NCBI GenBank assembly: GCA_032433765.1
Contig: JAVIAB010000024.1
Coordinates: 13,410,578 to 13,474,577, forward strand
DNA from: Megaustenia siamemsis
Taxonomy: Eukaryota; Mollusca; Gastropoda; Stylommatophora; Ariophantidae
Reading direction: 5' to 3'
Length of the DNA stretch: 64,000 bases
Shown piece by piece: positions 1 to 64,000 of this stretch (its first letter is position 1; each line of letters starts with the position of its first letter). Below the pieces are notes generated by a model, which was not told the DNA's origin, did no database searches, and saw nothing but the letters and a program-made list of their open reading frames with translations. The position numbers and the translations under genes were made by a program.

Positions 1-87
1 TAATAGAATATAGATTGTACAAAGCTCTTACACAACGTTTCCACATACATAACACAATCATTGTGATTTTGTACGTTTTATAATATC

Positions 88-782
88 GACAAGTAAAAGA
101 ATTCTTAAATATTATGTAGAGCCAGTCCATGACAATTTCTTTGCATTGTTAGAAACGCCACTGCCAATCCAGTTAATATCTCCTTTCAAGAGTTACATCC
201 CGTTTATCATTTCTCACTTACGACCAGTGCTTATAACGTAATCTAATGAAGCCATGGTTACAAGATAATACCTTACAGTGTACAGTCTGTGTACAATTTA
301 CTAAGACCACTCAGGGAGAAGGTATATACTACTACAAGTAGCATGTTTCTCATTACTTACCCTTGCCCCTATATGGATGTGAATCATGGATAATAGGACA
401 ACAGACAAGAAAATCACTGGAGTTTGTAGAAATGTGGTTTTACAGAAAACTGTTGAGAATACCATGGACAGCTAAGAAGAGTGATGAAAAGGTTCTGAAT
501 GAGGCCAAAGCAAAAACGAGAGCTAATTTCCAATATTAGGAAGAAACAATCATCATTTGTTGGCCATGTAATGAGAAGGGAACAACTGGAATATATTGTA
601 ACAACTGGGAAAAATTGAGGGACGGAAAGATAGAGGGAAGCAAAGAAAAAAGATGCCAGACAGCTTAAAAAATGGCTTGGCAGAAGGTCAACAACAGAAA
701 TGATAAATAACTGTCGTGATCGAAAGTTGTGGTGAGACATGATCACCTACGCCAGCAGGCCAAGTACTTGATGATGATGATA
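88..782 (+). mobile_element. LINE family A 3' tail, interrupted
   Basis: This is the decayed C-terminal end of a LINE reverse-transcriptase ORF. It reads through LLRIPWTAKK, FVGHVMRREQLEYIVTTGK, RSTTEMINNCRDRKLW and DMITYASRPST, then a stop and a TGATGATGATGA tail. The last three blocks recur at 6.3, 17.3, 50.4 and 61.2 kb, which defines family A. The coding part from about 88 to 128 is separated from the rest by a 230-bp foreign segment (129-358). Frameshifts and stops make it non-functional. I assign only LINE, not a clade. Confidence 0.8.
129..358 (-). other. Inverted copy of exon-1/intron sequence inside LINE-A
   Basis: These bases are, by eye, about 90% identical to the reverse complement of 4,874-5,115. 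The match starts in the last few bases of candidate micro-exon 1 (GGCAAGG followed by GTAAGT here, GTAGGT there) and runs into the following intron. LINE-A coding sequence lies on both sides (GCCAGT on the left, TATATGGATG on the right). The segment is therefore either a transposed host-gene fragment or a dispersed repeat whose edge meets the exon. No target duplication is obvious. Confidence 0.65.
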
Positions 783-858
783 ATATCGATGATTATTTGT
801 TACAAAATTAATTAAAATATATTGTCTATATTAACATTATACTTGTGTTATATATTAA

Positions 859-914
859 TGCACTTGTCAACTTACAATAGATAATATAAAATATATTGTT
901 AGTTGACTAGTGCA
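859..914. repeat. Short inverted repeat (hairpin)
   Basis: Arms 859-879 and 894-914 pair over 21 bp with two mismatches around a 14-bp AT-only spacer. The surroundings are AT-rich and no coding sequence is seen. It could be a MITE remnant or a chance cruciform. Confidence 0.6.
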
Positions 915-966
915 CGTAATTATACAATATGGCGACGTAAAACATAATTTATTTTGATGTAAGAAT

Positions 967-1370
967 CATCATCATCATGTGCCATACCGGCTGGCGTAGG
1001 CGATCATGTCCCTCCACAATCTTTTATCTACAGTGCATCGTTTCAGTTATGTTGTTGACTGTTTTCCATGCCATGACTCCAAGCTATCCAGTATTTTCTC
1101 TCTTTGTCGTCCGCGATCTCTCTTTCCTTTTATTTTGCCAGTTGTAACCAAGTATTCCAACTTTCCTCTTCTCATGATGTGCCCGAAAAATGTTGATTGC
1201 TTCTTTCTGATGTTTTTTAAGAGCTCTCTTTATGTGTTGGCCTCTTTGAGAACTTCCTCACTGGTCTTTTTAGCTGTCCAGGGAACTTTCAACATTCTTC
1301 TGAGAAATCCCATCTCTGTGGCCTCTAATCGTCTTGTCATATGTTTATCTACTATCCATGACTCGCTTAC
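967..1370 (-). mobile_element. LINE family B, 5'-truncated, with target duplication
   Basis: Read on the minus strand, this is an RT C-terminus: RRLEATEMGFLRRMLKVPW, then KKTSEEVLKEANT, with further family-B blocks to a (GAT)n tail at 967-978. An 11-bp target-site duplication (GATGTAAGAAT) flanks it at 956-966 and 1371-1381, so both ends are certain. This is a typical 5'-truncated retroposition product of 404 bp. Confidence 0.88.
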
Positions 1371-1636
1371 GATGTAAGAATAACAATAATTAAACTTGTT
1401 AGTCTTTCTATTATTCTCATCACACACTCAGCAGCTGTCCATAAGTGATGAGATCTCCTCCCCAGATAACACGGAGCGAGAAACCATTAACTGGTAAACA
1501 ATTCTGCCTTCATTATTCCCGTGTCATTCCTAAATCTGACATGACTAACATGAAACATGAAGATGTGAGAGTTGAATCAAAGATACAGATTCACGAACAG
1601 CATCGACATCTTTAATCCGACCTACATTTCGAGCTT

Positions 1637-1895
1637 GGGAACCGCGATAGCTCAGTGGTTAGTGAACTTGACTACAAAGGACAAGAGGTAGGGTTCGATC
1701 CCAACTAACGGCTTCCGGTTCATCCAACCTTAAATGGGTACCAGATTTTGTTATGGGAAAGTAAACCCGCACGGGCGTAATACCGACTACATTACCCCAA
1801 CAATCATGTGCCGAAAGTCTGTAAAATTTATGGTCACTAACACCATATTCCCTACACGACACTTGACGTGACGGGGCTCTTTACTTTTTTTTTTA
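1637..1895 (+). mobile_element. SINE1 (tRNA-derived SINE)
   Basis: The head resembles a tRNA: A box around TAGCTCAGTGGTTAG and B box GGTTCGATCCC. A body of about 190 bp follows (AAATGGGTACC, GGGCGTAATACCGAC, ATGGTCACTAACACC), ending in a T-rich TTTACTTTTTT tail. The same sequence recurs at 10.3, 23.3, 37.1 and 62.7 kb. It is not a tRNA gene, because no 3' acceptor arm follows the B box. Confidence 0.88.
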
Positions 1896-1907
1896 TTAGC
1901 CTACTAA

Positions 1908-1980
1908 AACTTTGACCACCGTCAAAGTGATTGGAGCCTCATTACGTACTAGTACAGAAGAAGCCATGGAGAGGAATTCG
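1908..1980 (-). repeat. Dispersed repeat shared with 59.6 kb
   Basis: The reverse complement of this segment matches 59,626-59,696 closely (CTCTCCATGGCTTCTTCTG, then GATGAGGCTCCAATC, then GGTGGTC). In both places a family C LINE tail lies nearby. It may be an upstream part of a longer element; its function is unknown. Confidence 0.6.
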
Positions 1981-1985
1981 AAGAA

Positions 1986-2409
1986 TAGAAAATCTTCTCA
2001 ACATTCCTATATGGTGCAGAAACATGGACATTAGACAAGAAAACAGAACAGAGAATTGAAGCCTTCGACATGTGGATATATAAAGGAATAGGTAGAATTG
2101 GATGGAAGGAAAAGAAAACAAACGATGAAGTCTTAAAACAATTAAAAATAAAAGAGAACTGCTAAGCACAATTCAAACAAGACAAATGCGATTTTTGGGC
2201 CATGTTAAAATACACAACAGCCTACTAAAAGTAATCCTGGAGGAAAAAATACAAGGTAAAAGAGGAAGACCAAGACTAACATAGTAACATCAAAAGATGG
2301 ACAAATCAGCCTATGACAACCTGCACCATCAAAGCAAGAGACAGCAGAATGGCGCTCCATGGTAGCCAACCTTTGTTGCGGAGAAAGCACTCGATGATGA
2401 TGATGATGA
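1986..2409 (+). mobile_element. LINE family C 3' tail
   Basis: RT C-terminal sequence: a YGAETWTLDKKTEQRIEAF-like block, WIYKGIGRIGWKEKKTNDE, then GHVK and TTCTIKARDSRMALHGSQ in shifting frames, ending in GATGATGATGATGATGAG. Homologous copies lie at 54.8, 59.8 and 60.6 kb. Several frameshifts are present. Confidence 0.8.
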
Positions 2410-2727
2410 GTTCGGAAAAAAAATCTTCTCAGTGAGTTACAAATAGTAACGTAAAGAGTGTACGAGAACAAGTTTCACACAGGAGATCGCCGAGAATACC
2501 AATTTAAACATGAGCTTTTCATTGCCTTTGTAAGTACAGGACAAAAATACACCGCAATGTAGAGCCACACTTGATTAGTTTATTACAGAAAGTTGTCCAT
2601 TCTGACAGGCCATACCGATATTTAGAGCAAAGACATTCTCATCAATATGTCTTCATGTTTGGTCCGCTTACGATTTTAGTGACTGCCAGATTTTTTTATT
2701 GTTTTTATTCAAACCATATATATAGGG
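2410..2727. other. Unassigned intronic sequence
   Basis: No element, repeat or convincing exon is recognised. A GTAAGT at 2,530 follows a weak CACACAG acceptor, but the enclosed 47 nt is not a multiple of three, so I do not call an exon. Confidence 0.4.
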
Positions 2728-3075
2728 GGAACTGGTTGGTCTCGAGGCAAGGCGCCGGCCTTGAGACATAGAGTTCGTGAGTTCAAATCCCGACTGGACC
2801 AGTTGGAATTTGATTTATAATTTCTCTGTGCGGTAACCAATCCTGGTCTCAGTAGGGAGACCCGGCTTGAAACGTGAATTACTCATCGGCAGAAAAAAAA
2901 TATGTGTACATCCGAAGACGGAGTTATCTGCCTGTACGAAGATAAACCACTGTGCACACGGCTGCCAGGGAAACATTGATTAACACGTAAAATTCAGTTC
3001 CTAGTCTCTAGGGACTTCGTCAGAGATGAAAGCTGGTGAACGCAAAAAAAAGAATATAAAAAAGCGATAAATCCC
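2728..3075 (+). mobile_element. SINE2 (tRNA-derived SINE)
   Basis: Begins GGGGAACTGGTTGGTCTCGA with A-box-like sequence, has B box GTTCAAATCCCG, and a body with CTCTGTGCGG, GCAGATAACTCCG-like (reverse sense) and CTAGGGACTTCGTC motifs, ending in an A-rich tail. A second copy in the other orientation at 32.5-32.9 kb carries a clear target duplication. Confidence 0.85.
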
Positions 3076-3117
3076 GTCGTGCTTCAGAAGGTTTGGGTTA
3101 TCTGATGAAACGAATCG

Positions 3118-4388
3118 TGTCCCGTGTACTAGAACAATATGGTACTGAAGTCTATAATAGTATATGTCCCGTGTACTAGAACAATATGGTACTGAGGTCT
3201 ATAATAGTATATGTCCCGTGTACTAGAACAATATGGTACTGAAGTCTATAATAATATATGTCCCGTGTACTAGAACAATATGGTACTGAAGTCTATAATA
3301 ATATATGACCCGTGTACTAGAACAATATGGTACTGAGGTCTATAATAATATATGTCCCGTGTACTAGAGCAATATGGTACTGAGGTCTATAATATTATAT
3401 GTCCCGTGTACTAGAGCAATATGGTACTGAGGTCTATAATAATATATGTCCCGTGTACTAGAGCAATATGGTACTGAGGTCTATAATTATATATGTCCCG
3501 TGTACTAGAGCAATATGGTACTGAGGTCTATAATAATATATGTCCCGTGTACTAGAGCAATATGGTACTGAGGTCTATAATAATATATGTCCCGTGTACT
3601 AGAGCAATATGGTACTGAGGTCTATAATAATATATGTCCCGTGTACTAGAGCAATATGATACTGAGGTCTATAATAATATATGTCCCGTGTACTAGAGCA
3701 ATATGGTACTGAGGTCTATAATAATATATGTCCCGTGTACTAGAGCAATATGGTACTGAGGTCTATAATAATATATGTCCCGTGTACTAGAGCAATATGG
3801 TACTGAGGTCTATAATAATATATGTCCCGTGTACTAGAGCAATATGGTACTGAGGTCTATAATAATATATGTCCCGTGTACTAGAGCAATATGGTACTGA
3901 GGTCTATAATAATATATGTCCCGTGTACTAGAGCAATATGGTACTGAGGTCTATAATAATATATGTCCCGTGTACTAGAGCAATATGGTACTGAGGTCTA
4001 TAATAATATATGTCCCGTGTACTAGAGCAATATGGTACTGAGGTCTATAATAATATATGTCCCGTGTACTAGAACAATATGGTACTGAGGTCTATAATAA
4101 TATATGTCCCGTGTACTAGAGCAATATGGTACTGAGGTCTATAATAATATATGTCCCGTGTACTAGAGCAATATGATACTGAGGTCTATAATAATATATG
4201 TCCCGTGTACTAGAGCAATATGGTACTGAGGTCTATAATAATATATGTCCCGTGTACTAGAGCAATATGGCACTGAGGTCTATAATAATATATGTCCCGT
4301 GTACTAGAGCAATATGGTACTGAGGTCTATAATAATATATGCCCCGTGTACTAGAGCAATATGGTACTGAGGTCTATAATAATATATG
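3118..4388 (+). repeat. 47-bp minisatellite, about 27 copies, at the edge of LINE-B
   Basis: Nearly identical 47-bp units (GTCCCGTGTACTAGAGCAAT, then ATGGTACTGAGGTC and an ATAATAATATAT end) run directly into family B coding sequence at 4,389. Translated, a unit reads VLEQYGTEVYN, which can be aligned with the RT motif SVLLYGCESW that normally precedes this part of family B. The array therefore probably arose from LINE codons. The left-hand units are more diverged. Confidence 0.85.
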
Positions 4389-4763
4389 AATAGATCTATT
4401 TTGACATTGACAACAGATATGGAATTTCGAAGAAAAACGTTGAAAGCTTCCTGGAAAACTAAAATGACTAACGAGGAAATTCTCAAAGGGGCCAACACAA
4501 AAAGGGAGCTTTTTAGAAACATCGGAAAGAAACAATCAACATTTTTTTCGGCACATCACGAAATGGGAACGTTGGAATATTTGGTTACAACTGGCAAAAT
4601 AAAAGGAAAGTGAAATCTTGGACGACAAAGAGAGAAAACCGTAAATAGCATGGTGTCATGGCATGGAAAACAACTCACAACGGAATTGATACATTGCACG
4701 GTGGATAGAAGATTGTGTAAGGACATGATCGCCTACACCAACCGGTATGGCACATGATGATGA
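4389..4763 (+). mobile_element. LINE family B 3' tail
   Basis: Reads LTTDMEFRRKTLKASWKTK, TNEEILKGANTKRELF, KKQSTFF, then MGTLEYLVTTGKIKGK and, after a frameshift, a TAY-like C-terminus and GATGATGATT. The 47-bp array replaces the sequence directly upstream. No 5' target duplication can be recognised. Confidence 0.8.
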
Positions 4764-4845
4764 TTTTAACATCTCAAAAACAGACTTGGTTATTTGGCAC
4801 GATCCATTTTATGAGTAAATTAATAAAACTTTATGTCTTTCTCAG

Positions 4846-4881
4846 GTTTTTAAAGTTAAAGAAAAGGAACTAGAGGCAAGG
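4846..4881 (+). CDS. Candidate micro-exon 1 (36 nt)
   Basis: The acceptor is TTATGTCTTTCTCAG and the donor GTAGGT. In phase 0 the exon reads VFKVKEKELEAR, a charged, helix-prone peptide; phase 1 has TAG and phase 2 has TAA, so only phase 0 is open. It is the first of 13 short, symmetric, same-strand exons that I infer to form one gene. No start codon or signal-peptide exon is seen upstream in the window, so the 5' end probably lies outside. The intron side of the donor is duplicated in inverted orientation at 129-358. RNA evidence would settle it. Confidence 0.65.
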
Positions 4882-5246
4882 GTAGGTAATGAGAAACATG
4901 CTATTTGTAGAAGTAGACGAAATATCTTCTCCCTGAGTGATCTTAGTAAATTGTACACAGACTGTACACTCTAAGGTATTATCTTGTAACCATGGCATCA
5001 TTAGATTACGTCATAAGTTCTGGTCGTAAGTGAGAAAGTGATAAACGGGATGTAATTCTTGAAAGGAGATATTAACTGGATTGGCAGTGGCGTTTCTAAC
5101 AATGCAAAGAAATTCTCATGGATAATTGCATAAACAGTTAACGGACATCAAGTGGGCTCCCTCTCTTCGTTGACCGAGTGATAATGAACTATGTTGATAA
5201 ACACACACATATGTCCTTAACTAAAATCTGACATATTCTGTTTCAG

Positions 5247-5267
5247 ATAAAAGGTTTGATAAATTCA
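5247..5267 (+). CDS. Candidate micro-exon 2 (21 nt)
   Basis: Acceptor CATATTCTGTTTCAG, donor GTAAGTAACG. Phase 0 reads IKGLINS; phase 1 starts with TAA. It lies only 365 bp after exon 1, the shortest intron of the set, in sequence with no recognised repeat. Confidence 0.68.
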
Positions 5268-6294
5268 GTAAGTAACGTGATATATGATGTGTTTAGTCCT
5301 GATTGTCCGTAAAAATAAGCTTGATTTTACATGAAGGTTATCGTACGGGGGTCACCAGCATCGTTATCATCGCATAGTTTGCCTTGTTTAAACTTAACTC
5401 CCGTAACAGCCACTTTGAACATTCTTTTATCCTGAGTGAGATATCCAGCGTCTGCAACAGTCATTCCCAGCCTATCTTTTATATCTAGTATCTACCTTCG
5501 TATTTGCCCTCCCAAATCTCTATCTCAACTCATAAGACCTTAATGGAAGCAGCCAAAAGATGAACGAAACACCGTAGCGATGGCGCATAATCTCTAAAGC
5601 GAAACCTCGGGTTGACTTTCAGGAACAATCCACATTAAGTGCTGCGAGTAAACTTCGAACAAACCAACAAGTGTTATTGAATAGCTCCCAATGGCATGAC
5701 ATATTCAGCCTATCAACTCCACGATGTTTGAAGGTTGCGTTCACAACACTTTTATTGCCAAAGAACCCGCTGGCAGGCGCATGGATTCAGTAGCACCAGC
5801 GTTAATTTTCTAAGTGGAACATCCGGCTAACTCTAACTTAGCAATTTCCATTGGAGAGTCGAAATCAATCAATCTCCAAACACTAATTCTGCAGCGGTTT
5901 GATGGAACATAAGCACTAGTCGACCATCTTAAAACTGGAAATCCAAGACACCTGTGGCGTGGGGAGGTACGAGTACGTGTCAATCCGACGAAGACAACGG
6001 TGGCATGGTTTTATTTTAAAAATGACACAGTCAATAAGTCAAAGCCAGATATGAATGTCTTTGTACAGATGTGTATGCACTGGCGATCCTGAATCTCCGA
6101 AAAAAAACGCTAGTGGAATGACTGGAAAAGTTGCAAAATGCGGCAATGTGCATCGTCCTTGAGTGCACCTTCTTGATTTTCCCACCATGGCAGACAGAAT
6201 AAGACTTAGCCTAGCTATGCCTACTTTCGAATCAGTGCAGATCCGGAACATCCGATATTCTTTGAGTTTGCTGGTACAGAATGTATTATTGTTA
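5268..6294. other. Unassigned intronic sequence
   Basis: Mostly unique sequence with no LINE motif, tandem repeat or convincing exon. Minus-strand ORFs here are short and featureless. Confidence 0.4.
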
Positions 6295-6548
6295 ATCATC
6301 ATCATCATCAAATCCCGGGCCTGCTGGCGTTGGTGATCATGTCTCTCCACAACTTTCCATCTCGACAGTTTTTTATGTTGTTGACCTACTGCCAAGCCAT
6401 TCTCTTAAGCTGTCTGGTAATTTTTCTCTTTGCTTCCCTCTATCTCACGTCCCTCAATTTTCCCAGTTGTTACAATATATTCAAGCTGTTATCTTCTCAT
6501 TACATGGCCAAAAAATCATGATTGTTTCTTCGTAATATTGGAAATTAT
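6295..6548 (-). mobile_element. LINE family A 3' tail
   Basis: Minus strand: (GAT)n tail at 6,295-6,310, then the reverse-coded C-terminus with family A blocks (NNC/RSTTEM-like, EYIVTTGK, GHVMR). The copy is truncated at about 6,548 and frameshifted. Confidence 0.78.
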
Positions 6549-6757
6549 AGAGTGGGCACGAGTGCCGTCAGAGTGCAGTACTCCCTTCCTCGTGGTCATC
6601 ACACAGGACAAAAAATGTAAACAGCAAAACCCATTGGTTGTTAAGACCAGAAGTGCTGTTTTTAATTTTCGAGAATTCTTCTGAGAGAGGCACAGTAATG
6701 TTCACAGATTTATCTGTTGTTCGATACATATGAGGTTCCTGAGTTTCCGCAGTCTAT

Positions 6758-7082
6758 CATCATCATATAGCCTGCCGGCTGGCGTAGGCGATCATGTCCC
6801 TCCACAATCTTCTATCCACAGTGCATCGTATCAGTTCTGTTGTTGACTGTTTTCCATGCCATGACACCAAGCTATCCAGTATTTTCTCTCTTTGTCGTCC
6901 GCGATCACCGTTTCCTTTTATTTTACCAGTTGTAACCAAGTATTCCAACTTGCCTCTTCTCATGATGTGCCCGAAAAATGTTGATTGCTTCTTTCTGATG
7001 TTTTTTAAGAGCTCCCTTTTTGTGTTGGCCTCTTTGAGAATTTCCTCATTGGTCTTTTTATCTGTCCAGGGAACTTTCAACA
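6758..7082 (-). mobile_element. LINE family B, 5'-truncated, with target duplication
   Basis: Reads on the minus strand MLKVPWTDKKTNEEILKEAN, FFGHIMRRGKLEYLVTTGKI, then STTELIRCTVDRRLWRDMI, with a short ATGATGAT tail. It is uninterrupted over more than 100 codons, so fairly young. A 13-bp target duplication (TTCCGCAGTCTAT) flanks it at 6,745-6,757 and 7,083-7,095. Only the C-terminal part of the RT ORF was inserted. Confidence 0.9.
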
Positions 7083-7452
7083 TTCCGCAGTCTATGTTGG
7101 AGTCAGTGGTGCTTTCGCATTGGTTACAAGTAGTCTGCATGGAAATTATTATTAACACTAAATCTCTAGCATGGCTAGAGACACAGCCTTATACAAATAT
7201 GTGTTTACTCAGTGACATATAAGAGTATGCTCAGAAAGATTTTATTGGCTGGACTCGAAGGCATGGTCAGACTCTCGGGGGATGTTATCTAACAAAAGTC
7301 TACGTTGTTTTTCGAGCCAGGGTACGCGGGTGTAAAAGGTAATGAGTAAGCTGACAGACTTGTCAGTTGAGTGCACAAGGGCAAATGGCGCAAAGACATT
7401 CTGAAAATTTTCGGCGAGTCTAGATGAAAAAAAATAATATTTATAAAATGCC

Positions 7453-7520
7453 CATGTAAACGTAGTCATGAACAAACTGTAAGAATACCATGTAAACGTA
7501 GTCATGAACAAATTGTACGT
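7453..7520. repeat. 36-bp direct duplication
   Basis: CATGTAAACGTAGTCATGAA and its neighbours occur twice, 36 bp apart. Confidence 0.75.
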
Positions 7521-7839
7521 TACTATGTAAAACAGGGAGATGCCCAACGAAGCCCTACGCAGGAATCCAAAGTGGTCTTGTCAAACAATAGAAACCCGGT
7601 GTCGTTAGTCGCCTAACGTTGAGGATATACTTCAAAAGTGACTTGATCATTTATGGACTTGATCGATGTGCAATGAGGATGACCTGTCGACTGAACTAAA
7701 CCTAACTTGTTCTTTCCTTATACTTATATCACATATTTATGTGTTTTATTTTTCTTGTAACTATATATACTTGGCTCAACACTTTTGAAAAACAAAGCAA
7801 TAACTACGGAACAAAAAGGGCAATATACAAATCAATTTT

Positions 7840-8320
7840 TCTATCCAATCTTGGACAACCTATGTAAAGCAGAAGAGGAGGCTAAATGCATTCCATATGC
7901 GATGTCTGCGCCGTATTCTTGGTATCACCTGGAAGGATAAAGTGACAAAGTGAAAGATAAAATGATGTTGAGGTCATGACTCGCACAGGCCTACCGAATA
8001 TCTACACGCTGCTCAAACAACGTAGGTTACGCTGGCTTGGCCATGTACACCGTTTGAAAGATGGCCTCACACCGAAAGATATACTCAACGGACAACTGGC
8101 AGATGGTAAAAGAACTAGGGGGCGCCCAAAACTTCGATTTTGAGATGTGTGTTAACGGACATGAAGAATCTGAACATAAACCCTGCAGCATGGGAAGACA
8201 TAGCTGCAGACCGCAATCTATGGAAACACACTCTGAAGGTTCACCTCAAAGAAGAAGCAGACAGATTCATAGAGAAAGAGAATACACGGCGAAAGAAAAG
8301 AAAAAATAGAAAAAATAACA
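7840..8320 (+). mobile_element. LINE RT C-terminus, D-like subfamily
   Basis: Frames in succession give FHMRCLRRILGITWKDKVT, then LRWLGH-like sequence, a K-R-G-R-P-K-L-R block in decayed form, and CVLTDMKNLNINPAAWEDI followed by AADRNLWKHTLKVHLKEEA. This is the thumb and C-terminal region of a LINE RT. The last 57 codons are open; the rest is frameshifted. It ends in an A-rich stretch. Confidence 0.75.
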
Positions 8321-8381
8321 TTTCTAGGGGCGCTGACAAATCCATAGTCAGCTATGACTGACGGAGGCTACTATATATGTA

Positions 8382-8394
8382 TATATATTTATAC

Positions 8395-8440
<46 letters not shown>
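8382..8440. repeat. (AT)n microsatellite
   Basis: More than 20 perfect AT dinucleotides, preceded by imperfect TATA-rich units, between two LINE tails. Confidence 0.95.
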
Positions 8441-8441
<1 letters not shown>

Positions 8442-8442
<1 letters not shown>

Positions 8443-8960
8443 ACCTCTCGGCTTCGTTTCCAAGTCTAAGACCAAAGCCGAAGGGGAAGATGGTTGGGGC
8501 ACGTCCAGCGAATTAAAGATAACTATCTTCCTAAGCAAATACGTTATCCTGAAATGCTGAACTAATACAAGGAAAAAGAAAAACCGGCATACCTAAACTA
8601 CGATATAGAGATATATGTAAATCATCTCTGAATGACTTCTCCGTCTGTGAAATGGACTGGGAACATCTGGCAAGTGATCGCACACCATGGAGAGCCTGTA
8701 TAAGAAATGGCATAACATCATTTGAGACTGTGATTTGCAAAACATGGGAGAGAAAACACTCATGAAAACAGACGGAAAACAATATGGATCAATGAGCCTA
8801 ACTTATTCGTTCTGTAGTTGAATGTGTTTGTCAAACATTGGTAGACTCAGGCATGAGAGAAGCTGTTCGACAATAACAAAACATCGAAAAAAAATACACA
8901 ATAGCCACCACTAAACCATTCGACAAGGCGAAACGGACAATATATGGATATATGTGTGTG
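8442..8960 (+). mobile_element. LINE family D 3' end with C-terminal Cys/His motif
   Basis: Reads GKRKTGIPKLRYRDICKSSL, NDFSVCEMDWEHLASDRTPW and RACIRNGITSF, then about 45 codons on MCLSNIGRLRHERSCST, the end of a Cys/His finger-like terminus. The same terminus occurs at 35.4 kb. Earlier parts are absent: the copy begins within an LRRLKWLGH-type block. Point decay includes a stop inside the finger. Confidence 0.78.
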
Positions 8961-8981
8961 TATGTGTGTTTTTCTTGATAG

Positions 8982-8987
8982 AAAAAA
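8982..8987 (+). CDS. Possible 6-nt micro-exon (weak)
   Basis: TTTTTCTTGATAG is followed by AAAAAA and then GTAAGTAAAG. Six-nucleotide exons are known in schistosome micro-exon genes, and it lies in the right strand and order (KK in phase 0). Such a short match can easily be chance, so I leave it outside the count of 13. Confidence 0.25.
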
Positions 8988-9202
8988 GTAAGTAAAGGTG
9001 CCCTCAATGCTTGACTAGGCGTATGGAGAATATGAAATAAGTGAACATAAGTGTTCATGACCACGACATATGTATGGGTGTAACACGCCAGGCCGTCATT
9101 ACTTCCAGGCATAAACTCTGGTACACATTTTTGAAGATTGGTTGAAGTGCAGAGCCTTGTAGATCCAGAACAAAATGTTATCGGGCCTTTCTGATAACAA
9201 AG

Positions 9203-9782
9203 GAAGCACACCGATTGGTCACCGAGGCTCACACTTTTACCACACCGATTGGTCACCGAGGCTCACACTTTTACCACACCGATTGGTCACCGAGGCTCAC
9301 ACTTTTACCACACCGATTGGTCACCGAGGCTCACACTTTTACCACACCGATTGGTCACCGAGGCTCACACTTTTACCACACCGATTGGTCACCGAGGCTC
9401 ACACTTTTACCATACCGATTGGTCACCGAGGCTCACACTTTTACCATACCGATTGGTCACCGAGGCTCACACTTTTACCATACCGATTGGTCACCGAGGC
9501 TCACACTTTTACCACACCGATTGGTCACCGAGGCTCACACTTTTACCATACCGATTGGTCACCGAGGCTCACACTTTTACCATACCGATTGGTCACCGAG
9601 GCTCACACTTTTACCATACCGATTGGTCATCGAGGCTCACACTTTTACCACACCGATTGGTCACCGAGGCTCACACTTTTACCATACCGATTGGTCACCG
9701 AGGCTCACACTTTTACCATACCGATTGGTCACCGAGGCTCACACGTTTACCATACCGATTCGTCACCGAGGCTCATACTTTT
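9203..9782. repeat. 34-bp minisatellite, 17 copies
   Basis: Units contain CCGATTGGTCACCGAGGCTC followed by ACACTTTTACCA. Copies differ mainly at one C/T position. Because 34 is not a multiple of three, three overlapping long ORFs appear on the + strand; these are artefacts of the array. No LINE ancestry is recognised. Confidence 0.93.
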
Positions 9783-9787
9783 TTCTT

Positions 9788-10310
9788 ACATGATCAAACA
9801 TGATGACTATACTATACTGTACCTAAATGATGACTATACTATACTGTACCTAAATGATGACTATACTATACTGTACCTAAATGACGACTATACTATACTG
9901 TACCTAAATGACGACTAAGCTGTACCTAAATGAAGACTATACTGTGCCTAAATGATGACTATACTATACTGTGCCTAAATGATGACTATACTATACTGTA
10001 CCTAAATGATGACTATACTATACTGTACCTAAATGACGACTAAGCTGTACCTAAATGAAGACTATACTGTGCCTAAATGATGACTATACTATACTGTGCC
10101 TAAATGATGATTATACTATACTGTACCTAAATGATGACTATACTATACTGTACCTAAATGATGACTATACTATACTGTACCTAAATGACGACTAAGCTGT
10201 ACCTAAATGAAGACTATACTCTGCCTAAATGATGACTATACTATACTGTACCTAAATGACGACTAAGCTGTACCTAAATGAAGACTATACTGTGCCTAAA
10301 TGATGACTTT
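9788..10310. repeat. 27/22/18-bp composite minisatellite, left part
   Basis: Units of the type ATGATGACTATACTATACTG + TACCTAA (27 bp) alternate with shorter ones lacking part of the TATACTA stretch (22 bp) and an AAGCTG variant of about 18 bp. The order of long and short units repeats, indicating a higher-order pattern. A SINE1 copy splits the array. Confidence 0.9.
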
Positions 10311-10555
10311 GTAATGTAAAAAGCCCCGTCCCACCTAGTGGCTTATAGGAAATATGATGTTAGTGACCATCATTTTTATAGACCTTTGACACATGATTTT
10401 TGGGGTAATGTGGTCGTTATTACGCCCATGCTGCTTTACTTTCCCAGAAAAGAATCGGGTAGCCATTTAAGGTTGGGTGAACCCGGAAGCTGGTTCGTAC
10501 CCTACCTCTTGTCCTTTGTAGTGCAGTTCACTAACCACTGAGCTATCGCGGCTCA
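10311..10555 (-). mobile_element. SINE1 inserted in the minisatellite, with target duplication
   Basis: A full SINE1 in reverse: the A-box region (GAGCTATCGCGGCTC in reverse sense) is at the right end, the tail at the left. The 13-bp duplication AAATGATGACTTT at 10,298-10,310 and 10,556-10,568 is itself minisatellite sequence. The array therefore existed before the insertion. Confidence 0.9.
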
Positions 10556-11018
10556 AAATGATGACTTTACTGTGCCTAAATGAAGACTATACTGTGCCTA
10601 AATGAGGACTATACTGTGCCTAAATGAAGACTATACTGTGCCTAAATGAAGACTATACTGTGCCTAAATGAAGACTATACTGTGCCTAAATGAAGACTAT
10701 ACTGTGCCTAAATGAGGACTATACTGTGCCTAAATGAAGACTATACTGTGCCTAAATGATGACTATACTGTGCCTAAATGAGGACTATACTGTGCCTAAA
10801 TGAAGACTATACTGTGCCAAAATGAAGACTATACTGTGCCTAAATGAAGACTATACTGTGCCTAAATGAAGACTATACTGTGCCTAAATGAAGACTATAC
10901 TGTGCCTAAATGAAGACTATACTGTGCCTAAATGAAGACTATACTGTGCCTAAATGAAGACTATACTGTGCCTAAATGAAGACTATACTGTGCCTAAATG
11001 AAGACTATACTGTGCCTA
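10556..11018. repeat. 22-bp minisatellite, right part, about 21 copies
   Basis: Homogeneous 22-bp units (AATGAAGACTATACTGTGCC). The left part has mostly 27-bp units, so the two sides of the SINE1 insertion have been homogenised differently. Confidence 0.9.
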
Positions 11019-11364
11019 CCGTTGGTAGGATCCTTCTCTCTGCCGTGGTCTACTTTAAAACATCCCCCGCTTCTGTTTTCCAACAGCCAAACCGATCTTG
11101 CTATTCTTCTACTTATTAAACTACATCTTCGTGACCTCTCTTATTGCATGTTGCTAATTTGCCAACTTATCATTTCCATATGTCCGTGAAAATAAAACAT
11201 CGAAACACTGCAGAACTTTTTTCCAAACATAAATTGTAAAGATATACTATATGCAATCACGGAATTAGAAAGAAAAGAGTTAATAGCAAATGGCGCTGAA
11301 TCGTAGAAACAAAGATAGAGATTGTGAAACCCAGTGACTGGGTTTAAACAACACCTAAATAGTT
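11019..11364. other. Unassigned intronic sequence
   Basis: No repeat, LINE motif or exon recognised. The last bases are the left target duplication (AAATAGTT) of the SINE4 copy. Confidence 0.35.
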
Positions 11365-11631
11365 CCCGTGTGTTACCGGAGCCTCATTATGAAGGAAGTA
11401 AAGAATAGTGACACTATGACCTTCCAGGCATGTAGTAAGAGGCGACTAAGGAGGTTGATCGATGGCTTGACAAGCTGTCATTGTAAAAAATATTGTTATG
11501 GAAACAGCGCCATATATTTTAGAGCAGTGATCTCTGCAATATGTGTCAATTGGCACGCAAGGTTTCTTTTTTTGAGATTGTGGTTCTGCCCTATGTGCCG
11601 TCTTCGGCTCGAAAGGACAATAGGTAGATAG
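11365..11631 (+). mobile_element. SINE4 (no tRNA head) with GATA-type tail
   Basis: A 267-bp element homologous to the reverse complement of 36.77-37.03 kb. It ends CTGCCCTATGTGCCGTCTTC, GGCTCGAAAGGACAATAG and GTAGATAG. The 3' GCCG-TCTT-CGGC hairpin resembles the end of LINE-J at 23.76 kb. The target duplication is AAATAGTT at 11,357-11,364 and 11,632-11,639. I see no tRNA promoter boxes. Confidence 0.78.
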
Positions 11632-11716
11632 AAATAGTTAAAGACAAGAATAAGAATGCAATGTTTCCAAATGTAGAATTCTATTTTTAATGTACATAAC
11701 ATCCTTTCATTGACAG

Positions 11717-11746
11717 ATTAGGATAATGCAAAATGACACAATAGAT
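11717..11746 (+). CDS. Candidate micro-exon 3 (30 nt)
   Basis: Acceptor ATCCTTTCATTGACAG, donor GTAAGTTTTT. Phase 0 reads IRIMQNDTID; phase 1 contains TAA and phase 2 TAG, so only phase 0 is open. The I..MQN..D pattern resembles exon 10 (IGDVMQNARD), consistent with exon duplication. Confidence 0.68.
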
Positions 11747-11749
11747 GTA

Positions 11750-12480
11750 AGTTTTTATATATTTTTAAACTGATATAAATATGACGAAGAAATAACATGT
11801 ATGTTTCATCATTTGTTAACATTTTACATTGTATATTAACTAAAATCAACAGCCGTCTAACAATTGGGGACAATTATAGCATGCGAAACGATTACATTTA
11901 TTTTGGATCGCGAAGCAGGTCCGTGATAAACGTCAGGACATACGCTAATTCCAGAAGCCTTGAAAAGTTGTGGAAATCAAAACTCATCAACACAAACACA
12001 AAATTTAGACGATTCAAATCAAACGTACTATCTACCCTTATCGTCACTGCACACATGACGAATCTATAGGTGCACCTATTCACAATCCCCCCCCCCCCAA
12101 AAAAAAAAAAAAAATCCAGAAAAATTCCAAGGAGAATCTTGTCATGTGTACGGGCTTGCGATCCACAGTATGGGTAGGTTTCTGCTGATATTTTTACCGG
12201 GGAAGCGTCCTTACTTATTGTACTACACTTTTTGATTTCAACTGCCAATAGTTATTTCACGTTTTCTCAAGTGACCACAGAACATTCTGTTTAATGCCGT
12301 TATCCGAGAGGGCTAAGCGTGGAATCTCACTAACCAAGAGATTAGGGGAGGGTAACTTCAAAAAGGAAACAATGAATTCATGTTTAATATTTTGAAGAAA
12401 AAAAATAGAAAGAAGAATCACCGCTTCTGGTGGGTTTTGAACAAGAGCCATTCTTGTTGTGAGGCCGACGTTGTAACTCT
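11750..12480. other. Unassigned intronic sequence
   Basis: AT-rich, with a C10/A15 homopolymer junction near 12,088-12,113 that could be a retroposition scar. 12,257-12,480 has a tRNA-SINE-like flavour (CCGAGAGGGCTAAGCG), but no second copy in this window confirms it. Confidence 0.35.
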
Positions 12481-12514
12481 AGACTGGAGACAACTATTCA
12501 AAGATAAATATTTT

Positions 12515-12860
12515 TAGAGAACTTCCGAGGTGGTGGATCAGTAGCATCTTTTCAGAGGAAGAGGTATGTTTACAACACTCGGACACAAATAAATCACAAA
12601 TAATCAACAACAGAAAAATAAATCACAAATAATCAACAACAGAAAAATAAATCACAAATAATCAACAATAGAAAAATAAATCACAAATAATCAACAACAG
12701 AAAAATGAACACAGAACAATAGATATTCCGAAGCACGATAGCACCCGGAATCCTGGACAAGAATCTTGCCACGAGAACAAAACGCTAGAGCACACGGCTA
12801 ACTCAGCTATCTAAAAAGATAGTTATCAATGGCGATGTCTTTCACGCATGTGGGCTCAGG
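12515..12860 (-). mobile_element. SINE5 (element with tRNA-like core)
   Basis: This block matches 50,005-50,265 at both ends (AGGTATGTTTACAACACTC; GATAGTTATCA and GGCGATGTCTTTCACGCAT). Between them, the reverse strand has a tRNA-like stretch with an A-box-like AGCTxAGTTxGCCGTGTGCT. In the 50-kb copy a clean B box (GGGTTCGATCC) is present; here it is degraded. Four 29-bp tandem units at 12,585-12,706 were added only in this copy. Confidence 0.68.
12585..12706. repeat. 29-bp tandem repeat, 4 copies, inside SINE5
   Basis: Units of AAATCACAAATAATCAACAA plus ACAGAAAAAT; the homologous element at 50 kb has a single copy (AATCATAAATAAACAACAAG). Confidence 0.85.
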
Positions 12861-12929
12861 ACTATAGCATAATGTTACTTACACGATTCCGCAATAAATT
12901 GTGTATCTCTATTTTTCTGTTCAGACATG

Positions 12930-15746
12930 TTATTGAGTTATTGAGTTATTGAGGTATTGAGTTATTTGCGGGTCATCATCATTGCACTCCGAACATGTCC
13001 ATAGGTGCTCAGATCCCCTCCTCAGCAATTCACTCAGTGTTCAGCGACTGACGACTCCAGTTCTATGTTGGTTGATAAGTCTTCTTACACGGCCACCAAG
13101 TTTCTCATTTCTGGCTGTGCCCATCTTAACTCCCATTTCCATCATCTGAAGAAGTGACGTTGATCTGTGTTTGTCGAAGTCCTGTGCTCTTCCCACATCT
13201 CGGAGTGCATTGATGATGTCCGCCCGATCCATCGGTTGCCCGTCCTCAACGACAGCGCAGCTAACCAACCTGTCCGCTCTCTCATTTCCCCGTACTCCCG
13301 CATGTCCAGGGACATAGACAAAAGTGACCTTACGTATTTTGGATTTCTGCAACGACTCTACCCATTGCATGCGTACAAAGCCCGCCTCCACATTTTTTAT
13401 CATGCTCATCTAATCACTCAGTATACATTGGTGGATGTAGTCTTGTGACTCTAACCATTTGAATGCCTTGGTCACTGCCATCACCTCCATTGTCATGCTA
13501 CTCGTGGTCATGGCGTATGCACCACTGTTTTCCTTGGCTATTCTGCCTGCCGAGCATGCTGTCAATGCCCATGCACTTCTTTCGTGTCGTCTTACATATC
13601 CGTCTGTATAGATGACTGCATCTTTCTCATCGGTGTTATCGCAGATGAGACCGTTGACCTCAGCATTAACCACGACCGGGTTCTGTTCCCTACTTTTCCT
13701 GTCGAGTGTGACAATACATGAGAAAGTCCCCTTGAATGACGTAGGCACCGGTATCCACTCCTCACCAACGCTGATATTGGTAAGCCCACAGACCTGTTTG
13801 ATGACATCTTCTGCTCGGCCCACCCATGATTTGCCTCTTTTTAGCCTGGTACCTTTCTCTGTGTTGAGCACGTGGTGCAATGGATGCTCTGTATCTGTAC
13901 TAATCTTCAGGTATGCTCGTGCTTTACAGATCTTGATTCTGTCATCCATGGTTGGAAAGTCAAGAAGATACCTCATTGCTACACAGGGAGTGTCCCTCGT
14001 ACATCCCAGGATAATGCGCATGGCTTCATTTTGTATTTTCTCCAGCCTATCAATTTGAGTCGTACTGACAGTAAGAATGGCCAGGGCATACTCGATTGCT
14101 GCGAGGACTAATCCCTGGAACAGAAGAGTAAGTAGCCTCTGCTCGATGTTGGCAGCTGCCATGACCTTCAAGGCGGCTAATCCGTTGCGGGATTTTGTTA
14201 TCACATGGTCGACGTGGTCCCGAAAACACAGGCTGCGATCAAACGTAACTCCGAGGTATGTCATCAACTTGTCCCTGGTCACCTCATCAGCTCCCATTCG
14301 TACTACCGTGTGGTCGTATTAACGATATGATTGTTAAGGGAGAACCATGAAACTGATGCTTTATTAGGATTAACCAAGGCACCTGAAACCCCACACCAGG
14401 AAGAAATGCGATCGAGTTCGTCTTGCATTGTGGAGGCGATTCCCCGTCTGTCTCTTCCCTGTCGATATACCAGAATATCATCAGCAAAAGTTATAGTTCT
14501 TCCCCTCCCATCCAGCTGTTGGGCCGTGATCATTATTGTGTACACGTTAAATAGAACTGGTGACAATGGTGAGCCTTGTGGCAGCCCAGGACAAATGGAT
14601 GTTGGCTCGGAATACCAACTTCCACATCTGAGTATCACCTCCTCTGAAACAGTGCCGCGACGATCCATCTAATGAGGAAGGGTTCACCGCCAGTTTGAGA
14701 AGCATATGCATGAGATAATTATTGGTACCCTGGTGTATGCATCCTCCAGATCTTTAGCAGCAGCACATGTCTCCTCTCGTCTGTGGAAGCCTTCGAAGAC
14801 GTCATAGGCAAAGACTGCCGCATTGAGTCATTGATCTTTGTTATATCTATAACCTCCGAGTGTGGATGGGAATACACGTTTCTGTTCAAAGCGACAGGTG
14901 AGGACACGGGCAACTATTTTCTCCAGCAGCTTGCCCGCAGTGTTCTGTATTGTGATGATTCTGTAAGCACTGATCTGAGAATAGTCCTTGTTTGGCTTCG
15001 GTAGCGGTAGTAAGTAGCTGTCTAGCCACTCCTCCTTAATCTGGCCACTCCGAATACTGGCATTAAACTCATTGGCCAGTGATGTCAAGTCGTCATCAGC
15101 TAAATCGCCTATGTCATCGTACTGAACACCATCTGGACCAGGAGCAGTGTTGTGTGACCTTTTAAGTGTCGTGCGAATGGTATCGTTTGTGATTGTGAGA
15201 TCTTCTTCCAGCCCTACATCCTTACACAATTTTGACAGCGATCCCCGTATCTTCATTCTTACAGCCTCATAACTTTGGCCCGTCTGCTCAATGTAGCGGG
15301 CAAGCAGGGCCTTCCCTTTGCTCTCATCAGATTTGTGCCATATCTGGCCTGTGCTCTGAAAGTCTGGTATACCTCTGTGTCGAGGTGTGCCATTCATGCA
15401 CTGATGAAGACGCCAGAATGTGGCGAGCGATTTTTCTGAGCACACATTTTTACAGAAGTCATCCCATTTGGCATCCTTAGCCTGCTTAGCGCATAGTTTA
15501 AAGTGCATCATTTTTTGGTCGACTTCTACTTTCAGACGTTTCAAGAGCTCAGGTTGTGTTCTACCATACCTTCTGGCTTTCTGCCATGTCTTGACCGTTT
15601 GTCTCTTGCTCCGCCAAGCTTCCTCGACATCTACGTTCCACCAGGGTGGCTGCGTCCATCTCTCCTGCCTCCTACTAGGGGCGCTCTGTTTCCTATGTCT
15701 GATTTTGCTAATGACGTCCTGGTCTGTTTTCTCGTAGTTGAATGTA
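12930..15746 (-). mobile_element. LINE family H, 3' part (EN-RT-RNase H type), broken
   Basis: The minus strand carries the second half of a family H element. From high to low coordinate it has the end of the linker, RT (HNTAPGPDGVQ, LPKPNKDYSQISAYRIIT, GLPQGSPLSPVLFNVYT, TFADDILVYRQG) and RNase H (AVIYTDG, LSDSMSMI, VPGHAGVRGNERADR). It ends in TGATGATGACCCGCAAATAA and a tail of (AATAACTC)-type 8-mers at 12,930-12,970. It matches the 55-59 kb copy closely. It is split into ORFs at 14,828-15,544, 14,303-14,668, 13,410-14,297 and 13,041-13,409 by frameshifts and a gap of catalytic-core sequence around 14,670-14,830, so it is inactive. Confidence 0.92.
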
Positions 15747-15970
15747 TAGGGAGACGCACCAAGATGGCATCCTGTTAACTGACCTCTTCATAAGACTCAC
15801 AGATAAGTGCTGTTTTCCAGTGAAATTTCCTGTTTATTTGTTTGTTTTTATTTATTTTTTAAGGAACCATGTGAGTGTAAGCGCTTTCTATTTGATGTAA
15901 ATCACTTTGCTTCTTTTGATTCATTGCATTTTGTTATAATTTCCTTATTTCATCACTTATTATTGTTGTA
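15747..15970. other. Unexplained 224-bp filler between the two LINE-H parts
   Basis: T-rich sequence that matches neither the other family H copy nor any other element in the window. It lies exactly between the antisense 3' part and the sense 5' part of LINE-H. It could be RNA upstream of the element carried into the insertion, or filler from a second event. Confidence 0.5.
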
Positions 15971-16299
15971 ACACTATTGAACGCGTCAAAAAATGGCGGT
16001 TTGTTTACGCCGATCTGTCGTCAAGGACGCGTAAGTCATTTAATTTGTAGAAAGCTCACAGTGTTTCCGCGTGCTGCTGAGCAAGTTACTGGAGTTGGCC
16101 AGTTTATAACGTGGAACGGGTTCTAGGCCGTGCGACTGAGCAAGTGCACGTGAGTCTGGACCATCCAAAGCATCAACATTCAGCGACGTTCATCAAAGAC
16201 GACGGTAAGTGTAAGTTTTCAGATGCAGCCCAAACGACATCATCGAAGAAGGAAAACACGACGGGGCAAGAGGGGTGGCACTAAACTGTCAAAAGCTAG
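15971..16299 (+). mobile_element. LINE family H 5' end, inverted relative to its 3' part
   Basis: Matches 55,271-55,590 almost base for base (ACTATTGAACGCGTC, GGAACGGGTTCT, GACGGTAAGTGTAAG), up to ACTAAACTGTC, where it breaks straight into a 55-bp minisatellite. It holds the 5' UTR, the small upstream ORF MAVCLRRSVVKDA and the first codons of the main ORF. Orientation is opposite to the rest of the element, as expected from twin priming. Confidence 0.88.
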
Positions 16300-16301
16300 T
16301 C

Positions 16302-17080
16302 AAGATGGATTACAGTATAACAATGGTAACGGCTCTTTACAAGGCAAAAACTAGTCAAGATGGATTACAGTATAACAATGGTGACGGCTCTTTACAAGAC
16401 AACAACTAGTCAAGATGGATTACAGTATAACAATGGTAACAGTTCTTTACAAGACAACAACTAGTCAAGATGGAATACATCATAACAATGGTAACGGCTC
16501 TTTACAAGACAACAACTAGTCAAGATGGAATACATCATAACAATGGTAACGGCTCTTTACAAGACAACAACTAGTCAAGATGGAATACAGTATAACAATG
16601 GTAACGGTTCTTTACAAGACAACAACTAGTCAAGGTGGATTACAGTATAACAATGGTGACAGCTCTTTACAAGACAACAACTAGTCAAGATGGATCACAG
16701 TATAACAATGGTGACATTTCTTTACAAGATAACAACTAGTCAAGATGGATCACAGTATAACAATGGTGACAGCTCTTTACAAGACAACAACTAGTCAAGA
16801 TGGATCACAGTATAACAATGGTGACAGCTCTTTACAAGATAACAACTAGTCAAGATGGATCACAGTATGACAATGGTGACAGCTCTTTACAAGACAACAA
16901 CTAGTCAAGATGGATTACAGTGTAACAATGGTAATGGCTCTTTACAAGACAACAACTAGTCAAGATGGATTACAGTATAACAATGGTAATGGCTCTTTAC
17001 AAGACAACAACTAGTCAAGATGGATCACAGTATAACAATGGTGACAGTTCTTTACTTCATCAACAACTAGTCAAGATGGA
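16302..17080. repeat. 55-bp minisatellite, 14 copies
   Basis: Units contain CTAGTCAAGATGGATTACAG, TATAACAATGGTAACGG and CTCTTTACAAGACAACAA. The array begins exactly at the LINE-H 5' break. No coding ancestry is recognised. Confidence 0.92.
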
Positions 17081-17263
17081 GTATCACGATAGAGTCAGTC
17101 CACTGGATGATCAAAACATAGAAATGCACTAGTAAAAAGGAAGAAAGAAACATTATATTGTAGTTTCCTGTTATGATCTCAGAATGGTTAATAATAATGA
17201 AGGAGGTAAAGCCATTAAACAGAGAAACTGCTGTCTTTGAATCCTAAATCTTAATGAAACTGA

Positions 17264-17900
17264 CATCATCATCATCAACATCATCCTCAAGTACCGGGCC
17301 TGCTGGCGTAGGTGATCATGTCTCTCCACAACATTCCATCACGACAGTTATTTGTCATTTCTGTTGTTGACCTTCTGCCAAGCCATTCTCTTAAGCTGCC
17401 GTGTATTTCTTTCTCTTTGCTTCCCTCTATCTCTTCGTCCCTCAATTTTTCCCAGTTGCTACAATATATTCCAGTTGTTCTCTTCTCATTACATGGCCAA
17501 AAAATCAAAATTATTTCTTCCTAATATTGGAAATAAGCTCTCTTTTTGCTTTGACCTCTTTCAGAACTTTTTCCTTACTCTTCGTAGCTGTCCATGGTAT
17601 AATCAACATTCTTCCGTAAAACCACATTTCTACAGACTTCAGTGATTTTCTTGTCTATTGTCCTATTGTCCATGATTCACATCAATATGTTAAGACTGGC
17701 TGTACATAACATTTAAGAACTCTTTTTCTTGTTTCTATTTTCAAAAATGGATTGCATTTTATCTTCCTCATTTTTTGGAAAGCTGATTTTGCCTGAGCCA
17801 TTCTGCATCTCACCACTGTTGTACATTTTCCGTCTGAGGTTAACAAAGTTCCTAAATATTTACATTCATTTAAATATGAAATTGACAAATGTGACTAATA
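17264..17900 (-). mobile_element. LINE family A, longest copy
   Basis: Minus strand: SISYLNECKYLGTLLTSDGK, MAQAKSAFQKMRKIKCNPFL, RKRVLKCYVQPVLTY, then the WTxxKKS, ATKS and C-terminal blocks of family A to a (GAT)n-type tail at 17,264-17,290. This shows what lies upstream in family A: the usual RT thumb with YLGxxxTxDG and KCYVxPVLTYG. Several frameshifts. Confidence 0.83.
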
Positions 17901-17935
17901 TATCAATTTTCTTAATGAGTGACTTTATTTTATAG

Positions 17936-17965
17936 GTTTTTCCAATGGCGCTTGTACTGCTTAAC
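17936..17965 (+). CDS. Candidate micro-exon 4 (30 nt)
   Basis: Acceptor GACTTTATTTTATAG, donor GTAAGTGATG. Phase 0 reads VFPMALVLLN, strongly hydrophobic; phase 2 ends in TAA. It lies just beyond the 5' break of a family A LINE, in a short non-repetitive gap. Confidence 0.68.
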
Positions 17966-18411
17966 GTAAGTGATGTGATAAAGAAACTTCATAAATGTTT
18001 TTTTTTTATTGACACGTTGGTAGATAAGAGAAAGGAGTGAAGCAAGAATGAGGAGGAAATGAAGAAAGAGATTAAAAAGAAGGAAGATGGGGAGAAAAAT
18101 AAGCGGTATAAGAAATGGAAGAAGAAAATGGTCACCAGGAAAGAAAAATCAGTCAGAGGTTAATTTCTATGAAGAGACAAGCTAGAAGGAAAAGCCGGGA
18201 AAGGCGTCTGAATTAATGGGTTGGGGGCGTGGATTGTAGGGAGTGGGGAGGATGATACTGAATCATTATAAAACCCCTTGCAACGTACTCGACAAATTCT
18301 GTTAACATTTTGTCTCGTCTTTGAAAAGTCAGTGAAGTACCCATTTTGAGCGGGTGCCGGGTAAAGAAGGGAAATGTTCACGTCTGCGAATTAAGCTCAT
18401 TCTGTTTATTA

Positions 18412-18490
18412 GCAACCTCGGTAACCATTTAGCCGTTACCGCGTTCTCTCGCAACCTCGGTAACCATTTAGCCGTTACCGCGTTCTCTCG
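18412..18490. repeat. 39-bp duplication
   Basis: CAACCTCGGTAACCATTTAG plus CCGTTACCGCG occurs twice in tandem. GGTAAC and GTTACC within the unit form a small hairpin. Confidence 0.85.
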
Positions 18491-18494
18491 CAAC

Positions 18495-18897
18495 CTGTCA
18501 CCACAACGACAGTATTAAACTATTGCCACAACGATAATATTTAACTATTGCCACAATGATAATATTAAACTTTCACCATAACGACAATATTAAACTATTG
18601 CCACAACGATAATATTAAACTATTGCCACAATGATAATATTAAACTATTTTCACAACGATAATATTAAACTATTGTCACAATGATATTATTAAACTATTT
18701 CCACAATGATAATATTAAACTAATTCCACACGATAATATTAAACTATTTCCACAATGATAATATTAAACTACTGCCACAATGATAATATTAAACTATTGC
18801 CACAATGATAATATTAAACTACTGCCACAATGATAATATTAAACTATTGCCACAACGATAATATTAAACTATTGCCACAACGATAATATTCAACGTT
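18495..18897. repeat. 25-bp minisatellite, about 16 copies
   Basis: Units with ATTGCCACAACGATAATATT and AAACT; C/T variation at CAACGA/CAATGA. No coding ancestry seen. Confidence 0.9.
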
Positions 18898-19212
18898 CAC
18901 CCTCCTTGTGGTCATAGATTTGAAATGACGAAGGAAAATAATTGTACAGCTACTGTCATAGTTACTGACAATTCCAATAAGCGGAGAGCAGTTTTATACA
19001 CAAAAGAATTAACAGGCAGTGTCTCTGGCCATGTTTTGTTGAAATATTTATTAATTACTGTGGCAAGTATTAATATGTCAACAATAAATAATAATTAATA
19101 ATAATAAATATTTTTTGTAATCGAAACATTGGACTTCTTAGGTAGAGTTTCAAGTGGACTCTTTCAGATGAAATGGGGACAGATAATAATATATGAACAT
19201 AATTATGTGGGA

Positions 19213-19763
19213 AACTTCCGAAACAATAGTGTGAGGCGATTGTGTGAGGGGATTGTGTGAGGGGATTATGACAGGCTATATATAGTGTGAGGTTATAGTT
19301 ATATGAGGCTATAGTGTGAGGTGTGTGTGTGAGGCGACTGTGTGAGGCTAAAGTGTGAGGGGATTATGACAGGCTATAATGTGAGGCCAATGTGTGAGGC
19401 GATTGTGTGAGGCGATTGTGTGAGGGGATTATGGCAGGCATAGTGTGAGGTTATAGTGATCTGAGGCTATAGTGTGAGGTGTGTGTGTGAGACGATTGTG
19501 TGAGGCTAAAGTGTGAGGGGATTATGACAGGCTATAGTGTGAGTCCATTGTGTGAGGTGATTGTGTGAGTGATTGTGTGAGGCGATTATGTGAGGCGATT
19601 GTGTGAGGCGATTGTGTTCTTCGGTTGTGTGAGGCGATTATGTGAGGCGATTGTGTGAGGCGATTGTCTAAGGTTATCATGTGAAGCGATTGTCTGAAAC
19701 TATAGTGTCAGGCTATAGTATGAGGCTATAGTGGGAGGCTATAGTGTGAGGCGACTGTTTCGA
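19213..19763. repeat. Degenerate 13-14-bp GTGTGAGG repeat
   Basis: About 35-40 imperfect units of the form GTGTGAGGCGATT or GTGTGAGGCTATA, with a G-rich top strand. A longer internal duplication is also visible (the GGGATTATGACAGGCTATA blocks recur). Confidence 0.85.
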
Positions 19764-19786
19764 GGAGCCCAGTTCTTTGTTTATTT

Positions 19787-20045
19787 TTTCTGCTAATTAT
19801 TTGTTAAATCTTTTCTGCTAATTATTTGTTAAATCTTTTCTGCTAATTATTTGTTAAATCTTTTTCTGCTAATTATTTGTTAAATCTTTTCTGCTAATTA
19901 TTTGTTAAATCTTTTTCTGCTAATTATTTGTTAAATCTTTTCTGCTAATTATTTGTTAAATCTTTTCTGCTAATTATTTGTTCAATATTTTTCTGCTAAG
20001 TATTTGTTAAATCTTTTTCTGCTAATTATTTGTTCAATCTTTTTT
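19787..20045. repeat. 25-bp minisatellite, about 10 copies
   Basis: Units TTTTCTGCTAATTATTTGTT plus AAATC, varying by one T. It lies just upstream of micro-exon 5 and adds a T-rich tract before its acceptor. Confidence 0.9.
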
Positions 20046-20099
20046 TTTGTCCGAGTATTGTAAACTTACCTCTTTTCCTGAAATGGTTCTCTCTTTCAG

Positions 20100-20120
20100 A
20101 TGCACTATACTGCATCCTCG
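20100..20120 (+). CDS. Candidate micro-exon 5 (21 nt)
   Basis: Acceptor GGTTCTCTCTTTCAG, donor GTAAGTACTT, among the strongest splice-site pairs in the set. Phase 0 reads MHYTASS. YTA at the same positions as in exon 9 (IGYTAKR), and the same 21-nt length, suggest that these two are related. Confidence 0.7.
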
Positions 20121-20774
20121 GTAAGTACTTGTGTTTATAAATAACTTAGATGTTAAAAACGACAGCTAAAATTATATGTGCCTTGAATATTTCTTCAATT
20201 AATTAAACACTCAAAGTATTCAGCTATAAACATCCGCCAGCAAAGTATTTTACTATAGAACTCGTTTGTGTGTTATATGGCCTTTGACGTCGTGACAGAC
20301 GAGTTGGTAGCAAGCAGTCATGATAAGTCAGTAGTTTGGTAAAATATTAGTGTCTTATGCTGGATGCTGCTTTGCTGAACATCTCTCGTGGCTGAATCTG
20401 CCAATATTGGAAAGTCAGATCCGTCCGCAGAATGAACAAGATGTATTTGTGGTGCCTGGTCTCGTCTCCTTTCTCCTGCGCCTTCTGTATTCGATATGTG
20501 ATATCCTTTTGATAACACCTGCCTCGAATGTTGATATCCTATATGATATTTCTGTTTTCCATGTGCTACGATCTGCAGCCCGATTTACCCAGTTTCTTTC
20601 ACTGATAGAGTATTCCCTCAAGGAAGCCCTGCAAACATCCCTATATCTCAGCCCTGGTCGGCCCTTTGGTCTTTCCATCCTTAAGTTCGCTATTCAATAT
20701 TTGTTTGAGATTACGATTGTTTGCCACTTTTCTTACATGACCCAGCCACCTTTTAGTCTACGACTCCAATGTAT

Positions 20775-21940
20775 TGCCATTATGGATGGGAGTTTGGCTC
20801 GTTGTAAGACGTTAGAGTTCGTTACCTTGTCCTGCCATGATGGATGGGAGTTTGGCTCGTTGGAAGACATTAGAGTTAGTTACCTTGTCCTGCCATGATG
20901 GATGGGAGTTTGGCTCGTTGTAAGACATTAGAGTTAGTTACTTTGTCCTGCCATGACGGATGGGAGTTTGGCTCGTTGTAAGACATTAGAGTTGGTTACT
21001 TTGTCCCGCCATGATGGATGGGAGTTTGGCTCTTTGTAAGACATTAGAGTTGGTTACTTTCTCCTGCAATGATGTATGGGAGTTTGGCTCGTTGTAAGAC
21101 ATTAGAGTTGGTTACTTTCTCCTGCAATGATGGATGGGAGTTTGGCTCGTTGGAAGACATTAGAGTTGGTTACTTTCTCCTGCAATGATGTATGGGAGTT
21201 TGGCTCGTTGTAAGACATTAGAGTTAGTTACCTTGTCCTGCCATGATGGATGGGAGTTTGGCTCGTTGTAAGACATTAGAGTTGGTTACTTTGTCCTGAC
21301 ATGATGGATGGGAGTTTGCCTCGTTGTAAGACATTAGAGTTAGTTACCTTGTCCTGCCATGATGGATGGGAGTTTGGCTCGTTGTAAGACATTAGAGTTA
21401 GTTACCTTGTCCTGCCATGATGGATGGGAGTTTGGCTCGTTGTAAGACATTAGAGTTGGTTACATTGTCCTGCCATGATGAATGGGAGTTTGGCTCGTTG
21501 TAAGACATTAGAGTTAGTTACTTTGTCCCGCCATGATGAATGGGAGTTTGGCTCGTTGTAAGACATTAGAGTTGGTTACTTTGTCCTGCCATGATGGATG
21601 GGAGTTTGGCTTGTTGTAAGACATTAGTGTTGGTTACTTTGTCCTGCCATGATGGATGGGAGTTTGGCTTGTTGTAAGACATTAGAGTTGGTTACTTTGT
21701 CCTGCCATGATGGATGGGAGTTTGGCTTGTTGTAAGACATTAGAGTTAGTTACCTCGTCCTGCCATGATGGATGGGAGTTTGGCTTGTTGTAAGACATTA
21801 GTGTTGGTTACTTTGTCCTGCCATGATGGATGGGAGTTTGGCTCGTTGTAAGACATTAGTGTTGGTTACTTTGTCCTGCCATGATGGATGGGAGTTTGAC
21901 TTGTTGTAAGACATTAGAGTTAGTTACCTTTTTGTGCCAT
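20775..21940 (-). repeat. 58-bp array, 20 copies, derived from LINE-D codons
   Basis: Reverse-strand units encode QDKVTNSNVLQRAKLPSIM, the RT thumb motif that in family D follows KIMKIKW and precedes the R.LxxxGH block. The terminal unit at about 20,780-20,840 continues in frame into further LINE sequence. Units differ by a few bases (GAATGGG, TTGTTG variants); 58 is not a multiple of three. Confidence 0.9.
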
Positions 21941-22020
21941 TTGATTTTCATAATTTTTCAAAGACAACGCACATGAAAACTGTTTAACCTTTTCTCCTGC
22001 CCTGCATAGGTCGTCTAAGT

Positions 22021-22930
22021 TTCTGATCCTTATAGAAGTGAACTAAACACTTAGTAAATGTGACTCTTAGTCCTGAGTGTTAATTCGGTGTTGGTATGTT
22101 CTATCTAAAAGTTTACCAAATGTGAAAGCTCTCTTTCTGATCCGTATAGAAGTGAACTAAACACTTAGTAAATGTGACTCTTAGTCCTGAGTGTTAATTT
22201 GGTGTTGGCATGTTCTATCTAAAAGTTTACCAAATGTGAAAGCTCTCTTTCTGATCCTTATAGAAGTGAACTAAACACTTAGTAAATGTGACTCTTAGTC
22301 CTGAGTGTTAATTTGGTGTTGGCATGTTCTATCTAAAAGTTTACCAAATGTGAAAGCTCTCTTTCTGATCCTTATAGAAGTGAACTAAACACTTAGTAAA
22401 TGTGACTCTTAGTCCTGAGTGTTAATTTGGTGTTGGTATGTTCTATCTAAAAGTTTACCAAATATGAAAGCTCTCTTTCTGATCCGTATAGAAGTGTACT
22501 AAACACTTAGTAAATGTGACTCTTAGTCCTGAGTGTTAATTTGGTGTTGGTATGTTCTATCTAAAAGTTTACCAAATATGAAAGCTCTCTTTCTGATCCG
22601 TATAGAAGTGTACTAAACACTTAGTAAATGTGACTCTTAGTCCTGAGTGTTAATTCGGTGTTGGTATGTTCTATCTAAAAGTTTACCAAATATGAAAGCT
22701 CTCTTTCTGATCCGTATAGAAGTGTACTAAACACTCAGTAAATGTGACTCTTAGTCCTGAGTGTTAATTTGGTGTTGGCATGTTCTATCTAAAAGTTTAC
22801 CAAATGTGAAAGCTCTCTTTCTGATCCGTATAGAAGTGTACTAAGCACTCAGTAAATGTGAATCTTAGTCCTGAGTGTTAATTCGGTGTTGGCATGTTCT
22901 ATCTAAAAGTTTACCAAAAGTGAAAGCTGT
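22021..22930 (-). repeat. 114-bp array, 8 copies, derived from LINE-D codons
   Basis: Each reverse-strand unit (exactly 38 codons) reads across FTFGKLLDRTYQ and, in a shifted frame, TELTLRTKSHIY, up to a GSE block. This is the segment between TFGKL and YGSETW in related RTs. The outer copies continue into KTAFTFGKL on one side and GSETWTTY on the other. Confidence 0.9.
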
Positions 22931-23206
22931 CTTTCCCATTCGAGAATTTATTTCTTCATTAAGGGAAACAGTGATCATAAAACAGAGATAGGTGAACTTT
23001 CTCACAAGTTCAAGGGGTGTGTTATTTACAGATATAGCTTCGGGGCTGTCTAAACCTTGTTGAAGCACCACAGTCTTCTGGATACTTATTGACAGGGAGA
23101 CTAAATCACATGATCTAGCTAGATTCCCTAGAGTCTAGCATCAATCACGTGACAGTGAACGCTAGTTGTAGCTTCGTTCTCGAATAGATTTATCATTTTT
23201 ATAGCC

Positions 23207-23286
23207 TGCAATTTTTCAGAGGTTAATGCTCAGTACTTTCAGTCGTATTGAACTATAGCGGATTAATCTACACTATCTGCCATGAT
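23207..23286 (+). repeat. 80-bp sequence linked to SINE1 (shared with 62.64 kb)
   Basis: CAGAGGTTAATGCTCAGTAC and CATGATGGGAGCC match 62,638-62,717, and in both places SINE1 follows at once. Either one locus was duplicated with its SINE, or this is a longer composite element. Confidence 0.75.
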
Positions 23287-23552
23287 GGGAGCCACGATAG
23301 CTCAGTGGTTAGTGAACTGGATTACAATGGACAAGAGGTAGGGTTCTATCCCAACCGACGGCTTCCTGGTTCACCCAGCGTTAAATGGGTACCGGATTTT
23401 TTTTTTATGGGTAAGTAAACACGGCACGGGAGTAATACTAACCACATTACCCCAAAAATAATGTGCCGAAATTCTGTAAAAATGATGGTCACTAACACCA
23501 TATTCCCTGTACATCACTTGACATGACGGGGGCTCTTTACTCTTTTTTGTTA
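23287..23552 (+). mobile_element. SINE1
   Basis: Full-length, with A-box-like TAGCTCAGTGGTTAG and B box changed to GGTTCTATCCC. The GGTTCTATC change is also in the 62.7-kb copy, which supports their close kinship. Confidence 0.87.
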
Positions 23553-23756
23553 TCTACAAGATTGCTTTTACTTACGACTTACTCGTATGGGGGGAGGGTG
23601 GGGAGGAGAGGTAAATTAAAAAAAATTGAGGTCTGCCGTGCTTGCAATGAACGTTGGGCTCTTAGGCGATAAAAAAAAAAAAACTTATGGTCCTGATTAA
23701 GCTTGAATATCTGTGGCATCGTTTCAATAAACGCGTTGGAAAACGTCAATACACAT

Positions 23757-23965
23757 TTCTATCTATCTATTGACCTTTCGAGCCGTAGCCGGCCCATAGG
23801 GCGTAGACCAAGATACTCCTTCTCTTATCTGAATTTTTGTTCTAGCAGTTTTAATTTATTTTAAAGATATTTAATCAAATCTCGCCATTTGTCTCTGTTC
23901 TGCGCAAGCAGCTCTATCTCATTGAGGGAGCCGATTCCTGCTGCTCTTGCCTCTCTCATCAATAC
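23757..23965 (-). mobile_element. LINE family J 3' end with GATA tail
   Basis: Minus strand: REARAAGIGSLNEIELLAQN and RDKWRDLI, typical of an RT C-terminus, then about 120 bp of 3' UTR ending GCCGGCTACGGCTCGAAAGG, TCAATAGATAGATAG. The end carries a GCCG-GCTA-CGGC hairpin. The SINE4 family ends the same way. Confidence 0.68.
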
Positions 23966-24077
23966 AATAATGTAAATACACATTTACATTATATAAATTC
24001 ACTAAACTGTGAAACTGAATCACCTCTATAAGGATAATGGTAAATGTAAAGTACGAGACTTGAATCGGCGTCTTAGC

Positions 24078-24325
24078 ACTCGAGTTTTCACCCATATGTG
24101 CTTGACCATCGAAACTCACTATGCTAGGCGGTATTCCTCACCATCTCAGAGTACTACCCTGGTCCCCATTTCTTTCAGCGGCTGGGTCGACCGAGGTGGT
24201 TTTATTTTTTCCAACCATGATTACAACTCACACTCCTTTCAGTGGAAATCGAAAACGGGTTTTCCGAACGTCTGTAGCCCTGTCGAGGGGTTTTCCCAAC
24301 TAGGCTACCAAGGCCCCCTAAATCA
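24078..24325 (-). mobile_element. SINE3 (tRNA-derived)
   Basis: Minus strand: GGGGGCCTTGGTAGCCTAGT (A box), then TTTTCGATTTCCAC (a decayed B box), then a body with GGAGTGTGAGTTGTAATC. The second copy at 33.1 kb has an intact GTTCGATTCCC B box. Confidence 0.83.
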
Positions 24326-24900
24326 CATATATGAATTCACCAACACTCTGAACCTGAATCACATGTATGAATTCACCATTCGGCCCAACACATCCGACTT
24401 CATAACGACATTTTTGAGTAACGGGTTGTCTTCCCTCTTCGATCCCTGCTCGCTTGGCCAGACTAGACAGGTTAGTCTGTTACTGGAGGCACCGCGGAGA
24501 GGTGGAGCAGGGTCTGGATGGTTTTGGTTCACCGATCCTTGCGCAAGCCATCAGCTGTGGGTCGCTGACAACTTCCAGCTCTGGTGCTGGGAGGCGCGTC
24601 TTCGCCTCCATGAAGACCATTTGAAATTCTATCTAATCTATACTTCTTATATTTCTCTCTTTAGTATTGGCTTATAACTTTGCTAAGTATTAGTACTTTG
24701 CTCTATATAAGTTGCAGTCTCTCTTGCCACCTTTCTATTGTCTTTTTCATATTGCTACATTGATTTCCAAACCTCTGGGTTTTTCTGTTGTTGCCATGCC
24801 GCGCTGGATTCTGTGTAGCCATGTTATATATGTTTCTTTTACTATCGCTATTATTTCTATTGGGACTATCCCTGGTGCTTTGTTTCTTGGTGCACTTTTA
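24326..24900. other. Unassigned; small 37-bp duplication at its start
   Basis: AATCACATATATGAATTCACC repeats after 37 bp (24,323-24,396). 24,440-24,620 is GC-richer than its surroundings, in a + strand open frame, but no protein family is recognised. Confidence 0.35.
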
Positions 24901-24945
24901 TGACACCTACGCCAGCAGGCACGGTACTTGATGATGATGATGATG
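24901..24945 (+). mobile_element. LINE family A extreme 3' end only
   Basis: Only the last codons DTYASRHGT, the stop and TGATGATGATGATGATG are present: an extremely 5'-truncated insertion of about 45 bp. Confidence 0.65.
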
Positions 24946-25079
24946 CGGGTGGTAAATCTGAAATTTGGTTAAACTGGATTATAGTTTAAGAATTATAATA
25001 ATGATGATGCAAGAGTCCTGTGTAAATTGCATTAAAAAAACAAACATTAAATTTTTATTAAATAATTGTGTCTTCATAG

Positions 25080-25109
25080 TTCCTGTTTGCATTCAGAAAT
25101 TTGAGAGAC
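25080..25109 (+). CDS. Candidate micro-exon 6 (30 nt)
   Basis: Acceptor ATTGTGTCTTCATAG, donor GTAAGTAGTA. Phase 0 reads FLFAFRNLRD; phase 1 has TGA. The NxRD end is shared with exon 10 (QNARD). An internal TTCAG could serve as an alternative acceptor, but would leave 13 nt and break the frame. Confidence 0.68.
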
Positions 25110-25515
25110 GTAAGTAGTATAATCATACTTGATGTGAGATCACAACAGATGGAGAGAAAATAAATAGAGATAAGACCAAAATTATGAGATTTAATGCAGG
25201 TTGCAATAACCAAATAAAAATAGGAAAAATACCTCTACTAGACGTATAATCTTACATATATCTGGGCAGTAATATGATAAAGAGGTAACAGCAGAAAATG
25301 ATACCAAAAAATGGATTTCAAAAGAATGAGGTGCATTTGTTGCACTGGGAAACATATAGAAGTCAAAAGAAATTAGATTTAAAAAAAAAATATGTTCAAC
25401 TCCAATGTTGATTCAGTCCTATTATATGGCTGTGGAACATGGAGAACAACTAAAATGACAATCATGAAGATACATACTTTCATTAATGGATGCTTCCACA
25501 GAATAAAAGGATGGA

Positions 25516-25950
25516 CTTCCGGTATATTGTGGATAGGAGGCGGGAACAATTGAAGGCTATGAATGAAAAGTGTTCCTTGTTGCAGTTTTCTCATATTCCA
25601 AGTCCGGCTTGGTGCAGGAGCTACTGAGTTAAGTGCTCTGTGCACACTGTGAGATGTGTGTCTCATCCGTTATCATTATGTTTAGATATTCTAATTGTTT
25701 ACGATGAGTGATGATATCGTATGACTGGGAACAGTTGGCTGTGGTCACTTTCTGCGCGGATTCGCCTTATGTCCTTAGCGTGTGCTGAGACTGCTACGAT
25801 GGGGACTACAGTTACCTTTCTTTGTTTGGGAGATGAGATATTAATTCGGATGATTCCGCTGGCACGGGCGGTTGAGTAATTATGGATTTTAATTCGTTTG
25901 CAGTGATACCGGGGCCTTCCATAACCAAATAACCAAATAACGAAATAACC
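25516..25950. mobile_element. 435-bp retroposon nested in LINE-E, exact target duplication
   Basis: Flanked by 11-bp direct repeats AAAAGGATGGA at 25,505-25,515 and 25,951-25,961; removing it restores the LINE-E order seen at 31,330-31,345. One end has AATAACC-type 7-mer repeats (ATAACCAAATAACC). The first 240 bp are repeated in opposite orientation at 38,613-38,843. The minus strand has a 95-codon open frame (ASGIIRINISSPKQRKVTVV and on) of no known family. Confidence 0.85.
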
Positions 25951-26233
25951 AAAAGGATGGAAGTGGCAAGACACAATCACTAACATAGAATTATGGAAAT
26001 GTACCAGTCAAGTACCAGTGGGTAAAGAGATACAGCGAAGACGATGGCGCTGGATAGGACACACACTGCGGAAGCCAAATGAGAGTATTACACAACAGGC
26101 CCTTTTTGGAATCCCCTGGAAAATGGCAAAGAGAAAGACCAGAGAATTCTTTGAGAAGACAGATGGAAGAAGGGATGAAGATGATGGGGAAGACATGGAA
26201 TGATCTAAAATGAATGGCAAAAAATAGAAGGGC

Positions 26234-26505
26234 TTGGAAAGTGTTTGTTTGAAACTTATGCTCCACAGGGAGCTGTAAGTGTTTGCTGAAGACCTATGCT
26301 CCACTGGGAGCTGTAAGTGTTTGTTGAAGACCTATGCTCCACTGGGAGCTGAAAGTGTTTGTTGAGGACCTATGCTCCACTGGGAGCTGTAAGTGTTTGT
26401 TGAAGACCTATGCTCCACTGGGAGCTGTAAGTGTTTGTTGAAGACCTATGCTCCACTGGGAGCTGTAAGTGTTTGTTGAAGACCTATGCTCCACTGGGAG
26501 CTGAA
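26234..26505 (+). repeat. 38-bp array, 7 copies, from LINE-E terminal codons
   Basis: Each unit contains GTGTTTGTTGAAGACCTATG and CTCCACTGGGAGCTG, i.e. VFVEDLCSTGS and the stop codon of family E. The units are almost identical and carry TGTAAGTG at the junction. Confidence 0.92.
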
Positions 26506-26572
26506 TTCGGCGCTGGAAAACAAATATAGAAAAAAAAGAATATGTTATTTGTTTCTTCGTGGCTTTACTCAC

Positions 26573-27405
26573 CTCTTAGTCTCTCGGAAAGTGAGATCTG
26601 ATGTCTAGCCTTCTCGGAGAGTGAGATCTGATCTCTAGCCCTCTCGGAGAGTGAGATCTGATCTCTAGCCCTCTCGGAGAGTGAGATCTGATGTCTAACC
26701 CTCTCGGAAAGTGAGATCTGATGTCTAACCCTCTCGGAAAGTGAGATCTGATCTCTAGCCCTCTCGGAGAGTGAGATCTGATTTCTAGCCCTCTCGGAAA
26801 GTGAGATCTGATGTCTAACCCTCTCGGAAAGTGAGATCTGATGTCTAGCCTTCTCGGAGAGTGAGATCTGATCTCTAGCCCTCTCGGAGAGTGAGATCTG
26901 ATGTCTAGCCCTCTCGGAGAGTGAGATCTGATGTCTAACCCTCTCGGAAAGTGAGATCTGATGTCTAGCCTTCTCGGAGAGTGAGATCTGATCTCTAGCC
27001 CTCTCGGAGAGTGAGATCTGATGTCTAGCCCTCTCGGAGAGTGAGATCTGATGTCTAGCCTTCTCGAATAGCAAGATCTGATGTCTAACCCTCTCGGAAT
27101 TGTGAGATCTGATATTTAAACCTCTCGGATAGTAAGATTTGATATCTAGCCTTCTCGGATAGTAAGATCTGATGTCTAGCCTTCTCGGATTGTAAGATCT
27201 GATGTCTATCCTTCTCGGATAGTGAGATCTGATGTCTAGCATTCTCGAATAGTAAGATCTGACGCCTAACCCTCTCGGATAGTGAGATCTGATGTCTAAC
27301 CCTCTCGGAGAGTGAGATCTGATGTCTAGCCTTCTCGGATAGTAAGATCTGATGTCTAGCCTTCTCGGATAGTAAGATCTGCTGTTTAGCCCTCTCGGAT
27401 AATGA
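26573..27405. repeat. 30-bp minisatellite, about 28 copies, hairpin units
   Basis: Units of CTCTCGGAGAGTGAGATCTG plus ATGTCTAGCC. Each has a CTCTC-GG-AGAG self-complementary core and an AGATCT palindrome. As 30 is a multiple of three, the minus strand has a 289-codon open frame of decapeptides (SERARHQISL type). The right-hand units are more diverged. Without promoter or flanking coding signal I treat this ORF as a by-product. Confidence 0.9.
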
Positions 27406-27409
27406 CGAG

Positions 27410-28055
27410 ACATTAATGTCTCATACTCATACACATAGTTTCCCTATGGCTTCCTCTTCCCTATTGCATATTCTCTGTTTCTCATGTTTTTGAGCACATT
27501 AGTATATGCACATGATATGCTATTCATATCTCTCCTCTACTAGACCACACTGCAATACTTCGAATGTCCGCTATATCTCTATTGTATTTAGGTTGCTTAC
27601 TTGTGTGCAAAACGATTTCATTTCCACCTGCACTATACGGTGCATTACATTTTACATGTTGTTAGTGAACCCCACTCTGCGACTTCTAACGCTTCCCTCC
27701 TCTTGGGGACTTTGTATTCTTCTTGTCTGTTCTTTGTGTTTTGTGTATGCACACGGACCTGTTTGTGGGAACCTCTAGCGATGCGTGCCGTGTGTGCAAA
27801 CATATGTTCCCCGTACGCTCTAACGTTCATTTTCCTTTTGTCCACAGCGTAGTATACAGGGACTCATTTTATTTTAATTTGTATTCCTCAATCTAGTTGG
27901 AAATTATTTTTAAAAATTATTGATGATATTTGTTTTATTTTAAATACTGCATTACTTACTTGCATCTCTGTGCGCGTGTTGTATGTTTGTTCCATCATAT
28001 GTAATTTTATTTTAAATTTTCCTTGAGCATTATTTTGTATATGTGACTTTCCTCA
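27410..28055. other. Unassigned intronic sequence
   Basis: Pyrimidine-rich top strand and no recognised element. Short ORFs overlap on both strands with no domain. Confidence 0.35.
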
Positions 28056-28059
28056 TAAA

Positions 28060-28260
28060 ACATATTTCTCCGTATGGCCATCAAATACTTGCAACTTCTG
28101 CTTCCAGGTTCTCTGCTCAATGTGACTATCATCTAAGGCTGTAGAGAAAGACTTGTCCAAACACTTCCATATCAGGATGTTGTTTGCAAATCGAAATGTT
28201 GCGACATCCTTTCTTCCCATCCTCCAGATAACTGAGTTTCTAACAAGAAAATACAACATG
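28060..28260 (-). mobile_element. Possible LINE RT palm fragment
   Basis: Minus strand reads GRKDVATFRFANNILIWKCL followed by DKSFSTALDDSHIE. This resembles an RT 'F-A-D-D' box and the helix after it, with FADD decayed to FANN. No other motif is left to confirm it. Confidence 0.4.
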
Positions 28261-28283
28261 GATATGTTCAGTGCTGTGGAATT

Positions 28284-28365
28284 GTAATATAACAGATCTT
28301 GTATTGTAATATAACAGATCTTGTATTGTAATATAACAGATCTTGTATTGTAATACAGCAGATCT
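28284..28365. repeat. 22-bp tandem repeat, about 4 copies
   Basis: TTGTATTGTAATATAACAGA plus TC, nearly perfect. Confidence 0.85.
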
Positions 28366-28624
28366 TTAAATTGTAGAAATGAAAACATTGACACTGTGGT
28401 GTAATTTATGCTGAGTAGTTATAAATTGACTTCCGGTGCGTGACTGTGCTGGCAACACGACACATTTTTGCGATGGGAGACAAATTAAAATTATAAATGA
28501 GGTTCATTGCCCGTAGTAAAAAGAATTTCAAGTGTTCTTGTATGTGATTTCGAATGGATTTATTTGTGATCAAATTCGAACGGAAACAGTGATAGTTTGT
28601 GCTAGAAAAGTAGAATCCATTGTG

Positions 28625-29195
28625 TTATTACTAATTGTCCATCAATGGCGTTCTTCTCAATGGAAAAAGACCATGAGGAAGACCTAGAATAAGACGGATA
28701 GATGCAGTGATAGAGACATGTAACAACAAAGAGAAATAGAGACATGTAACAACAAAGAGAAATAGAGACATGTAACAACAAAGAGAAATAGAGACATGTA
28801 ACAACAAAGAGAAATAGAGACATGTAACAACAAAGAGAAATAGAGACATGTAACAACAAAGAGAAATAGAGACATGTAACAACAAAGAGAAATAGAGACA
28901 TGTAACAACAAAGAGAAATAGAGACATGTAACAACAAAGAGAAATAGAGACATGTAACAACAAAGAGAAATAGAGACATGTAACAACAAAGAGAAATAGA
29001 GACATGTAACAACAAAGAGAAATAGAGACATGTAACAACAAAGAGAAATAGAGACATGTAACAACAAAGAGAAATAGAGACATGTAACAACAAAGGAAAA
29101 TCACTAATTCAGACAGTTCGAGCAGCTCAAGAACGACAAATGATATCAACCATGACACCGTTTCGGTATCAGTGAGAAAGAAGAAGAAAGAAGTT
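28625..29195 (+). mobile_element. LINE family F 3' end with internal array
   Basis: Reads GKRP-GRPRIRRIDAVIETCN, then 15 tandem copies of the ETCNNKE codons, then SLIQTVRAAQERQMI-like sequence and a (GAA)n tail. The copy at 52.4 kb has the same segment once (AVTETCNNKGKLLIQTIRAA). Confidence 0.85.
28712..29093 (+). repeat. 26-bp array, about 15 copies, from LINE-F codons
   Basis: Units AGAGACATGTAACAACAAAG plus AGAAAT are virtually identical, so the expansion is recent. They derive from the ETCNNKGK codons of the RT C-terminus. The minus strand appears to encode a long hydrophobic repeat (CCYMSLFLFVVTCLYFSLL-like); this is an artefact. Confidence 0.95.
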
Positions 29196-29264
29196 ATACA
29201 TTATAATAATTATTAGAGATTAGTTTTGTCTTGAATTGTAGACATGTAATATCTCTTCTTTCAG

Positions 29265-29294
29265 TTTTGCAAACAGAGCAATGGAATCACTCTA
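29265..29294 (+). CDS. Candidate micro-exon 7 (30 nt)
   Basis: Acceptor ATATCTCTTCTTTCAG, donor GTAAGTACGA: both near-consensus. Phase 0 reads FCKQSNGITL. It sits in a gap of only about 115 bp between a LINE-F tail (ends 29,195) and a LINE-G tail (starts about 29,312), so its survival there argues for selection. Confidence 0.72.
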
Positions 29295-29311
29295 GTAAGT
29301 ACGATCTGGAA

Positions 29312-30295
29312 TCTATTCTTTTTTCTTCTTCTTATCTGCCGCATCCGCCTTTCAGCGTCGAGGGAAGATATAATTTGCGGTATTTCGCTCTTCTGTTCTC
29401 CTCTACTGCTGTTATGTTTGCTAGTGTTTTTAAAATTCCAGAAATCCATCTCTTTTCGTGGTCGGCCCTTGAGCATCGTGGTCTCGCAGCGTTTATTAAA
29501 ATCTATTTGTGTTATGTTTTGATCTTTCTGCCTTGTCTATGCCAAACCATTTCATCTGGTGTTTTTTAAATATATTATATGGCGGGGATTGCTACTAGCA
29601 GTTTTTTTTCAGTTCTTCATTTCTGATCTTTTCTCCCAGACTGTTTCCTTTCTTTCGTCTAACACATTCATCTACGTAGAGGTTATTTTTCTTATTTTCC
29701 TTGCATCAAGGGTCTAGAACTGACATTGGCAGCACAGCGTTGGGATGAAGATTGTATTGTAGAGTGATCGTTTTGCATCTAGAGTTATTTCCTTGTTGGA
29801 CAATAATGGGGATAGCTGTCCAATGATTTGACAAAATTTGTTGTATCTTGAGTTTATCTCTTCTGTTTGTGAATTGTAGTTTATCACTAGACTTCCTAGA
29901 TATCTGAATTCCTCTACTTGCTTTAGTTGCCAGCCTTCTATAGTGTTCTGTTTACTTTTGGCGACCTCTGAATTCCACTACTTGCTTTAGTTGTCAGCCT
30001 CCTATAGTGTTCTGTTTATTTTTGGCGAAATTTACAACTTCTGTTTTGGTGATGTTTATTTTCAGGATGTATTTTATGTATGTGATATTAGAGTCTATTT
30101 AAGAGTTCTTGTGGGTCTTCTATCTTCCCATGCATTAGTGCCTGATTGTCTGCAAATAAAAGCTCGTTGATCTCCTCTGTCTCTGATGGGTTGGCTAACA
30201 TGCGTATATAGTTCATTTATGTAATAAACAGAAGGGGGGATAGTACGTACCTCTGTCTTACACCTGATCTAACTTCGAAGTGGCCCGATTAGCCT
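29312..30295 (-). mobile_element. LINE family G, RT to C-terminus
   Basis: Minus strand: VRSGVRQRYVLSPLLFITYM, EEINELLFADNQALMHGK (FADD decayed to FADN), KINITKTEVVNFAKNKQNTI, VEFRYLGSLV-type thumb, IIGQLSPLLSNKEIT, then the KPDQTAQ/RGRP region in decayed form, and LYLPSTLKGG near the end. A 63-bp segment is duplicated within it (29,905-30,030). Confidence 0.83.
29905..30030 (-). repeat. 63-bp in-frame tandem duplication within LINE-G
   Basis: Two copies of exactly 21 codons (KQNTIxGxQLKQVxEFR). It falls in the codons that form the 34-bp giant array at 42.7-48.8 kb. Confidence 0.85.
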
Positions 30296-30339
30296 GCCGC
30301 TGTTCTGACTGTGCAGCTGCTCTTGATGTCTTCTTCTTC

Positions 30340-30650
30340 TACCTTTCAACTCCCAGTGGAGCATAGGTCTTCAACAAACACTTTCCAAGTCGTTCTGTTT
30401 CTTGACATACTTTTAAGATCATTCCATGTCTTCCTCATCATCTTCATCTCTTCTTCTGTCTGTCTTCTCCGAGAATTTCTTGGTCTTTCTCTTTGTCTTA
30501 TCCCCTGGGGATTTCAAAAAAGGGCATTTTGTGTACTACTCTCGGTTGGCTTCCGCAGTGTGTGTCCTATCCAGCGCTATCTTCTTCACTGTATCTCTTT
30601 ATCCACTGGTATTTGAATGGTACATTTCTATCTGCTGTTGATGTAGAGAC
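30340..30650 (-). mobile_element. LINE family E C-terminus, single terminal unit
   Basis: Reverse strand carries the WIGHT/RGRP-type C-terminus and one copy only of the VFVEDLCSTGS-type terminal unit (30,345-30,383). It shows the unexpanded state of the family E end. Confidence 0.8.
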
Positions 30651-30777
30651 TTTTAATTATGTAGAGATGAAGATTACATTAACAATGTATCATCAGAATA
30701 GATCTTCTCTGGTACAAAATTAGTCGATTTATTTAATCTATACTTTCAGTAGAATGGAACGCAAGTCTACCCGTAGA

Positions 30778-30921
30778 TGTATTCAAATGTTTCTACCCGT
30801 ACACCATCGATGTATTCAAATGTTTCTACCAGTACGCCATCGATGTATTCAAATGTTTCTACCCGTACACTATAGATGTATTCAAATGTTTCTACCAGTA
30901 CACCATAGATGTATTCAAATG
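30778..30921. repeat. 33-bp tandem repeat, about 4.5 copies
   Basis: TGTATTCAAATGTTTCTACC plus CGTACACCATCGA. No ancestry recognised. Confidence 0.88.
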
Positions 30922-30999
30922 TTTGAAACATGGACTGAAATTATCATAGACTAAAGTAGAGTGAAACAAATAATGTTGATATTTTTTTTATATTCTCAG

Positions 31000-31032
31000 A
31001 AAGAATATACATTGACATCAATCGTGACAGAA
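31000..31032 (+). CDS. Candidate micro-exon 8 (33 nt)
   Basis: Acceptor TTTTTATATTCTCAG, donor GTAAGTGTTA. Phase 0 reads KEYTLTSIVTE; phase 1 has TGA. A family E LINE begins just downstream. Confidence 0.7.
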
Positions 31033-31044
31033 GTAAGTGTTATC

Positions 31045-32085
31045 ATCAAGGGAAATAACCACATAGAACTGGATGATATACATGTCCCAAATATTTCAAT
31101 ATTTAAACATAAATAAGTATATGTTTATCTAGGCGGCAGCACTAGGGACACAGGGGGTGGAGCAGAAAATGGTACCAAAATAAATATTCAATGAGTGAAG
31201 GAAGTATTAAAAATAAAAATTATCAAATCTAATGTTAAGTCAGTCCTATTATATGGCTGTGAAACATGGAGAGTAACAAAATTGACAATCATGAAGATAC
31301 AGACTTTCATTAACGGATGCTTACGCAGAATAAAAGGATGGAAATGGCAGGACAAAATCACTAACATAGAATTATGAAAATGTACCTTTCAAATACCAGT
31401 GGATAAAGAGATACAGCGAAGACGATGGTGCTGGATAGGACAAACACTGCGGAAGCCAACTGAAAGTATTACACAACATGCCCTTTTTTGGAATCCCCAC
31501 GGGAAAAGACAAAGAGGAAGGCTAAGAAATTCTTAGAGAAGACAGAGAGAAGCAGAGATGAAGATGATGGGAAAGACATTGAATGATCTTAAAAGAATGG
31601 CAAGAAACAGAACGACTTGGAAGTGGTTTGTTGCAGACCTATGCTCCATAGGGAGCTGAAAGTGTTGGTTGAAGACTTATGCTCCACAGGCAGCTGAAAG
31701 TGTTTGTTGAAGACCTATGCTCCACAGGGAGCTGAAAGTGTTTGTTGAAGACTTATGCTCCACAGGGAGCTGAAAGTGTTTGTTAAAGACCTATGCTCCA
31801 CAGGGAGCTGAAAGTGTTTGTTGAAGACCTATGCTTCAAAGGGAGCTGAAAGTGTTTGTTGAAGACTTATGCTCCACAGGGAGCTGAAAGTGTTTGTTGA
31901 AGACTTATGCTCCACAGGGAGCTGAAAGTGTTTGTTGAAGACTTGTGTTCCACAGGGAGCTGAAAGTGTTTGTTGAAGACATATGCTCCACAGGGAGCTG
32001 AAAGTGTTTGTTGAAGACTTGTGTTCCACAGGGAGCTGAAAGTGTTTGTTGAAGACCTATGCTCCACAGGGAGCTGAAAGGTAGA
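31045..32085 (+). mobile_element. LINE family E, uninterrupted RT C-terminal half plus array
   Basis: Reads a YLGGSTRDTGGGAENGTKI-like thumb, IKSNVKSVLLYGCETWRVTK, TFINGCLRRIKGWKWQDKI, WIGQTLRKPTESITQHALFW, NPHGKRQRGRLRNS, and a terminal VADLCSIGS. The last codons are then repeated 12 times. This copy provides the empty site for the insertion at 25,516. Confidence 0.88.
31621..32081 (+). repeat. 38-bp array, 12 copies, second expansion of LINE-E terminal codons
   Basis: Same 38-bp unit as at 26.2 kb, but with CCACAGGGAGCTGAA variants in place of CCACTGGGAGCTGTA. Each locus has its own variant spectrum, so the two arrays grew independently. Confidence 0.92.
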
Positions 32086-32089
32086 AGAG

Positions 32090-32515
32090 AGGAAGAAAGG
32101 AAGTCTTCGTTGTACTAGGAAACATGGAAATCGAAAGAAAGTTAGATTAAAAATAAAAATATGTATTTGTAACTCCATACCAATTCTACAATTTGACTGT
32201 GAGGTGCAATCAAAGGCAGTGACGAAGATACAGACTTTCATTAGTTGATGTTTGCGATCAATGTAATGGTGGAGATGGCATGATGATGGGTGACTAACAT
32301 AGAAATATGGGACAGTTCCCAAGAAAACATCAATGGACAAAGATGGATATCCATCTCAGGAAAGGACACATACAACGGAAGGCAAACAAGAGTAGTGGCC
32401 TACTACACAAGACAGATTTTTTAGGTGGAACCACAAGAAGGAAGTAATAGATGGAAAGTTCAAAATAAAAATGTGGAAAACAGTTGGCAACAAAGATGAA
32501 TAAGGTGGGGAGATG
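32090..32515. other. Possible second LINE-E fragment, strongly decayed
   Basis: Fragments such as the reads around 32,120-32,160 (AGGAAACATGGAAATCGAAA, TTAGATTAAAAATAAAAATATG) resemble the LINE-E thumb at 25,350. Frames are lost. Confidence 0.4.
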
Positions 32516-32524
32516 ATTTTTAGT

Positions 32525-32863
32525 TATTTTATTTTTTTTTTTTTTAACTTTCGCCAGCATTTACCTCTGACGAAGTCCCTAGAGACTAGGAACTGAATTC
32601 TGCGTGTTAATCCATTTTTTCCCTGGCAGCCGTGTGCACAAGGGTCCCTCGCCGCACAGGCAGATAACTCCGACTTCGGAAGTACTCATATTTCTTCCTT
32701 CGATGAGTGATTGACGTTTCAAGCCGGGCCTCGCTGCTGAGACCAGATGTGGTTGCCGCAGAGAGATATCATATATAAAAATCCCAACCGGTGTAGCCGG
32801 GATTTGAACCCACAACCTCTCTGTCTCGAGACCGGCGTCTTGCCTCGAGACCAACCAGTCCCC
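32525..32863 (-). mobile_element. SINE2 with target duplication
   Basis: Complete 339-bp copy: reverse-strand A-box region GGTTGGTCTCGAGGCAAGAC, B box GGTTCAAATCCCG, CTAGGGACTTCGTC, then an A-rich tail (T13 on this strand). Flanked by ATTTTTAGT at 32,516-32,524 and 32,864-32,872. Confidence 0.88.
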
Positions 32864-33104
32864 ATTTTTAGTGATAGAACCAAACATAATGGTGCGGAAA
32901 ACATTTTCTGAAGATCTTTACTCAACAAGGTATTGAACTGTGGAAGAAGATGAAACAATGTTATTATGTTTTTCCTTCCATTCATATTACATTCATCATA
33001 TGTGTATGCAAATCATCATGTACTTATGTGCGGTGCCCATTACATCCGTCTTGTACGTACGTATATTATTTATTTAATTTTTTTTTTTACATATTTGTAT
33101 TTGG

Positions 33105-33330
33105 GGGCCTCGGTAGCCTAGTTGGGAAAACCACCCGACTGGGCTACGGACGTTCGGACAATCCGTGTTCGATTCCCACTGGAAGCAGTGTGAGTTGTAC
33201 TCATGGTTGGAAAAACTACCCCCACGGTCGACCCAGCCGCTGGCAGAAATGGGTACCTGAGTAGCTCTCTGGGAAGGAGAGGAATGCCGCTTCGCATCGT
33301 GAGTTTCGACGCTTGAAGCGACACTGTCCA
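33105..33330 (+). mobile_element. SINE3
   Basis: GGGGGCCTCGGTAGCCTAGT (A box), GTGTTCGATTCCCAC (B box), then a body homologous to the 24.1-kb copy (GTGAGTTGTACTCATGGTTG). The tRNA-like part is better preserved here. Confidence 0.85.
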
Positions 33331-33494
33331 GAAGTCTCCGAACACTTCTGAAGTTATCTCCGCTTAGCTGAAGACACACGTTACTAGTTACTTCCTCTTA
33401 GTTGAACAAACGTTACAAGTTATCCTCCCTTAATTAAACACCTGATTGTGACAATACAATTTACTAGACTAAAGCCTCATCTGTTGAATTTCAG

Positions 33495-33515
33495 ATTGGA
33501 TACACAGCGAAACGA
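33495..33515 (+). CDS. Candidate micro-exon 9 (21 nt)
   Basis: Acceptor CTGTTGAATTTCAG, donor GTAAATTTTG, a weaker donor than the rest. Phase 0 reads IGYTAKR, similar to exon 5 (MHYTASS). It lies 110 bp before a 1.4-kb array. Confidence 0.58.
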
Positions 33516-33627
33516 GTAAATTTTGTGTTTTTTAAATGTCGCATACTTGCAATATTAGATACACTGATTGTCAAATTGGAATGTATGATCTTCTGAACAG
33601 CTTGATAATCATATTATCATATGCTTC

Positions 33628-35000
33628 TTTCTTTATAGTCGTCATCTGCTTCTTTCTTTATAGTCGTCATCTGCATCTTTCTTTATAGTCGTCATCTGAA
33701 TCTTTCTTTATAGTCGTCATCTGCTTCTTTCTTTATAGTCGTCATCTGCTTCTTTCTTTATAGTCGTCATCTGCATCTTTCTTTATAGTCGTCATCTACT
33801 TCTTTCTTTATAGTCGTCATCTGAATCTTTCTTTATAGTCGTCATCTGCATCTTTCTTTATAGTCGTCATCTGCTTCTTTCTTTATAGTCGTCATCTGAA
33901 TCTTTCTTTATAGTCGTCATCTGCATCTTTCTTTATAGTCGTCATCTGCATCTTTCTTTATAGTCGTCATCTACTTCTTTCTTTATAGGCGTCATCTGAA
34001 TCTTTCTTTATAGTCGTCATCTGCATCTTTCTTTATAGTCGTCATCTGAATCTTTCTTTATAGTCGTCATCTGCATCTTTCTTTATAGTCGTCATCTGAA
34101 TCTTTCTTTATAGTCGTCATCTGCATCTTTCTTTATAGTCGTCATCTGCTTCTTTCTTTATAGTCGTCATCTGCTTCTTTCTTTATAGTCGTCATCTGCA
34201 TCTTTCTTTATAGTCGTCATCTGCTTCTTTCTTTATAGTCGTCATCTGCTTCTTTCTTTATAGTCGTCATCTGCTTCTTTCTTTATAGTCGTCATCTGCA
34301 TCTTTCTTTATAGTCGTCATCTGAATCTTTCTTTATAGTCGTCATCTGCTTCTTTCTTTATAGTCGTCATCTGCTTCTTTCTTTATAGTCGTCATCTGCA
34401 TCTTTCTTTATAGTCGTCATCTACTTCTTTCTTTATAGTCGTCATCTGAATCTTTCTTTATAGTCGTCATCTGCATCTTTCTTTATAGTCGTCATCTGCT
34501 TCTTTCTTTATAGTCGTCATCTGAATCTTTCTTTATAGTCGTCATCTGCATCTTTCTTTATAGTCGTCATCTGCATCTTTCTTTATAGTCGTCATCTACT
34601 TCTTTCTTTATAGGCGTCATCTGAATCTTTCTTTATAGTCGTCATCTGCATCTTTCTTTATAGTCGTCATCTGAATCTTTCTTTATAGTCGTCATCTGCA
34701 TCTTTCTTTATAGTCGTCATCTGAATCTTTCTTTATAGTCGTCATCTGCATCTTTCTTTATAGTCGTCATCTGCTTCTTTCTTTATAGTCGTCATCTGCT
34801 TGTTTCTTTATAGTCGTCATCTGCATCTTTCTTTATAGTCGTCATCTGCTTCTTTCTTTATAGTCGTCATCTGCATCTTTCTTTATAGTCGTCATCTGCA
34901 TCTTTCTTTATAGTCGTCATCTGCATCTTTCTTTATACTCGTCATCTGCATCTTTCTTTATAAACCTTGTTTGCCACTTTCTTTATACTCTTTGTCTGCA
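33628..35000 (-). repeat. 25-bp minisatellite, about 54 copies
   Basis: Units TCTTTCTTTATAGTCGTCAT plus CTGCA. Reverse translation gives ADDDYKER, and the last units on the right grade into ADKEYKES next to a LINE thumb (YGSESWTFA) at 35,000-35,060. Probably LINE-derived, less sure than the others. Blocks of unit variants recur (33.86-34.10 and 34.46-34.70 kb), so internal duplications of several units occurred. Confidence 0.88.
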
Positions 35001-35110
35001 TGTGGTATAATTGTTCCCTTGCCTATTATGCAAATGTCCACGATTCACTACCATATTCTATTAATAGAGATACATAATATTAAAGAGTCTTTGTTTGCAA
35101 AAATTGAAAA
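35001..35110 (-). mobile_element. LINE thumb fragment, A-like
   Basis: Minus strand: ILYGSES-like remnant (YGSESWTFA) preceded by a KCY-like stretch. It abuts the 25-bp array, which seems to start within it. Confidence 0.5.
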
Positions 35111-35354
35111 AAAATGTTAAATCGATAAATAAAGCCGTATAACAGATTTTTCATCCTTTTTGTTCATTTTCCTTCTCGTTCATCTTCCTTCTCGTTCATC
35201 TTCCTTCTTCTTATTCCTTTTTCTTGTTCTTCTACTACACCCAATAACCGTGCCCACTGTCAAACACCGTCAGCTTTCTCCATTTCGCTCTATCTTCAAT
35301 CATGTTTGGAGCTGTCGAGCTGTGGCCGTTTGTTGATATTTTCTTCCATGTCGT

Positions 35355-35535
35355 CTCTGTCTACAGAGAAGAAGGATGGAAAACCCTGTGGATCAGTTGG
35401 CCTGACTTGTTCACTCTATGGCCGTGCGTGTTTGTCATACATTGGTAGAATTAGCCACGAGTGAAGCTGTTCGACAAAAACAAAACCTCAAAAAAAATAC
35501 ACAATAGTCTCCAAAAGACCGTCTGACAAAGGGCC
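35355..35535 (+). mobile_element. LINE family D, C-terminal Cys/His end only
   Basis: Reads GRACLSYIGRISHE, a stop, then SCSTKTKPQKKYTIVSKRPS. Matches 8.78-8.93 kb. Confidence 0.7.
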
Positions 35536-35785
35536 ACACATCTCTGTCTACAACTCCTTCTCACTTCTCTGACTCCTCGCAGAATTGTCTTTGCCTGGCC
35601 AGAAGATAAAGATATGTTGCTAAATCAATTTATTTTGAGTTTCTCCAGATTAGGCAATAGCTGGTCATGTACTCCTATTTAAATATTTGTCTTTTTTGTG
35701 ATTACGAAAACATGTGATAGGATCTATGTAACTGGTACCGCAAACCCTATGTTCACATACCGTCTCCATATCTTGTTTTTTCTGT

Positions 35786-36115
35786 CAACATCATAATGTG
35801 CCATACCGGTTGGCGTAAGCGATCATGTCCTTCCACAATTTTCTATCTACAGTGCATCGTATCAGTTCTGTTGTTGACTGATTTCCATGTCATGACACCA
35901 CGATATCTAGTATTTTCTATCTTTGACGTCCGCGATCTCTCTTTCCTTTTATTTTGCCAGTTGTAACCAAGTATTCCAATTTTCCTCTTCTCACGATGTG
36001 CCCGAAAAATGTTGATAGTTTCTTTCTGATGTTTTTTTACTGCCTTTTTGTGTTGGCCTCTTTGAGAACTTTCTCATTGGTCTTTTTAGCTGTCCAGGGA
36101 ACTTTCAACAATATA
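35786..36115 (-). mobile_element. LINE family B 3' tail
   Basis: Minus strand has family B blocks (KVPWTAKKTNEKVLKEANT-like, GHIVRRGKLEYLVTTGK, CTVDRKLWKDMIAYAN-like), with a short ATGATG tail. 5' truncated at about 36,115. Confidence 0.78.
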
Positions 36116-36483
36116 TTTTTTTCTGTAGCTCTGCTATAATTGTCCTTGTTTTGCAGGCATATAGAAAAACATTATTTATAAACTAGAAAAATTCACTAAT
36201 ACACCCAAAAATAGAAGACATTCAAGAACATTTAAATAGACGTGTAACAGCACAGGTATTCAGTACAACACGAAATTCATCAAAACAGAAGTCATTAGTG
36301 TGGAAAAAAGATAAACATAATATCAACATAACGATAGATGGCAGACACATCAAATAGAGGATTTGAAATATGTATCGAGTGACAAACGACAATTCAAATA
36401 CAACAGAAAAGACTCAAGATACAACAAAGCTTGTCACACTGTACAGTTATCAACACTTTTACCTAACAAGGAATAAAACACTA

Positions 36484-36491
36484 TCTATCTA

Positions 36492-36544
<53 letters not shown>

Positions 36545-36768
36545 CCGTCTGTCCGTCTGTCCGTCTGTCCGTCTATCCCGTCTATCCCGTCTATCCCGTC
36601 TATCCCATCCATCCCATCTATCTAATCTAATCTATCTAATCTATCTTATCTAATCTATCTTATCTAATCTATCTTATCTAATCTATCTTATCTAATCTAT
36701 CTTATCTAATCTAATCTATCTAATCTATCTAATCTATCTAATCTATCTATCTAATCTATCGTCCTTTC
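36484..36768. repeat. Compound tetranucleotide microsatellite (CTAT/CTGT/CCGT)
   Basis: (CTAT)n, (CTGT)n, (CCGTCTGT)n, (CTATCCCGT)n and (CTAATCTAT)n blocks in order. An evolved SINE4 tail. Confidence 0.93.
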
Positions 36769-37028
36769 GAGCCGAAGACGATACATAGGGCAGAACCACA
36801 ATCTCAAAACCAGAAACCTTGCGTGTCAAAATGGCACATATTGCAGAGATCACTGCTTCTAAAATCTATGGTTCCATAACAACACTTTTTACAATGGCAG
36901 CTTGTCAAGCCATCGATCAATCTCCTTAGTCGCCTCTTACGACATGCCTGGAAGGTCACAGTGTTACTATTCTTTACTTCCCTCATAATGAGGCCCCGGT
37001 AACACACGGGATTACTGTAAAAAATATA
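36484..37028 (-). mobile_element. SINE4 with a greatly expanded tetranucleotide tail
   Basis: SINE4 body at 36,769-37,012 in reverse, with its GATA-type tail extended to about 285 bp at 36,484-36,768. Target duplication AATAAAACACTA at 36,472-36,483 and 37,029-37,040 encloses tail and body together, so the tail belongs to the insertion. Confidence 0.87.
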
Positions 37029-37055
37029 AATAAAACACTACCTACATTAAATGTG

Positions 37056-37321
37056 GGAGCCGCGATAGCTCAGTGGTTAGTGAACTGGACTACAAAAGAC
37101 AAGGGGTAGGGTTCGATCCCAACCGACGGCTTCCGGGTTCACCCAGCCTTTAATGGGTACCGGATTTTTTTCTGGGAAAGTAACGCAGCACGGGCGTAAT
37201 ACCGACCACATTACCCCAAAAATCATGCGCTGAAGGTCTGTAAAATATAGGGTCACTAACACCATATTTCCCTAAACGCCACTTGGCGTGACGGGGGTAC
37301 TTTACTTTTTACTTTTACAAG
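37056..37321 (+). mobile_element. SINE1 with target duplication
   Basis: Best preserved SINE1: GATAGCTCAGTGGTTAGTGA, GGTTCGATCCCAACCGACGG, and a TTTACTTTTTACTTTT tail. Duplication ATTAAATGTG at 37,046-37,055 and 37,322-37,331. It interrupts LINE-G only 16 bp past the SINE4 insertion. Confidence 0.9.
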
Positions 37322-37599
37322 ATTAAATGTGTTACAAGAATGACAATATAGAACATGAGAGACAAGATCAGAAATACACAACTGAGAGAAAAGTCAGGAA
37401 TAATTCCCTCCATAAAGTACATCAAGAAATATCAGATACAATGGTTTAGCAAATTGGTTGAACATGGGCTATGTCCCCGCCGATTACTCCGTGTATTTGA
37501 CCAGTTGGGAGGGTCAATACACAGGTGGAAGCACTCTAAAAATATGTGTGGGGGATATTTCGTTTTCTTTCTAACCACAGCAGTGTAAGGAGCAAAGAT

Positions 37600-38128
37600 A
37601 TTTTAATAATTATTTGTATTTCTCATACCATGTAGACATTATTTTGTTTTAGATACATCATTGTTAGTTAGCTATGAAGGGCTACTTTACCTTTTTTTTT
37701 TTTTTTACATAGATGTTTGTCTTGTTTGTTCCTGCTGAAGGCCTATTGAGCTGTAACGTCGTTCAGTTGTGTTGTATATTAACAACGTAAAGCCTTAACC
37801 GTACAAATTTTTATTTTAATTTTAAACATTTCTCCAAGTGATACCTCCACTGTATTGTTATTGCTGCCAAAGGGTGAATCACTCACATCACAAAATTATT
37901 GAACAAGCTAAATCACACTTTGGATACAGAAATGCTTTTAAGGAAATTCAACATCATCAAATGACAATATTAGAACTTGTCAGAGAAAGATGAAGTTTAG
38001 CTTTGTAATTCCTCCGAAAGCTGGAATGGGTAGGTAGAAAAATAGAAGGAGAAAAGGAAGGAAACGATGTATTTAGAATGTTTTAATAGTTTGTTTTTTT
38101 TCTCAAAGAAATATCAATATTTTCTCAG
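37600..38128. other. Unassigned intronic sequence
   Basis: AT-rich with T-runs; 37,870-38,050 has an ORF-free stretch with remote LINE-like words only. It ends in the polypyrimidine tract of micro-exon 10. Confidence 0.35.
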
Positions 38129-38158
38129 ATTGGTGATGTGATGCAAAACGCGCGGGAC
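38129..38158 (+). CDS. Candidate micro-exon 10 (30 nt)
   Basis: Acceptor TCAATATTTTCTCAG, donor GTAAGTATAA. Phase 0 reads IGDVMQNARD; phase 1 has TGA and phase 2 has TGA, so only phase 0 is open. The GC-rich core (AACGCGCGGGAC) contrasts with the AT-rich neighbourhood. Confidence 0.72.
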
Positions 38159-38309
38159 GTAAGTATAATGATCTAGAACTCACACAAATGTGAATAATGA
38201 ATTATTAATTTATTATATAATATTAATTAATTTATACAAGTTCCAATGGAGATAGAAGGCATTATGATAATAGCTCAGAACGATCGAAATGGAGTCCAGT
38301 AGTCCCATT

Positions 38310-38612
38310 CGAATAACTTAATGACTTAGACTTTGCTGATGAAATATCTCTCCTATCACATAATCAACAGATGCAAGATACAATGAATATACTTGATGAG
38401 AGATCACAACAGCTGACAATAAATAGAGATAACACTAAAATTATGAGAATGAATGCAGTTGGTAATAACCAAATAAGATTAGGAGAAATGCCTCTACTAG
38501 ACGTACACTATTACATATACCTGGGCAGTAAGATAGACAAAGAAGGAACAACAGAGAATGATACCAAAATAAGGATACACAATGCAAGAGGGACATTCGT
38601 TGCACTGGGAAA
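38310..38612 (+). mobile_element. LINE family E, palm-thumb part
   Basis: Reads DLDFADEISLLSHNQQMQDT, LTINRDNTKIMRMNA, RLGEMPLLDV and YYIYLGSKIDKEGTT, then NARGTFVALGNI. This is RT with its FADD box changed to FADE. Open for over 100 codons up to the junction with the nested element. Confidence 0.87.
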
Positions 38613-38843
38613 CATAGTGATCACAGCCAACTGTTCCCTGTCATACGATATCATTCATCGTAAACAATTGGAATATCGAAACATGATCAAAACGGATGAG
38701 ACATACAGCTCACGGTGTGCAAAGAGCACTTAACTCATTAGCTCCTGCAACAGGCCGGACTTGGAATATGAGGAACCTACAACAAGGAACACTTTTCATG
38801 CACAGCCTTCAATTGTTCTCGCCGCCTATCCACCATATACCGG
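38613..38843. mobile_element. Second copy of the 25.5-kb nested element (partial)
   Basis: Reverse complement of 25,516-25,757 with few differences (AACTGTTCCCTGTCATACGA, TGTGCAAAGAGCACTTAACT). It breaks LINE-E after LGNI. The rest of the 25.5-kb element, including the AATAACC repeats, is absent. Confidence 0.8.
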
Positions 38844-39490
38844 AAGTTCACGTCCTCTTGAAAATGATAATCGTCATATTTTTTTTTTTTTTTATGTATA
38901 GCGCTTGATAATGTTAGGCCATCGTTGTTGACTCCAATTCTGAACATATAGATATACAGTTAGTCGTCAGATTATCCCCGTCGCACATCAAACAACAGAC
39001 CGTAAAATATGCGTACGGCCTGTCTAGGGATATACCATGAACCATTACGATGACGTAGCACACAACGATGTCGTACACACAACAATTTCGCTCCCTTTAG
39101 ATTGCTGATTACTCTAGTAAAAGCAGCCTACGACGAACAAAACACGGTGCAATTTTCTAAAAAGATAAAACTACAGCTGACGAAGCAGTTTACATTAATG
39201 AGTAACATGTAAATAACTTGCGTCAAGGAATTCCAACAACGGTCATGAACAGCACCAATGTGACGTAAAGCGCAGATTAAGTCTTGGCGGTGAAAGGTCG
39301 CATTCACAAAACTTGATTTGTCAAAAACGAACTGTTACCGGCGTACGACATCGCTTTAGCGACGCAGATGTAATAAGCAGATCATCATTTTTACTTTAAC
39401 ACAGAAAAGTGCAATGGAGAACCGAAATTAATCAAATCCCGAATGCACTTTCTACAGCGATCGAGAGAACGTGACCTAGATCCACCTTTT
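38844..39490. other. Unassigned sequence, perhaps more of the nested element
   Basis: Not matched elsewhere in the window. Lies between two LINE-E parts (38,612 and 39,497) that fit together, so it may all be one insertion of about 880 bp. Confidence 0.4.
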
Positions 39491-39496
39491 GGTAAA

Positions 39497-39945
39497 ATTG
39501 ATGTTGAACTCTAATATTAAGTTAGTCCTATTATCTTGGTGTGAAACACGGAGAACATTGCAAATGACAATCACTCAGATACAGACCTTCATTAATGGAT
39601 GCTTGCGCTAATGAAAGTATGGAAATGACAAAACCACTAATGTAGAATTATAGAAAAGTACCATTAAAATACGAGTTGACAAAGAGAAATAACAAAGACG
39701 ATGGAACTGGATAGGACACACGCTGCGGAAGCCAACTGAGAGTATTGCCAAGACAAGACCTTTTTGGAATCCCCAAGGAAAAAAAAGACAAACAGGTAAA
39801 CCAAGATATTCTTAGAGAAGACAGATGGAAGCAAAGATTAAGATGATGGGGAAATCATGGACTAATCTTAAAGGAATGGCAAAAAACAGAACGGCTCGGA
39901 AAGTGTTTGTTGAAGACCTATATCCCACCAGGAGTTCAAAGGTAG
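39497..39945 (+). mobile_element. LINE family E C-terminus, single terminal unit
   Basis: Reads MLNSNIKLVLL, TITQIQTFINGCLR, WNWIGHTLRKPTESI, RQDLFGIPKEKK-like, then NRTARKVFVEDL and a changed ISHQEF end. One copy of the terminal unit (39,899-39,937). Probably the continuation of the copy at 38.3 kb. Confidence 0.83.
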
Positions 39946-40059
39946 AAAAAGAAGACGTTACAAACTAAAATTCATTCATTTTTTCAGGCAAATAAATGTC
40001 ATTGCTTTCTCTTGTCTGCAGGTCTCTTAAATGTATTATGTACATATAAAAGATATGAA

Positions 40060-41765
40060 AGTGTCTTGGTTGTTACCTAGCGTCGAGTGTATACAAGTAG
40101 GTTGTTACCTAGCGTCGAGGGTATATAAGTAGGTGGTTACCTAACGTTGAGGGTATACAAGTAGGTCGTTACTTATCGTCGAGAGTATACAAGTAGGTCG
40201 TTACCTAGCGTCGAGGGTATACAAGTAGGTTGTTACCTAGCGTCGAGGGTATACAAGTAGGTTGTTACCTAGCGTCGAGGGTATACAAGTAGGTTGTTAC
40301 CTAGCGTCGAGGGTATACAAGTAGGTTGTTACCTAGCGTCGAGGGTATACAAGTAGGTTGTTACCTAGCGTCGAGGGTATACAAGTAGGTTGTTACCTAG
40401 CGTCGAGGGAATACAAGTAGGTTGTTACCTAGCGTCGAGGGAATACAAGTAGGTTGTTACCTAGCGTCGAGGGTATACAAGTAGGTCGTTACCTAGCGTC
40501 GAGGGAATACAAGTAGGTTGTTACCTAGCGTCGAGGGAATACAAGTAGGTTGTTACCTAGCGTCGAGGGAATACAAGTAGGTTCTTACCTAGCGTCGAGG
40601 GAATACAAGTAGGTTGTTACCTAGCGTCGAGGGAATACAAGTAGGTTCTTACCTAGCTTCGAGGGAATACAAGTAGGTTGTTACCTAGCGTCGAGGGAAT
40701 ACAAGTAGGTTCTTACCTAGCGTCGAGGGAATACAAGTAGATTGTTACCTAGCGTCGAGGGAATACAAGTAGGTTGTTACCTAGCGTCGAGGGAATACAA
40801 GCAGGTTGTTACCTAGCGTCGAGGGTATACAAGTAGGTTGTTACCTAGCGTCGAGGGAATACAAGTAGGTTGTTACCTAGCGATGAGAGAATACAAGTAG
40901 GTTGTTACCTAGCGTCAAGGGTATACAAGTAGGTTGTTACCTAGCGTCGAGGGTATATAAGTAGGTTGTTACCTAGCGTCGAGGGAATACAAGTAGGTTG
41001 TTACCTAGCGTCGAGGGAATACAAGTAGGTTCTTACCTAGCGTCGAGGGAATACAAGTAGGTTGTTACCTAGCGTCGAGGGAATACAAGTAGGTTGTTAC
41101 CTAGCGTCGAGGGTATACAAGTAGGTTGTTACCTAGCGTCGAGTATATACCAGTAGGTTGTTACCTAGCGTCGAGGGTATACAAGTAGCTTGTTACCTAG
41201 CGTCGAGGGTATACAAGTAGGTTGTTACCTAGCGTCAAGGGTATATAAGTAGTTTGTTACCTAGCGTCGAGTGTATACAAGTAGGTTGTTACCTAGCGTC
41301 GAGGGTATATAAGTAGTTTGTTACCTAGCGTCGAGTGTATACAAGTAGGTTGTTACCTAGCGTCGAGTGTATACAAGTAGTTTGTTACCTAGCGTCGAGG
41401 GTATATAAGTAGTTTGTTACCTAGCGTCGAGGGTATACAAGTAGGTTGTTACCTAGCGTCAAGGGTATATAAGTAGTTTGTTACCTAGCGTCGAGGGTAT
41501 ACAAGTAGGTTGTTACCTAGCGTCGAGGGTATACAAGTAGGTTGTTACCTAGCGTCGAGGGTATACAAGTAGGTTGTTACCTAGCGTCAAGGGTATATAA
41601 GTAGTTTGTTACCTAGCGTCGAGGGTATACAAGAAGGTTTTTACCTAGCGTCGAGGGTATATAAGTAGTTTGTTACCTAGCGTCGAGGTATACAAGAAGG
41701 TTTTTACCTAGCGTCGAGGGTATATAAGTAGTTTGTTACCTAGCGTCGAGGGTATACAAGTAGGT
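40060..41765 (-). repeat. 32-bp array, about 53 copies, near the LINE-G terminus
   Basis: Units GTTGTTACCTAGCGTCGAGG plus GTATACAAGTAG. The reverse strand contains CCCTCGACGCT, the core of the LYLPSTLKG codons at the end of family G (compare 29,355 and 49,313). It lies just 3' (in LINE sense) of a family G C-terminus at 41.77-41.99 kb. Variants (TATATAA, GAATAC, CTTACC) are clustered in runs. Confidence 0.88.
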
Positions 41766-41990
41766 GCCTATCTATGCCTCTTCTCTTAGCAACTCCTGCT
41801 GTTGTTTCTTATTGTTCCTTATGTTCCATCAAATTGTCTTTTTCGTGATTGATTTTGAATCCGGATTCTCGCAATGTTTATTAGAGGCTCGTTGTGTTGA
41901 TCTTTCTGGCTCATTCACGTGGTCAAACAATCTGTCTGTTGTTTCTTTAAATTTTCAAAGACAGAAATTCATTTGAAGCTGTTTCTCAGT
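41766..41990 (-). mobile_element. LINE family G C-terminal fragment
   Basis: Minus strand: KQQTDCL-like, then MSQKDQHNEPLINIARIRIQ-type remains (PERSTQRASNK in another frame) and RNNKKQQQELLREEA. The array follows where the terminal codons should be. Confidence 0.65.
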
Positions 41991-42129
41991 TCTTCCCGTT
42001 TCATAGTATCTCACTGAATGTTTCATGTCAATAAAAGTCGACATTTTAAAGACTTTAACAACGCAAGGCATGGTTGGGTAGTGGACAGAGTACTAAGAGT
42101 GTGTGCCGTGATAAATGGCCTAACAATGT

Positions 42130-42560
42130 GAACTGCAGTAAAGCTAAATGTAAGGAGAAATGAACAAAATACATAGACGAAAATAGAAAAAAAACTGTAT
42201 GGTTAAAATATATTAAAACTGGCAAATGAATTTAAATATCTGGGAACAATGTAAAACACAGATGTTTGATGTACGACAGAGGGGAGACGCAGAATGGCTC
42301 AGACAAAAGCAGATTTTCAAAAAATGAGGAAGATAATGTGCAATACATTTTTGGTAATGTAAACAAGAAAAAAAAAGTTCTTAAATGCTATGTATTGCCA
42401 GTCTTATCATATGGATTTCAATCATAGACAATAGGAAAACTGACAAAAAAAATTATTGGAAGCTGTAGAAATTTGGTTTTGGAGAAGAATATTGAGAACA
42501 CCACGGACAGCTAAGAAGAGAAAAGAAAACGTTCTGAAAAAGGCCAATGCAACAACACTA
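42130..42560 (+). mobile_element. LINE family A, thumb and start of C-terminus
   Basis: Reads LANEFKYLGTM, MAQTKADFQKMRKIMCNTFL, KKVLKCYVLPVLSYGFQS and decayed WTIGKLTKK. Many stops. Truncated at about 42,560, without the terminal blocks. Confidence 0.75.
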
Positions 42561-42689
42561 AAATAGACTAAACAACACAAGCACTCAATAAACAAAGAAA
42601 ATCAGTATCAACGTTAGTGAAGTCATTAAAAAAATATCTTTAAGACATGTTTCTATTTCCATGGTCTGGCTGATTTGGGGGGGGGGGAG

Positions 42690-45600
42690 GGGGTCTGTTA
42701 GGTAATAAAGAAGTTATGAATACAGCAAAAGTGAAACAGAATATCAACAACACGATCGATGGAAGACATTTAAAACATCAACAACACGATCGATGGAAGA
42801 TATTTAAAACATCAACAAAACGATAGATGGAAGACATTTAAAACATCAACAACACGATCAATGGAAGACATTTAAAACATCAACAACACGATCAATGGAA
42901 GACACTTAAAACATCAACAACACGATCGATGGAAGACACTTAAAACATCAACAACACGATCAATGGAAGACACTTAAAACATGAACAACACGATCGATGG
43001 AAGACACTTAAAACATCAACAACACGATCAATGGAAGTCACTTAAAACATCAACAACACGATTGATGGAAGACACTTAAAACATGAATAACACGATCGAT
43101 GGAAGACACTTAAAACATCAACAATAAGAGCAATGGAAGTCACTTAAAACATCAACAACACGATCGATGGAAGACACTTAAAACATCAACAACAAGATCG
43201 ATGGAGAACACTTAAAACATCAACAACAAGATCGATGGAAGACATTTAAAGCATCAACAACACGATCAATGGAAGACATTTAAAACATCAACAACACGAT
43301 CAATGGAAGACACTTAAAACATGAACAACACGATCGATGGAAGACATTTAAAGCATCAACAACACGATCAATGGAAGACATTTAAAACATCAACAACACG
43401 ATCGATGGAGAACACTTACAACATCAACAACAAGATCGATGGAGAACACTTAAAACATCAACAACAAGATCGATGGAAGACACTTAAAACATCAACAACA
43501 AGATCTATGGAAGACACTTAAAAGATCAACAACACGATCGATGGAAGACACTTAAAACATCAACAACACGATCTATGGAAGACACTTAAAACATGAACAA
43601 CACGATCGATGGAAGACACTTAAAACATCAACAACAAGATCAATGGAAGACACTTAAAACATGAACAACACGATCAATGGAAGACACTTAAAACATCAAC
43701 AACAAGATCAATGGAAGACACTTAAAACATGAACAACACGATCGATGGAAGACATTTAAAGCATCAACAACAAGATCAATGGAAGACATTTAAAACATCA
43801 ACAACAAGATCAATGGAAGACACTTAAAACATGAACAAGACGATCAATGGAAGACACTTAAAACATCAACAACAAGATCAATGGAAGACACTTAAAACAT
43901 GAACAACACCATCGATGGAAGACACTTAAAATATGAACAACAAGATCATTGGAAGACACTTAAAACATGAACAACAAGATCAATGGAAGACACTTAAAAC
44001 ATCAACAACACAATCGATGGAAGACACTTAAAACATCAACAACAAAATCAATGGAAGACACTTAAAACATCAACAACAAGATCAATGGAAGACATTAAAG
44101 CATCAACAACATGATCGATGGAAGACACTTAAAACATCAACAACAAGATCAATGGAAGACACTTAAAACATGAACAACACGATCGATGGAAGACATTTAA
44201 AACATCAACAACACGATCAATGGAAGACATTTAAAGCATCAACAACAAGATCGATGGAAGACACTTAAAACATGAACAACACGATCGATGTAAGACATTT
44301 AAAGCATCAACAGCAAGATCGATGGAAGACATTTAAAACATCAACAACAAGATCGATGGAAGACATTTAAAACATCAACAACAAGATCGATGGAAGACAT
44401 TTAAAACATGAACAACACGATCGATGGTAGACATTTAAAACATCAACAACAAGATCGATGGAAGACATTTAAAACATCAACAACAAGATCGATGGAAGAC
44501 ACTTAAAACATGAACAACACGACCGATGGAAGACATTTAAAGCATCAACAACAAGATCGATGGAAGACATTTAAAGCATCAACAACAAGATCAATGGAAG
44601 ACACTTAAAACATGAACAACACGATCGATGGAAGACATTTAAAACATCAACAACACGATCAATGGGAGACATTTAAAACATCAACAACAAGATCGATGGA
44701 AAACATTTAAAACATGAACAACACGATCAATGGAAGACATTTAAAACATCAACAACAAGATCGATGGAAGACATTTAAAACATCAACAACAAGATCTATG
44801 GAAGACACTTAAAATATGAACAACACGATCAATGGAAGACACTTAAAACATCAACAACACGATCGATGGAAGACACTTAAAACATCAACAACACGATCAA
44901 TGGAAGACACTTAAAACATGAACAACACGATCGATGGAAGACACTTAAAACATCAACAACACGATCAATGGAATTCACTTAAAACATCAACAACACGATC
45001 GATGGAAGACACTTAAAACATGAATAACACGATCGATGGAAGACACTTATAACATCAACAATAAGAGCAATGGAAGTCACTTAAAACATCAACAACACGA
45101 TCGATGGAAGACACTTAAAACATCAACAACAAGATCGATGGAGAACACTTAAAACATCAACAACAAGATCGATGGAAGACATTTAAAGCATCAACAACAC
45201 GATCAATGGAAGACATTTAAAACATCAACAACACGATCAATGGAAGACACTTAAAACATGAACAACACGATCGATGGAAGACATTTAAAGCATCAACAAC
45301 ACGATCAATGGAAGACATTTAAAACATCAACAACACGATCGATGGAGAACACTTACAACATCAACAACAAGATCGATGGAGAACACTTAAAACATCAACA
45401 ACAAGATCGATGGAAGACACTTAAAACATCAACAACAAGATCTATGGAAGACACTTAAAAGATCAACAACACGATCGATGGAAGACACTTAAAACATCAA
45501 CAACACGATCTATGGAAGACACTTAAAACATGAACAACACGATCGATGGAAGACACTTAAAACATCAACAACAAGATCAATGGAAGACACTTAAAACATG

Positions 45601-48600
45601 AACAACACGATCAATGGAAGACACTTAAAACATCAACAACAAGATCAATGGAAGACACTTAAAACATGAACAACACGATCGATGGAAGACATTTAAAGCA
45701 TCAACAACAAGATCAATGGAAGACATTTAAAACATCAACAACAAGATCAATGGAAGACACTTAAAACATGAACAACACGATCAATGGAAGACACTTAAAA
45801 CATCAACAACAAGATCAATGGAAGACACTTAAAACATGAACAACACCATCGATGGAAGACACTTAAAATATGAACAACAAGATCATTGGAAGACACTTAA
45901 AACATGAACAACAAGATCAATGGAAGACACTTAAAACATCAACAACACAATCTATGGAAGACACTTAAAACATCAACAACAAAATCAATGGAAGACACTT
46001 AAAACATCAACAACAAGATCAATGGAAGACATTTAAAGCATCAACAACATGATCGATGGAAGACACTTAAAACATCAACAACAAGATCAATGGAAGACAC
46101 TTAAAACATGAACAACACGATCGATGGAAGACATTTAAAACATCAACAACACGATCAATGGAAGACATTTAAAGCATCAACAACAAGATCGATGGAAGAC
46201 ACTTAAAACATGAACAACACGATCGATGTAAGACATTTAAAGCATCAACAGCAAGATCGATGGAAGACATTTAAAACATCAACAACAAGATCGATGGAAG
46301 ACATTTAAAACATCAACAACAAGATCGATGGAAGACATTTAAAACATGAACAACACGATCGATGGTAGACATTTAAAGCATCAACAACAAGATCGATGGA
46401 AGACATTTAAAACATCAACAACAAGATCGATGGAAGACACTTAAAACATCAACAACACGACCGATGGAAGACATTTAAAGCATCAACAACAAGATCGATG
46501 GAAGACATTTAAAGCATCAACAACAAGATCAATGGAAGACACTTAAAACATGAACAACACGATCGATGGAAGACATTTAAAACATCAACAACACGATCAA
46601 TGGGAGACATTTAAAACATCAACAACAAGATCGATGGAAAACATTTAAAACATGAACAACACGATCGATGGAAGACATTTAAAACATCAACAACAAGATC
46701 GATGGAAGACATTTATAACATCAACAACAAGATCTATGGAAGACACTTAAAATATGAACAACACGATCGATGGAAGACATTTAAAGCATCAACAACAAGA
46801 TCGATGGAAGACATTTAAAACATCAACAACACGATCGATGGAAGACATTTAAAACATCAACAACAAGATCGACGGAAGACATTTAAAACATCAACAACAA
46901 GATCGATGGAAGACATTTAAAGCATCAACAACAAGATCAATGGAAGACACTTAAAACATGAACAACACGATCGATGGAAGACATTTAAAACATCAACAAC
47001 AAGATCGATGGAAGACATTTAAAGCATAAACAACAAGATCGATGGAAGACACTTAAAACATCAACAACACGATCGATTCAAGACATTTAAAGCATTAACA
47101 ACAAGATCAATGGAAGACAATTAAAACATGAACGACACGATCGATGGAAGACATTTAAAGCATCAACAACAAGATCAATGGAAGACACTTAAAACATGAA
47201 CAACACGATCGATGGAAGACATTTAAAGCATCAACAACAAGATCGATGGAAGACATTTAAAACATCAACAACAAGATCGATGGAAGACATTTAAAGCATC
47301 AACAACAAGATCGATGGAAGACATTTAAAATAACAACAACACGATCGATGGAAGACTTTTAAAACATCAACAACAAGATGAATGGAAGACACTTAAAACA
47401 TCAACAACAAGATCAATGGAAGACACTTAAAACATGAACAACACGATCGATGGAAGACATTTAAAGCATCGACAACACGATCAATGGAAGACATTTAAAG
47501 CATCAACAACACGATCGATGGAAGACACTTAAAATATCAACAACACGATCGATGGAAGACATTTAAAGCATCAACAACACGATCAATGGAAGACATTTAA
47601 AACATCAACAATACGATCAATGGAAGACATTTAAAGCATCGATAACACGATCAATGGAAGACATTTAAAGAATCGACAACACGATCAATGGAAGACATTT
47701 AAAACATCAACAACACGATCGATGGAAGACACTTAAAACATCAACAACACGATCAATGGAAGACATTTAAAACATCAACAACACGATCAATGGAAGACAC
47801 TTAAAACATCAACAACAAGATCGATGGAAGACACTTAAAGCATCAACAACAAGATCGATGGAAGACACTTAAAACATCAACAACACGATCGATGGAAGAC
47901 ATTTAAAGCATCAACAACACGATCAATGGAAGACATTTAAAACATCAACAACACGATCAATGGAAAACACTTAAAACATCAACAACACGATCGATGGAAG
48001 ACATTTAAAACATCAACAACAAGATCAATGGAAGACATTTAAAGCATCGACAACACGATCGATGGAAGACACTTAAAAGCATCAACAACACGATCAATGG
48101 AAGACACTTAAAACATGAACAACACGATCTATGGAAGACACTTAAAACATCAACAACACGATCGATGGAAGACACTTAAAACAACAACAACACGATCGAT
48201 GGAAGACACTTAAAGCATCAACAACACGATAAATGGAAGACACTTAAAACATCAACAACACGATCAATGGAAGACAATTAAAACATCAACAACACGATCA
48301 ATGGAAGACACTTAAAACATGAACAACACGATCTATGGAAGACACTTAAAACATCAACAACACGATCGATGGAAGACACTTAAAACAACAACAACACGAT
48401 CGATGGAAGACACTTAATGCATCAACAACACGATCAATGGAAGACACTTAAAACATCAACAACACGATCTATGGAAGACACTTAAAACATCAACAACACG
48501 ATCAATGGAAGACACTTAAAACATCAACAACACGATCAATGGAAGACACTTAAAACATCAACAACACGATCAATGGAAGACACTTAAAACATCAACAACA

Positions 48601-49375
48601 AGATCAATGGAAGACACTTAAAATATCAACAACACGTTCGATGGAAGACACTTAAAACATCAACAACACGATCAATGGAAGACACTTAAAACATCAACAA
48701 CACGATCAATGGAAGACACTTAAAACATCAACAACTCGATCAATGGAAGACATTTAAAACATCAAGAACACGATCGATGGAAGACATTTAAAACAAGTGG
48801 AGGAATTTAAATATTGAAGAAGTCTAGTGACAAACGACAATTCACAAACAGCAGAAATAGACTCAAAATGCAACAAAGCTTCTCAAATCATTGGACAGCG
48901 ATCACCACTATTTTCCAACAACGAAATAACCATAACGGCAAAACGGGCACTCTACAATATTACAACGTTGTACTATCAATACCGCACCATGACTCTTGTC
49001 TCAAGAACAATAATAATTAAAAAAACAAACAATACTGAGATGTGTTAGACCAATGATATAAAACATCCTGATGGACACAGTCAGACAGGAAAAACTGAGA
49101 AACAATTAGGAATAATGCATGCCGTAAACTCATAAACAAACAATTGATAAGATGTTTAGCCACGTAATAAGGGAGAAAGATCAAAATACAACACAACAAG
49201 CCTTTAATAAAAAACCTTACTCAACATCAAACTCACGGGCCGATCAGTTTAGCTGAAGGAAAAGTAGAACCATTGGGAAACAAAGGCCAACAGAAAGCAG
49301 ACAACCGTAAATTATGTCTCACCTCGACGCTGAAAGGCAGATTAGAAGAAACGAGGAAGAAAAAGAAGAATTATA
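42690..49375 (+). mobile_element. LINE family G containing the giant array
   Basis: Left of the array: NKEVMNTAKVKQNINNTIDG and RH. Right of it (48,790 on): QVEEFKYL-like (VEEFKY), VTNDNSQTAEIDSKCNKASQ, IIGQ, then EITITAKRALYN, decayed CYQ/SQTW, KNTR/IKWFGH-like remains, and SPRR (PSTLKG region) near 49,320. These are consecutive parts of one RT, with 6 kb of tandem repeats in place of a dozen codons. Confidence 0.87.
42749..48795 (+). repeat. Giant 34-bp minisatellite, about 178 copies, from LINE-G codons
   Basis: Units AACAACACGATCGATGGAAG plus ACACTTAAAACATC; one unit plus its start spells NINNTIDGRHLK. Since 34 is one more than 33, the frame cycles every three units. Common variants: CGATCG/CGATCA/AGATCG/AGATCA, ACACTT/ACATTT, AACATC/AGCATC/AACATG. 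A 57-unit block (about 42,885-44,822) is repeated almost exactly at 44,823-46,760. Confidence 0.96.
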
Positions 49376-49399
49376 AATTCAATAGAAATGTAGTTATGA

Positions 49400-49593
49400 T
49401 GAACATGTAGAAACAACAAAGATGAAGGTCTTCCCTTCAAGATTCAAATAACGACAGTTTCATCAGAGAATATTGGACTGATGTTTCACATCAACACATC
49501 AGTAAACACATCGTTTATTCTAATATTGTGAAATGCTTATTTTGATAGAACAATGTGTAGAGAAATGTGTTTAACGAGATCCTATATCTTCAG
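49400..49593. other. Unassigned intronic sequence before micro-exon 11
   Basis: No element recognised. It ends in the acceptor tract of exon 11. Confidence 0.35.
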
Positions 49594-49620
49594 TTTAGGA
49601 AAGTGCATCTTTCTCCACGC
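49594..49620 (+). CDS. Candidate micro-exon 11 (27 nt)
   Basis: Acceptor GATCCTATATCTTCAG, donor GTAAGTAAAA. Phase 0 reads FRKVHLSPR; phase 2 has TAG. It follows the longest intron of the series (11.4 kb), which includes both the 32-bp and the giant 34-bp arrays. Confidence 0.68.
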
Positions 49621-49812
49621 GTAAGTAAAATGTTCCAGTAATGCCTTGTACGCTTTAATTGACGCGCTCTCCCAAATGAAAGAATTGTATTGGACGGCAA
49701 GACTTTGTGGGCATCAATGTTTACATATGTGTCGCATGTGACGAAACAAACATGAGATCTGTCAGTAGTGGAGTCAACAATCAACTGTTGCTCAAACGGG
49801 AGACAAATAATA

Positions 49813-49981
49813 ATCATCATCATCAAGTACCGGGCCTGCTGGCGTGGGTGATTATGTCTCTCCACAACTTTCGATCTCGACAGTTATTTATCATTTCTGT
49901 TGTTGACCTTCTGTCAAGCCATTCTATTAAGCTGTCCGAAAGCTGTTCTCTTTGTTTTCCTCTATCTCTTCGTCCCTCAAA
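49813..49981 (-). mobile_element. LINE family A 3' tail (short)
   Basis: Minus strand: EGRRDRGKQREQLSDSLIEW, RRSTTEMINNCRDRKLWRD, THASRPGT and the (GAT)n tail. Possible 7-bp duplication CAAATAA on both sides. Confidence 0.8.
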
Positions 49982-50004
49982 TAAAATGAATATTATTATG
50001 GAGG

Positions 50005-50290
50005 GAAACTTCCGAGCAGATAAATCAGCGATTAATTTCAGGGGAAGAGGTATGTTTACAACACTCAGATAAAGAATCATAAATAAACAACAAGAGCAGA
50101 AAAAAACAAAACAAAGAACAATAGATGGTCCGAAGTAGGATCGAACCCGTACTCCTCGGCACAGCGCACTCCCACGAGAAACCAAACTCTAGAGCACACG
50201 GCCAACTTAGCTACCTAAATAGATAGTTATCATTGGCGATGTCTTTCACGCATATGTATTCGTAACTATAGCTTAGGGTTACGAAACATA
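50005..50290 (-). mobile_element. SINE5 (element with tRNA-like core)
   Basis: Minus strand has a tRNA-like region at about 50,128-50,215: A-box-like TAGCTAAGTTGGCCGTGTGC and B box GGGTTCGATCCTA. Homologous flanks as in the 12.5-kb copy. It could be mistaken for a tRNA gene with a long variable arm, but the acceptor ends do not pair well and the flanks are repeated. Confidence 0.7.
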
Positions 50291-50340
50291 GGGAGGCATA
50301 CACAAAGCATTGGGTGGCGTCAGGACTTGTGGAGTCAACG

Positions 50341-50376
<36 letters not shown>
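50341..50376. repeat. (TCAA)n microsatellite at a LINE-A end
   Basis: Nine TCAA units directly abut the 3' end of the LINE-A copy, in the position where other copies have (GAT)n. Confidence 0.9.
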
Positions 50377-50774
50377 GTACCGGGCCTGCTGGCGTAGGTA
50401 ATCATGTCTCTCCACAATTTTCGATCTCGACAGTTATTTATCATTTCTGTTGTTGACCTTTTGCCAAGCCATTCTCTTAAGCTGTGTGGTAATTTTTTCT
50501 CTTTGCTTACCTCTATCTCTTCGTCACTCACTTTTCCCAGTTGTTGCAATATATTCCAGTTGTTCTCTTCTCATTACATGACCAAAAAATAATGATTGCT
50601 TCTTCCTAATATTGGAAATTAACTGTTTTTGCTTTGGCCTCTTTCAAAACGTTTTCATTACTCTTCTTAACTGTCTATGGTATTCTCAACATTCTTCTGT
50701 AAAACCACATTTCCGCAGACTTCAGTGATTTTCTTGTTTGTTGTCCTATTGTCCATGATTCACATCCATATGTT
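50377..50774 (-). mobile_element. LINE family A 3' tail ending in a fold-back
   Basis: Reverse strand shows the family A C-terminus from an ESWTIGQQTNKKITEVCGNV-like start to ITYASRPGT. At its 5' break it is followed by an inverted piece of itself (50,775-50,816). Confidence 0.82.
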
Positions 50775-50812
50775 AATCATGGACAATAGGACAACAGACA
50801 AGAAAATCACTG
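50723..50812. repeat. 38-bp inverted repeat in LINE-A
   Basis: Arms 50,723-50,760 and 50,775-50,812 with one mismatch and a 14-bp spacer (CACATCCATATGTT). Both arms are family A coding sequence. Confidence 0.92.
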
Positions 50813-51059
50813 GAGTCAACGTATCTCTGGAATAATTTTTGAGTCAGTCCTATTATGATTGCATGAGATGTCTAGTATCACTAAGATACCATCCATTAAG
50901 GAGAAATTGATCATGTTATGCTCTCCTAACTGTCATAGGAAAAGTAGACTGAGATAGTACGGCTGAAACAATGTTACAGGCAAATGTGAATTCATGAAGA
51001 AGGAAATGAAGATATGGAACAACAGAATTAAAGACAAATAACATAACTAGATTTTTCAA

Positions 51060-52015
51060 TTACACGAGTGAGTGATGGCGTGAATGTAGGAAAACATGGT
51101 TAGCTTCCCCTATTGTGTGAGTGAGTGATGGCGTGAATATAGGAAAACATAGTTAGCTTCCCCTATTGTGTGAGTGAGTGATGGCGTAAATATAGGAAAA
51201 CATAGTTAGCTTCCCCTATTGTATGAGTGAGTGATGGCGTGAATATAGGAAAACATAGTTAGCTTCCCCTATTGTATGAGTGAGTGATGGCGTGAATATA
51301 GGAAAACATAGTTAGCTTCCCCTATTGTGTGAGTGAGTGATGGCGTGAATATAGGAAAACATAGTTAGCTTCCCCTATTGTGTGAGTGAGTGATGGCGTG
51401 AATATAGGAAAACATAGTTAGCTTCCCCTATTGTGTGAGTGAGTGATGGCGTGAATATAGGAAAACATAGTTAGCTTCCCCTATTGTGTGAGTGAGTGAT
51501 GGCGTGAATATAGGAAAACATAGTTAGCTTCCCCTATTGTGTGAGTGAGTGATGGCGTGAATATAGGAAAACATAGTTAGCTTCCCCTATTGTGTGAGTG
51601 AGTGATGGCGTGAATATAGGAAAACATAGTTAGCTTCCCCTATTGTATGAGTGAGTGATGGCGTGAATATAGGAAAACATAGTTAGCTTCCCCTATTGTG
51701 TGAGTGAGTGATGGCGTGAATATAGGAAAACATAATTAGCTTCCCCTATTGTATGAGTGAGTGATGGCGTGAATATAGGAAAACATAGTTAGCTTCCCCT
51801 ATTGTGTGAGTGAGTGATGGCGTGAATATAGGAAAACATAGTTAGCTTCACCTATTTTGTGTGAGTAAGTGATGGCGTGAATATAGGAAAACATAGTTAA
51901 CTTCTCCTATTGTATTAGTGAGTGATCGCATGAATGTAGGAAGACATTGCTAGCTTCCCCTATTCTATGAGTTAGTGATGGTGTGAATGTAGGAAAACAT
52001 AGCTAACTTCTCCTA
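51060..52015. repeat. 53-bp minisatellite, about 18 copies
   Basis: Units GTGAGTGAGTGATGGCGTGA, ATATAGGAAAACATAGTTAG, CTTCCCCTATTGT. Central copies are nearly identical; the outer ones are diverged, as expected from growth in the centre. A + strand reading ECRKTWLASPIV is faintly LINE-like but not convincing. Confidence 0.93.
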
Positions 52016-52214
52016 TTGTATAAGTGAATGAAGGAGTAAGTGAATGAACAATCAATATATTAGTGAATGAGGAAATGAGCTAGTGATTGAGATTGCATGT
52101 CCAATACTAGCATCGTAACACTGATGTTTCTATCGTTCACCACTAATTTAATAATTATTACTCAGACGAGATAGGCTACAAGTAATATCAACCGTTTACT
52201 AATTAACACTAATT

Positions 52215-52427
52215 AACTCTTGGGGCAAAACGGGCACTCTACAGTACAATCTTCATACCAACGTTGTGCTACCAATGCCAGACTTAGACCCAAGACGTTA
52301 GAACATTAAGAAAAAATAACTACTACTGAGACGAAATGTGATAGACAAATGGTAGGAAACAGCCTGCGAGATATGATCTGAAATAGATAACTGAGAAAAA
52401 TGCTAGGAATAATCCCCGCCATAGAAT
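52215..52427 (+). mobile_element. LINE family G, left part of an interrupted copy
   Basis: Decayed AKxALYxTIFIPTLCYQ region, then a KNN/DEM region and EKMLGIIPAIE-like end. Its continuation is at 53,754, beyond the LINE-F insertion. Confidence 0.7.
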
Positions 52428-53746
52428 CTTCTTCCTCTGCTTTTCTCTTTCACTGATACCTAGAAGGTGTCGTGGTTTATATCATTTGTCGTTCTTGTGC
52501 TGCTCGAATTGTCTGAATTAGTAATTTTCCTTTGTTGTTACATGTCTCTGTCACTGCATCTATCCATCTTCTTCTGGGTCTTCCTCTTGGTCTTTTTTCA
52601 TGCATTCTCGAGAAGAACGCCCTTGATGGTGATTGGTAAGGATTCATTCTGACCAGGTGGCCAAACCATTTAAGTTGTTGTTGTTCTATATATTCTTGGC
52701 AGGGTTTTGTTCTTACCATTTTTCTTATGGTTTCATTTGGTATTCTATCTCTTCTTGTGTTGTTTGTTACTTTTCTCAAGCAACGCATCTCACATGTATT
52801 GATCTTTCTTAAATGTGATTTAGAAAGGGTCCATGTTTGACTTTCATAGCACAAAGTTGGTATGAAAATGCTATTTATCATTTGTTGTTTAGCTGGCATA
52901 GAAATGTTTGGATGTCTTAGCAATGGTGAAAGCTGGTATGTGACAGCATTTGCTTTTTGTATTCTCATGTCAATTTCTCTGTCTAGTTCTGTGAACATTG
53001 TGCCCAAATACTTGAATTCTTCTACTTGTTTTATTTCTTTATCTTTGATCTTAATGTTTAATGGGTGTCTTAATTTACTTAATCTCATAGCCTCTGTTTT
53101 TGCCGTGTTAATTTTCATACTGTAGTTTGTGCAGCTTTTAGCTAGAGATGTTATATGTTGTTGTAGCAGGTTTTCGTCCTCATATATTAGGCATTGGTCA
53201 TCTGCGAAGAGTAGCTCGTTGATGTTGGAGTTTTCTACCTCTATGTTATTATGTGATTTGTCCTTATTGTTGGTTGTTTCCTGATTTATTTTGTCCATAT
53301 ATATGATGAAGAGGAGTGGTGAGAGGACACATCCTTGTCTTACTCCTGTTGTAACCTGAAACCATTCTGACAGACCTTCCAATGTTCTGACGGCACTTTG
53401 ACTGTTTTTATATAATGCCCTTATATTATCTAGTAGTTGTCCTGCTACCCCGTAGGTTTCTAAAGTTTGCCAAAGTTTGTTCCTGTCCGCACGATCAAAC
53501 GCTTTTTCCTGATCTATAAACACTATATTTAGGTTTCTGTCATATTCTATTGTTTTTTTCACATAGTTGTCTCAATGTAAATATAGCATCAGTACAGCTT
53601 TTGCCTTTTCTGAATCCGAATTGATTATTACTTAATTAAGGTTCTATTATGTATCTTACTCTCCTCTCCAATATTTTAGCATACATTTTACCAACTTGAC
53701 TCAATAGGGATATTTCTCTGTACATTTCACACTCCCTTTTACTTGA
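52428..53746 (-). mobile_element. LINE family F inserted in LINE-G, with target duplication
   Basis: A 1.3-kb 5'-truncated insertion with direct repeats ATAGAAT at 52,421-52,427 and 53,747-53,753. The reverse strand begins within RT (CYREISLLSQVGKMYAKILE, NNQFGFRKGKSCTDAIFTL) and continues in the 361-codon ORF. The 3' end is a (GAA)-rich tail. Confidence 0.85.
52477..53562 (-). CDS. LINE family F reverse transcriptase (partial ORF, 361 aa)
   Basis: Partial RT of a non-LTR retrotransposon, which would copy element RNA at the target site. In order: IVFIDQEKAFDRADR (motif A; catalytic D in FxDxEKAFD), TGVRQGCVLSPLLFIIYMDK (motif B), NELLFADDQCLIYED (motif C, catalytic DD), then thumb EEFKYLGTM, FIPTLCYESQTWTL, KWFGHLVRM, RPRGRPRRRWIDAVTE and AAQERQMI. 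The catalytic boxes are intact. An A-run at about 53,555-53,562 shifts the frame from the preceding RT part, and no endonuclease is present, so it is a 5'-truncated pseudogene with a long surviving ORF. No host gene is implied. Confidence 0.88.
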   Translation of the reverse strand: MKKTIEYDRNLNIVFIDQEKAFDRADRNKLWQTLETYGVAGQLLDNIRALYKNSQSAVRTLEGLSEWFQVTTGVRQGCVLSPLLFIIYMDKINQETTNNKDKSHNNIEVENSNINELLFADDQCLIYEDENLLQQHITSLAKSCTNYSMKINTAKTEAMRLSKLRHPLNIKIKDKEIKQVEEFKYLGTMFTELDREIDMRIQKANAVTYQLSPLLRHPNISMPAKQQMINSIFIPTLCYESQTWTLSKSHLRKINTCEMRCLRKVTNNTRRDRIPNETIRKMVRTKPCQEYIEQQQLKWFGHLVRMNPYQSPSRAFFSRMHEKRPRGRPRRRWIDAVTETCNNKGKLLIQTIRAAQERQMI

Positions 53747-53753
53747 ATAGAAT

Positions 53754-54005
53754 ATATTTAAAAAACAGCAGATAAAATGGTTTGTCCACGCGATAAAGCT
53801 GAAAGATCAAAACACAACACAGTGAGCCTTCGATAAATGTTGCGACAACACAAGAATCAAGGGCTGACCACGAAAATGATAGATTGAAGGATTATTATAT
53901 ACTAGGAAACATAGCAGCAGAGGCAAACAGAAAAGGGAACGGACCAGAAATTATATCTCCCATCGACGCTGAAAAGCAAAAATTGGAAGGAAACACAAAA
54001 AAATG
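53754..54005 (+). mobile_element. LINE family G, right part of the interrupted copy
   Basis: Reads QQIKWFVHAIKLKDQNTTQ, then decayed C-terminus to ISHRR (the PSTLKG region) and an A-rich end. Joins the 52,215-52,427 part across the LINE-F insertion. Confidence 0.72.
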
Positions 54006-54261
54006 TACCCATCTTTTTTTTTCCCTCACTTGTTCAGTAGCCACTTTATGCCCCAGCTGTTTCCTTCTGCTTTTATAGTCAAACTATAGGTTTTCTTTCT
54101 CCTTGTTTTGTTAGCAATGTTTTATCGTGGTCACTTTAAGATCATTTTCGTTTTTGTTTTCCTGGAGAATGCTATTTTAAATTTCCAAATAAATAACGGT
54201 TTGGACCTTGCCTTTGTATGTTGCATTGGTGGTCAATCTTAACTTCTATGAATCTTGAATC

Positions 54262-54592
54262 ATCATCATCATTATCAAGTACCGGTCCTGCTGGCGTAGG
54301 TGATCATGTCCTTCCACAATCTTCTATCTACAGTGCATCGCATCAGTGCTATTGTTGACTGTTTTCCATGCCCTGACACCAAGCTATCCAGTATTTCTCT
54401 ATTTATCGTCCGCGATCTCTCTTTCCTTTTATTTTGCCAGTTGTAACCAAGTATTCCAACCTTTCCTCTTCTCATTATGTGTCAAAAAATGTTGATTGTT
54501 TCTTTCTGATGTTTTTAGGAGTTCCCTTTTTGTGTTGACCTCTTTGAGAATTCCTTCATTGGTCTTTTTTACTGCCCAGGGAACTTTCAACA
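54262..54592 (-). mobile_element. LINE family B 3' tail
   Basis: Minus strand: MLKVPWAVKKTNEGILKEVN, TKRELLK, then GKVGILGYNWQNKRK (frameshifted from LEYLVTTGK), ALMRCTVDRRLWKDMITYAS. Tail of ATGATGATGAT type. Confidence 0.82.
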
Positions 54593-54658
54593 TGTTAAAA
54601 ATATACGTAACTAGAATTGAAATTTTGTTTAATAATAATGCATTACGATACCTCTTAG

Positions 54659-54685
54659 TTTGATGAAGCATTGGCTGCATACATG
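54659..54685 (+). CDS. Candidate micro-exon 12 (27 nt)
   Basis: Acceptor TTACGATACCTCTTAG, donor GTAAGTAAAT. Phase 0 reads FDEALAAYM; phase 2 starts with TGA. It survives in a 200-bp gap between a LINE-B and a LINE-C copy. Confidence 0.7.
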
Positions 54686-54794
54686 GTAAGTAAATTGGTG
54701 TGATTATGAATAAGGAATCATAACATTTTTCAAAAGACACGTTGTTACTTGTTTAATTTTAACTGAGTGCTCTCTTAGTTAGAACGATAATAAG

Positions 54795-55180
54795 TAGTTA
54801 ATACACACATGACTACTCATCAACATCGAATGCCGTCTCCTCATCAAAGTTTGGTTACTATGGAGCGCCATTCCAGTCTGTCTCTTGCTTTGATGGAGCA
54901 GATTATCATAGGCTGATTTGTCCATCTTTTGATGTTACTCGTCCACATAGTCTTGGTCAGCCTCTGACTCTTTTACCTTGTACTTCCCTTCCAAGATTAC
55001 CTGTAATAAGCTGCTGTGTCTTTTAACCTGCCTTTAATATCTCATTTGTCTTGTTTGAATTGTATTTAGTACTTATATTTTCATTGTTAATTGTTTTAAG
55101 ACTTCATCTTCTGTGTTATTCTCTTTCCATTCAATTCTTACTATTCTTCTATTAGTTCACATTCCAAAGGCTTCAACTTT
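54795..55180 (-). mobile_element. LINE family C 3' tail
   Basis: Reverse strand: decayed YEK/EAF region, then KRHSSLLQVILEGKYKVKES (RGR region) and KLWRSIVTKL-like remains. Ends near 54,795 with an imperfect GATG tail. Confidence 0.75.
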
Positions 55181-55290
55181 CATGGCTTCTGGCGTGAGAA
55201 AAAAATATGGTATTTCTTTATGTGAACGTTACATTAAAGAAGTTATAACAACATGCGAAAAAGAGTTAAGCACTATTGAACGCGTCAAAA

Positions 55291-55332
55291 TGGCGGTTTG
55301 TTTACGCCGGTCTGTCGTCAAGGACGCGTAAG
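55291..55332 (+). CDS. Conserved 13-codon upstream ORF in LINE-H 5' UTR
   Basis: ATG GCG ... GCG TAA reads MAVCLRRSVVKDA. The same 13 codons, with one silent difference, are in the other copy at 15,992. Starts 230 bp before the main ORF. Its conservation may simply reflect recent common origin of the two copies. Confidence 0.5.
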
Positions 55333-55519
55333 TCATTTAATTTGTAGAAAGCTCTCAGTGTTTCCGCGTGCTGCTGAGCAAGTTACTGGAGCTGGCCAGT
55401 TTATAACGTGGAACGGGTTCTGGGCCGTGCGACTGAGCAAGTGCACGTGAGTCTGGACCATCCAAAGCATCGACGTTCAGCGACGTTCATCAAAGACGAC
55501 GGTAAGTGTAAGTTTTCAG

Positions 55520-57658
55520 ATGCAACCCAAACTACATCATCGAAGAAGGAAAAAACGACGGGGCAAGAGGGGTGGCACTAAACTGTCGAAGTGTGAGAGG
55601 CTAGGCCTAATGTATGTGCGCGTTACTTATTGGAATTGTGGGTCCATTAATCAACGACGGCCCATTCTTGATAAGCTACTGTGCGGCGCCGATATAATGG
55701 TTTTGCAAGAAACTCTTCTTGCTGACAGGACAGTAAGTACTCCTGGCTTTCATTGTTTTTACAATAGACGACACCTTGGGCAGGCCATCCTTGTGCGCAA
55801 CAATATGGTGGCAGCTGAGGTTGATATGTCTGTGTGGAACAATGCAGAATTGCAGGTACATGCGGTTAGGGTGCAGACCCCAGTTCATTTCGTGATTGTA
55901 AATGTGTATGCCTGTAATGGGAAGGTGAACACACAACAATGGCAGAATCTCTTCGAATTCGATGAAGAGAATGTCATTTTCTGCGGAGACTTTAATGCTA
56001 GAGGAAACCAGTGGGGTAACGTCATAACCAACAAGCAGGGAGAAGACCTAGAGAACGCACTGGTATCGGCCGATTTAGTGTGCTTGAATGATGGAAGGAC
56101 AACAAGAATGGCCACTCGAACAGGGGACTCTGATAGTGTCATAGACCAGGCACTGGTGTCTTCCACCTTTGCACCGGTTTGCAGGTGGAATGCACTGGGG
56201 TTCCACGGAAGTGATCACTATCCATGTGGCCTCCTAATTGAGAAAGGTGGAAGTAAAAGCCAGAGAAGAAAGCTCCACACATTCAACTACGAGAAAACAG
56301 ACCAGGACGTCATTAGCAAAATCAGACATAGGAAACGGAGTGCCCCTCGTAGGAGGCAGGAGAGATGGACGCAGCCACCTTGGTGGAATGTAGATGTCGA
56401 GGAAGCTTGGCGGGGCAAGAGACAAACGGTCAAGACATGGCAGAAAGCCAGAAGGTATGGTAGAACACAACCTGAACTCTTGAAGCGTCTGAAAGTAGAG
56501 GTCGACCAAAAAATGATGCACTTTAAACTATGCGCTAAGCAGGCTAAGGATGCCAAATGGGATGACTTCTGTAAAAAAGTGTGCTCAGAAAAATCGCTCG
56601 CCACATTCTGGCGCCTTCATAAGTGCATGAATGGCACACCTCGACACAGAGGTATACCAGACTTTCAGAGCACAGGCCAGATATGGCACAAATCTGATGA
56701 GAGCAAAGGGAAGGCCCTGCTTGCCCGCTACATTGAGCAGACGGACCAAAGAAATGAGGCTGTAAGAATGAGGATACGGGGATCTTTGTCAAATTTGTGT
56801 AAGGATGTAGGGCTGGAAGAAGATCTCACAATCACAACCGATACCATTCGCACGACACTTAAAAGGTCACACAACACTGCTCCTGGTCCAGATGGTGTTC
56901 GGTACGTTGACATAGGCGATTTAGCTGATGACGACTTGACAACACTGGCCAATGAGTTTAATGCCAGTATTCGGAGTGGCCAGATTAAGGAGGAGTGGCT
57001 ACACAGCTACTTACTACCGCTACCGAAACCAAACAAGGACCATTCTCAGATCAGTGCCTACAGAATCATCACAATGCAGAACACTGCGGGCAAGCTGCTG
57101 GAGAAAATAGTTGCCCGTGTCCTCACCTGTCGCCTTGAACAGAAACGCGTATTCCCTTCCACACTCGGAGGTTATAGATATAACAAAGAGACATGGCTCA
57201 ATGCGGCAGTATTTGCCTATGATGTCTTCGAAGGCTTCCACAGACGAGAGGAGACATGTGCTGCTGCTATAGATCTGGAGGATGCATACAACAGGGTACC
57301 ATTTGAATATCTCATGCATGTGCTTCTCAAACTGGCGGTGAACCCCTTCCTCATTAGATGGATCGCCGCGGCACTGTTTCAGAGGAAGGTGATACTCAGA
57401 TGTGGAAGTTGGTCTTCCGAGCCAACATCCATTTGTCCAGGGCTGCCACAAGGCTCACCATTGTCACCAGTTCTATTTAACGTGTACACAATAACGATCA
57501 CGGCCCAACAGCTGGATGGGAGGGGAGGAACTATGACTTTTGCTGATGATATTCTGGTATATCGACAGGGAAGAGACAGACGGGGAATCGCCTCCACAAT
57601 GCAAGACGAACTCGATCGCATTTCTTCCTGGTGTGGGGGTTTCAGGTGCCTTGGTTAA
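55520..57658 (+). CDS. LINE-H endonuclease-reverse transcriptase ORF (712 aa, frameshifted end)
   Basis: N-terminal basic stretch (residues 4-18), then an APE-type endonuclease: YWNCGS (N39), LQETLL (E64), VNVYA (Y129), GDFNARGNQWG (D157, N159), SVIDQ (D209) and GSDHYP (D232, H233). All expected catalytic positions are present. A linker rich in K/R and W follows (residues about 250-440), then RT: HNTAPGPDGV, AAIDLEDAYNRVP (motif A), GLPQGSPLSPVLFN (motif B), MTFADDILVY (motif C, residues 674-677). A single extra G in a G-run near 57,640 (four in the 14.4-kb copy, five here) moves the ribosome out of frame at WCGG. The protein would nick chromosomal DNA and copy the element's RNA there; this copy cannot. 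Confidence 0.92.
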   Translation: MQPKLHHRRRKKRRGKRGGTKLSKCERLGLMYVRVTYWNCGSINQRRPILDKLLCGADIMVLQETLLADRTVSTPGFHCFYNRRHLGQAILVRNNMVAAEVDMSVWNNAELQVHAVRVQTPVHFVIVNVYACNGKVNTQQWQNLFEFDEENVIFCGDFNARGNQWGNVITNKQGEDLENALVSADLVCLNDGRTTRMATRTGDSDSVIDQALVSSTFAPVCRWNALGFHGSDHYPCGLLIEKGGSKSQRRKLHTFNYEKTDQDVISKIRHRKRSAPRRRQERWTQPPWWNVDVEEAWRGKRQTVKTWQKARRYGRTQPELLKRLKVEVDQKMMHFKLCAKQAKDAKWDDFCKKVCSEKSLATFWRLHKCMNGTPRHRGIPDFQSTGQIWHKSDESKGKALLARYIEQTDQRNEAVRMRIRGSLSNLCKDVGLEEDLTITTDTIRTTLKRSHNTAPGPDGVRYVDIGDLADDDLTTLANEFNASIRSGQIKEEWLHSYLLPLPKPNKDHSQISAYRIITMQNTAGKLLEKIVARVLTCRLEQKRVFPSTLGGYRYNKETWLNAAVFAYDVFEGFHRREETCAAAIDLEDAYNRVPFEYLMHVLLKLAVNPFLIRWIAAALFQRKVILRCGSWSSEPTSICPGLPQGSPLSPVLFNVYTITITAQQLDGRGGTMTFADDILVYRQGRDRRGIASTMQDELDRISSWCGGFRCLG

Positions 57659-59053
57659 TCCTAATAAAGCATCAGTTTCATGGTTCTCCCTTAACAATCA
57701 TATCGTTAATACAACCACACCGGTAGTACGAATGGGAGCTGATGAGGTGACCAGGGACAAGTTGATGACATACCTCGGAGTTAAGTTTGATCGCAGCCTG
57801 TGTTTTCGGGACCACGTCGACCATGTGATAACAAAATCCCGCAAATGATTAGCCGCCTTGAAAGTCATGGCAGCTGCCAACATCGAGCAGAGGCTACTTA
57901 TTCTTCTGTTCCAGGGATTAGTCCTCGCAACAATCGAGTATGCCCTGGCCATTCTTACTGTCAGTACGACTCAAATTTATAGGCTGGAGAAAATACAAAA
58001 TGAAGCCATGCGCATTATCCTGGGATGTACGAGGGACACTCCCTCTGTAGCAATGAGGTATCTTCTTGACTTTCCAACCATGGATGACAGAATTAAGATC
58101 TGGAGAGTACGAGCATACCTGAAGATTAGTACAGATACAGAGCATCCATTGCACCACGTGCTCAACACAGAGAAAGGTACCAGGCTAAAAAGAGGCAAAT
58201 CATGGGTGGGCCGGGCAGAAGATGTCATCAAACAGGTCTGTGGGCTTACCAATATCAGCGTTGGTGAGGAGTGGATACCGGTGCCTACGTCATTCAAGGG
58301 AACTTTCTCATGTATTGTCACACTCGACAGGAAAAGTAGGGAACAGAACCCGGTCGTGGTTAATGCTGAGGTCAACGGTCTCATCTGCGATAATACCGAT
58401 GAGAAAGATGCAGTCATCTATACAGATACGGATCTGTAAGACGACACGAAAGAAGTGCATGGGCATTTACAGCACGCTCAGCAGGCAGAATAGCCAAGGA
58501 AGACAGTGGTGCATACGCCATGACCACGAGTAGCATGACAATGGAGGTGATGGCAGTGACCAAGGCATTCAAATGGTTAGAGTCACAAGACTACATCCAC
58601 GCATGTATACTGAGTGATTCGATGAGCATGATAAAAAAAGTGGAGGCGGGCTATGTACGCATGCAATGGGTAGAATCGTTGCAGAAATCCAAAATACGGA
58701 AGGTCACCTTTGTCTATGTCCCTGGACATGCGGGAGTACGGGGAAATGAGAGAGCGGACAGGTTGGCTAGCTGCGCTGTCGTTGAGGACGGGCAACCGAT
58801 GGATCGGGCGGACATCATCAATGCCCTTCGAGATGTTGGAAGAGCACAGGACTTCGACAAACACATATCAACGTCACTTCTTCGGATGATGGAAATGGGA
58901 GTTAAGATGGGCACGGCCAGAAATGAGAAACTTGGTGGCCGTGTAAGAAGACTTATCAACCAACATAGAACTGGAGTCGTCAGTCGCTGGACACTGAGGG
59001 AATTGCTGAGGAGGGGATCTGAGCACCTATGGACATGTTTCGGAGTGCAATGA
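57640..59053 (+). pseudogene. LINE-H RT thumb, linker and RNase H, broken into pieces
   Basis: Continues VSGALVNPNKASVSWFSLNN to KSRK, a stop at 57,846 (the other copy has a sense codon), then AALKVMAAANIEQRLLILLF, ILGCTRDTPSVAMRYLLDFP and KRGKSWVGRAEDVIKQVCGL to VIYTDTDL. A small insertion near 58,430 shifts the frame again. RNase H resumes at about 58,500: TMEVMAVTKAF (E), ILSDSMSMI (D), FVYVPGHAGVRGNERADRLA (H, D). Ends LWTCFGVQ. The first D of RNase H is in IYTD at the break. Confidence 0.9.
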
Positions 59054-59092
59054 TGATGACCCGCAAATAACTCAATAACTCAATGGTAATTA

Positions 59093-59295
59093 AGGCTCAG
59101 ATAGTAGTCAATACAGAGTCAATGAGGCTCAGATGGTAGTCAATACAGAGTCAATGAGACTCAGATAGTAGTCAATACAGAGTCAATGAGGCTCAGATAG
59201 TAGTCAATACAGAGTCAATGAGGCTCAGATGGTAGTCAATACAGAGTCAATGAGGCTCAGATAGTAGTCAATACAGAGTCAATGAGGCTCAGATG
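59093..59295. repeat. 32-bp minisatellite, about 6 copies, after LINE-H tail
   Basis: Units GGCTCAGATAGTAGTCAATA plus CAGAGTCAATGA. Closely related in sequence to the 33-bp array at 63.6-64.0 kb (CAGATAGTAGTCA and GTCAATGAGG shared). LINE-H seems to have landed in or next to this array. Confidence 0.88.
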
Positions 59296-59819
59296 GGTAA
59301 AGTGGCGTCTAATTCGCATAATTTCGAGAAAACCCTCTCAGCCATAAAGTCATTGCCAAACTATAGCTGGTTGTGCCAGGAACTACAAGTTATAAATAAC
59401 CACATGGTTCTCAACGTTCGCCAGACTGATTAATAACCTTAACAATTGAACAGGTACTCAGAAATCGGCCGTGACCCACCACCAAAAGTTAATACTATGG
59501 ATGCTCAGACACAACGTGTGATGAAAGAGGCGGGGGGGGGGGGGTGGATACATTAAGAAGACTCGGAGTGTGCGAACAACGATTCTATACACAATTTGTG
59601 GAGATAGATTTAGTCTGATTAGATATGATATTCCTCTCCATGGCTTCTTCTGGACTAGTACGTGATGAGGCTCCAATCTCTTTCGCGGTGGTCAGGCACA
59701 TTCGTCTTTCGTGTCCTGAACATGCCTCTTGTGTACCACACACTTTGCTGTTTTCGCTTTTTGGGCCGTTGGTTATTTCTGACTATTCCGCCCCATCTAC
59801 CGTTGCAGACTTATAAAAC
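59296..59819. other. Mostly unassigned; contains the repeat shared with 1.9 kb
   Basis: Includes a G-run near 59,530 and, at 59,626-59,700, the dispersed repeat found in reverse at 1,908-1,980. Confidence 0.4.
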
Positions 59820-60458
59820 CCACAAATAGATATCAAAATTGAAGGAATAGGCCTGGAGACAGTTCAGAACTACAACTACCTTGGACATACTATAACCAGC
59901 GATGGGAAATGTACAACTGAAATAAAGAAAAGAATAGGAATGACAACAAGTAATTTTAATGCCATGAAGAACATACCAACATCAAAACAAATAACACCAG
60001 GGCTAAAGCTAAGAAGAGCAAATTGTTACATCTTCTTAATATTCCTATATGGTGTAGAAACATGGACATTAGACAAGAAAACAGAACATAGGATTGAAGC
60101 CTTGGAAATGTGGATATATAAAAGAATAGGTAGACTGATGGGAGGAAAATAAAACAAACGACGAAGTCTTAAAACAACTAAAAATAAAAAGAGAACTACT
60201 AAACACAATTCACACAAGACTAATGCAATTTTTGGGCCATGTTAAAAGATACAACAGCCTACTAAAAGTAATCCTGGAGGGGAAAATACAAGATAAAGAG
60301 GCAGAGGCAGACGAACACTAACATGGACGAGTAATATCAAAAGATGGACAAATCAGCCTATGACAACCTGCACCATCAAAGCAAGAGACAGGGCAGAATG
60401 ACGCTCCATGGTAGCCAGCATTCGTTGCGGAGACGGCACTCGATGACGATGATGATGA
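59820..60458 (+). mobile_element. LINE family C, best copy
   Basis: Reads IKIEGIGLETVQNYNYLGHT, ITSDGKCTTEIKKRIGMTTS, KQITPGLKLRRANCYIFLIF, LYGVETWTLDKKTEHRIEAL, EMWIYKRIGRLMGGK, then frameshifted KRELLNTIHTRLMQFLGHVK and TTCTIKARDRAE; ends GATGACGATGATGATGAG. It shows the thumb of family C and its relation to family A (YLGxxxTSDGKCTTE). Confidence 0.85.
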
Positions 60459-60576
60459 GATATGATATCATTTTCAAAATCAAATAATCAATTGATGGTA
60501 TTAACTAGGTAAGAATTCGATTTAGAAAGAATTCAAGAAGTGGATAAGTCACATAATTCCATATTGTTCGCAGTCA

Positions 60577-61200
60577 TCATCATCATCGAGTGCTGTCTCC
60601 ACAACGAAGGTTGGTTACCATGGAGCGCCATTCCACTCTGTTTCTTGCTTTGATGGTGCAGGTTGTCATAGATTGACTTGTCCATCTTTTGATGTTACTC
60701 GTTCATGTTAGTCTTGGTCTGCCTCTGCCTCTTTTACCTTGTATTTTTCCTTCCAATATTACTTTTATTAGGCTGTTGTGTCTTTTAACATGCCCCAAAA
60801 ATATTTCATTTGTCTTGTCTTAATTGTATTTAGAAGTTCTCTTTTTATTTTTAGCTGTTTTAAAACTTCAACGTTTGTTTTCTTTTCTTTCCATCTAATT
60901 CTACCTTTTCATCTGTAAATACGCATTTCAAAGGCTTCAATTTTCTGTTCAGTTTTCTTGTCTAATGTTCATGATTCTGCACTATACAAGAATATTGAGA
61001 AGATGTAACATTTTGCTATTCTTAGTTTCAACCCTGCTGTTATTTGTTTTGTTGTTAGTATATTTTTCATGGCATTAAAATTACTTTTTGCCATTCCTAT
61101 TCTTTTGTTTATTTCAGTGTTCGCAGTATCTTGAAAATGTAGAATATGTTTTTTGAGACGATGTTTAGTTCTAGTCATGAATGGCACGACAAGAAAAATG
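60577..61200 (-). mobile_element. LINE family C, tail-to-tail with the previous copy
   Basis: Minus strand carries HFQDTANTEINKRIGMAKSN, MKNILTTKQITAGLKLRIAK, CYIFSIFLYSAES and decayed C-terminal blocks, with the (GATGATGAT) tail at 60,577. Its 3' end faces the preceding family C copy, 118 bp away. Confidence 0.82.
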
Positions 61201-61206
61201 TGGACA

Positions 61207-61619
61207 GCATCATCTTCATCATCAAGTACCGGGCCTGCTGGCGTAGGTGAACATGTCTCTCCACATCTTTCGATCTCGACAGTTATTTATCATTTCTGTT
61301 GTTGACCATCTGCCAAACCATTCTCTTAAACTGTCTGGTATTTTTTCTCTTTGCTTCCCTCTATCTCTTCGTTCCTCGATTTTTCCAGTTGTTACAATAT
61401 ATTCCAGCTGTTCCCTTCTCATTACATGGCCAAAAAATTATGATTGTTTCTTCCTAATATTGGAAATTAGATATATTTTTGCTTTGGCCTCTTTCAGAAC
61501 GTTTTCATTATAGTACTTAGCTGTCCATGGTATTCTCAACATTCTTTTGTAAAACTACATTTCTACAGCCTCCAGGGATTTTCTTGTCTGTTGCCCTATT
61601 GTCCATGTTTCACATAATG
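61207..61619 (-). mobile_element. LINE family A with target duplication, in LINE-C flank
   Basis: Minus strand: family A C-terminus, KRELISNIRKKQSxFFGHVM-type, MRREQLEYIVTTGKIEERRD, RKMWRDMFTYASRPGT and a (GAT)n tail. Direct repeats ATGTGGACA at 61,198-61,206 and 61,620-61,628. Confidence 0.87.
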
Positions 61620-61628
61620 ATGTGGACA

Positions 61629-62441
61629 TAATCAAGGGCTAGTGTCTGGTTTCCAGTTAATGATCTAACAGCCAATAACAAAGGAGAGAGTAAGAGGAAT
61701 TATGTTGATCAAATAATTATAGAGAACATTTCATCAAGTAATGTAACGATAAGAGTCAATGAATGTGAATCCTGATATTATCCAACTGGCATTATGATAA
61801 TGACCAATCCAATCAATAAACAGAATCCACTAACTCAACTTTGGTGTTATCAAGTTCTAAGTCAAAACCTGCCAAATCTGTTATCATCTTCTGTTGATGG
61901 AACAGTTCGACTGCATTTGGGAATTCCCCATATACGATCATGCGACACACTCCCCCAAAGCGCAAAGTTGGCGAATTCTGTTGACGTGGTCGACAACCGT
62001 CCGTCCCTGAACCTCAGCACAGGCGACAATTCCAAACGACTTTCATCGGAAAATAGAGTGCACAATACAAAAGGAGAGGATGGAAGTAACATGATAAAAT
62101 ACAAGGAGAGATAAATAATGAAGTTAAATAAATTCTATACCATGGCAGGACAATATAAGAACTTCTTAGGAAGATCAGAAGTACAACATAATAATTCTAT
62201 CGAAATTTAAAGTTGAGAAAAAAAAGAGGAAGACGAAGAATGAGAAGAAGAAAGAGGTGGAGAAGAATAAGATGGAGATGAATAAAAGAAGAACAATAAC
62301 AAGTTGAAGAAGATGTCGAGTACAAAGAAAGAAGACATGAAGAACGAGAACAAGTAGAAGTAGAGGAAGTAGAAGAAGAGAAGAGATCGATGCGTGAAGA
62401 ATGGGTATGGAACTGTTAAATAAAAACTAATGTCTTCTCAG
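61629..62441. other. Unassigned; purine-rich tract 62,218-62,400
   Basis: No element recognised in 61,629-62,217; a 106-codon + strand ORF at 61,794 has no known motif. 62,218-62,400 is almost pure A/G on the top strand (GAAGA-type runs). It precedes micro-exon 13. Confidence 0.4.
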
Positions 62442-62465
62442 ACTAAAGATAAGACAACAGTGACA
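62442..62465 (+). CDS. Candidate micro-exon 13 (24 nt)
   Basis: Acceptor ACTAATGTCTTCTCAG, donor GTAAGTACAA. Phase 0 reads TKDKTTVT; phase 1 has TGA and phase 2 starts with TAA, so only phase 0 is open. Last exon in the window; no stop-containing terminal exon or poly(A) signal follows that I can link to it. Confidence 0.7.
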
Positions 62466-62600
62466 GTAAGTACAATTATCTAGAGCGGGCACTAATGTGA
62501 GTCATTCACTACAAAAACTAGTTTGTCATTCACAATTTATTACACTTTTATTCTTATTACTCTTAAGTTCAGTTTTACCTTCGACCTTAAACAAGTCCAA

Positions 62601-62633
62601 AGCCGCGATAGCTCACTGGTTACTGAACTGGAA
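62601..62633 (+). mobile_element. SINE1 head fragment
   Basis: GCCGCGATAGCTCACTGGTT and ACTGAACTGGA only; it breaks at the start of the 80-bp unit that precedes the next SINE1. Confidence 0.65.
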
Positions 62634-62637
62634 TTTC

Positions 62638-62717
62638 TGCAAATCTTCAGAGGATAATGCTCAGCACTTTCAGTCATATTGAAATATATCGGATTAATCT
62701 AGACTATCTACCATGAT
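62638..62717 (+). repeat. 80-bp SINE1-linked sequence (copy of 23.2 kb)
   Basis: Matches 23,207-23,286 base for base with about 10 differences. Confidence 0.78.
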
Positions 62718-62985
62718 GGGAGCCGGGAAGGCTTAGTTGTTAGTGAACTGGACTACAATGGACAAGAAGTAGGGTTCTATCTCAACCGACTGCTTCCGGG
62801 TTCACCCAGCCTTAAATGGGTATAATATTTTTTTTCTGGAAAAGTAAAGCGGCACGGGCGTAATACCGACCACATTACCCTAAAAATAATGTGCTGAATG
62901 TCTATAAAATGTATGGTCACTAACACGATATTCCCTATACGCCACTCGGCGTGTCGGAGAACTTTACATTTTTTTTACTTTACAT
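62718..62985 (+). mobile_element. SINE1
   Basis: Full-length but with a mutated A box (GGAAGGCTTAGTTGTTAG) and B box (GGTTCTATCTC), so its promoter is probably dead. Tail T-rich. Confidence 0.85.
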
Positions 62986-63234
62986 AAGTCCGGTAATGCA
63001 TCAATTGTCTCATATCTCGATATAGCTTCGTCACTCACAAGATGTTTTCGTACCAATGTCGCTGTCTCCATTAATGTCGTGGATTATAAACTCGACACTA
63101 ATGTCGTGGTTTCTGTATTACAACGCTTGCTTCAAGAAGGTCGCTCACTGCACGTGTGAAACGGTCACTGTGTTTTTCGAGGGGTCACTGTGTCTTTGGA
63201 GGGGTCAAAGGTGAAGCGTTCTCAAGACAAATGG

Positions 63235-64000
63235 TATCAATGAGGCTTAGATAATAGTCACCGAGAGGATCAATGAGGCTCAATTAGATGTCACCTACAG
63301 GGTCTATGAGGCTCCATTAGAAGTCACCTACTGGGTCTGTGAGGCTCAATTAGATGTCACCTACAGGGTCTGTGAGGCTCAATTAGATGTCACCTACAGG
63401 GTCTGTGAGGCTAAATTAGATGTCACCTACAGGGTCTGTGAGGCTCAATTAGATGTCACCTACAGAGTCTGTGAATCTCAATTAGATGTCACCTACAGGG
63501 TCTGTGAGGCTCAATTGGATGTCACCTACAGGGTCTATAAAATTCGGATAGTAGTCAACTACAGGGTCTATGTGCCTCAGATAGTAAATCTCCAAGGAGG
63601 TCAATGAGGTTCAGATAGTAGTCACAAACAAGGTCAATGAGGTTCAGATAGTAGTCTCAAACAAGGTCAATGAGGTTCAGATAGTAGTCACAAACAAGGT
63701 CAATGAGGTTCAGATAGTAGTCACAGACAAGAACAATGAGGTTCAGATAGTAGTCTCAAACAAGGTCAATGAGGTTCAGATAGTAGTCACAAACAAGGTC
63801 AATGAGGTTCAGATAGTAGTCACAAACAAGGTAAATGAGGTTTAGATAGTAGTCTCAAACAAGGTCAATGAGGCTCAGATAGTAGTCACAAACAAGGTCA
63901 ATGAGGTTCAGATAGTAGTCACAAACAAGGTCAATGAGTTTCAGATAGTAGTCTCAAACAAGGTCAATGAGGTTCAGATAGTAGTCACAAACAAGGTCAA
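63235..64000. repeat. 32-33-bp minisatellite running off the window
   Basis: Two subtypes in order: 63,235-63,540 with CAATTAGATGTCACCTACAG, and from 63,595 with GTTCAGATAGTAGTCACAAA plus CAAGGTCAATGAG. At least 23 units; the end is beyond the window. Confidence 0.93.

Follow-up and report, generated by a model that had tools for sequence, protein, structure and literature searches.

A candidate giant micro-exon gene of amphipathic helix modules in a land semislug

Thirteen short segments on the plus strand of the window (the whole 64,000-nucleotide stretch of DNA analysed, from the mollusc Megaustenia siamensis) are, as judged from sequence, likely to be exons that belong to one giant micro-exon gene, or to a run of such genes, and that would encode amphipathic helix modules in this land semislug. 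These segments were found at the positions where an earlier note had placed them, and all 13 had the splice sites and lengths described there (in order 36, 21, 30, 30, 21, 30, 30, 33, 21, 30, 27, 27 and 24 nt). Consistent with that description, the donor was GTAAGT in 11 segments and GTAGGT and GTAAAT in one each. Furthermore, phase 0 was open in all 13, while phase 1 was closed in exons 1, 2, 3, 6, 8, 10 and 13 (7/13) and phase 2 in exons 1, 3, 4, 10, 11, 12 and 13 (7/13), again as reported. A 39-nt site pattern for micro-exon 10, allowing up to 3 mismatches, matched two places in the genome, namely the window and an inverted copy. The features are as follows.

4846..4881, + strand: micro-exon 1, 36 nt, VFKVKEKELEAR; the inverted copy keeps the exon with a GTAAGT donor
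5247..5267, + strand: micro-exon 2, 21 nt, IKGLINS
11717..11746, + strand: micro-exon 3, 30 nt, IRIMQNDTID
17936..17965, + strand: micro-exon 4, 30 nt, VFPMALVLLN; the inverted copy has a GTGAGT donor and 5 substitutions
20100..20120, + strand: micro-exon 5, 21 nt, MHYTASS
25080..25109, + strand: micro-exon 6, 30 nt, FLFAFRNLRD
29265..29294, + strand: micro-exon 7, 30 nt, FCKQSNGITL
31000..31032, + strand: micro-exon 8, 33 nt, KEYTLTSIVTE
33495..33515, + strand: micro-exon 9, 21 nt, IGYTAKR; donor GTAAAT
38129..38158, + strand: micro-exon 10, 30 nt, IGDVMQNARD
38159..38183, + strand: donor and shared intronic element (example; columns +9..+25)
49594..49620, + strand: micro-exon 11, 27 nt, FRKVHLSPR
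54659..54685, + strand: micro-exon 12, 27 nt, FDEALAAYM
62442..62465, + strand: micro-exon 13, 24 nt, TKDKTTVT
62466..62490, + strand: donor and shared intronic element (example)

The window held no Rfam families and no tRNAs.

Chance level and extent of the series

The segments had been picked by eye, which leaves room for selection and chance as their explanation. The plus strand of the window carries 31 GTAAGT sites, 12 of which have an acceptor 15-60 nt upstream; in 11 of these 12 the enclosed length is a multiple of three, and all 11 are open. The same cascade on the minus strand ran from 11 GTAAGT sites to 2 with an acceptor, 1 with a multiple-of-three length and 0 open. The earlier note had found no minus-strand GTAAGT with both an acceptor and such a length; under a fixed rule there is one, of 21 nt and closed in phase 0. 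In simulations (40 for each of four composition models), scored as open multiple-of-three units with an acceptor and GTAAGT, the means were 0.5-1.2 and the maximum 4, compared to 11 observed, which is far above chance. Among 90 permutations of GTAAGT used as a control, ATATGG scored 23 on the plus strand, above GTAAGT itself in this naive count, and ATGATG scored 16 on the minus strand; both high scores may stem from the tandem arrays of the window. The simulations and the opposite strand speak against chance, as do the extension of the series into sequence outside what the earlier reader saw and the replication of the pattern genome-wide, and we consider it next to impossible that chance or selection by eye accounts for the segments.

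The series runs past both ends of the window, to 33 predicted micro-exons that comprise 921 nt and 307 codons over 187 kb. The serial, symmetric phase-0 structure is real and longer than the at least 120 residues over 57 kb first proposed. All 33 units lie on a single strand in a single phase, measure 21-36 nt and are divisible by three, as a set picked out of 39 symmetric open candidates (score >=13, 224 kb; 96 pairs in total, 44 of them multiples of three). Candidates 80770, 30066 and -506 were excluded because a splice site is broken in the other copy, candidate 15864 because it was judged part of repeated DNA, though the copy keeps it; candidates -99290 (9 nt) and 109052 were left out as well.

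We scanned 224 kb with a splice-site model for lengths of 9-75 nt. At a score of at least 20, all 20 plus-strand pairs, which had not been preselected for length or frame, were multiples of three and 19 were open in phase 0, compared to 0 pairs on the minus strand; at a score of at least 17 there were 40 plus-strand pairs (32 multiples of three) and 3 minus-strand pairs (2), in a scan that is partly circular because 23 exons of the series served to train the model. A leave-one-out model at threshold 18 recovered 24 of the 33 exons and yielded a single minus-strand pair in the 224 kb, whose length was not a multiple of three; this test is also partly circular because the 33 exons were chosen with earlier versions of the model.

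Introns between the predicted exons measure 0.4-15 kb. In all 8 cases the exon next downstream of a 21-nt exon measures 30 nt (P 0.0005), and a length unit of 21-30-30-30-33/36 seems to recur along the series. This recurrence would fit a row of shorter micro-exon genes, several in number, whose own first and last exons escaped the search, as would the presence of similar exons on both strands over ~40 Mb of another contig (see below) and the tandem clustering described in excerpts on tapeworm micro-exon genes (MEGs). However, all 33 units share strand and phase, and between them we found no convincing first exon. We take such a row of genes seriously as a possibility without expecting it. Across the 224 kb, whose upstream edge the series reaches, we found no convincing first exon that would encode a signal peptide: hydrophobic-start phase-0 frames ahead of a donor numbered 10 on the plus strand (0 with GTAAGT) and 21 on the minus strand. 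Likewise, there was no clear last exon downstream as far as position 100000.

The two copies and the intronic element

Comparison of the series with its inverted copy showed that 17 exons differ at 25/471 sites (5.3%) and the flanks at 397/11,935 (3.3%), and that the encoded residue changes in 19 of the 21 codons that differ. Exon divergence relative to pooled flanks gave P 0.006 for 15 exons and, under stricter resampling, P 0.05 for 17 exons; positive selection between the copies would be consistent with these values, which are suggestive only. Purifying selection between the two near-identical copies was not apparent (17 exons versus flanks), nor was splice-site constraint, the splice-site windows changing at the flank rate (11/357). 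Both observations are what would be expected if the exons, while splice-ready, formed a decaying or non-translated relic of duplicated exons in introns or untranslated RNA. Furthermore, some units look decayed by the loss of a single base (a 20-nt unit at -68506, and exon -42432, which in the other copy is 29 nt with a stop), and neither end of the series was found. Against such a relic, all 20 of the top-scoring units in the 224 kb are symmetric, the helix periodicity in phase 0 is strong, and 75 of 79 matches on the other contig, among those listed, are symmetric (both below). The 17 compared exons contain no indel, while 70% of random flank draws contain a deletion, a comparison that is weak, with candidates whose splice sites are broken in the copy already removed. 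On balance we regard a relic as unlikely.

The introns share an element just downstream of the donor: over 32 introns the information in columns +9..+25 amounts to 5.25 bits, whereas random GTAAG/GTGAG sites give 1.54 (sd 0.34). This element may aid the recognition of exons whose small size would defeat ordinary exon definition. In the unit pairs -64263/-54745 and -97854/-95472 the flanking introns are homologous while the exons differ, which indicates that exon duplication accounts for at least part of the growth of the array.

Similar exons in the genome and helix periodicity

We searched the 2.59-Gb, 155-contig genome with patterns fixed without reference to frame. Contig C100 stood out between 30 and 70 Mb: among the matches listed, 75/79 lengths there were multiples of three compared to 58/136 elsewhere, and 71 of the 79 were 21 or 30 nt. 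The contrast held in each pattern set, with 30/32 versus 36/84 in the first (Fisher 2e-7; of its 131 matches, 6 rows were dropped before counting, namely 5 repeats of one C101 unit and 1 overlapping C155 row) and 45/47 versus 22/52 in the second (Fisher 4e-9; best 99 of 132 matches, 6 of the 99 without letters). Phase 0 was open in 71/71 multiple-of-three C100 matches with letters, among those listed. The C100 matches listed occur on both strands and spread over ~40 Mb, and they are not all independent because some are near-identical pairs. Four matches on C100, two of 29 nt and two of 20 nt, also look decayed. Position 5 of the first heptapeptides was Ala or Thr in 12/17, a preference not repeated in the C100 set obtained later, in which Ser, Leu and Ile are the most frequent.

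In the encoded 7- and 10-residue pieces, hydrophobic residues recur with the period of an amphipathic alpha-helix; this holds for the series as well as for two further sets of exons. The 307-residue concatenation had a moment at 100 degrees of 0.889 compared to 0.681 (sd 0.063) in within-exon shuffles with the first residue fixed (P 0.0003), with a periodicity peak at 100-110 degrees, and shuffling exon order left the moment intact (0.875, sd 0.034). In sets freed of near-identical variants and of one 33-nt C100 exon, 28 exons from C100, C24, C155 and C49 reached 1.472 versus 1.036 (sd 0.094; 0/5000 shuffles reach it) and 34 distinct C100 heptapeptides 1.663 versus 1.157 (sd 0.092; 0/5000); after removal of look-alikes, 23 C100 heptapeptides still gave 1.587 versus 1.150 (1/5000).

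The helix signal and the heptad-length exons would also suit a conserved gene of an ordinary kind, for a coiled coil or helical repeat, whose exons happen to be very small in this lineage. This we hold to be highly improbable: no Pfam, PDB or protein-database match of note was obtained, and the 13 longer open candidates on the plus strand (the minus strand has 12) mostly look, by eye, like repeats, mobile-element fragments or overlaps with a micro-exon. Specifically, the 120-residue concatenation had no homolog among 5.8 billion proteins, Pfam gave nothing above cut-off and PDB no convincing match. A known protein family for the predicted product was rejected, there being no database match.

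Relation to known micro-exon systems

The earlier note had read the series as a schistosome-type MEG. The serial symmetric micro-exon structure stands, but the schistosome frame does not, since the host is a mollusc: the only COX1 match in its genome is 98% identical to that of the semislug Megaustenia imperator. The comparisons that follow draw on passages of PMC11178922, PMC7653826, PMC4350168, PMC5825161 and PMC9168663. A MEG is defined in the excerpted text by at least 7 exons, of which at least half are <70 nt and divisible by three, in runs of at least 4 (PMC7653826); the 33 predicted exons, picked from symmetric open candidates, fall within this definition (21-36 nt, all divisible by three). 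As in the snail series, the coding region of schistosome and tapeworm MEGs consists, in these passages, mostly of very small exons of lengths divisible by three. The same body of excerpts describes MEGs that expanded in tandem in tapeworms, MEG proteins that change fast in schistosomes and a signal peptide on MEG products, and says that MEGs "appear to be restricted to platyhelminths", whereas the present host is a land semislug. The snail series further differs in exon lengths that cluster at 21 and 30 nt, in introns of 0.4-15 kb and a 187-kb span, and perhaps in predicted exons that would encode interchangeable amphipathic helix turns. MEG transcripts also vary by exon skipping, which for the snail series is a prediction. 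The best reading is that the series would work like flatworm MEGs, as a mollusc counterpart and not a member.

Aphid bicycle genes and megacycle, as excerpted, are likewise rich in small internal exons that share one phase, with >100 micro-exons in megacycle. However, bicycle exons begin in phase 2, whereas the snail units are open in phase 0 (33/33), and the CYC motifs of bicycle genes are absent from the series, which has a single cysteine among its 307 predicted residues. Part of schistosome VAL-6 is likewise built of very small symmetrical exons in the passages available, but there the small exons are joined to a VAL gene, whereas the snail series has no detected domain. We found no mollusc micro-exon gene in print in the open-licence literature, among the matches listed. 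Foot and mantle RNA-seq has been published for M. siamensis. Tiny exons are described in partial sources as difficult for gene finders and read mappers, and the set may therefore be missing from published annotation.

In the mechanism we propose, the units would be spliced together and translated, and every phase-0 micro-exon would contribute two or three amphipathic helix turns to the product. Exons of this kind could, by prediction, be skipped or combined in splicing while reading frame and helix face are kept. Exon choice would vary, and the product would be a long, basic, variable helical protein. More tentatively, and with somewhat less than even odds, land snails may have an independently evolved superfamily of helix-turn micro-exons that number in the hundreds or more, one block of which extends over ~40 Mb of a single chromosome; with exon boundaries at whole helix turns, it would be a combinatorial amphipathic-helix toolkit in which any exon choice keeps frame and helix face. 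The match to helix turns would explain why the exons are symmetric and tiny, as gain, loss and skipping would be harmless to frame and fold. A mollusc case at such scale would suggest that the micro-exon design, found in flatworms and aphids, arises repeatedly.

Predicted micro-exon units inside and beyond the window

The 13 micro-exons that the earlier note had claimed on the + strand, at 4846..62465, were reproduced exactly: coordinates, phases, lengths, acceptors and donors all agreed. The + strand of the window holds 31 GTAAGT donors; 12 are preceded at 15-60 nt by a pyrimidine-rich acceptor, and 11 of these delimit a segment that is both a multiple of three and open in phase 0; the same rule on the minus strand gave 11 donors, 2 with an acceptor and 0 such segments. 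A comparable density in shuffled or minus-strand sequence, which the note had named as a challenge to its reading, was not observed for the window: across four composition models, with 40 simulated sequences for each, the mean counts were 0.5-1.2 and the maximum 4, against the 11 observed. Among permuted-hexamer controls, ATATGG reached 23 on the + strand, above the GTAAGT count, and ATGATG reached 16 on the minus strand; we read the abundant minisatellites of the window as the putative source of these high counts. Tandem repeats are dense here, with 54 tandem-repeat rows in 64 kb, and one array repeats a 34-base unit 178 times across 6 kb.

We trained a splice model on the 13 exons and ran it over the window together with 80 kb on its upstream and 20 kb on its downstream side; it returned further units of like kind outside the window. 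A wider scan, from window position -110000 to 114000 (224 kb), allowed exon lengths of 9-75 nt. At a score of at least 20, every one of the 20 + strand pairs had a length divisible by three, 19 of them being open in phase 0, and the minus strand had 0 pairs; at a score of at least 17 there were 40 + strand pairs, 32 of them multiples of three, and 3 minus-strand pairs, 2 of them multiples. From 39 symmetric, open candidates among the 96 pairs scoring at least 13, we drew a working list of 33 predicted exons (921 nt, 307 codons), which spans window positions -109300 to 77480 (C24:13301277 to 13488057), its introns measuring 365-15,204 bases. The symmetry of its weaker members (e.g. those starting at -30034, -34903 and 77460) was selected and is therefore no evidence. 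In leave-one-out scoring, 24 of the 33 passed a threshold reached by one minus-strand pair in 224 kb. For all eight 21-nt exons having a successor in the list, that successor was 30 nt long (shuffle P 0.0005), and read in order the lengths seem to repeat as 21-30-30-30-33/36. The 224 kb yielded no convincing first exon, and no last exon turned up from where the series stops to window position 100000.

Other features in and around the window (window positions)
3118-4388, 33617-34962, 40068-41765, 42743-48795, 51066-52031 and others: minisatellite stretches
13413-15787, minus: non-LTR retroelement copy; weak RNase H match; frames resemble those of the + copy
52480-53571, minus: further reverse transcriptase frame
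55451-59050, +: non-LTR retroelement copy with endonuclease and reverse transcriptase domains; closest relatives are short unnamed metagenome contigs, 47% identical
near 99000-99115: fibrinogen-like piece, seen by eye
103762-103881 (C24:13514339-13514458), minus: fibrinogen C-terminal domain exon (Pfam PF00147, E 4.7e-12)
111839-112438: coil-like open frame

Downstream of the series, the fibrinogen domain exon on the opposite strand looks like part of a fibrinogen-related gene; such genes form an immune lectin family of snails.

An inverted copy and similar units across the genome

The window occupies C24:13410578-13474577. A near-identical inverted copy of it lies ~1.4 Mb away, and genome-wide matches pair about a centre near C24:12.73 Mb, with inverted arms at C24:12.04-13.42 Mb. 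These arms may be a true large palindrome, or they may be a second haplotype that was retained in the assembly and scaffolded in reverse, as would suit the k-mer size of ~2.2 Gb against 2.59 Gb assembled, given in PMC11178922. That paper describes the published Megaustenia siamensis assembly as 2,593,626,580 bp in 161 scaffolds (GC 38.24%, scaffold N50 84,301,762). Between the copies, 25 of 471 bases differed in 17 exons (5.3%), compared to 397 of 11,935 in their flanks (3.3%; resampling P 0.05), a comparison that omitted three further candidates with splice sites broken in the copy; for 15 exons, an earlier pooled comparison had returned P 0.006. The 17 exons carried 0 indels, and 19 of 21 changed codons altered the residue. 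For exon -42432, whose copy falls outside the compared stretch, the copy version is 29 nt long and carries a stop. The comparison of the 17 exons gave no evidence of purifying selection, and at most it hints at faster change in exons than in flanks.

We searched the genome (2,591,239,911 bases, 155 contigs) with three patterns, each an acceptor followed by 18-37 free bases and GTAAGTAA. Pattern 1 gave 77 matches compared to 31 for its reversed control, pattern 2 gave 54 compared to 22, and pattern 3 gave 132 compared to 100 for its control. Among the 125 of 131 tabulated matches to patterns 1 and 2, those at 30-70 Mb of contig C100 were multiples of three in 30 of 32 cases, all 30 open in phase 0 (21 nt, 8; 30 nt, 21; 33 nt, 1), the two remaining matches being 29 nt long, as were 8 of 9 in the C24 arms; outside both regions, 36 of 84 were multiples of three, with flat lengths. 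Among the 99 of 132 pattern 3 matches listed, 45 of 47 on C100 were multiples of three (38 being 21 nt), phase 0 was open in all 41 of these whose sequence was listed, and 22 of 52 elsewhere were multiples of three. The excess on C100 was significant (Fisher P 2e-7 for patterns 1 and 2, 4e-9 for pattern 3), with the limits that near-identical pairs occur among the C100 matches, which leaves the counts not all independent, and that the "elsewhere" set includes a few look-alike units on C24, C49, C50 and C155.

Further 21- or 30-nt look-alike units from the pattern searches
C24: 10023370, 10754511, 11459826
C49: 27968060, 28539674, 29392424
C155: 4730916, 5768309, 7845133

Some of these form near-identical pairs; they suggest candidate smaller clusters away from C100 and the C24 arms. 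Among the look-alike units, an exon on C50 has exactly the sequence of one on C24.

The sole COX1 match in the assembly was a partial copy adjoining tandem repeats (C151:10323780-10324580). Translated with the invertebrate mitochondrial code, it matches Megaustenia imperator at 98% identity, the next named matches being other land snails and slugs at no more than 89%, and it probably represents mitochondrial DNA recently inserted into the nuclear genome.

Predicted peptides and probable common origin of the units

At 100 degrees (window 18), the helical hydrophobic moment of the concatenated 307 residues was 0.889, compared to 0.681 (sd 0.063; P 0.0003) when residues were shuffled within exons with the first fixed. 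The moment peaked at 100-110 degrees, with no excess at 170 degrees, and was unchanged by shuffling exon order (0.875, sd 0.034). With the first residue kept, 0 of 5000 shuffles reached the moment of 28 exons from C100, C24, C155 and C49 (1.472 vs 1.036) or of 34 distinct C100 heptapeptides from a later search (1.663 vs 1.157); for the 23 C100 heptapeptides left without look-alikes, 1 of 5000 did. The heptapeptides carry hydrophobic residues at positions 1 and 4 and polar ones at 3, 6 and 7, with the peak at 100 degrees; Ala/Thr at position 5, seen in 12 of the 17 first collected, was absent as a preference from the later C100 set. Seven residues make about two helix turns and 10-11 about three, and we infer that helix-turn size would underlie the exon lengths. 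The 307 residues include 52 Lys + Arg, 28 Asp + Glu and 1 Cys, and the concatenated exons matched no known protein.

The introns share an element within their first 25 bases: columns +9 to +25 of 32 introns held 5.25 bits, compared to 1.54 (sd 0.34) at random GTAAG/GTGAG sites (2000 draws from the region, maximum 3.53). A 20-nt unit at C24:13342071-13342090 (window -68506 to -68487), with a strong donor and this element, is one base short of 21 and likely a decayed micro-exon. Exons -64263 and -54745 share 73 homologous bases upstream, and exons -97854 and -95472 share 27, around exons that are quite different; duplication of an exon plus its flanks thus accounts for at least part of the array's growth. 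A few further flank matches resemble a dispersed repeat.

Relation to known systems and proposed mechanism

The earlier note's reading of a micro-exon gene (MEG) stands in its structural part, as the predicted series fits the operational definition used for tapeworms and schistosomes (PMC7653826); its schistosome frame does not, the genome belonging to Megaustenia siamensis, which is a land semislug, not a flatworm. PMC4350168 attributes signal peptides to MEGs and describes these genes as apparently confined to platyhelminths. MEGs are flatworm genes whereas this series is molluscan, and the exons of aphid bicycle genes are in phase 2 (PMC9168663) whereas the present ones are in phase 0. We therefore class the series as working like a micro-exon gene but place it outside the flatworm class. 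A search of open-licence literature returned no mollusc micro-exon gene.

Most likely, the predicted exons would be spliced into a long basic protein built of short amphipathic helix pieces, and the intronic element may aid the recognition of exons so short. Because each exon is symmetric, of one phase and close to whole helix turns, splicing could leave out, add or swap any of them and still keep the frame and the helix face.
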